In this document: piece by piece, positions 1-23,002 of the stretch
How positions within the stretch are numbered: the first letter of the stretch is position 1
How the letters are laid out: the number at the start of each line of letters is the position of its first letter
From: a virus
Virus record (IMG/VR): IMGVR_UViG_3300031825_000073
Coordinates: 1-23,002 of that record
Direction: 5' to 3' (one strand)
Length of the DNA: 23,002 bases
Position numbers and translations under genes: made by a program
The notes under the pieces: model-generated
What the model was told of the DNA's origin: nothing
What the model saw: only the letters and a program-made list of their open reading frames with translations
Database searches by the model: none

Positions 1-760
1 TGCTGATGATGTCCAGGTTGCCGCTAACCTCGGTCCAGGTGCCGCCCCCGGAAGCCGTCCCCAGCGTGGCACTGTCGGCGCGATTGAAGTTATCGGTGAG
101 GGTGGTTTCGTGCGGCAGTCGCCCCGGATGCCCCTTCCGCAATTCCGGAGGTACAAGGTCCCGCCACCCTTCCCCCTGGATGCGGAACTTATCGCACCAG
201 CAGTCCAGCACCCGGCGAGCGTGCCCGGACTTCCCGCCTTTGCGCCGCTCGTCCTTGACCGCTTCGCGGTAGCAGCGGTGCAGCACGTCCTTTACCTTCG
301 CAGTGTGCGCGTGCTGCCCCCACTCAAAGCGCTCCGTGCGGACGATGGAATGTCCAGGTAGGTGCAGCGATAGACGACCTCCGGTTTCGGGCATCAAGGG
401 AGAAGTCGGCGTGTCGCCGCTGGGGTCGCTGCCCTGCGTTAGCTGATCCCAGAGCAAGTCAACCAGCCAATCCCCGGAGGCTCGATAGCCGAGGAGCGCT
501 TCCCAGGCGTCCTGCATCGCCCCGGTAACGGCAATCTCCCGGCAGTCTCCGCGGCCTAACGGGGTATATTCCGAAGCCAGCGGGGACGTGGCCGCAAAGA
601 AGCCATAGGGCTTGTCTCCGTAAGCGCCCGCCAACTCCTGTGCCGGCAGCCCACGCAGATCAACCGCGGCAATGCACCCATCTGGGGCTGACCACCGCTC
701 GCCTTCCGTGTCGCTGATCCAGGCCCACGGGCCGAGGTAGTAATGATAATCGTGAAGCAT
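1..760 (-). CDS. Tail fibre-like structural protein with C-terminal jelly-roll-like start, partial
   Basis: Open reading frame from ATG at 760 that runs off the left edge with no stop (253 codons seen). GGAG lies 4 nt before the ATG, a short but usable spacing. Residues 1-215 are a mixed domain (start MLHDYHYYLGPWAW) that I do not recognise. After a Pro-rich linker, residues 222-250 show FNRADSATLG followed by TWTEVSGNLDI. In phage and secreted proteins this FNRAD...W pattern often opens a concanavalin/LamG-like beta-sandwich that binds glycans. It is separated from the upstream gene by a terminator (774-801), so it may have its own expression control. Function in host receptor binding is inferred from its position at the distal tail end of the operon and from that motif. 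Confidence 0.8.
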   Translation of the reverse strand, partial: MLHDYHYYLGPWAWISDTEGERWSAPDGCIAAVDLRGLPAQELAGAYGDKPYGFFAATSPLASEYTPLGRGDCREIAVTGAMQDAWEALLGYRASGDWLVDLLWDQLTQGSDPSGDTPTSPLMPETGGRLSLHLPGHSIVRTERFEWGQHAHTAKVKDVLHRCYREAVKDERRKGGKSGHARRVLDCWCDKFRIQGEGWRDLVPPELRKGHPGRLPHETTLTDNFNRADSATLGTASGGGTWTEVSGNLDIIS

Positions 761-773
761 TCGGCTCCAATGC

Positions 774-801
774 AAAAGGCCGCACCCCGAAGGATGCGGC
801 C
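774..801 (-). terminator. Rho-independent terminator (minus strand)
   Basis: Perfect 7-bp stem GGCCGCA/TGCGGCC (795-801 pairing with 778-784) with a 10-nt loop, followed on the minus strand by TTTT (774-777). It lies 36 nt after the stop of the fibre gene at 837 and just before the start of the next gene at 760. It would end most of the late transcript here. Confidence 0.75.
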
Positions 802-836
802 AAGAAAAGCGGTATGGGGCAGCGCGTCACTGCGGA

Positions 837-1715
837 CTACTGTTCAAGCCCGTAACTTTGCAGGTCATCTACCAGGGCATTGACGAAGCCCGCGAGGTCT
901 TCCGTAAAGGCTCGCAGGTTCTCATAGGCTGTCCGGAGCGCGTTGAGGTCCGCAAGCTTCGCTTCGCTATCCGCCGCGCCGGTATAGGGCGTGCTTTCCG
1001 GGTCGCTGGTGTAAGCGGAGAGGGTGCGGTCGGCAGTGGCGTACGTCTGGGTGAGCGCAGCAGCGCGGGAAGCCAGCGTCACTCCGAAGAAGCCCAACTT
1101 CCCACCGCTCCGCGAGAGCTGCACCCCGCCGCTGCCTTTGCCGCGGAAGGTGGCGTCTACATTGGTTTCCCCGCTCGCCTCTAGGATCGGCCCGGCGCCA
1201 GTTGCCCCGTTGGAAAGGGTCAGCTCATTGACGGCGGAAGCCGTGGCGGTCAGGTTCAGCAGCTCGTTTCCGCCGCTGTCCAGAATGGACGTGACCACGC
1301 GCGGGGAGACAAGCCGCGCGGTGCTGCCGCTGCTCTCGCTGCCGCGCCGGAGAATGTCCGTGCCGTCGCCGTACACCTCGCCGGAGTAGCCCTGCGTGAT
1401 CGCAATACCGGAGCCGCTCGCGGTCTTTACCGTCAGCGTGTAGCTGCCGGTCGTGGCGTTGACGACTAACCAGCGCTTCTTCCAGGTCGGGACGATGATG
1501 TTGATGGAGCCGGTAAGCGTGCCGTCAAAGTACAGGATCGGATTGCGCGCCTGCGTGCTGGTGAGGGTCACGTCAGTGGAGCCGCTCACGTCGAGCGATA
1601 GCATCCCGGCGAAGGCTGCTTCTGCGCCGTTCGCCAGCGCGTTGACATCCGCTGCCGGGAGTTGATCCGTGCCGCCGTAGCTGTTCGTTAGGCCAAGGGC
1701 CGCAGTAGTGCTCAT
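837..1715 (-). CDS. Tail fibre / minor virion structural protein
   Basis: 292 aa, ATG at 1715 with GGGAG 5 nt upstream, directly abutting the stop of the 65-aa gene. The N-terminus (STTAALGLTNSYGGTDQLPAADVNALANG) has the Thr/Asn-rich 'ADVNALAN' look common in phage fibre attachment regions. Residues 40-215 are Ser/Thr/Gly-rich, as in beta-structured fibre shafts. The last 60 residues (LADLNALRTAYENLRAFTEDLAGFVNALVDDL region) form an amphipathic helical segment, likely a trimeric coiled coil. No enzymatic motif is seen. Position after tape measure and hub-like genes supports a receptor-binding or fibre role; the exact family is not recognised. Confidence 0.75.
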   Translation of the reverse strand: MSTTAALGLTNSYGGTDQLPAADVNALANGAEAAFAGMLSLDVSGSTDVTLTSTQARNPILYFDGTLTGSINIIVPTWKKRWLVVNATTGSYTLTVKTASGSGIAITQGYSGEVYGDGTDILRRGSESSGSTARLVSPRVVTSILDSGGNELLNLTATASAVNELTLSNGATGAGPILEASGETNVDATFRGKGSGGVQLSRSGGKLGFFGVTLASRAAALTQTYATADRTLSAYTSDPESTPYTGAADSEAKLADLNALRTAYENLRAFTEDLAGFVNALVDDLQSYGLEQ

Positions 1716-1913
1716 CTAGTCTCCCGACAGAATGAAGTCGTCAAGTGGCGTGATGTCCAGCCGCCCGTACGGCGTCCAGGTGCCCGACACGTCCGCACCT
1801 GCCCCCACGGGCGTGCTACTCTGCGGACCGCTGGCAGCGGTGGCGCTGCTTCCCTGCACGGCGGCACGGCGTTGGCTCTCGCGCAGCAGGCGGTTGGTTT
1901 CGGTGGGTTTCAT
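1716..1913 (-). CDS. Small hypothetical structural protein
   Basis: 65 aa, ATG at 1913. Its TAG stop (1716-1718) is immediately followed by the ATG of the next fibre gene, so the two are probably translationally coupled. The N-terminal third is charged and helical (ETNRLLRESQRRA). The middle is Ser/Ala/Gly-rich, and the end has GTWTPYGRLDITPLDDF. No clear Shine-Dalgarno precedes it. It is the first gene after the tRNA-like pair. Small proteins between hub and fibre genes are often connectors or fibre chaperones, but nothing in this sequence proves that. Confidence 0.65.
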   Translation of the reverse strand: MKPTETNRLLRESQRRAAVQGSSATAASGPQSSTPVGAGADVSGTWTPYGRLDITPLDDFILSGD

Positions 1914-1931
1914 TTAGTGGGCCAGAAAGTG

Positions 1932-1964
1932 AAGAAGGCCACCCGGTTAAGGGTGACCTTTCTT
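1932..1964. terminator. Hairpin with T-rich flanks, possible bidirectional terminator
   Basis: Stem AAGG(c)CACCC/GGGTG(a)CCTT around a GGTTAA loop, extended by AAG/CTT with a one-base bulge. The plus-side exit is TTTCTTG and the minus-side exit is TTCTTC. It lies between the 65-aa gene and the tRNA-like element at 1968. In the minus direction it could trim or terminate the tRNA-like transcript; in the plus direction it would stop antisense transcription. Confidence 0.45.
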
Positions 1965-1967
1965 GAT

Positions 1968-2049
1968 TGCGAGGGCAGGACTCGAACCTGCATTTCCGCT
2001 GCGCCGCGTCACTACACGCGGGCGGTCTCCGGCCGTTAGAGGACCTCGC
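1968..2049 (-). tRNA. tRNA-like element, degenerate; isotype undetermined
   Basis: Minus strand shows a perfect T-arm (GCAGG-TTCGAGT-CCTGC), an acceptor GCGAGG/CCTCGC of only 6 bp, and discriminator A. The D-arm is CTC/GAG with AACGG in the loop. The anticodon arm is abnormal. It folds as CCGCG/CGCGG with an 8-nt loop (TGTAGTGA), or as CGCGT/ACGCG with a 6-nt loop, and 5-6 unexplained nucleotides lie between D-arm and anticodon stem. GTA preceded by T could be a Tyr anticodon, but no standard 7-nt loop forms. It may be a tRNA pseudogene or a tRNA mimic. Confidence 0.5.
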
Positions 2050-2050
2050 C

Positions 2051-2085
2051 GGGCTAGAGGGTAGCGCCTCTAGCCCGTTTTCTTT
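2051..2085 (+). terminator. Strong plus-strand terminator between the tRNA-like elements
   Basis: Perfect 10-bp stem GGGCTAGAGG/CCTCTAGCCC with a 6-nt loop (GTAGCG), followed on the plus strand by GTTTTCTTT. This is a textbook intrinsic terminator in the plus direction, yet neighbouring genes are all on the minus strand. On the minus strand it sits one base upstream of the tRNA-like element at 2049 and has no T-tract after it. Confidence 0.65.
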
Positions 2086-2095
2086 GAGCCCCCGT

Positions 2096-2173
2096 TCGCC
2101 ATCCCGAGATTCGAACTCGGAAGGCCATTGGCCAGGCTTTTACGCCCGCGTCTACCGGTTTCGCCAGACAGCT
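2096..2173 (-). tRNA. tRNA-like element with long variable arm; isotype undetermined
   Basis: Minus strand has a T-arm CCGAG-TTCGAAT-CTCGG, a Leu-like D-arm (GCG-AAACCGGTAGA-CGC) and a variable-arm hairpin GGCC-AAT-GGCC, all typical of class II tRNAs. The acceptor AGCTGTC/GATGGCG has six pairs (two wobbles) and a terminal A-G mismatch. The anticodon arm is short: CGGGC/GCCTG or GGC/GCC with a 6-nt GTAAAA loop, so no canonical 7-nt loop is available. It looks Leu-derived. Function as a decoding tRNA is doubtful. Confidence 0.55.
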
Positions 2174-2226
2174 ACTAGGGTTACTCGACTTACATGTTAA
2201 TCGACCAGCAGACCACGCGTCAACTC

Positions 2227-4335
2227 CTACACCCGCCGCAGCGTCCCCGTTGTCGTAAGCGTGGCGAGGTCGCTGTTGGCGGCGTAGTTGATTTCTTGCG
2301 TCAGCAGCACGAACTCCGTACCGTCTACGATCCCCTGACCCTGGAACCCATAGAGCGCCCAACGCTCCCGCCGGGAGTGCCGGGGGTCAACCGGGATGCT
2401 GAAGTCCGCTTCATCCTTGAGCGCAAAGCCCTCTTGTGCGAGCGCCTGCGCGTGCCCGAGGAGATAGCCTGCGGATGCCGTGCCGTTGAGTTCCAACAGC
2501 CGCGTTTCCCGCCAACCGGAGAAGCGCTCGTTAGTGGCGTCCGTCTCTGCGGTGCTGTCCACAGCTCCGGAGAACACCATATTCCCGCTCTCGTCTTTGC
2601 AGTAGACGAGAACCGAGGTGCAGCTTTCCTTGTAGTCAGTGCGTGTCGACAGGCTCTTGGACGTGTTTCGCTCGTCCTCGCCGGTGCTGGGAGCTGTCGA
2701 CCGCAATACGTGGTCGACAGTCGCGGACACGTAGTTCAGCGGTACCGGCGTGATGACTCCGGCATCTGTGATGGCGAGTTCTAAAAACCGCTCCTTCTGA
2801 ATGCGCCGCAGCGTCTCCCACGGCATCTCCTGCGCCGTCGTCAGTTCACACGGCTCCTCGGCCATCCCTAAAGGAATGAGGCCCGTGGCTGCTGCCGAGT
2901 GCCCGCTGAAGTACGATGAGTTAAGCCCCTGCCACGTCAGGATCTCCACCGCCGCCGCGTTGGGCGTTTGGCCGCACAGCGCCACCTGCCGGAACGGGCT
3001 CCACGGGTCGCGCTTGAACCGCGCGGAGATGTTGAGCAGGTTCCAGGTGACGATTACCTGCGATAGCTCCTCGCTCCAACTGGTCGTTTGGTCCGCAACG
3101 TAGAAGTAATACGGCCCGTACGTCTCGTCGGTCCCATCCGAGAGATGATAGCCGACGTAGATCCGCACCTTGCGCCAACGGTAATACTTCTTCGTGTTGT
3201 TGTCATACGCATTGGCCGCAAAGCTAATCGTTGCGGACGTGCCATCCAACGCAAGCGGCTTGACGATCCGCACTGATAGCAGGTCGCCAGGGAGGGCTTC
3301 AGGCGGATCCGTTCCCCCTGCCTGCACAGTCGGCGCGATGCGGTAATTGACCGCATAGAGTACCGGCGTGAAGTACCAGGAGAACGCGGCGCCTGGCGTA
3401 GCGGTCGGTGGCGTCAGGGTCGCGCGGTACTGCGCGAGCCGTGCAGTCGGCGTGCCGAGGTCGGTAAACGCCACGGTGCCGCCGTTCTCGTCGTACCGGC
3501 TGCCGGTGAACGTGACAGTGGCGGCAACTCTCGAGCGCTCGAGCGGCTTCGCCTGGCTGTCCCACGTTCCCGCGAATGCCTTGAGTTGGTGAATGCCGAA
3601 CGTGCAGGAGCCACCGCGCCCCCGCAACACGATCTTGCCGCCGGGAATGGTCGCGGCCCCGTCGCTGGGAGTGTAGCGGGTATACGTGCGGCCAAGGTCC
3701 GTAGAGACACATACCTGACTCCGGAGCACCCGCACGTAGACCCACACCTCCGCGGCGTCCGTCCACCCTTCTCCTTTCGGGGGGCTTGGGATATCTGCCA
3801 CCACGCGCCACGCGCCGGAGACGAACCGCATCAGGTAGCTGCCGTCCTTCGTGAACTGCACGCCGTACGAGGCGCCGAGTTCAATGCGGATGAACGGAGG
3901 GTAGGTGGTGAAGTCCCAATCGCTCGGAGTGTCGGGCAGCACCAGCGAGAACGCGTACTGTGCGTCAGTCGGCGCGGAGTAGGTGGATGTGGCGCTCCAA
4001 CTGGTGACGGTGGACGAGGAGTCGTACTGCGTCACGCGGTAGCCGCGAGCGCCACCGGCAGAGAACCGCTCCTCTTCCCAGCTTCCGCCAGTACGCGTGA
4101 AGTGCGACAGGCGTGTATCCTGCGTAACGAGGAACGGCCGGCAGCAAACGCCGATCCCTTCAACCTGCTCCAGATAGGCGATACCGCTGGAGTTGACGCT
4201 TGGAAGCCCACTGCCGAACGAGGACGCCAGCACATCGTACCACGCCAGCCCCGGATCAATTAGAACAGGATCTCCGTGCGCGGGCTTGTACACTTCTACC
4301 AGCGCGTACGGGTAGTCTCTTGTCGGGGTAGGCAT
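2227..4335 (-). CDS. Tail hub / tip-associated structural protein (Tal-like position)
   Basis: 702 aa; ATG at 4335 sits directly next to the TAA of the upstream beta-propeller gene. Roughly residues 1-260 are beta-rich, with a laminin/concanavalin-like composition and an Asp-box-like STDLGRTY. A beta domain follows to about 420. The C-terminal 280 residues (WSPFRQVALCG..., MPWETLRRIQKERFLELAITDAGVITPVPLN) resemble the hub regions of siphophage tail-associated proteins in overall pattern. Two genes separate it from the G/GT pair on the same strand (tape measure and propeller), so it occupies the usual place for the tail hub or baseplate spike carrier. No lysozyme or peptidase motif is visible. 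The family assignment is inference. Confidence 0.7.
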   Translation of the reverse strand: MPTPTRDYPYALVEVYKPAHGDPVLIDPGLAWYDVLASSFGSGLPSVNSSGIAYLEQVEGIGVCCRPFLVTQDTRLSHFTRTGGSWEEERFSAGGARGYRVTQYDSSSTVTSWSATSTYSAPTDAQYAFSLVLPDTPSDWDFTTYPPFIRIELGASYGVQFTKDGSYLMRFVSGAWRVVADIPSPPKGEGWTDAAEVWVYVRVLRSQVCVSTDLGRTYTRYTPSDGAATIPGGKIVLRGRGGSCTFGIHQLKAFAGTWDSQAKPLERSRVAATVTFTGSRYDENGGTVAFTDLGTPTARLAQYRATLTPPTATPGAAFSWYFTPVLYAVNYRIAPTVQAGGTDPPEALPGDLLSVRIVKPLALDGTSATISFAANAYDNNTKKYYRWRKVRIYVGYHLSDGTDETYGPYYFYVADQTTSWSEELSQVIVTWNLLNISARFKRDPWSPFRQVALCGQTPNAAAVEILTWQGLNSSYFSGHSAAATGLIPLGMAEEPCELTTAQEMPWETLRRIQKERFLELAITDAGVITPVPLNYVSATVDHVLRSTAPSTGEDERNTSKSLSTRTDYKESCTSVLVYCKDESGNMVFSGAVDSTAETDATNERFSGWRETRLLELNGTASAGYLLGHAQALAQEGFALKDEADFSIPVDPRHSRRERWALYGFQGQGIVDGTEFVLLTQEINYAANSDLATLTTTGTLRRV

Positions 4336-5325
4336 TTAGGTCTGCGGCTCCGAGCGCCATTTTCCGGAAGCGGTAACAACGGCGGAACGGATGATCTGCA
4401 CAATATTACTGGTGGTAACCATTGGGACATAGGCGAACGTCAAGCGTCCGTCCGCATCTGCACGCAGGCACGCGCTGTTTACGAAGTTCTGGCCGTAGTC
4501 CATAAAGGACAGGTCTTGCATTGCGAAGTGCCCACCGCCTGGCCCCGGAATGAGCGCAGGGTTGATGGTGTAGCTCGATGGATACCAGGCAGTGGGCTTC
4601 CCATCCGAGTCCAGCGGCGAACTTGCCAGGAACCAGGAGTGGGAGACGTTGGAGCTCAACGGGACGAAGGTAATCGCCGGAACCGTCTGCATCGCCAAGC
4701 AGAGGAGTTGCTGCTTCGGGCACCAACACAGCGTCGGGTTGCGCCAATCGGACGCCACCACCGTTACCGGTGCGGTCCAAGTCGCGCCGCCGTCCTCGCT
4801 CTGCTGATAGTAGACGGCCCCCGCGTCACTCCAGGCGAACCCCCATTGACCGCTCGGCCCTACCCGCACCGATGCAGTAAGGTCACCCGCCGCCGCCACG
4901 ATCAGCACCGGCGAGGAAACGACGGTTAGCACCCCGGAGCTGTCGAGGTCCACCGTCAGCCAATACCAGTCCGCAGCGCTGGTGTCTTGCATCACCACTA
5001 CCAGGCGGTTTCGCTTGGCGTCCCAATCGCTGACGACGTTGCGATACCCGCTCGCGAGGGTGACCGGACTGCTCCAGGTGCGCCCCCGGTCGCGGCTCGT
5101 GATGAGCGAGACGGTCCCGGAGAGGTCGTAAACCAGGTCCATCAACTGATCGCCGCGGATGGACATGCTGACGCTGTTCCCGCTGGGAGTGAGCAGGGTA
5201 CCTGCCGGTAGCGGAGGGGTTACCGAGTCGGCGTAGCGATACAGGCTGATGCGCCCGCCGCCTCCGTAGGCCGATACGATCCGCCCGGTATTGGTGCGGA
5301 CGAACGACGGCCCGAAGATCGCCAT
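4336..5325 (-). CDS. Asp-box (BNR) beta-propeller tail protein, sialidase-like fold
   Basis: 329 aa; its ATG overlaps the stop of the tape measure gene (TAATG), so it is probably coupled. Two clear Asp-box motifs of the form S-x-D-x-G-x-T-W are present: SRDRGRTW near residue 86 and SEDGGATW near residue 172. Each is followed by PVTL/PVTV strands, as in sialidase-type six-bladed propellers. An arginine triad and nucleophile Tyr of a true sialidase cannot be confirmed by eye, so glycan binding without hydrolysis is equally possible. It sits where siphophages normally encode the distal tail (Dit) protein, which makes it unusual. A direct role in recognising a surface polysaccharide is inferred. 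Confidence 0.75.
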   Translation of the reverse strand: MAIFGPSFVRTNTGRIVSAYGGGGRISLYRYADSVTPPLPAGTLLTPSGNSVSMSIRGDQLMDLVYDLSGTVSLITSRDRGRTWSSPVTLASGYRNVVSDWDAKRNRLVVVMQDTSAADWYWLTVDLDSSGVLTVVSSPVLIVAAAGDLTASVRVGPSGQWGFAWSDAGAVYYQQSEDGGATWTAPVTVVASDWRNPTLCWCPKQQLLCLAMQTVPAITFVPLSSNVSHSWFLASSPLDSDGKPTAWYPSSYTINPALIPGPGGGHFAMQDLSFMDYGQNFVNSACLRADADGRLTFAYVPMVTTSNIVQIIRSAVVTASGKWRSEPQT

Positions 5326-7880
5326 TAGCCCGCCGCTCCGATCATCCCGCTTTCACGGCTCATCCGCTCCTGGAATTGCTGGAACGCTTTCCAGAGCTTC
5401 TCCGGGCTCATCTGCCCGTCCCCGAGGAACAACTGCATCACCATCGGTTTAGGCGCGAGTGCCGCCGCCTGGCGTGCCGCTTGCTGGCTTTCGGTGACGG
5501 CGCGAGAGGTCACGGGGTTGCGCTCTGCCATCTCTTGCAATTGGTTAAACTGCCCGAGCAACTGCGCGGACCCACGGCGCCCCAAGCGCTGGAACCCACC
5601 GAGGTTCTCCACCACCTTCCCGAACAACCCCTGCACGTCCGTCTGCCGGTCCATCCGCTCCGTGTAAGACTCGCCCTGAACCCGGCGGCTCTTTTCGTAG
5701 ATTTCCGCCGTCAGCAGTCGGTTCATCTCCGCGGCCTTCTGCTGCCGGGATAGGAAGGGATTGTTCGCGAGCTTGGCCTCTTGGAAACGATCCGTCGCAA
5801 CCTGGCTGTTGATCCGGTCCGCATTCATCGCTTTGAACGCACTCACCACCTGTTCGCTGATCTGCTTCAGGCTGGATGCGCGCTCCTGCAATTGGCGCTT
5901 GTTGGCTTCCGCGGCTTTCTTCGCCTCGTCCGCGGCTTTCTTCTCGTTGCGGGTCGCTTCCTCTTGCGCCAACCGTTGGGCCTGGGAGAGAGTGCGTTCC
6001 AGGCCGGCGTGTTCCGAGCGCAATTCCTGAACCCGGAGCGCCGCATCCCACGAAGTTTTCGTGAGAGGGAGAAGCTGCTTTATCTCTGCAGCAATCTGTT
6101 CCTCGCGCGGGATGATCGCATACGTCATTTCGACGTACTTGCCCGCTGCCTCTTGCCCTTCTACTGCCAATGACGCCCGATCCGCCGCTTGCGCCATTTG
6201 CTCGCGGAAGGCCATATCCTGAAACTTGCGGACGTTATCCGTCTGCTGCTTCCCGGCTTCCGCGGCCTTCTTCTGGTTGTCCGCAACCTCTTTTACGGCC
6301 TCGCGTTGGAGCTTGTTGGCCTGCTCGATAAGGTTCGCTTCGTCCCGCTTCAGCGCCCAATACTGCTTGTTCGCTTCGGCGCTTTCCCGGATCTTGGGCG
6401 CGAGCTTCGCGGCATCGTCCGCAAACTCCTTCGCGCGCGCGGTCAGCAGCGGAACGCCCGTCGCGGCCTCGCGCTGCGCCTGCATCTGCTCCGGCCCACG
6501 CGCCGCCGCGTTGGTGCTCTGCTGCATCCGGAACGCGAATTCTGCGTCGCCTGCCTGCGAACGGAGCTTTAACTCCTTCGGGTCGATGACTGCGTTCCCG
6601 GTGCCGCCTATGGCATCGTAAGCAGGAGCGCCCCCCGCCGCCATAGCCGCCGCAGGAGTGCCCGAACTGCCACCGCCCGGGGCGCCCTTCTTGCCGCGGA
6701 AGAACCGAGCGGCGCCTTCCGCAAGCTCTACGGAACCAGCCGGCAGGGCAGGTGCGGCCCACTTAAGAATTCCCTGGAGCTCTTTCGGGAGAGCCGAGTA
6801 CACGCCAGCGCCCGCGCCCACCGCCGCCGCGCCGCCCAGCACGATCCCCCCAGCACCAAGCCCTACGCCTGCGCCCGCAAGTCCTGCGCCACCTGTCGCC
6901 GCCGCGCCGCCGCCGCCGAACATCCCTGCGATCTTGGCGACCATCCCTGCACCGGAGAGCAGCGGACCAAGAGACGCCACAAACAGCGCCCCGGCGCCTG
7001 CCGCCTTCTTCATCGGGTCCGGAAGGGCGTTAAAGGTATGCAGCAGGTCGCGTGCCACCCCCAGCGCATCCTTAACTGCCGGGATCAACTCTTTCCCGAA
7101 TGCCGCTGCCGTGTCGGATAGTTCCGCCTTCATCGTCCGCATTGTGTTTGCGAGGCTATCTGAGGTGCGGTTGTAATCCCCCTGCGCGGTCTTCGTCTCG
7201 CGGAGAATGATGTTGTATGCGGCCTGCGCTTTTGCGGACGGATCCAGCGCTTCCCCTTTGACGGAGATGAGCCCCATCTTCAGGGCTTCCGCCTGGATCT
7301 TCGCTTCCGACAAGTTGACGCCGAACCGCCGCAGCGGCTCTGACTCCCCTACCAGGCCGGCGCGCAAGGCGACCATCGCCTCTTCCGGGCGCACGTCCTT
7401 AAAGCTCGCCAGGTCGCCCGCAAGCTGAACCATCGTCTGGCTCATCTTTGCGGACTGCCCCTGCCCGATCTCCATAGCGGTGAAGAGGGCGCCGAAGTCG
7501 CCCACCGCAGAGAGGGCTTCCGCGCGGGACTGCCCGAACCCCGTTGCAGCCGTTCGGGTCCAAGCGTCAATCGCCTTGGCGTTGCTGCCGAAAACCACGT
7601 TGACGCGGCTCAACGCTTCCTCGGTGGAAGACGCCATCATTACCGCCGCGCTCGCGCTGGCGACCATTGGCGCTGTAACCCCAATGGAGAGGTTACGCCC
7701 AATGGCCTGAAGCTTGCTGCCGTCAATACTGCCGATCTTCTTGCCGAACGTCTCAACGGACGCGCCGGCCTTTGTGGCTTCTCCCTCTACGGTCTTGAGC
7801 GCCGCGGCATCTTCCTTCAGCCCCCGGCGAAAGTCCGCATCGTCTATCTCGACGACGGCTTTCAGGCGTGCGATTTCCAT
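5325..7880 (-). CDS. Tail tape measure protein
   Basis: 851 aa, the longest gene here. It sets tail length and is ejected with DNA. Residues 1-60 are helical and charged. Residues 60-270 carry the typical phage tape-measure core (VGDFGALFTAM, LAGDLASF, PEEAMVALRAGLVGESEPLRRFGVN). Residues 292-361 form a long Gly/Ala-rich hydrophobic stretch, likely membrane-inserting. Residues 450-760 are Ala/Gln/Lys/Glu-rich coiled coil. It lies after the G/GT chaperones, as in most siphophages. At about 0.15 nm per residue a tail near 125 nm would follow, as a rough estimate. The start at 7880 has no good ribosome-binding site, but the N-terminus fits the family. Confidence 0.93.
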   Translation of the reverse strand: MEIARLKAVVEIDDADFRRGLKEDAAALKTVEGEATKAGASVETFGKKIGSIDGSKLQAIGRNLSIGVTAPMVASASAAVMMASSTEEALSRVNVVFGSNAKAIDAWTRTAATGFGQSRAEALSAVGDFGALFTAMEIGQGQSAKMSQTMVQLAGDLASFKDVRPEEAMVALRAGLVGESEPLRRFGVNLSEAKIQAEALKMGLISVKGEALDPSAKAQAAYNIILRETKTAQGDYNRTSDSLANTMRTMKAELSDTAAAFGKELIPAVKDALGVARDLLHTFNALPDPMKKAAGAGALFVASLGPLLSGAGMVAKIAGMFGGGGAAATGGAGLAGAGVGLGAGGIVLGGAAAVGAGAGVYSALPKELQGILKWAAPALPAGSVELAEGAARFFRGKKGAPGGGSSGTPAAAMAAGGAPAYDAIGGTGNAVIDPKELKLRSQAGDAEFAFRMQQSTNAAARGPEQMQAQREAATGVPLLTARAKEFADDAAKLAPKIRESAEANKQYWALKRDEANLIEQANKLQREAVKEVADNQKKAAEAGKQQTDNVRKFQDMAFREQMAQAADRASLAVEGQEAAGKYVEMTYAIIPREEQIAAEIKQLLPLTKTSWDAALRVQELRSEHAGLERTLSQAQRLAQEEATRNEKKAADEAKKAAEANKRQLQERASSLKQISEQVVSAFKAMNADRINSQVATDRFQEAKLANNPFLSRQQKAAEMNRLLTAEIYEKSRRVQGESYTERMDRQTDVQGLFGKVVENLGGFQRLGRRGSAQLLGQFNQLQEMAERNPVTSRAVTESQQAARQAAALAPKPMVMQLFLGDGQMSPEKLWKAFQQFQERMSRESGMIGAAG

Positions 7881-7940
7881 AGGAGTAAAGGGTTGCTCGG
7901 TAGCCGTAGCGAAAGACTCGCCGTGAGCGTTATGGATAGC

Positions 7941-7945
7941 AGGAG
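7941..7945 (+). promoter_or_regulatory. Strong ribosome-binding site for plus-strand lipoprotein
   Basis: AGGAG lies 8 nt before ATG at 7954. It is better than most sites in the minus-strand operon and decides both strand and start of this gene. No convincing sigma70 promoter was found in 7881-7940. Confidence 0.7.
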
Positions 7946-7953
7946 ATGAACAG

Positions 7954-8274
7954 ATGCGCGCTTGGTGCTTGGCGGGGTTACTGCTACTGTCGGGATGCGG
8001 AGGAGCTCCGGAACCGTGGGCGCCTGCCCGCGCGCATATCGACCGCGGGGTTACGATCTACGAAGGCGACTTGCCGAACCGAGAGGTATACGGCACGGTT
8101 ACCGATATGGCCTTTGGGGTCACTCGGGACCGCCGCAACCTCTCGGGCGGCTCGCAACTGCCGGAGAAGTACGACGCACTGAAGATGCGATGGCCTAGCG
8201 GGAAGGAAGAGTGGATTGTGCGGGATATCGTGGAAACAGATCGGTTCTACGTGAAGACGTCCGACCTTAAGTAA
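7954..8274 (+). CDS. Small secreted lipoprotein, moron-like (possible superinfection exclusion)
   Basis: 106 aa, the only convincing plus-strand gene. A short signal peptide (MRAWCLAGLLLLSGC) ends in a lipobox LLSGC with lipidation at Cys15. The mature part is about 90 residues with alternating strands (VTIYEGDLPNREVYGTVTDMAFGV, EEWIVRDIVETDRFYVKTSDL) and no known catalytic motif. It starts with a good AGGAG site, lies opposite to the tail operon between tape measure and G/GT genes, and its 3' end overlaps the GT stop by 3 nt of coding plus stop (8 nt in all, tail to tail). Phage lipoproteins placed like this often block re-infection by tape-measure or receptor interference. That function is inference here. 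Confidence 0.8.
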   Translation: MRAWCLAGLLLLSGCGGAPEPWAPARAHIDRGVTIYEGDLPNREVYGTVTDMAFGVTRDRRNLSGGSQLPEKYDALKMRWPSGKEEWIVRDIVETDRFYVKTSDLK

Positions 8275-8796
8275 TCGGCCGGTGGCGCTTCGAGATTTCC
8301 GCCTCTGCCCACATCTCCGACGCCTCCAACTCCAGCGCCAACCGCTGCCAGCCCACTGGTTGAGCGGCCAACTCCCACGGAGCCACCTTCAGATACCGGG
8401 CCGCACGCACCAACGCGTAGCCCGGTAATTCCTCGCCTCTACGTCCGCCGCTTACGAGGTAGGCGCGATGGCTGCGGACGCTCGCCGGTTTGGGAGTTGA
8501 TCCTCTTGGATCGCTCGCCAAATGGAGATGATGGCGAATTCCGGAAGGGATTGGACTGCTTCCAGCGATACCGGAACCGGGGCGCCGTTGTCGGTAAACT
8601 CCCAGTTCGTCAGGTTCTCCGCAAGCATCTCGTCGCTGCTCGTGTCGGCCAAGCCGGCCCGATAAGCAGATGACGTACACCGCGTGCGGTAAGTGATCTG
8701 GACAGCGCCCACCCCGATATCAACCGGGATAGTGCGCGTCTCTTCAAGGATCGCTGATAGTTCCAATGCCAACCTCCGGGGCTTGCGGCCCATCAT
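8267..8796 (-). CDS. Tail assembly chaperone gpGT-like (-1 frameshift fusion)
   Basis: Zero frame from 8796 to the slippery site, then -1 frame to TAA at 8267-8269. The first 103 residues are shared with the G product (ending QLPN), followed by 73 residues of -1 frame (PASVRSHRAYLVSGG...). Coordinates fit exactly: 530 nt is 177 codons minus one base. The T part (ALVRAARYLKVAPWELAAQPVGWQRLALELEA) is helical and typical of T domains, which recruit tail tube subunits to the tape measure. The predicted product is 176 aa. Confidence 0.82.
8452..8796 (-). CDS. Tail assembly chaperone gpG-like (zero-frame product)
   Basis: 114 aa from ATG at 8796 (a second ATG follows at 8793). It acts on the tape measure before tail tube polymerisation; it is not a virion part in known systems. 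Position just upstream of the tape measure gene, small acidic N-terminal domain and the overlapping -1 frame extension all fit the lambda G/GT arrangement. There is no strong Shine-Dalgarno. A terminator-like hairpin (8810-8838) lies directly upstream, so its expression may be lowered relative to the tail tube gene. Confidence 0.85.
   Translation of the reverse strand: MMGRKPRRLALELSAILEETRTIPVDIGVGAVQITYRTRCTSSAYRAGLADTSSDEMLAENLTNWEFTDNGAPVPVSLEAVQSLPEFAIISIWRAIQEDQLPNRRASAAIAPTS
8488..8494 (-). promoter_or_regulatory. -1 programmed ribosomal frameshift site CCCAAAC
   Basis: Minus strand reads C-CCA-AAC in the zero frame (codons CTC CCA AAC CGG), a canonical X-XXY-YYZ heptamer. Tandem slippage gives CCC AAA in the -1 frame and continues as CCG GCG AGC. 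It lies 11 codons before the zero-frame stop and in the expected place between gpG and gpT parts. Confidence 0.85.
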
Positions 8797-8809
8797 TCAA
8801 ACAGAGAAG

Positions 8810-8838
8810 GGGCGCCTCCACTTGCGGCAGAGGCGCCC
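8810..8838 (-). terminator. GC-rich hairpin, probable (weak) terminator
   Basis: Perfect 9-bp stem GGGCGCCTC/GAGGCGCCC with an 11-nt loop, followed on the minus strand by CTTCTCTGTTT. It separates the structural gene at 8993 from the G/GT genes. Because essential tail genes lie downstream and no strong new promoter is obvious, it probably only attenuates. Confidence 0.55.
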
Positions 8839-8992
8839 TCGGTCTCGCCGGCCTGTCCCGGCGCGGTCCCACGGCTTCAGTGAGTGTGGGAGATGTGTCC
8901 AGATGTGTCGCCGTGCTTACCCGGGCTGCGCCAATTGCCGGGGCCTGTATCACGGTCGTATTGTGGCGCTCGGTTTACCCTCTGGAACCCTG
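8839..8992. other. Short non-coding gap with a tandem 9-mer
   Basis: No supported gene. A tandem AGATGTGTC repeat (8891-8899 and 8901-8909, one base apart) is the only clear structure. It could be a binding site or chance. Short minus-strand open frames here lack coding character and a ribosome-binding site. Confidence 0.35.
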
Positions 8993-9379
8993 TTACGGCG
9001 TGGCGTCCTGTGCCGTGTAAAGCTGCAGCGTGTGCGTGCCGGATGCGGCCTTCGTCACGTAAAGGTCGGTGATATCCGTAGTGAGCGGGTTCGTGATGCC
9101 GCTGCCGGTGACCCAGCTAAACGGAGTGTCGGCCGGGATGGTGAGCGTTTGCGCGGGCGCACCGCCCGATGCGGCGTTCGTACAGATGGTGATTGCACTA
9201 TCGCAGATCCAAAGGAAGCCTTTAAGTTGCGACACGTCCACCGCGAAATTGACCCGGTAATCGGTCTGCGCCCCGACGAGCGAGACGGAAAGCATGCTCT
9301 CGCTCTCCGCCGTCACGGTCACGGTTTGCGAGAGACGGGACCCGCCGAAAGCGAGAGCCGCTGTGTAAGTAAAGGACAT
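8993..9379 (-). CDS. Small beta-rich virion protein (tail- or head-decoration type)
   Basis: 128 aa; ATG at 9379 with GGAG 8-9 nt upstream. Composition is Thr/Ser/Ala/Val-rich with alternating strands (LSQTVTVTAESESMLSVSLVG, HTLQLYTAQDATP) and no catalytic motif, suggesting an Ig-like or jelly-roll fold. It starts 22 nt after the tail tube gene and ends before a terminator-like hairpin. A tail-tube decoration or accessory role is plausible by position; I do not recognise the family. Confidence 0.75.
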   Translation of the reverse strand: MSFTYTAALAFGGSRLSQTVTVTAESESMLSVSLVGAQTDYRVNFAVDVSQLKGFLWICDSAITICTNAASGGAPAQTLTIPADTPFSWVTGSGITNPLTTDITDLYVTKAASGTHTLQLYTAQDATP

Positions 9380-9400
9380 TTCTTGATGCTCCGGGAGTGG

Positions 9401-10324
9401 TTAGACGTGCGTGATAACGATTTCGTAAGCGGCCCCGCCAAGGTCGGTATGCGGTTCCAGGTGCAGCGCGAACGTGCTGCCCATCACGCCGTCATTGTCC
9501 GCTTCGGTAGGCGTCTCCAACGTGCCGTACGCCGTGAGTTGCAGCGTGTTCCCGTCAATGTCGGTGGCAATCACGCGGGCGAAATAGCCGGTCTTGGCTT
9601 CCGCCGCGGTAAACAGGGTCGCCGCATCGGCCATCGCTTCCAGCACGAGGTTGAGCGTGGGATCGTTCGCGATCTTCTTGATGTCGTCGAAGCTGTCGGT
9701 GGCGACGTTGAGCGTGATGTGTGGCGCCCAGCGTGGCGGCTGGTTCATCTCCGCTTCGAGGAACTCCACCTCTGCGAGCCCGCCGATGGATGTTCCCAGG
9801 AGCACAGAGACCAACTCCGGGTCCGCAATCGCTTTTACGATCTCGGTCGGCGTGGTGGTGAGGGTAATGCCCTCTTGCCGCTTCCGCCCGAAGCCCTCGC
9901 CGTTGATCGCTACGTCTGTCCGCGTGAAGCGAATGCGGAAGCCCGCCACCACGCAGTACGCGGCCTTGCTGGCTCGCTGTGCGGACCCCGCTTCAATCGT
10001 GAGCGTCTTGATGGTATCGATACCGTCCGGGTTCGGCTGGTACGTGAACGGGGAACTGGTCTGGCTCTCCAGGCACGCCGAGAACAGGTAGGGCGCGGTT
10101 TTCAGGCACAGCGGCCCCTCGAACTCGAACTTGCTGTACACCTTCTGCTTGGCAACGCCGGTTTGCATTTCGCGGCCGGCGCTGCGCGTGCGCCCCTGCG
10201 GACGTACCGGGTTCAGCGTCAGGCGGTCCAAGCCCAGCGGACGCAGGGAAGCAGAAACTCCGGTGCCTGCGACTGACTCTTGCCCCCACTGCACTCGTTC
10301 GTTTACGGTGGCTCGTACGCTCAT
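9401..10324 (-). CDS. Major tail (tube) protein
   Basis: 307 aa; ATG at 10324 with a good GGAG site. The N-terminus (VNERVQWGQESVAGTGVSASLRPLGLDRLTLNP) is the classic start of long siphophage tube proteins of this type. Two beta-sandwich-like halves follow (VYSKFEFEGPLCLKTAPYLFS; ITLNVATDSFDDIKKI; LTAYGTLETPTEADNDGVMGSTFALH). It polymerises as stacked rings around the tape measure. Its place between tail terminator and chaperone genes supports the call. Confidence 0.88.
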   Translation of the reverse strand: MSVRATVNERVQWGQESVAGTGVSASLRPLGLDRLTLNPVRPQGRTRSAGREMQTGVAKQKVYSKFEFEGPLCLKTAPYLFSACLESQTSSPFTYQPNPDGIDTIKTLTIEAGSAQRASKAAYCVVAGFRIRFTRTDVAINGEGFGRKRQEGITLTTTPTEIVKAIADPELVSVLLGTSIGGLAEVEFLEAEMNQPPRWAPHITLNVATDSFDDIKKIANDPTLNLVLEAMADAATLFTAAEAKTGYFARVIATDIDGNTLQLTAYGTLETPTEADNDGVMGSTFALHLEPHTDLGGAAYEIVITHV

Positions 10325-10328
10325 TCAG

Positions 10329-10766
10329 TTAGCTCCTGCTGGTAACCTGGACTCTGTAGAGCCCACCGACATGAAAGTACCGCTTGCCGTCCGCAGGCTC
10401 GATGTACCGGACGGGAGAGATGCGGACGATAGAAAGAACGGTGTAAGACTGACTGCCGATGGTCACGACCCCCGTGGTGCCCATCAGCGCGGCGTCTATC
10501 GCGGCATAGAGCGCGTCCGCTTCGGAGTAGCCGTTGCTGTCCGTAACGGCCTTCACGAGCCAGGCCCCGCGCGCCATCATCCGCTGATCGCCGCCGGGAA
10601 CCGTGCGGTCATTGCCGCCGCTTTGCTGGTTGAAGATGATGTGCGGGAACGCCGTGCCGAGCGGCGCGAGGCTTTCGTGAATGCGCGTGGATGCCAGGTC
10701 GGTTACGTCGGATGCCGCGGCGAGGGTGGCGTAAATGTGCTTGGCTGCGGCTTGTTCTTCGTTCAT
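10329..10766 (-). CDS. Tail terminator / tail completion protein (DUF3168-like)
   Basis: 145 aa; its ATG overlaps the stop of the HK97-gp10-like gene (ATGA, 10763-10766). The pattern AAKHIYATLAAAS...TRIHESLAPLGTAFPHIIFNQQSGGND...WLVKAVTDSNGYSEADALYAAIDAAL is the typical tail terminator sequence: a short helix, then FPhIIf, then YSEAdALyaAId. Such proteins form a hexameric ring that caps the tail tube and joins it to the head. It is followed 4 nt later by the tube gene. Confidence 0.85.
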   Translation of the reverse strand: MNEEQAAAKHIYATLAAASDVTDLASTRIHESLAPLGTAFPHIIFNQQSGGNDRTVPGGDQRMMARGAWLVKAVTDSNGYSEADALYAAIDAALMGTTGVVTIGSQSYTVLSIVRISPVRYIEPADGKRYFHVGGLYRVQVTSRS

Positions 10767-11233
10767 TCCGCCGCCTTTCGGAGTATCGCCGCCGCGCCTG
10801 CTTCAAACGCGGGCCGCACTGCGTCAAGCGCCGGAGCGAGGAAGGGACGGGGCGCAATCTTCGTGGTCCCGAATTCGAGGTACGCGCCGTATTCCGCAGG
10901 CACGTCCACCTCTGCGGACAGTTCGCCGGTGCGCCGTGCCTGGATCTGTTCCAGCGTGCCGGTCTCACCTGCAGGCGACTCGCCCGGAGCGCTCGCGGTG
11001 TGCAGTTTCCACCCGTCCGGAATGGCGCCGCCTTCGTAGCGGACCCAGCGGGCGTTTTCGCGAATGGGGACGAGATAGACGTGACCGGTCTTGGCGCCCT
11101 GCGTGATGTTGTCGTGCGCGTGATCGCGCACGTCCCCCGCTATCCGCATCACCAGATCGCCTAACTGCGCGTGCGCCTTGTCGCCGATCCCGGAGAGGTC
11201 GCGCGAGACGGTCAGCTTCAGGGATGCGGACAT
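10763..11233 (-). CDS. HK97 gp10-family head-tail protein
   Basis: 156 aa from ATG at 11233, whose TGATG overlaps the stop of the upstream gene. The C-terminal signature AEYGAYLEFGTTKIAPRPFLAPALDAVRPAF is diagnostic of the HK97 gp10/tail-completion family (YaxvEfGT..apRPFlrPA). The N-terminal half is helical (DKAHAQLGDLVMRIAGDVRDHAHDNI). It acts late in joining head and tail. An ATGA overlap couples it to the tail terminator. Confidence 0.88.
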   Translation of the reverse strand: MSASLKLTVSRDLSGIGDKAHAQLGDLVMRIAGDVRDHAHDNITQGAKTGHVYLVPIRENARWVRYEGGAIPDGWKLHTASAPGESPAGETGTLEQIQARRTGELSAEVDVPAEYGAYLEFGTTKIAPRPFLAPALDAVRPAFEAGAAAILRKAAE

Positions 11234-11598
11234 CAGGCCAACCTCTTGCACTGGCAATCCACGAACAGCGCGTTTGACTGGTCCGCAAGCGGGCTTGTCA
11301 CTTCGTAGGTGAGTGAGCCAATCCGGAGCCGGTTCGCGCTCGTGACCGTCGTACCGTGCGGCAGGCGGATGATGCGCTTCTCGGCGTCCACTTGCCGCCC
11401 GCCTTCCGCACTGTCGCCGGGAGAGGTCACCGGCAACACCAGGCCCGCCACGGTGGATGATGCGGCCCAAGTGCCCACGGTGCGCCCGCCTTGCCCGTCG
11501 TCCGCAGTGGTGTTCGCGAGGATCTCCACGGTTTCGGGAAGGGTGCGCTCAATCGTCGCGCGCATCCGCGCCAGATCAGCAGCAGTCGGCATTGGCAT
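11233..11598 (-). CDS. Head closure / head-tail joining protein (stopper)
   Basis: About 121 aa from ATG at 11598 (alternative ATG at 11592); no strong ribosome-binding site, so the start is uncertain. It overlaps the upstream connector by about 20 nt. The beta-rich core VEILANTTADDGQGGRTVGTWAASSTVAGLVLPVT and LRIGSLTYEVTSP is characteristic of head-closure proteins that plug the connector after packaging. The C-terminus carries a CQC pair (FVDCQCKRLA), unusual for the family and possibly a disulfide or metal site. Confidence 0.8.
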   Translation of the reverse strand: MPMPTAADLARMRATIERTLPETVEILANTTADDGQGGRTVGTWAASSTVAGLVLPVTSPGDSAEGGRQVDAEKRIIRLPHGTTVTSANRLRIGSLTYEVTSPLADQSNALFVDCQCKRLA

Positions 11599-12139
11599 CA
11601 CCGCGGTACATCTGCAAGATTTCCGGCTGCTGCATCGCCCGATACCGGGCGGAAAGCTCACCGATCATCTGGAATTTCTGCTGCTCTTGGAACTGCCCGC
11701 CGTTGCTGCCCGGGGAGAACCCAAACGCAAGCTTCTCTTTCGCCTGCCACTGCTCTAACACGTCCGCAGCAGTGGCGTAGAGGTCAAAGGCTTTGCCGAT
11801 CAACAACACCGGCGGCAGGGTCGTTGCGGAGAACGTCCAATGCCCCACCTGGTAGTCGGATGTGGCGGGAGTGAGCGCGGCCCATTGCGTGTCATACAGG
11901 GTCGCATCCTCTTCCCAATCGCCGCGCGGGGCGTAGTAGTCGAGGTAAACCACCGTCCCGCCTGCCTGCACGGTCTCTGCGGCCTGGAGCTCCAGGTACC
12001 GCACGTCCGAGCGCCGCTGGTCTAGCGCCCGCTGGAGTTGATCATCGGACCATACCGGCTGTCCGGTTGCCGGGATAGCGTCTCCGATCAGGTCTCGCAA
12101 GCGGGACACGAGTTCGGCGCAGGTTGATCGTAGGGCCAT
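11576..12139 (-). CDS. Head-tail connector / adaptor protein
   Basis: 187 aa, ATG at 12139. The N-terminus TCAELVSRLRDLIGDAIPATGQPVWSDDQLQRALDQRRSDVRY is the typical start of phage connector adaptors (short helix, then W-sddeL...ld..r.dv). The middle has WEEDATLYD and the conserved DLYATAADVLEQWQAKEK helix. It forms the ring below the portal. The end (DANADCC) again carries paired cysteines, as does the next gene. Order relative to stopper, gp10-like and tail terminator genes is canonical. Confidence 0.85.
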   Translation of the reverse strand: MALRSTCAELVSRLRDLIGDAIPATGQPVWSDDQLQRALDQRRSDVRYLELQAAETVQAGGTVVYLDYYAPRGDWEEDATLYDTQWAALTPATSDYQVGHWTFSATTLPPVLLIGKAFDLYATAADVLEQWQAKEKLAFGFSPGSNGGQFQEQQKFQMIGELSARYRAMQQPEILQMYRGDANADCC

Positions 12140-12166
12140 AGTAGGTAGGCGGGACGGTGGAGATGG

Positions 12167-12556
12167 TTAGACCTTCGGGAGACGGAAACACGTCACTTCG
12201 GCGCCGATCGTACCGGAAGCCGGCGTAAACGTGATGTTGATCTTGCCGTCGTCCTGTCCGAACCGGCCGGACTCGAACGGGCCAAGCCAGACAATCGCGT
12301 TCTGCGCGAGCCCGGTAGCCGCGAAGGCACCGACGCCGGCCCGCATCGCCGGGGGGTTGTCTCCCGCGAGCACAGACGGCGTAAGCGTCGCCGCCGCGGT
12401 GTTCTTGATGCGGAAGATTACGCGGTCAGTCTTCCCCGCGAGGGTGCAGGGCAGGGTAACCGCTGCGTCGCCCGTGTCGAGGACATCAGGCGACGGGTCC
12501 GCAAGCTCGCTGTTCGCCAGCAGGTCGCGTACCGTAATGGCTGTTGCGTTTGCCAT
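12167..12556 (-). CDS. Small virion protein, possible head decoration
   Basis: 129 aa; ATG at 12556 with GGAG 11 nt upstream. Beta-rich with repeated short strands (DAAVTLPCTLAGKTDRVIFRIKN, GKINITFTPASGTIGAEVTCF) and N-terminal MANATAITVRDL. No catalytic motif. It lies directly downstream of a terminator-like hairpin, two genes after the capsid gene, a common place for decoration or fiber-like capsid proteins. The family is not recognised. Confidence 0.7.
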   Translation of the reverse strand: MANATAITVRDLLANSELADPSPDVLDTGDAAVTLPCTLAGKTDRVIFRIKNTAAATLTPSVLAGDNPPAMRAGVGAFAATGLAQNAIVWLGPFESGRFGQDDGKINITFTPASGTIGAEVTCFRLPKV

Positions 12557-12581
12557 TGGGCAATATCTCCAGAAAACACCG

Positions 12582-12605
12582 CAGGGAGCCGGTTAGGGCT
12601 CCCTG
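12582..12605 (-). terminator. Hairpin after capsid-associated gene, attenuator-like
   Basis: Perfect 9-bp stem CAGGGAGCC/GGCTCCCTG with a 6-nt loop, followed on the minus strand by CGGTGTTTTCT. It lies 31 nt after the stop at 12637. It may lower expression of connector and tail genes relative to the capsid genes. Confidence 0.6.
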
Positions 12606-12636
12606 ACGATGCGAGTATGAGAGGTTGAGCCGAGGG

Positions 12637-13116
12637 TTACTCGGAGCGGCTGACGACCGTGATATCCACCTGGCCGGCGCCGGAAGTCTGCCACATCAAC
12701 TTCTTGTTGGCCGTGGCGAGACGTCCGAGAGGCCCGAGGGTGGCAGTGCTATTCACAGCCATATTGAGCTTCGCGACGACCGTACCGCTGGTCTCTTCCG
12801 TGAGCGTCACCACGCGGGCGGTTGCGCCTACGGAAACGATCACGTTGTCAATGCAGAGGTACTTGCCGGCTCCGGGTGCCGGAGAGACCGCCGCTGCCGA
12901 AGCTGAAGCGTCCGCAGAGGTCGTCTGCGTAGTCGTCTGCAGGTCCGTGGCCGGATTGGTCACCACGCGCGGGCGCCCGAAGAGGTCTCCGGGAACGTCT
13001 GCACGGTCGGCAGTTGCGACGGCGGTTGGCAGCGCGGAGAGGGCCTTAACGCCCATCTTGAGCGGATTGCCGTTATCCGGACTATCGTGGGGAGTGTCCC
13101 CAGTAATCTTGGGCAT
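12637..13116 (-). CDS. Hypothetical capsid-associated protein
   Basis: 159 aa; ATG at 13116 preceded by GGAAGGAA. A disordered acidic/polar N-terminus (PKITGDTPHDSPDNGN) leads to an Ala/Thr-rich linker and a C-terminal beta domain (KYLCIDNVIVSVGATARVVTLTEETSGTVVAKLNMAVN, KKLMWQTSGAGQVDITVVSR). Immediately follows the major capsid gene by 19 nt and ends before a hairpin. A head decoration protein is plausible from place and fold type only. Confidence 0.7.
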   Translation of the reverse strand: MPKITGDTPHDSPDNGNPLKMGVKALSALPTAVATADRADVPGDLFGRPRVVTNPATDLQTTTQTTSADASASAAAVSPAPGAGKYLCIDNVIVSVGATARVVTLTEETSGTVVAKLNMAVNSTATLGPLGRLATANKKLMWQTSGAGQVDITVVSRSE

Positions 13117-13135
13117 CTGTCTGGTTCCTTCCGGG

Positions 13136-13990
13136 TTAGGCCGGCTTGTTAGCCGTCAGAACTGCCAGGTAGCTCGGACGAACTACCCGTGCGCCGTAGA
13201 GGTGCAGGCCCTTTACCGCGTCCGCAAAGCGAAGTTGCGGACGGTAAGCTTCGGTCTTCACCAGCTGATCTGCGAAGGTGATAGCCTTCGGATGACCGGC
13301 CATAATGCGGTACTTCGTGGCCGTGGTGTTCGGCACGTTGTTGGACTTCATAATGCTGAAGCCCGCCGCTTCGCCGATCTGCCCCTTGAGCAGCGTGGGT
13401 TTGTTAGGGTCCGTTCCGAAGGACACGAAACGTTCATCCTTCAGCAGCAGGCCATGAACCCACGGAGGAACGATGGCGTACCGATTGTCTTGCGGGACGT
13501 CGTTCTCATCCAGCAGAACGCCGAGGTCCACCAGGTAGTCATACACGGCGCCGATGGTGCCGAGGTCCGTCTTGGGACTCGCAGTGGAGCCGATCAGGTT
13601 TGCGGCGTCGGTGTACAGGGCCGCGATGAACTGATCCGTGGTGTTCGCGAGCGCGTATCCCGCTTCACCCATCGCGGCATCCATCACCGCGATATTCCCC
13701 TGCGCCTTGTCCACGTCGTCAATCGCGAAGTTGTACATCTTCGACTCGGTGATTGAAAGCGTGGTCGCCGCGTCCTGCAGCTCTTCCGGGGCGCTGTGGT
13801 CGGTCCCCTTCGTGTAAGTGGATACCGTCACCCGGCCAATGCCGTTAATGCGGACGGTATCGCCCTGTGCGCTGATTTCGCCTTCATAGTCGCGGTTGAC
13901 GACCATCGGGCCACCGTACACCAGGTTCTTGTTCGTGTTCGCCAGCAGGCGAGCAGACCAGATGGACGGGATGAAGTTGTTGAGACTCAT
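13136..13990 (-). CDS. Major capsid protein (HK97 fold)
   Basis: 284 aa; ATG at 13990 with GGAG 8 nt upstream. The start SLNNFIPSIWSARLLANTNKNLVYGGPMVVNRDYEGEISAQGDTVRINGIGRVTVSTYTKGTD is typical of P22-coat-like/HK97-fold capsids. It is followed by LQDAATTLSITESKMYNFAIDDVDKAQGNIAVMDAAM (spine region) and FVSFGTDPNKPTLLKGQIGEAAGFSIMKSNNVPN. No N-terminal delta domain is present, matching a separate scaffold gene upstream. Confidence 0.93.
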   Translation of the reverse strand: MSLNNFIPSIWSARLLANTNKNLVYGGPMVVNRDYEGEISAQGDTVRINGIGRVTVSTYTKGTDHSAPEELQDAATTLSITESKMYNFAIDDVDKAQGNIAVMDAAMGEAGYALANTTDQFIAALYTDAANLIGSTASPKTDLGTIGAVYDYLVDLGVLLDENDVPQDNRYAIVPPWVHGLLLKDERFVSFGTDPNKPTLLKGQIGEAAGFSIMKSNNVPNTTATKYRIMAGHPKAITFADQLVKTEAYRPQLRFADAVKGLHLYGARVVRPSYLAVLTANKPA

Positions 13991-14007
13991 CTATGTTCTC
14001 CAGCCCC

Positions 14008-14619
14008 CTAGCCGAGGGCTACACCTTTGAATTCACCGGCTTCCCAACGGCGGTTGAACTCCGCGGGATTGGTCTTCGCGAGTTCAGCCATTGCCTCTTT
14101 CGAGAGCGTTCCGCCCCGCTGCTTCTGCGGATTGCCGGGATTGCTGCCCCCGCTACCGCCGCCGCCGACCAAGTACGGCTTGTCTTTCGCGAGCTGTTCG
14201 AGCAGTGCGGGGACGTTCTCCGGGTCACCGTCCGCATTGAGCTTCACTGCGTCTTTGATGAGCAGGTAGGCCGTATCCGGATCCACGATCCCCGCCGTTG
14301 CAGCTGCGGCCTTCACTTCCGCTCTCACCACCCGGGCGTTAGCGGTTGCGGCCTTCTCCTCTGCAGCCTGGAGTTGTGCAGCCGTCGCTTGGCCCGCCGT
14401 CTCCAGGTCCTTGAGCTTCTTCTCGGCTTCCTTGGCCCGGGTGCGGTAGTTGGCGCTCTCCCCGCGCAGGGATTGCACGTAATCCGCACTGAACACCTGC
14501 GGCTCTCCCCCGCCTGGAGGGGTTGCCGGGGGTGTAACCGGGGCGACTGGAGGGGCGCCTACCGGTGGCTCGTCAGGGGAAAAGAAACAGCCGAACAAAC
14601 GATCACTGAACCTGAACAT
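14008..14619 (-). CDS. Scaffold protein
   Basis: 203 aa; GGGAG about 11 nt before ATG at 14619. Pro-rich N-terminus (PPVGAPPVAPVTPPATPPGGG), a central coiled coil (YRTRAKEAEKKLKDLETAGQATAAQLQAAEEKAATANARVVRAE), then a Gly/Asn linker and a basic/acidic C-terminal helix (SKEAMAELAKTNPAEFNRRWEAGEFKGV). This is the usual layout of capsid scaffolds, placed right before the capsid gene. It directs assembly of the shell and leaves before DNA packaging. Confidence 0.87.
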   Translation of the reverse strand: MFRFSDRLFGCFFSPDEPPVGAPPVAPVTPPATPPGGGEPQVFSADYVQSLRGESANYRTRAKEAEKKLKDLETAGQATAAQLQAAEEKAATANARVVRAEVKAAAATAGIVDPDTAYLLIKDAVKLNADGDPENVPALLEQLAKDKPYLVGGGGSGGSNPGNPQKQRGGTLSKEAMAELAKTNPAEFNRRWEAGEFKGVALG

Positions 14620-14688
14620 CTCGCGTGTATCTCCCGCCTGGCACCTGGCCGGGCATTGGGTGTGGGGATCAACCCCGTGAACCGAAAT

Positions 14689-15786
14689 CTAGGAATTGGT
14701 GGGAGCCGGCGCCGTAGGGTCGCGCCCCTCGCTCTTGCGTCTCTCCGCATTACGCAGCGCCCCGGGTAGGCTCGCCTCGGTGCGCGTTGGCCCCCAGCGC
14801 GGATCATCCTTGTAGTGGACGAAATCCCCAAACTGCACCTCGCCCGCCTTCCACGCTGCCAGGCGCTTCTCTCCGAGTATCCAGCGTTGGCGGTTCTCCG
14901 GTTGGCGCTTGAACCAATCCTCGCCCGCTTCGATCTTGGGGCGGCTGTCGGGGATGGATGGGTCGTCCAGGATCTCGGAAAGCGGCTTCGGGCGTGAAAT
15001 GATGGTGCAGCGGCAGTTAACGTGTGTGCCCTGGATTACATTCGTGGGCATCACCTTCCCGTTCATCGCCAGGCAGGCCGCACAGGTCCGCTGCCAGCTT
15101 CCCAGGTTCGCCAGCCAGACCCACTCTTCCACCGCCTCGCCGTTCGCTTCGTAACTCCGCAGCGTGGCCTGCCGGTAAGCTCGCAGTGTCTCGGTGCGGC
15201 TGACGGTCAACGCCTGCGCGAACCCGCCGTCGAACTCGCTCTTAAGCGCCTGTGCGATCTTGCGCGGGTTCTGCCCGAGCGCTACCCCATTGAGTAGGCC
15301 CGTTTCGACCTTCCGCACGCCGGCAGGAACGATCTTGATTAGGTGGTCCTTGAGCGGCGTGCCGTCAGAGAGGAAGCCCACCAGATCTTCAAACGCGCCC
15401 CGCGGCAGCCGGTTGAAGTTCACCGAGACGCCTGCGGGAACGTCGCCTAATGCCGCCTGGAAGAGTGCCGGCGCGTGCTGTGACGCGAGCGCCACCGCCG
15501 CTGCCTGCTCTCGCTTCACGGTCTCGCTGGCGTAGCTCACGAACTCCAACAGCGCGGACTGCGCCTGCTCTTTGAGCTTCTGGAGTCGTTCTGCCTGATA
15601 GAGCCAGCCAAGAGGCACGTCGCGCCCCTCGTTTCGCTGTTGCTCGATCCCTTTCAGGATCGGTTGCAGCAGACGATCTATCTCACTCCAGGCCCGCCCG
15701 TACGCTTCCGCCATCCGCGAGGCTGCGGACTCTTCCCGCGCGAGCAGTGCCGCCCGATAGAGGTCCGCAGCTTCGTAGAGGTTCAT
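14689..15786 (-). CDS. Minor head protein (Mu gpF / SPP1 gp7-like)
   Basis: 365 aa; ATG at 15786 overlaps the portal stop (ATGA). The long helical N-terminal half (ADLYRAALLAREESAASRMAEAYGRAW) and the family core TVSRTETLRAYRQATLRSYEANG identify it. A Cys-His set (TCAACLAMNGKV and THVNCRCT, the CxxC...HxNCRC arrangement) typical of Mu F-like domains follows. It is packaged with the portal and may affect DNA exit. A charged tail extends to TAPAPTNS. Confidence 0.88.
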   Translation of the reverse strand: MNLYEAADLYRAALLAREESAASRMAEAYGRAWSEIDRLLQPILKGIEQQRNEGRDVPLGWLYQAERLQKLKEQAQSALLEFVSYASETVKREQAAAVALASQHAPALFQAALGDVPAGVSVNFNRLPRGAFEDLVGFLSDGTPLKDHLIKIVPAGVRKVETGLLNGVALGQNPRKIAQALKSEFDGGFAQALTVSRTETLRAYRQATLRSYEANGEAVEEWVWLANLGSWQRTCAACLAMNGKVMPTNVIQGTHVNCRCTIISRPKPLSEILDDPSIPDSRPKIEAGEDWFKRQPENRQRWILGEKRLAAWKAGEVQFGDFVHYKDDPRWGPTRTEASLPGALRNAERRKSEGRDPTAPAPTNS

Positions 15787-17177
15787 TGTGCAGGCGCGTT
15801 GTTATCCAGAGGCCCGTTCCGGCCGGCGTCGAAGTTCTTCATCATCCGCCGCGCGTTCTCTTCCGCGGCCTGCGTCTCTTTGGCTTTCTTCTTGCCTTCG
15901 TCTTCGGAGTTGTAACCGAGCTTGGTGAGCGCCGTATCCTTCGACACGCCCAAGCCCACTTCAAGTACCGCCGTCTCCACGTCGCCTTTGCGGTCACTCG
16001 GCAGCACCGGAGGCCACTTGGTCTTTACGGTGTGCTTTGCGCCCGCCGTGTTCATCTGCAGCAGGCAGCGCCCGAGGAATTCCAACATCTCGCCGTAGAG
16101 GGTCCGCTTGTCCCGCGTCTTTTCGAGAAGCGGTTGATAGAGGATCTGCAGCGCGAGCCCGGAAAGTTGGCCGAGGTCCTGCACCTTGCCCGTGGCGACT
16201 TCGGGGATGCGGGTGATTTCGTGAAGCGCGGACTTCAGCTTGTCGTAATCCGCAAGAGAGGACCCGAGGTCACTCTTCATCTCCAGGTTGAAGGCGTCCG
16301 CTTGCGGGTTCGCTAACTTGATGATGCCGCCAACGCTCATGTCTAGGCCGGTAGCAGCCGCACTGTTCCCCCCACCCCCACCGATGCGCGCACCGGGCAC
16401 CTGCGGAGGGCTGGAGAGCCCCTTGAACACCGTCGTCGGGTGTGCGTAGAACCGGAGGATGCGCGCGGTATTGGTGGCATTGAAGTTCAGCGCCTTATTG
16501 ATCGCAATAACCGCCGCTTCCAAGTCGGAATAGCCCCAAAAGCTATTCGGGCACGGCAGGTTCTGGCAGTGGAAGATCGGCGCCCAATCGTAGGGCCAAA
16601 CCTCCGTGTTCGTCTGCACGAACTTCCCGCCATCGCGGCTTTCCTCGTCGGTGATTGTCCAGAAGGTGGCGTTGTCGCTCTCGCGGCTGATCGTGGTACG
16701 CTTCACCAGGTCTTTGCCGTGAACGTTCCACTGGAGAACGTAGGAAAGAACAGTATCGCAGTCGTCTTCATCCAGGATCACATCGACGTTCGACGGATCC
16801 AGCACGATGATGCGCGGGTATGGCTTCCGCGGCTTCACGCGAATGAAGACATCTCCGCACACGCCCCCATTGATGCCCACTTTTAGGAGCGTGGTCATCA
16901 TCCCGTTGGCGTCCCAGCATTCTTGCAACCAGGTATCCGCGTCGGACTTCGCCTGCCCGTCCACTTCAAACGAGATGCCTTCGGGGAAGAGGAACGAGAC
17001 GCCCTTATTAACGACTACCTGCCCGAACGCGAGCAAGATATTATCGTCTGGCTGCCCCTTCTCCACCTTCAGCGGCTTGGGAAGGTTCCCTTCGTAGGCG
17101 TCCCACGCGCACTGCAGCCGCAAGAGGCGCTCCCAGTGCGCGTTTTCCGCCTGCTCCTGAACCATTCGCTGTATCAT
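15783..17177 (-). CDS. Portal protein (SPP1 gp6-like)
   Basis: 464 aa; ATG overlaps the terL stop (ATGA at 17174-17177). Conserved portal features include WDAYEGNLPKPL near the start, GDVFIRVKPRKPYPRIIVLDPSNVDVILDEDD, YSDLEAAVIAINKALN, a Gly-rich GGGGGNSAAATGLD loop and EITRIPEVATGKVQDLGQLSGLALQILYQPLLEKTRDKR (the stem/tunnel-loop region). It forms a dodecameric ring at one vertex and guides DNA and connectors. Confidence 0.92.
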   Translation of the reverse strand: MIQRMVQEQAENAHWERLLRLQCAWDAYEGNLPKPLKVEKGQPDDNILLAFGQVVVNKGVSFLFPEGISFEVDGQAKSDADTWLQECWDANGMMTTLLKVGINGGVCGDVFIRVKPRKPYPRIIVLDPSNVDVILDEDDCDTVLSYVLQWNVHGKDLVKRTTISRESDNATFWTITDEESRDGGKFVQTNTEVWPYDWAPIFHCQNLPCPNSFWGYSDLEAAVIAINKALNFNATNTARILRFYAHPTTVFKGLSSPPQVPGARIGGGGGNSAAATGLDMSVGGIIKLANPQADAFNLEMKSDLGSSLADYDKLKSALHEITRIPEVATGKVQDLGQLSGLALQILYQPLLEKTRDKRTLYGEMLEFLGRCLLQMNTAGAKHTVKTKWPPVLPSDRKGDVETAVLEVGLGVSKDTALTKLGYNSEDEGKKKAKETQAAEENARRMMKNFDAGRNGPLDNNAPAQ

Positions 17178-18493
17178 TTGTAGATGGATGGCCCAGTAGA
17201 GAAATCGTCAATACCGAGGGCAGGAGCGACGTACCGCAAAGCGTCTAATCGGTGATAGGTCCGCTTGTTGACGATCTCGCCTTCCACCGGTTGGCCGGAT
17301 GGATCCAACTTCCACCGGTAGGAGCCGAGTTCGTCACGCAGCCCGCGCATACTTTCGAACAGGAAGAGGCGCTTCGTCTTAAACAGCGCGTACACGCGGT
17401 CAATCCCGCCCTGCACGTCGGACACGTACGGCTGAATGATCGGCACGCCAGATGCGGACCAATCGAGGCGCTGTTGCACTTCAGAAGGGGCGCCGCCGTA
17501 CCACCCAATGACATTCTCATTGGCGCCGGCTGAAAGCGCGTTCGAAGCGTGGCCTTCGGTGCTGTTCCCGCCACCAAGAGACTCCCGGTAAGCTATCCAG
17601 CGCCCGCGGGCCTGATCTTCCGCAATCCACACCAGGGCAGTATTCGTGGCGCCGAAGTCGAGGCCCACATACCGCGGCCACTCGCGCGGGATGTCGAAAT
17701 CCGCGATTACGTGGCCTTCGTGGAGAACATCATCGTAGCAGTCGTAAATCATCCCCGCGGGCTTGGCGAATTGCCCGTCGTACATCATCTTGAAGCGCCA
17801 GGCCGGCATTGACGCTTTGCGGTCCCGGTACTCCCGCTTGCTGAAGCCGGGGTTTCCGGTGCTGCTGAACTGCACCACCGCGATATCGGGGTCGCCTTTT
17901 ACCCAGCGGTCGTAAATCTCGCTCTTGACCCAGCCGAGGTTGTAAAGTGTGGTTGTCCCCAGCACACGCCCGCGGGAGAGGGAAAGGCGCCGGAGCACCG
18001 CTTCCCAGGTCTCAACCGTGTACTCGTCCTGTCCGCACTCGTCTAACCAGGCGGCTTTAGCCGTGGCGCTTTCGAGGCCACCCTTCGCGACTGCGGACCG
18101 GAGGATGATGCGCCCCCACATCGGATCATCCGGCGTTTTCGCCAGGAACTTCCCGGTTTCGGGGTCGCGGAGTTCGATTACGCGGGCGCTCTTGTGGTAC
18201 CGGCCAATGCCCAGGGTGTGGACGAACACTGCCAGCATTTCCGGCAGCATCTTGAGCAAGAAGAGGTCGTAACTACTCGATACCGCTAGGTAGTCGTTCG
18301 CTTCTCCTTTGCGGGCTGTGCGTTGGATCTCACGCCACAGCCACCACGGCCCCCAAGAGGTCTTGCCGCCCTGCGTGCCTGCCAGCACGAACACAAACCG
18401 CTGTTCAGCGTCCCACGCTTCTAACTGGCCGGAGTGTTGGGATAGGCAAAGTTGGCCGTTCTCAATCCGCCACAGGCTCTTCTTCGGACTCAT
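17174..18493 (-). CDS. terL: Terminase large subunit
   Basis: 439 aa from ATG at 18493 (a TTG at 18523 in frame is possible but less likely). ATPase: Walker A GTQGGKTS near residues 39-46, Walker B AAWLDE near 147-152, coupling motif TTLYN near 181-185. Nuclease: GLDFG with Asp279, and HRLDALRY with Asp417 near the end. It cuts and packages phage DNA into the portal. It overlaps terS by 32 nt and portal by 4 nt. Confidence 0.95.
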   Translation of the reverse strand: MSPKKSLWRIENGQLCLSQHSGQLEAWDAEQRFVFVLAGTQGGKTSWGPWWLWREIQRTARKGEANDYLAVSSSYDLFLLKMLPEMLAVFVHTLGIGRYHKSARVIELRDPETGKFLAKTPDDPMWGRIILRSAVAKGGLESATAKAAWLDECGQDEYTVETWEAVLRRLSLSRGRVLGTTTLYNLGWVKSEIYDRWVKGDPDIAVVQFSSTGNPGFSKREYRDRKASMPAWRFKMMYDGQFAKPAGMIYDCYDDVLHEGHVIADFDIPREWPRYVGLDFGATNTALVWIAEDQARGRWIAYRESLGGGNSTEGHASNALSAGANENVIGWYGGAPSEVQQRLDWSASGVPIIQPYVSDVQGGIDRVYALFKTKRLFLFESMRGLRDELGSYRWKLDPSGQPVEGEIVNKRTYHRLDALRYVAPALGIDDFSTGPSIYK

Positions 18494-19016
18494 CGTCTTC
18501 GTCGTCCGGAGCCGGGCGCTCAATGATTACTTCGCGGATGGTGAGCGGCCCGCCGCCCGGGGCGCTGTGTTCGATGCGCTCCGAGAAAATGCCGTGCGCC
18601 TTCCCGAGATGCACCAAAGCAGTTTGCGGATCGTGGAACTCCACGGTCAGGTTGCCGTTGCGGTCGAAGCTCGTCTTCTTTACCAGGTGCATCAGCCCGG
18701 CTTCGCGCAACCCCTTCAGGTCCACCGTGCCTTCATCGCCGATGAAGTCCGCATACTCGCCGCGAGCGTGGTCACTCAATCGGTCCAGCACTTCGAACTT
18801 GGTGAGCCCGCGTTCGTCCAAGCCTTCTTCGATAGCCTGCTTCACCAGCGGGTGACGCTTCACGCGCCCGCCCGTCTTGTTGATGTGGTTCTCGGAGTAG
18901 CCGGCAGCCCTAGCGGCCTTCGCCGCGTTGAACTTCGCCTCTCCCAAGTAGGCGTCCACAAACTTCCGCTGTTGCGCCATCAGTTGGGAGTACGCGCTTT
19001 TCGGTTCTTCGCTCAT
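18462..19016 (-). CDS. terS: Terminase small subunit
   Basis: 184 aa; ATG at 19016. The N-terminal DNA-binding domain LMAQQRKFVDAYLGEAKFNAAKAARAAGYSENHINKTGGRVKRHPLVKQAIEEG is the Terminase_2 pattern (qqrkFvdayl...naakAarrAGYs). Central helices and an acidic C-terminus (PDDEDDESEEEPVAD) follow; that tail commonly contacts TerL. It should recognise a packaging site, and the palindrome/pentamer cluster at 19136-19226 is the best candidate. Confidence 0.93.
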   Translation of the reverse strand: MSEEPKSAYSQLMAQQRKFVDAYLGEAKFNAAKAARAAGYSENHINKTGGRVKRHPLVKQAIEEGLDERGLTKFEVLDRLSDHARGEYADFIGDEGTVDLKGLREAGLMHLVKKTSFDRNGNLTVEFHDPQTALVHLGKAHGIFSERIEHSAPGGGPLTIREVIIERPAPDDEDDESEEEPVAD

Positions 19017-19104
19017 CGTCTCGTTCCAGCGCCCTGATTACGCTATGCAGGGCCGCACAGCGCACCGCGGCGCCGATCAGCGCGGGGTTGGTGGGGGCGC
19101 TCAT
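18910..19104 (-). CDS. Possible small gene overlapping terS start
   Basis: 64 aa from ATG at 19104 (another ATG 18 nt upstream at 19122). The first about 30 codons, before the terS start, are strongly G/C at the third position (AGC GCC CCC ACC AAC CCC GCG CTG), which looks coding: MSAPTNPALIGAAVRCAALHSVIRALERDDERR. The remainder lies out of frame inside terS and looks less natural. It has no clear ribosome-binding site. It could be a leader peptide coupled to terS or an artefact. Confidence 0.35.
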   Translation of the reverse strand: MSAPTNPALIGAAVRCAALHSVIRALERDDERRTEKRVLPTDGATAEVCGRLLGRGEVQRGEGR

Positions 19105-19140
19105 TGGGTCAAGTTCTCGCATCGCTGCAACATTGCGCTA

Positions 19141-19168
19141 ACCATTTTCGTGACCTCACGAAAATGGT
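19141..19168. repeat. 28-bp palindrome, element 1 (terS-proximal)
   Basis: Perfect inverted repeat with 13-bp arms (ACCATTTTCGTGA and its complement) and a 2-nt centre CC. It is flanked on both sides by CGCTA (19136-19140 and 19169-19173). The gene-free stretch 19123-19227 holds it and its partner. Candidate terminase binding/packaging site or RNA hairpin. Confidence 0.8.
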
Positions 19169-19193
19169 CGCTAGGCACGCTATCAACTTGCGG

Positions 19194-19221
19194 ACCATTT
19201 TGCCGAGGTCAGCAAAATGGT
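19194..19221. repeat. 28-bp palindrome, element 2, covarying with element 1
   Basis: Same outer arms ACCATTTT/AAAATGGT as element 1. Inner pairs CG/CG are swapped to GC/GC so pairing is kept, one mismatch occurs, and the centre is GG. It matches the reverse complement of element 1 at 23 of 28 positions. It is followed by CGCTA (19222-19226) and starts 7 nt beyond the 3' end of tRNA-Leu in the minus direction. Confidence 0.8.
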
Positions 19222-19227
19222 CGCTAT

Positions 19228-19306
19228 GAGCCGGGAGAGACTCGAACTCTCACGCCGTAGCAGCGAGGCTTAAACTCGCCGGGTCTGCCAATTTCCCCAC
19301 CGGCTC
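19228..19306 (-). tRNA. tRNA-Leu(UAA)
   Basis: Canonical cloverleaf on the minus strand. Acceptor GAGCCGG/CCGGCTC, D-arm with GG..CC and TTGGCAGA loop, anticodon stem GCGAG/CTCGC with 7-nt loop TTTAAGC (anticodon TAA), variable region of about 11 nt, and T-arm GAGAG-TTCGAGT-CTCTC. It reads UUA, a codon that is rare in this GC-rich DNA. It starts 3 nt after the lysin stop codon region, so it is probably co-transcribed. Confidence 0.88.
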
Positions 19307-19309
19307 CGT

Positions 19310-19795
19310 TCAGCTAATCTCCACGAAATCCAGCCCCGCCCGCTCCCGCGTGTGCCAACACACTGCGTTCCGGTAATTGCCTTCGATGCACGCCAGCGAG
19401 CCATCGGGCCGCACCGTGTGTACCAAGAATGTGTGAATGTGCGTACCGCCGCCCGTGCGCCCGTCCTGGTCGCCGTGCCCACCTTTGCGGACCAAGCCGA
19501 TACAGCCGTCTACCGGCGCTTTCAGCAGGCGCCCGTTCCGCTTGGCCCAGGCGTAGAGGCTCGAACACGAGGCGTTGAGCGGAACGGCCGGCGTGATGCC
19601 GAGTTCCTTCCCCGCGAGGCTCACCACCCCTGTCACAAAGCACGCGCACCACGGCTGGTTGTCGAGGTAGGCATAGCCCTTCGCTACCAGGCGTTGCCAG
19701 AAGCGCACTGCGGCCCCGTCGTTGCGCCCGGTGGCCTCGCGTTCGCCGACGTGGCGCTTGGCGATCTGCAGGGCGCGCTGTTGGAGCGGGGTCAC
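19310..19795 (-). CDS. Endolysin, CHAP-like cysteine peptidase/amidase
   Basis: 161 aa from GTG at 19795, which shares a base with the TAG of the upstream gene (TAGTG). Motifs: PWCACFV with nucleophile Cys50, THIHTFLV (His119 or His121), and CIEGN (Glu138/Asn140). The order matches CHAP/NlpC-P60-type peptidoglycan hydrolases, with no separate cell-wall-binding domain. The sequence opens with QQRALQIAKRHVGEREATGRNDG, the usual start of such lysins. It would degrade peptidoglycan at the end of infection, together with the membrane proteins just upstream. Confidence 0.83.
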   Translation of the reverse strand: MTPLQQRALQIAKRHVGEREATGRNDGAAVRFWQRLVAKGYAYLDNQPWCACFVTGVVSLAGKELGITPAVPLNASCSSLYAWAKRNGRLLKAPVDGCIGLVRKGGHGDQDGRTGGGTHIHTFLVHTVRPDGSLACIEGNYRNAVCWHTRERAGLDFVEIS

Positions 19796-20040
19796 TACAG
19801 CTTCACCTCGCCGACGACCTTCGCGAGTTCCGCAGAGGCGTCCTTAACGCGACCTTCCTTCAGGCCGTTACCGGCCGCAATCAGGTGGTCGCCAAGCCGG
19901 ATGCGTCCCGCCGCCTGCATCTTGTGCAGGAAGAACTCCTCGAACACCGGCGCCGCCGCATTGGCCGTCAGGCCAGTAATGGCGCGCTTGGCGATCTCCA
20001 TCGGGTCGACGCTGCCGAGAAGGCTTTTCAGAAGGTCCAT
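19795..20040 (-). CDS. Small hypothetical protein of lysis region
   Basis: 81 aa; ATG at 20040, 5 nt after the stop of the TM/coiled-coil gene. It is helical and amphipathic (LLKSLLGSVDPMEIAKRAITGLTANAAAPVFEEFFLHKMQAAGRIR) with no clear single TM helix and no signal peptide. Phage genes between holin-like and lysin genes often encode holin partners or tail-lysin associated factors. That is inference only. Confidence 0.7.
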   Translation of the reverse strand: MDLLKSLLGSVDPMEIAKRAITGLTANAAAPVFEEFFLHKMQAAGRIRLGDHLIAAGNGLKEGRVKDASAELAKVVGEVKL

Positions 20041-20045
20041 CGTCG

Positions 20046-20360
20046 TTACTCCAGAATGTCCGCACGCTCCACGCGGCGCTTCAAGTCGTCAAACTCTGTC
20101 CGGAGCGAGGTCACTTCAACCTCTAGCTTGCCGGCGCGTACTTCGCAGTCGCGGTGGTGCTCCTGGCACTGGTCGACCTTGGCCGTCAGTTCCTCGTTCT
20201 GCTTCCAGAGCTTCCGCGTCATCCCCGCGAGTTGCGAGGAGTCCATCTCGTCGCGCTTGCGGAATCGGTCGACCAACTTCCCGCCGATGACCCCTGCAGC
20301 CGTCCCTAGTGTGCCCACCACGCCTAGCATCAGCTCGTTACTCACCGGTTGATCGGCCAT
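20046..20360 (-). CDS. TM plus coiled-coil protein, putative holin/spanin-like
   Basis: 104 aa from ATG at 20360 with GGAGG 8 nt upstream (an earlier in-frame start exists but lies before that site). One hydrophobic segment near residues 9-31 (ELMLGVVGTLGTAAGVIGGKLV) is followed by a long charged coiled coil (residues 38-100). This layout fits a membrane-anchored lysis protein such as an Rz-like spanin or a holin with a coiled-coil tail. Its neighbours, a small gene and a CHAP-like lysin, support a lysis cassette. Confidence 0.72.
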   Translation of the reverse strand: MADQPVSNELMLGVVGTLGTAAGVIGGKLVDRFRKRDEMDSSQLAGMTRKLWKQNEELTAKVDQCQEHHRDCEVRAGKLEVEVTSLRTEFDDLKRRVERADILE

Positions 20361-20484
20361 TCCGCAACCTCCGGCCAAATGTGCCGTTAGAATAGAGGCC
20401 GCTTGCGTAAGAAACGGTTGGCCGCTCGAAGGAGAGTCGGCCGGTGACTCGGAAATTCAACTGTCTGCTCCTGGTGAGACAGGG

Positions 20485-20528
20485 CAGGCACGCCGTTAGG
20501 TGGACGCCAATCCACCTAGCGGCACCTG
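20485..20528. other. Long hairpin in non-coding stretch
   Basis: Arms GCCGTTAGGTGGA (20492-20504) and TCCACCTAGCGGC (20511-20523) with a 6-nt loop, extended by CAGG/CCTG beyond a small internal loop. The single non-Watson-Crick position is G-U in a plus transcript but C-A in a minus transcript, so the plus-sense RNA folds better. A 6-bp hairpin (20461-20482) and a 5-bp hairpin (20434-20450) lie next to it. No gene is supported in 20379-20584. Confidence 0.6.
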
Positions 20529-20536
20529 AATAAGAG

Positions 20537-20564
20537 CAGGCCCGGGGAACGTTCCCCGGGCCTG
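20537..20564 (-). terminator. 28-bp perfect palindrome, probable terminator
   Basis: Perfect dyad with no spacer (arm CAGGCCCGGGGAAC, 14 bp), 21 nt after the stop of the PGDYG gene. On the minus strand it is followed by CTCTTATTC, a moderate T-rich tract; the plus side has none. A minus-strand terminator is most likely. The symmetry would also suit a dimeric DNA-binding protein. Confidence 0.55.
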
Positions 20565-20569
20565 TGTTG

Positions 20570-20589
20570 CGTAAAAGCTTGGCGCTACT
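20570..20589. repeat. 20-bp direct repeat, left copy
   Basis: CGTAAAAGC-T-TGGCGC-T-ACT; 18 of 20 bases match the copy at 20883-20902. It covers the stop codon of the PGDYG gene. Confidence 0.7.
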
Positions 20590-20869
20590 GCGCCGGTTCG
20601 TAGGTCTTGGCGAAAATGTCCAACTTGCAGGGGTAGATCTCGCCGTTGACGCCCGTTATGAGCATGTCCCCTCGGCAGAAGTTCATCGTGCCTTCCAGCG
20701 TGGGGATGAGGTAGCAGTTATCGTTTTCGTGAGTGATCGGCTGCCCCTGGTAACGGAACGACCACGGCATCCCGTTTACGACGTTGCCGCCGTGCGCTAT
20801 TCCGTACTCCACCAATTCATCGAATGTGATCGCTTCGATCACTACGGGCTTTTTGCGGAATAACGGCAT
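20585..20869 (-). CDS. PGDYG-family phage protein
   Basis: 94 aa; ATG at 20869 with GAGG close upstream. The start PLFRKKPVVIEAITFDEL and the end GDMLITGVNGEIYPCKLDIFAKTYEPAQ are the characteristic ends of the widespread PGDYG phage proteins (RKKPVViEA...gDwiitGvkGE.YPCkpdiFe.TYE.). Their molecular role is unknown. The gene is bounded by 20-bp direct repeats and has an inverted repeat across its start, so it may be an independently acquired cassette. A promoter lies about 150 nt upstream and a terminator follows it. Confidence 0.88.
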   Translation of the reverse strand: MPLFRKKPVVIEAITFDELVEYGIAHGGNVVNGMPWSFRYQGQPITHENDNCYLIPTLEGTMNFCRGDMLITGVNGEIYPCKLDIFAKTYEPAQ

Positions 20870-20915
20870 ATGTCCTCGAACTCGTAAAAGCGTGGCGCCA
20901 CTCTCCGCAAAAAGC
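20848..20915 (-). promoter_or_regulatory. 12-bp inverted repeat enclosing start codon and RBS
   Basis: GCTTTTTGCGGA (20848-20859, codons 4-8 region) and TCCGCAAAAAGC (20904-20915, leader) are perfect complements, 44 nt apart. In the minus transcript they would pair and enclose the ribosome-binding site and ATG at 20869. The loop also holds the 10-bp palindrome GTGGCGCCAC (20892-20901). Possible translational switch. Confidence 0.5.
20883..20902. repeat. 20-bp direct repeat, right copy
   Basis: CGTAAAAGC-G-TGGCGC-C-ACT, matching the copy at 20570-20589 at 18 of 20 bases. It lies in the leader of the PGDYG gene; unit length from copy to copy is 313 bp. Confidence 0.7.
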
Positions 20916-21019
20916 AGCGACGGCCCCGAGCCGAAGCCCAGAGCCGCCGCCGCCAGACAGATGGAGAGAGTGAACGCGAATGGTGGCCGTCGCGGGTGAG
21001 ACGAGGCACCGCCGCCATT

Positions 21020-21049
21020 ATTATTGGCGATTTATTAGTAATCGGTCAA
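21020..21049 (-). promoter_or_regulatory. Sigma70-like promoter (minus strand)
   Basis: Minus strand -35 TTGACC (21044-21049), 18-bp spacer, -10 AATAAT (21020-21025). It lies in an AT-rich island (about 21014-21069) unlike its surroundings, directly upstream of the PGDYG/lysis genes. An imperfect dyad AATCGG/CCGATT (21040-21063) spans the -35 and could be an operator, or a terminator for the gene that stops at 21069. Confidence 0.55.
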
Positions 21050-21068
21050 GTAACCGGCCGATTATTTT

Positions 21069-21296
21069 TCAGCCAGGCGTTTTCACAGCCCGCAACGCCT
21101 TGAGATGGACCGCACAAAGGCTGAAGAGATCCAGTGGTTCTTGGTCACTACTCATCCCCACTTCCGCCACTGCGGGCACGTCATCTTTGCATTCATTGCA
21201 AAGCTGGATCTCTCCGGGATGGTGCCACGGTGCGGACGGAGTGAACCGCAAGCCGTCTGCGCTGGTCCAGGCAGTCATGTCAACCGTTTCTATCAC
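21069..21296 (-). CDS. Cys-rich small protein, possible zinc-binding
   Basis: 75 aa from GTG at 21296, whose GTGA overlaps the upstream stop and has AAGGGG-type Shine-Dalgarno sequence; ATG at 21278 has none. CNEC (28-36 region) and a later CAVH (LFSLCAVHLKALRA) form a CxxC...CxxH set typical of a small zinc finger. This is the last gene of the accessory cluster before the AT-rich promoter. DNA/RNA or protein binding is possible. Confidence 0.65.
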   Translation of the reverse strand: MIETVDMTAWTSADGLRFTPSAPWHHPGEIQLCNECKDDVPAVAEVGMSSDQEPLDLFSLCAVHLKALRAVKTPG

Positions 21297-21406
21297 GCGC
21301 CCTTCCCCTTCCGTCGTTCCCACTCCAATGCCACGAGCACCACCGCGAAGATTACCAGCACCATCCACGGATGCCGGTCCCACCACTGAATGTACGCGCT
21401 GAACAT
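21293..21406 (-). CDS. Single-pass small membrane protein
   Basis: 37 aa; ATG at 21406 overlaps the stop of the upstream gene (TGATG). One hydrophobic helix (PWMVLVIFAVVLVALEW, about residues 11-27) is followed by a basic tail ERRKGKGA, predicting a cytoplasmic C-terminus. It is too small for an enzyme. It might be an antiholin, pinholin or a membrane modifier. Its tight overlaps on both sides support it being a real gene. Confidence 0.65.
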   Translation of the reverse strand: MFSAYIQWWDRHPWMVLVIFAVVLVALEWERRKGKGA

Positions 21407-21612
21407 CAGCCCCGCTCCTTCCCCGCCCGCACCGCCGCGAGCGCTGCCCGGTATCTGCTGACACGCGCCATGCACTTATCCTCTTCCTTCGCACTCCCGC
21501 AGCGGTCGTAGACGATCAGCGCCGCATCTTGTTCCCACTCGTCAAGCGCCTTTTCAAGCAGCGCATCTAGCGGAAGACCGGCCAGCGCCTCCAGGTCCTG
21601 CGTGGTGGTCAT
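21406..21612 (-). CDS. Small helical protein, unknown
   Basis: 68 aa; ATG at 21612 overlaps the TGA of the Cys-rich gene (ATGA). GGAG lies about 11 nt upstream. It is strongly acidic/helical (TTTQDLEALAGLPLDALLEKALDEWEQDAALIVYDRCG...) and ends in a basic helix. It is in frame with 21613-21918 without a stop, so a longer product starting at 21918 (170 aa) is formally possible. The ATGA overlap and its own start argue for a separate gene. Confidence 0.62.
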   Translation of the reverse strand: MTTTQDLEALAGLPLDALLEKALDEWEQDAALIVYDRCGSAKEEDKCMARVSRYRAALAAVRAGKERG

Positions 21613-21918
21613 TTCGTTATCATCTCCCATCGGCGCTTCGGCTCTCCGCACCAGCAAGCGTCCAAGTGCAGCCGCCTTCTGGCTGAACAATGCACGCAAC
21701 GGCCCATGTAATGACCACGCGGCCGGTCGTCGCGATCTTGCGGGAGAGTTCCTTCGTACGTGTCGGGGCGCCAGGTCTGCCCAGAAGGGGCGCTTCTTTG
21801 CGAACGCCCGCGCGAGCATATTCGCCCAACGCAGCCCCTCGCGCCACTGCTCCGGGGATGCGTTGCCGTACGTCTCGCCAGGCGCCGGGATGATGTCACC
21901 GAAGCGGTTAGCGGCCAT
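21609..21918 (-). pseudogene. Small Cys-rich protein, apparently split by a one-base frameshift
   Basis: ATG at 21918 opens a convincing N-terminus (MAANRFGDIIPAPGETYGNA, then WREGLRWANMLARAFAKKRPFWADLAP). The good C-terminal half is in the +1 frame: DTYEGTLPQDRDDRPRGHYM followed by a CxxC...CxC zinc-like set (RCVHC, ACWCGE) and a stop overlapping the next ATG. The frames meet at the minus-strand CCCC (21765-21768). Dropping one C joins the halves into a protein of about 102 aa. It is an indel (mutation or sequencing error) or a +1 programmed frameshift at CCC-C. Without that, the first frame simply continues into the next gene. Confidence 0.55.
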
Positions 21919-22168
21919 TGAGCGCGGCCTTCTCTGCGGCTTCCCACTCGCGGACGATCTGCACAGTCTTGTTGCCGTAGTAGAATGCCACAATGGACAG
22001 CAGGAACAACGCGGAAATCGCCAGCGTCAGCAGTTGCGCCCCCAGCCATAAACGTTGGCGCCACCACTCAATCGCAAGCGGGCATAGCAGCAGCGCGGTA
22101 ACCAGCCCAACGCCTGCCTCTGTCATACGCCGCCGCGCCCAAGTCCTGAACCCTTCCCGGTCATACAT
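21908..22168 (-). CDS. Small membrane protein, two TM helices
   Basis: 86 aa; ATG shares a base with the TAA of the helix-turn-helix gene (TAATG). Two hydrophobic stretches, GLVTALLLCPLAIEWW (about 21-36) and GAQLLTLAISALFLLSIVAFYYG (about 43-65), with an Arg-rich N-terminus. It could be a holin- or exclusion-type protein, but it is far from the lysin. It overlaps the next ATG by 11 nt. Confidence 0.68.
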   Translation of the reverse strand: MYDREGFRTWARRRMTEAGVGLVTALLLCPLAIEWWRQRLWLGAQLLTLAISALFLLSIVAFYYGNKTVQIVREWEAAEKAALNGR

Positions 22169-22656
22169 TACGCCATCCCCCCTTCCCGTAGTCGCGCCCG
22201 GTTCTCCGCAGCGGTGAGCTGCGGCCCCGCGCTTCGTCCCGTCAAGTCGTCGACCGTCACCAGCGGCCCCGCGTGCGCCGCCCCGATGATCGCAAACGTC
22301 ACCTGCACCTCGTCTACCCACTCCCGCCACGTCACGCCGATCAGCGCCCGGCCTGGCTCCGTGCGAGTGCGCCGCATCGCGTCAAGCAGGAACCGCGCTT
22401 CCTCTTCCGGCGTGTCGAGGTCCGCACGCTCCAGCGCTGCCCGACGCTGTTCCGCTACGGTGGCGAAGAACACGGACTGACACGCGCGGAGCTTCTTGCC
22501 GGCGGTGCACCGCGCCACCGCCACGGCGCCTTTCGTGATGCCCAGTGCGGACGCCAGGGCGCCATTCGTCTCGACGCCTTCCGCCCGCAGGCGGGTTAGC
22601 GCTTCCTCTTGCGGGGAGAGGCGTGCGAGGCTGATTAGCGTTTCGAGGTCGTTCAT
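22168..22656 (-). CDS. Putative helix-turn-helix regulator
   Basis: 162 aa from ATG at 22656 (TAGGAG about 10 nt upstream; an earlier in-frame start is less likely). Residues 13-55 (LSPQEEALTRLRAEGVETNGALASALGITKGAVAVARCTAGKKL) are a sigma-region-4/LuxR-like or MarR-like recognition pattern: two helices, a turn, then a basic helix. The rest is helical with no ligand motif. It may regulate the late promoter at 21020-21049. Confidence 0.65.
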   Translation of the reverse strand: MNDLETLISLARLSPQEEALTRLRAEGVETNGALASALGITKGAVAVARCTAGKKLRACQSVFFATVAEQRRAALERADLDTPEEEARFLLDAMRRTRTEPGRALIGVTWREWVDEVQVTFAIIGAAHAGPLVTVDDLTGRSAGPQLTAAENRARLREGGMA

Positions 22657-22669
22657 CGCGTGCGGTCTC

Positions 22670-22864
22670 CTACGGCTGCACTTCCGCAACCGCCGTATAC
22701 CTGCCCATAAAATCGCCGTCTTCATAGACCTGCGAAATCTCGGTGACGAAAACCGTCCGGTCCTTCGGGGTTATCCCGTCCGCTTCCAGCTTGCGTATAA
22801 TGAAACTCCGCAACGCCTCTTCAACGTCAGGCCCCGACAACTCCACAGCAATGTGATGCTTCAT
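22670..22864 (-). CDS. Small hypothetical protein
   Basis: 64 aa from ATG at 22864 (GAGG 4-5 nt upstream; a GTG at 22891 adds 9 residues but has no Shine-Dalgarno). Predicted beta-alpha fold: HHIAVELSG, DVEEALRSFIIRKLEADG, RTVFVTEISQVY, GRYTAVAEV. No motif is recognised. It lies 13 nt before the helix-turn-helix gene. Confidence 0.6.
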   Translation of the reverse strand: MKHHIAVELSGPDVEEALRSFIIRKLEADGITPKDRTVFVTEISQVYEDGDFMGRYTAVAEVQP

Positions 22865-22903
22865 CCCCCTCGCCACTCTCCCCCGGCGCACCGGGCACGG
22901 CCG

Positions 22904-23002
22904 CTAGGCGGCTACCTTTGATGCGCGGTCTAGCTCGTCCGCAAGATGCTCCCATACTTGCATCCGCTCTCGGCAGATGACCGCCGCGGACTCCAAAGCG
23001 CC
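22904..23002 (-). CDS. Unknown protein, C-terminal end only (partial)
   Basis: The window cuts the start. 32 residues are visible, then TAG (22904-22906): GALESAAVICRERMQVWEHL... ending in DELDRASKVAA, helical and acidic/basic mixed. No function can be proposed. It shows that the same-strand gene cluster continues to the right. Confidence 0.6.
   Translation of the reverse strand, partial: GALESAAVICRERMQVWEHLADELDRASKVAA

Follow-up and report, generated by a model that had tools for sequence, protein, structure and literature searches.

Why should one seven-letter word recur about every half kilobase along a phage genome, and what might read it there? The window, by which we mean the whole stretch of DNA analysed, comprises positions 1 to 23,002 of the viral record IMGVR_UViG_3300031825_000073. 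A preliminary description, counting by eye, had reported 44 copies of GTCCGCA/TGCGGAC (23 and 21, respectively), about tenfold more than the 4-5 expected from base composition, and had proposed that the phage is adapted to a DNA-level signal of its host.

Abundance and distribution of the heptamer

Exact matching finds 48 copies of the heptamer in this 23-kb phage contig, 23 reading TGCGGAC and 25 reading GTCCGCA on the plus strand; the excess reported earlier is thus real, but the count was slightly low. The computed expectation from base composition is 4.9, in agreement with the earlier estimate, and first-, second- and third-order Markov models predict 5.5, 5.9 and 6.8 copies. Depending on the expectation model used, the excess is about 7-fold to 10-fold, and it stands at about 7-fold against the third-order model, whose prediction is far below either 44 or 48 (z = 15.7). 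The heptamer is the top over-represented 7-mer of the window by a wide margin, with a density of 20.9 per 10 kb (2.1 per kb; 2087 per Mb); its letters in reverse order occur 10 times. All copies listed below are exact matches to TGCGGAC on the strand given, those on the minus strand reading GTCCGCA on the plus strand.

337..343, plus, TGCGGAC copy
831..837, plus, TGCGGAC copy
948..954, minus, TGCGGAC copy
1791..1797, minus, TGCGGAC copy, inverted pair with 1822
1822..1828, plus, TGCGGAC copy, inverted pair with 1791
3091..3097, minus, TGCGGAC copy
3232..3238, plus, TGCGGAC copy
4450..4456, minus, TGCGGAC copy
4969..4975, minus, TGCGGAC copy
5295..5301, plus, TGCGGAC copy
5817..5823, minus, TGCGGAC copy
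6227..6233, plus, TGCGGAC copy, inverted pair with 6279
6279..6285, minus, TGCGGAC copy, inverted pair with 6227
6417..6423, minus, TGCGGAC copy
7135..7141, minus, TGCGGAC copy
7233..7239, plus, TGCGGAC copy
7449..7455, plus, TGCGGAC copy
7833..7839, minus, TGCGGAC copy
8473..8479, plus, TGCGGAC copy
9821..9827, minus, TGCGGAC copy
9980..9986, plus, TGCGGAC copy
10197..10203, plus, TGCGGAC copy
10389..10395, minus, TGCGGAC copy, inverted pair with 10421
10421..10427, plus, TGCGGAC copy, inverted pair with 10389
10913..10919, plus, TGCGGAC copy
11225..11231, plus, TGCGGAC copy, inverted pair with 11281
11281..11287, minus, TGCGGAC copy, inverted pair with 11225
11500..11506, minus, TGCGGAC copy
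11762..11768, minus, TGCGGAC copy
12497..12503, minus, TGCGGAC copy
12910..12916, minus, TGCGGAC copy
13220..13226, minus, TGCGGAC copy, major capsid gene, inverted pair with 13236; relatives carry synonymous alternatives
13236..13242, plus, TGCGGAC copy, major capsid gene, inverted pair with 13220; relatives carry synonymous alternatives
13849..13855, plus, TGCGGAC copy, major capsid gene; relatives carry synonymous alternatives
14230..14236, minus, TGCGGAC copy
15724..15730, plus, TGCGGAC copy, inverted pair with 15763
15763..15769, minus, TGCGGAC copy, MuF-like gene, inverted pair with 15724; locus L312 has GGCGGAC
17453..17459, plus, TGCGGAC copy in the terminase gene
18031..18037, minus, TGCGGAC copy in the terminase gene; TGCGGGC in locus L312
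18092..18098, plus, TGCGGAC copy in the terminase gene; synonymous alternatives in relatives
18747..18753, minus, TGCGGAC copy
19189..19195, plus, TGCGGAC copy in non-coding DNA, flanked by two palindromes
19486..19492, plus, TGCGGAC copy
20058..20064, minus, TGCGGAC copy
21231..21237, plus, TGCGGAC copy
22420..22426, minus, TGCGGAC copy
22546..22552, plus, TGCGGAC copy
22937..22943, minus, TGCGGAC copy

As described before, the copies lie on both strands, in all reading frames, and in coding and non-coding DNA: 41 fall within listed coding sequence, 18.6 kb in all, and seven in the 4.7 kb outside it, and the orientations of the genic copies relative to gene sense are balanced (22 vs 19). Their spacing is Poisson and their density is uniform along the window. 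Close neighbours (less than 200 bp apart) alternate in orientation in 13 of 14 pairs (p ~0.001, post hoc). The 20-base flanks contain no longer consensus, again as noted earlier, the window contains no repeat family that would account for the copies, and an Rfam search gave no match.

This distribution bears on three models raised at the outset. KOPS and other FtsK-orienting sequences are likewise short, frequent and asymmetric, but they are strongly skewed to one strand, whereas the heptamer is unskewed (23 vs 25), which disfavours a role in segregation. HIP1 of cyanobacteria, the palindrome GCGATCGC, is also very frequent and dispersed through coding and non-coding DNA; a HIP1-type model does not fit, as the heptamer is not a palindrome and GCGATCGC has 0 copies in the window against 3.3 expected. 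Restriction predicts avoidance of a word, and we see enrichment.

Codon choice and comparison with relatives

In 300 codon-preserving shuffles of the genes, the heptamer occurred 5.7 +/- 2.3 times (maximum, 14), compared with 41 observed in genes, which bears out the earlier statement that amino-acid use is no explanation. At sites where the amino acids permit the word, there are 38 copies against 5.25 expected. T-GCG-GAC is spelled at 18 of 36 permitting sites (5% expected); of the 23 wobble bases that precede GCG-GAC, 18 are T and none is G, although T makes up 12% of wobbles. CGC-A is preceded by GTC in five of five cases, and GCA is the next codon after G-TCC in 10 of 14. Wobble choice is shifted at four separate positions, and each of the 38 copies tested could be removed by a single silent change. 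Neither the amino acids used nor codon usage nor local composition accounts for the heptamer excess.

The relatives of this phage (32-68% protein identity to the window, and possibly infecting other hosts) spell the same residues differently. At Ala-Asp sites in aligned genes, T-GCG-GAC is found at 15 of 30 sites in the window and at 0 of 88 in relatives. Where a relative has identical amino acids, the heptamer is shared at one of 35 places (6.3 expected). We conclude that the word was written in this lineage and is maintained as a signal at the DNA level. An origin by chance or from composition, repeats or the use of amino acids is refuted by the z value, the shuffles, the counts at permitting sites, the lack of a repeat family and the 0 of 88 in relatives. 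Window and relatives differ by one to three changes per site, of many types and at many positions; as judged from these alignments, the heptamer was written into the phage lineage by varied, mostly synonymous substitutions, many of them independent. It is retained by selection or biased drive, and nearly saturates the sites at which silent changes can spell it. We consider a selected signal at the DNA level very probable.

A functionless word could also be produced if sequence-directed repair or mutation bias of the host, acting in a very-short-patch manner, made GTCCGCA from near-matches. Both strands would then be affected alike, as they are, and some one-step neighbours are indeed depleted (GTCCGCC, 1 vs 8.9 expected; third-base variants, 2 vs 9.9 expected). 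A single repair activity, however, would favour one kind of change, and neither the shift at four wobble positions nor the variety of differences from relatives, with up to three changes per site, fits this pattern. We regard repair bias as improbable.

The search for a host

The preliminary description had pointed to related phages and candidate hosts as the places to look for the same enrichment. Among 29 related loci, including relatives whose terminase is up to 68% identical, we found no enrichment. None of about 530 other loci is enriched in a dispersed fashion. The unrelated phage L275 was considered as a second case and rejected, as its 12 copies are clustered in 450 bp in an iteron-like arrangement. 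A scan of IMG/VR for three copies no more than 30 bp apart returned 60 matches, none dispersed like the window, and further IMG/VR and GTDB scans with the same spacing rule gave none among the matches listed; the matches listed for the three-copy scans are mostly tandem or coding repeats. Such a scan would yield only ~0.05 matches per window-like contig, and rare kin can escape it.

Cellular genomes gave a similar picture. None of 1,467 bacterial and archaeal genomes is enriched; they comprise Chloroflexota, Pseudomonadota, Eremiobacterota, Actinomycetota, Planctomycetota, Acidobacteriota, Verrucomicrobiota, Gemmatimonadota, one Bacillota phylum and 25 mixed genomes. The highest density among sampled loci and genomes is about 4.4 per 10 kb, compared with 20.9 in the window. 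Nor is the heptamer enriched in Deinococcus radiodurans MP1 or Thermus pTT27, for each of which 20 kb was counted. Homologues in named phages and plasmids (56% identity at most) suggest no consistent host, and the tetranucleotide signature of the window points to locus L312 only. In the Fimbriimonas (Armatimonadota) genome paper, the passages retrieved describe no motif of this kind, and exact k-mer searches of the literature gave primer-type hits among the matches listed.

Of the proposed adaptation to a host signal, the DNA-level signal is thus upheld, but the host part found no counterpart in the genomes sampled. A host origin of the heptamer is plausible, and a signal of some kind read by the host is rather likely.

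Candidate readers of the heptamer

The reading we favour, tentatively, is a Chi-like role, with a reader whose identity we infer. A host end-resecting helicase-nuclease of the RecBCD, AddAB or AdnAB type, able to enter the DNA from either end, would meet the asymmetric heptamer, stop degrading and load recombinase; a phage with heptamers on both strands would then survive and recombine after any break. Consistent with this, the heptamer is short (7 nt), asymmetric, G-rich, equally frequent both ways and uniformly spread. Chi sequences are asymmetric words of 5-8 nt, and over-representation on the phage in both orientations is what we find. Lambdoid phages without a recombinase of their own accumulate Chi (GCTGGTGG) and thus offer a parallel of a short asymmetric word enriched in phages that rely on their host for recombination, but the density of E. 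coli Chi in phages is only 0.2 per kb, with an observed/expected ratio of about 3 (PMC3784561). The far higher values of the window, 2.1 per kb and 7-fold, weaken the Chi-like reading, as do the alternating close neighbours, which Chi does not predict, and the lack of enrichment in any sampled genome, as a Chi word would also be over-represented in the host genome, with a skew to the leading strand. The contig is the structural half of the genome, and the replication and recombination genes, among which a recombinase or nuclease inhibitor would be expected, are not on it, which also counts against a Chi-like role. The known Chi words show no notable enrichment in the window: GCTGGTGG occurs 0 times (1.6 expected), GAAGCGG 17 times (11.0), GCGCGTG 19 times (12.7) and AGCGG 128 times (100.5). 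Chi words differ between clades, and a match to a known one is not strictly defining. We also see no evident reason for selection to hold a 48th Chi site.

Alternatively, the heptamer may be an uptake-type sequence: a naturally competent host would favour DNA containing GTCCGCA for uptake, and a prophage would have gained the word by transformation-driven gene conversion. Like uptake sequences, the heptamer is strongly over-represented, dispersed over both strands and through coding and non-coding DNA, and carried by silent changes. There is also a precedent, as Pasteurellaceae phages, but not other phages, accumulate the USS word of their host, with phage enrichment tracking that of the host; Hin-USS saturates at about 750 per Mb (PMC6776037), and the 2087 per Mb of the window is almost three times that. 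Uptake sequences have cores of 9-12 bp, often with a flanking consensus, but the present core has 7 bp and no such consensus. They are also expected to leave decayed copies, and single-mismatch variants of the heptamer are hardly in excess (109 vs 94 expected, summed, from the codon-preserving shuffle). The known USS/DUS words AAGTGCGGT, ACAAGCGGT and GCCGTCTGAA have 0 copies each in the window, and no sampled genome is enriched. We consider an uptake function unlikely.

To our knowledge, Chi, uptake sequences and other self-marking words have been described for few bacteria, nearly always from their own genomes. GTCCGCA may, quite possibly, be a genome-wide self mark of a bacterial lineage, occurring about once per 0.5 kb, to which the phage has been silently recoded. 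If so, the phage carries the commonest spelling at about half of its sites, and the mark is denser than the Chi or uptake sequences compared here. A near-saturated phage word would give access to a DNA-level signal of an uncultured lineage and offer a means of tying phages to hosts. Because the relatives encode the same residues without the heptamer, the window would also be a clean case for measuring selection on such a signal.

The word could instead be tied to the phage and read by a DNA-binding protein that the phage encodes: a primase or helicase loader, a protein of the nucleoid or of packaging, or a repressor that binds stoperator-like sites. Taken together, these candidates have a minor share of the probability. 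In their favour, no sampled cellular genome is enriched, the alternating close neighbours (post hoc) could reflect paired binding, and L275 carries its iteron-like cluster of the same word. Against them, the terminase relatives mentioned above are not enriched, the copies lie mostly within genes and not at promoters, and the structural half of the genome contains no visible candidate protein. The stoperators of cluster A mycobacteriophages are likewise asymmetric and dispersed along the genome of a phage, but they are about 13 bp long, fewer, oriented one way and mostly intergenic, whereas the heptamer has 7 bp, runs both ways and has 41 of its 48 copies in genes.

Abundance and arrangement of TGCGGAC

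The 23,002-base viral contig has a G+C content of 63% and carries the phage structural genes on its minus strand; the early genes of the phage are absent from it. The following features were assigned:

Minus strand: terminase small and large subunits, portal, MuF-like head protein, scaffold, major capsid, neck, tape measure, tail fibre, endolysin-like gene
19141-19168: near-perfect palindrome, ACCATTTTCGTGA-CC-TCACGAAAATGGT
19194-19221: near-perfect palindrome, ACCATTTTGC...GCAAAATGGT
19227-19306: phage-borne tRNA-Leu(UAA), CCA end not encoded

The two palindromes adjoin the tRNA-Leu(UAA) gene in tandem and flank one TGCGGAC copy; they are possibly terminators, operators or attachment-site features. 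The words CGGCCG and GGATCC are rarer than expected in the window (1-23002), at 26 copies against 61.6 and 10 against 24.5, respectively; this shortage may be a mark of restriction avoidance.

The 7-mer TGCGGAC and its reverse complement GTCCGCA occur in 48 exact copies, where 4.9 are expected from base composition and 6.8 from a third-order Markov model. The resulting z of 15.7 against the Markov model is the highest among all 7-mers of the window. The word formed by reading the same letters backwards occurs ten times, and no single-substitution neighbour of the motif is comparably frequent in the window. A preliminary description of the sequence had put the number of copies at 44, close to the exact count, and its claim of strong over-representation survives the Markov comparison that it had called for. 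It had also noted the lack of an extended consensus, and our comparison of the flanks in the window likewise revealed none.

The copies are uniformly distributed over the contig, their spacing is compatible with a Poisson process, and there is no strand skew in the window (23 copies in one orientation, 25 in the other). Neighbours less than 200 bp apart have opposite orientations in 13 of 14 cases (label-shuffle p 0.001; a post hoc observation), as do all seven pairs less than 70 bp apart.

Independence from protein sequence and codon use

When synonymous codons were exchanged among the window genes, preserving both the proteins and the codon use, 5.7 +/- 2.3 copies of the motif were obtained within genes, compared with 41 observed. 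The earlier statement that amino-acid use does not explain the motif is thus borne out. At the places where the amino acids permit it, the motif is realised 38 times against 5.25 expected; permutations of its seven letters, subjected to the same test, gave observed/expected ratios of 0.95 at the median and 2.3 at most. The spelling T-GCG-GAC fills 18 of its 36 possible sites (5% expected), G-TCC-GCA 10 of 43 (2.5% expected) and GTC-CGC-A five of eight. Of the 23 wobble positions preceding GCG-GAC, 18 are T and none is G, whereas T accounts for only 12% of wobbles overall. Ala-Asp and Ser-Ala dipeptides both occur near their level in shuffled proteins (42 vs 39 and 57 vs 45), the latter about two standard deviations high. 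Each of the 38 copies in the permitted-site gene set could be abolished by one silent change, and all are still present. There is good support for reading the motif as a DNA-level signal that is under selection or biased drive.

Comparison with related phages

We compared the window with relatives identified by their capsid (L001-L016, 32-62% identity) or terminase (L312-L324, 48-68% identity). The preliminary description had proposed looking for enrichment in related phages, and there is none in either set. The relative closest by terminase and also by tetranucleotide signature (L312; r 0.70) has nine copies in a record of 36.8 kb. In aligned genes, Ala-Asp sites are spelled T-GCG-GAC at 15 of 30 places in the window and at none of 88 in the relatives, 22 of which are in L312. 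Where a relative has identical amino acids at an aligned motif place, the motif is found in one of 35 cases, with 6.3 expected from ordinary words; these places are interdependent, as one site may be common to several relatives. The relatives' versions, such as TGCGGGC, GGCGGAC, CTCCGCC and GTTCGGA, involve several types and positions of change, and a single mutation bias therefore does not explain these differences. The alignments indicate that the motif was gained in the lineage of the window.

Candidate readers and carriers of the motif

Judged by form, Chi would be the best fit to the motif, being short, asymmetric, G-rich and present on both strands. Chi accumulates in lambdoid phages without their own recombinases (PMC3784561). 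The KOPS-like and HIP1-type signals suggested earlier were rejected, as the motif fails the defining features of both. Alternatively, a protein of the phage itself could read the motif; the contig lacks the early genes, which leaves room for such a reader, and we assign this a low probability.

It is similarly unlikely that the phage has taken on an uptake-type sequence of its host. Pasteurellaceae phages with uptake sequences provide a precedent for adopting a host's word (PMC6776037), but the Pasteurellaceae uptake cores are longer than the motif and saturate near 750 per Mb, compared with 2087 per Mb for the motif in the window. Enrichment in candidate hosts, another check proposed at the outset, was not found: none of 1,467 cellular genomes (a set made up of samples of nine phyla and a further 25 mixed genomes) exceeds about 4.4 copies per 10 kb, compared with 20.9 in the window. 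This sampling is thin (81-398 genomes per large phylum, 16 for Gemmatimonadota) and leaves out Armatimonadota and most Deinococcota, so that a single-family host could be missed. Among 559 loci listed around motif triples and relatives, none shows dispersed enrichment.

Two genomes, G1301 from the Verrucomicrobiota sample and G013 (Oscillatoriales), contain TGCGGAC at about threefold the frequency of the reversed control word, ratios among the highest noticed in the sampled genomes. An unrelated phage (L275) has 12 copies in both orientations within 450 bp (4385-4835), just upstream of its terminase genes; the arrangement suggests an iteron array or an origin.
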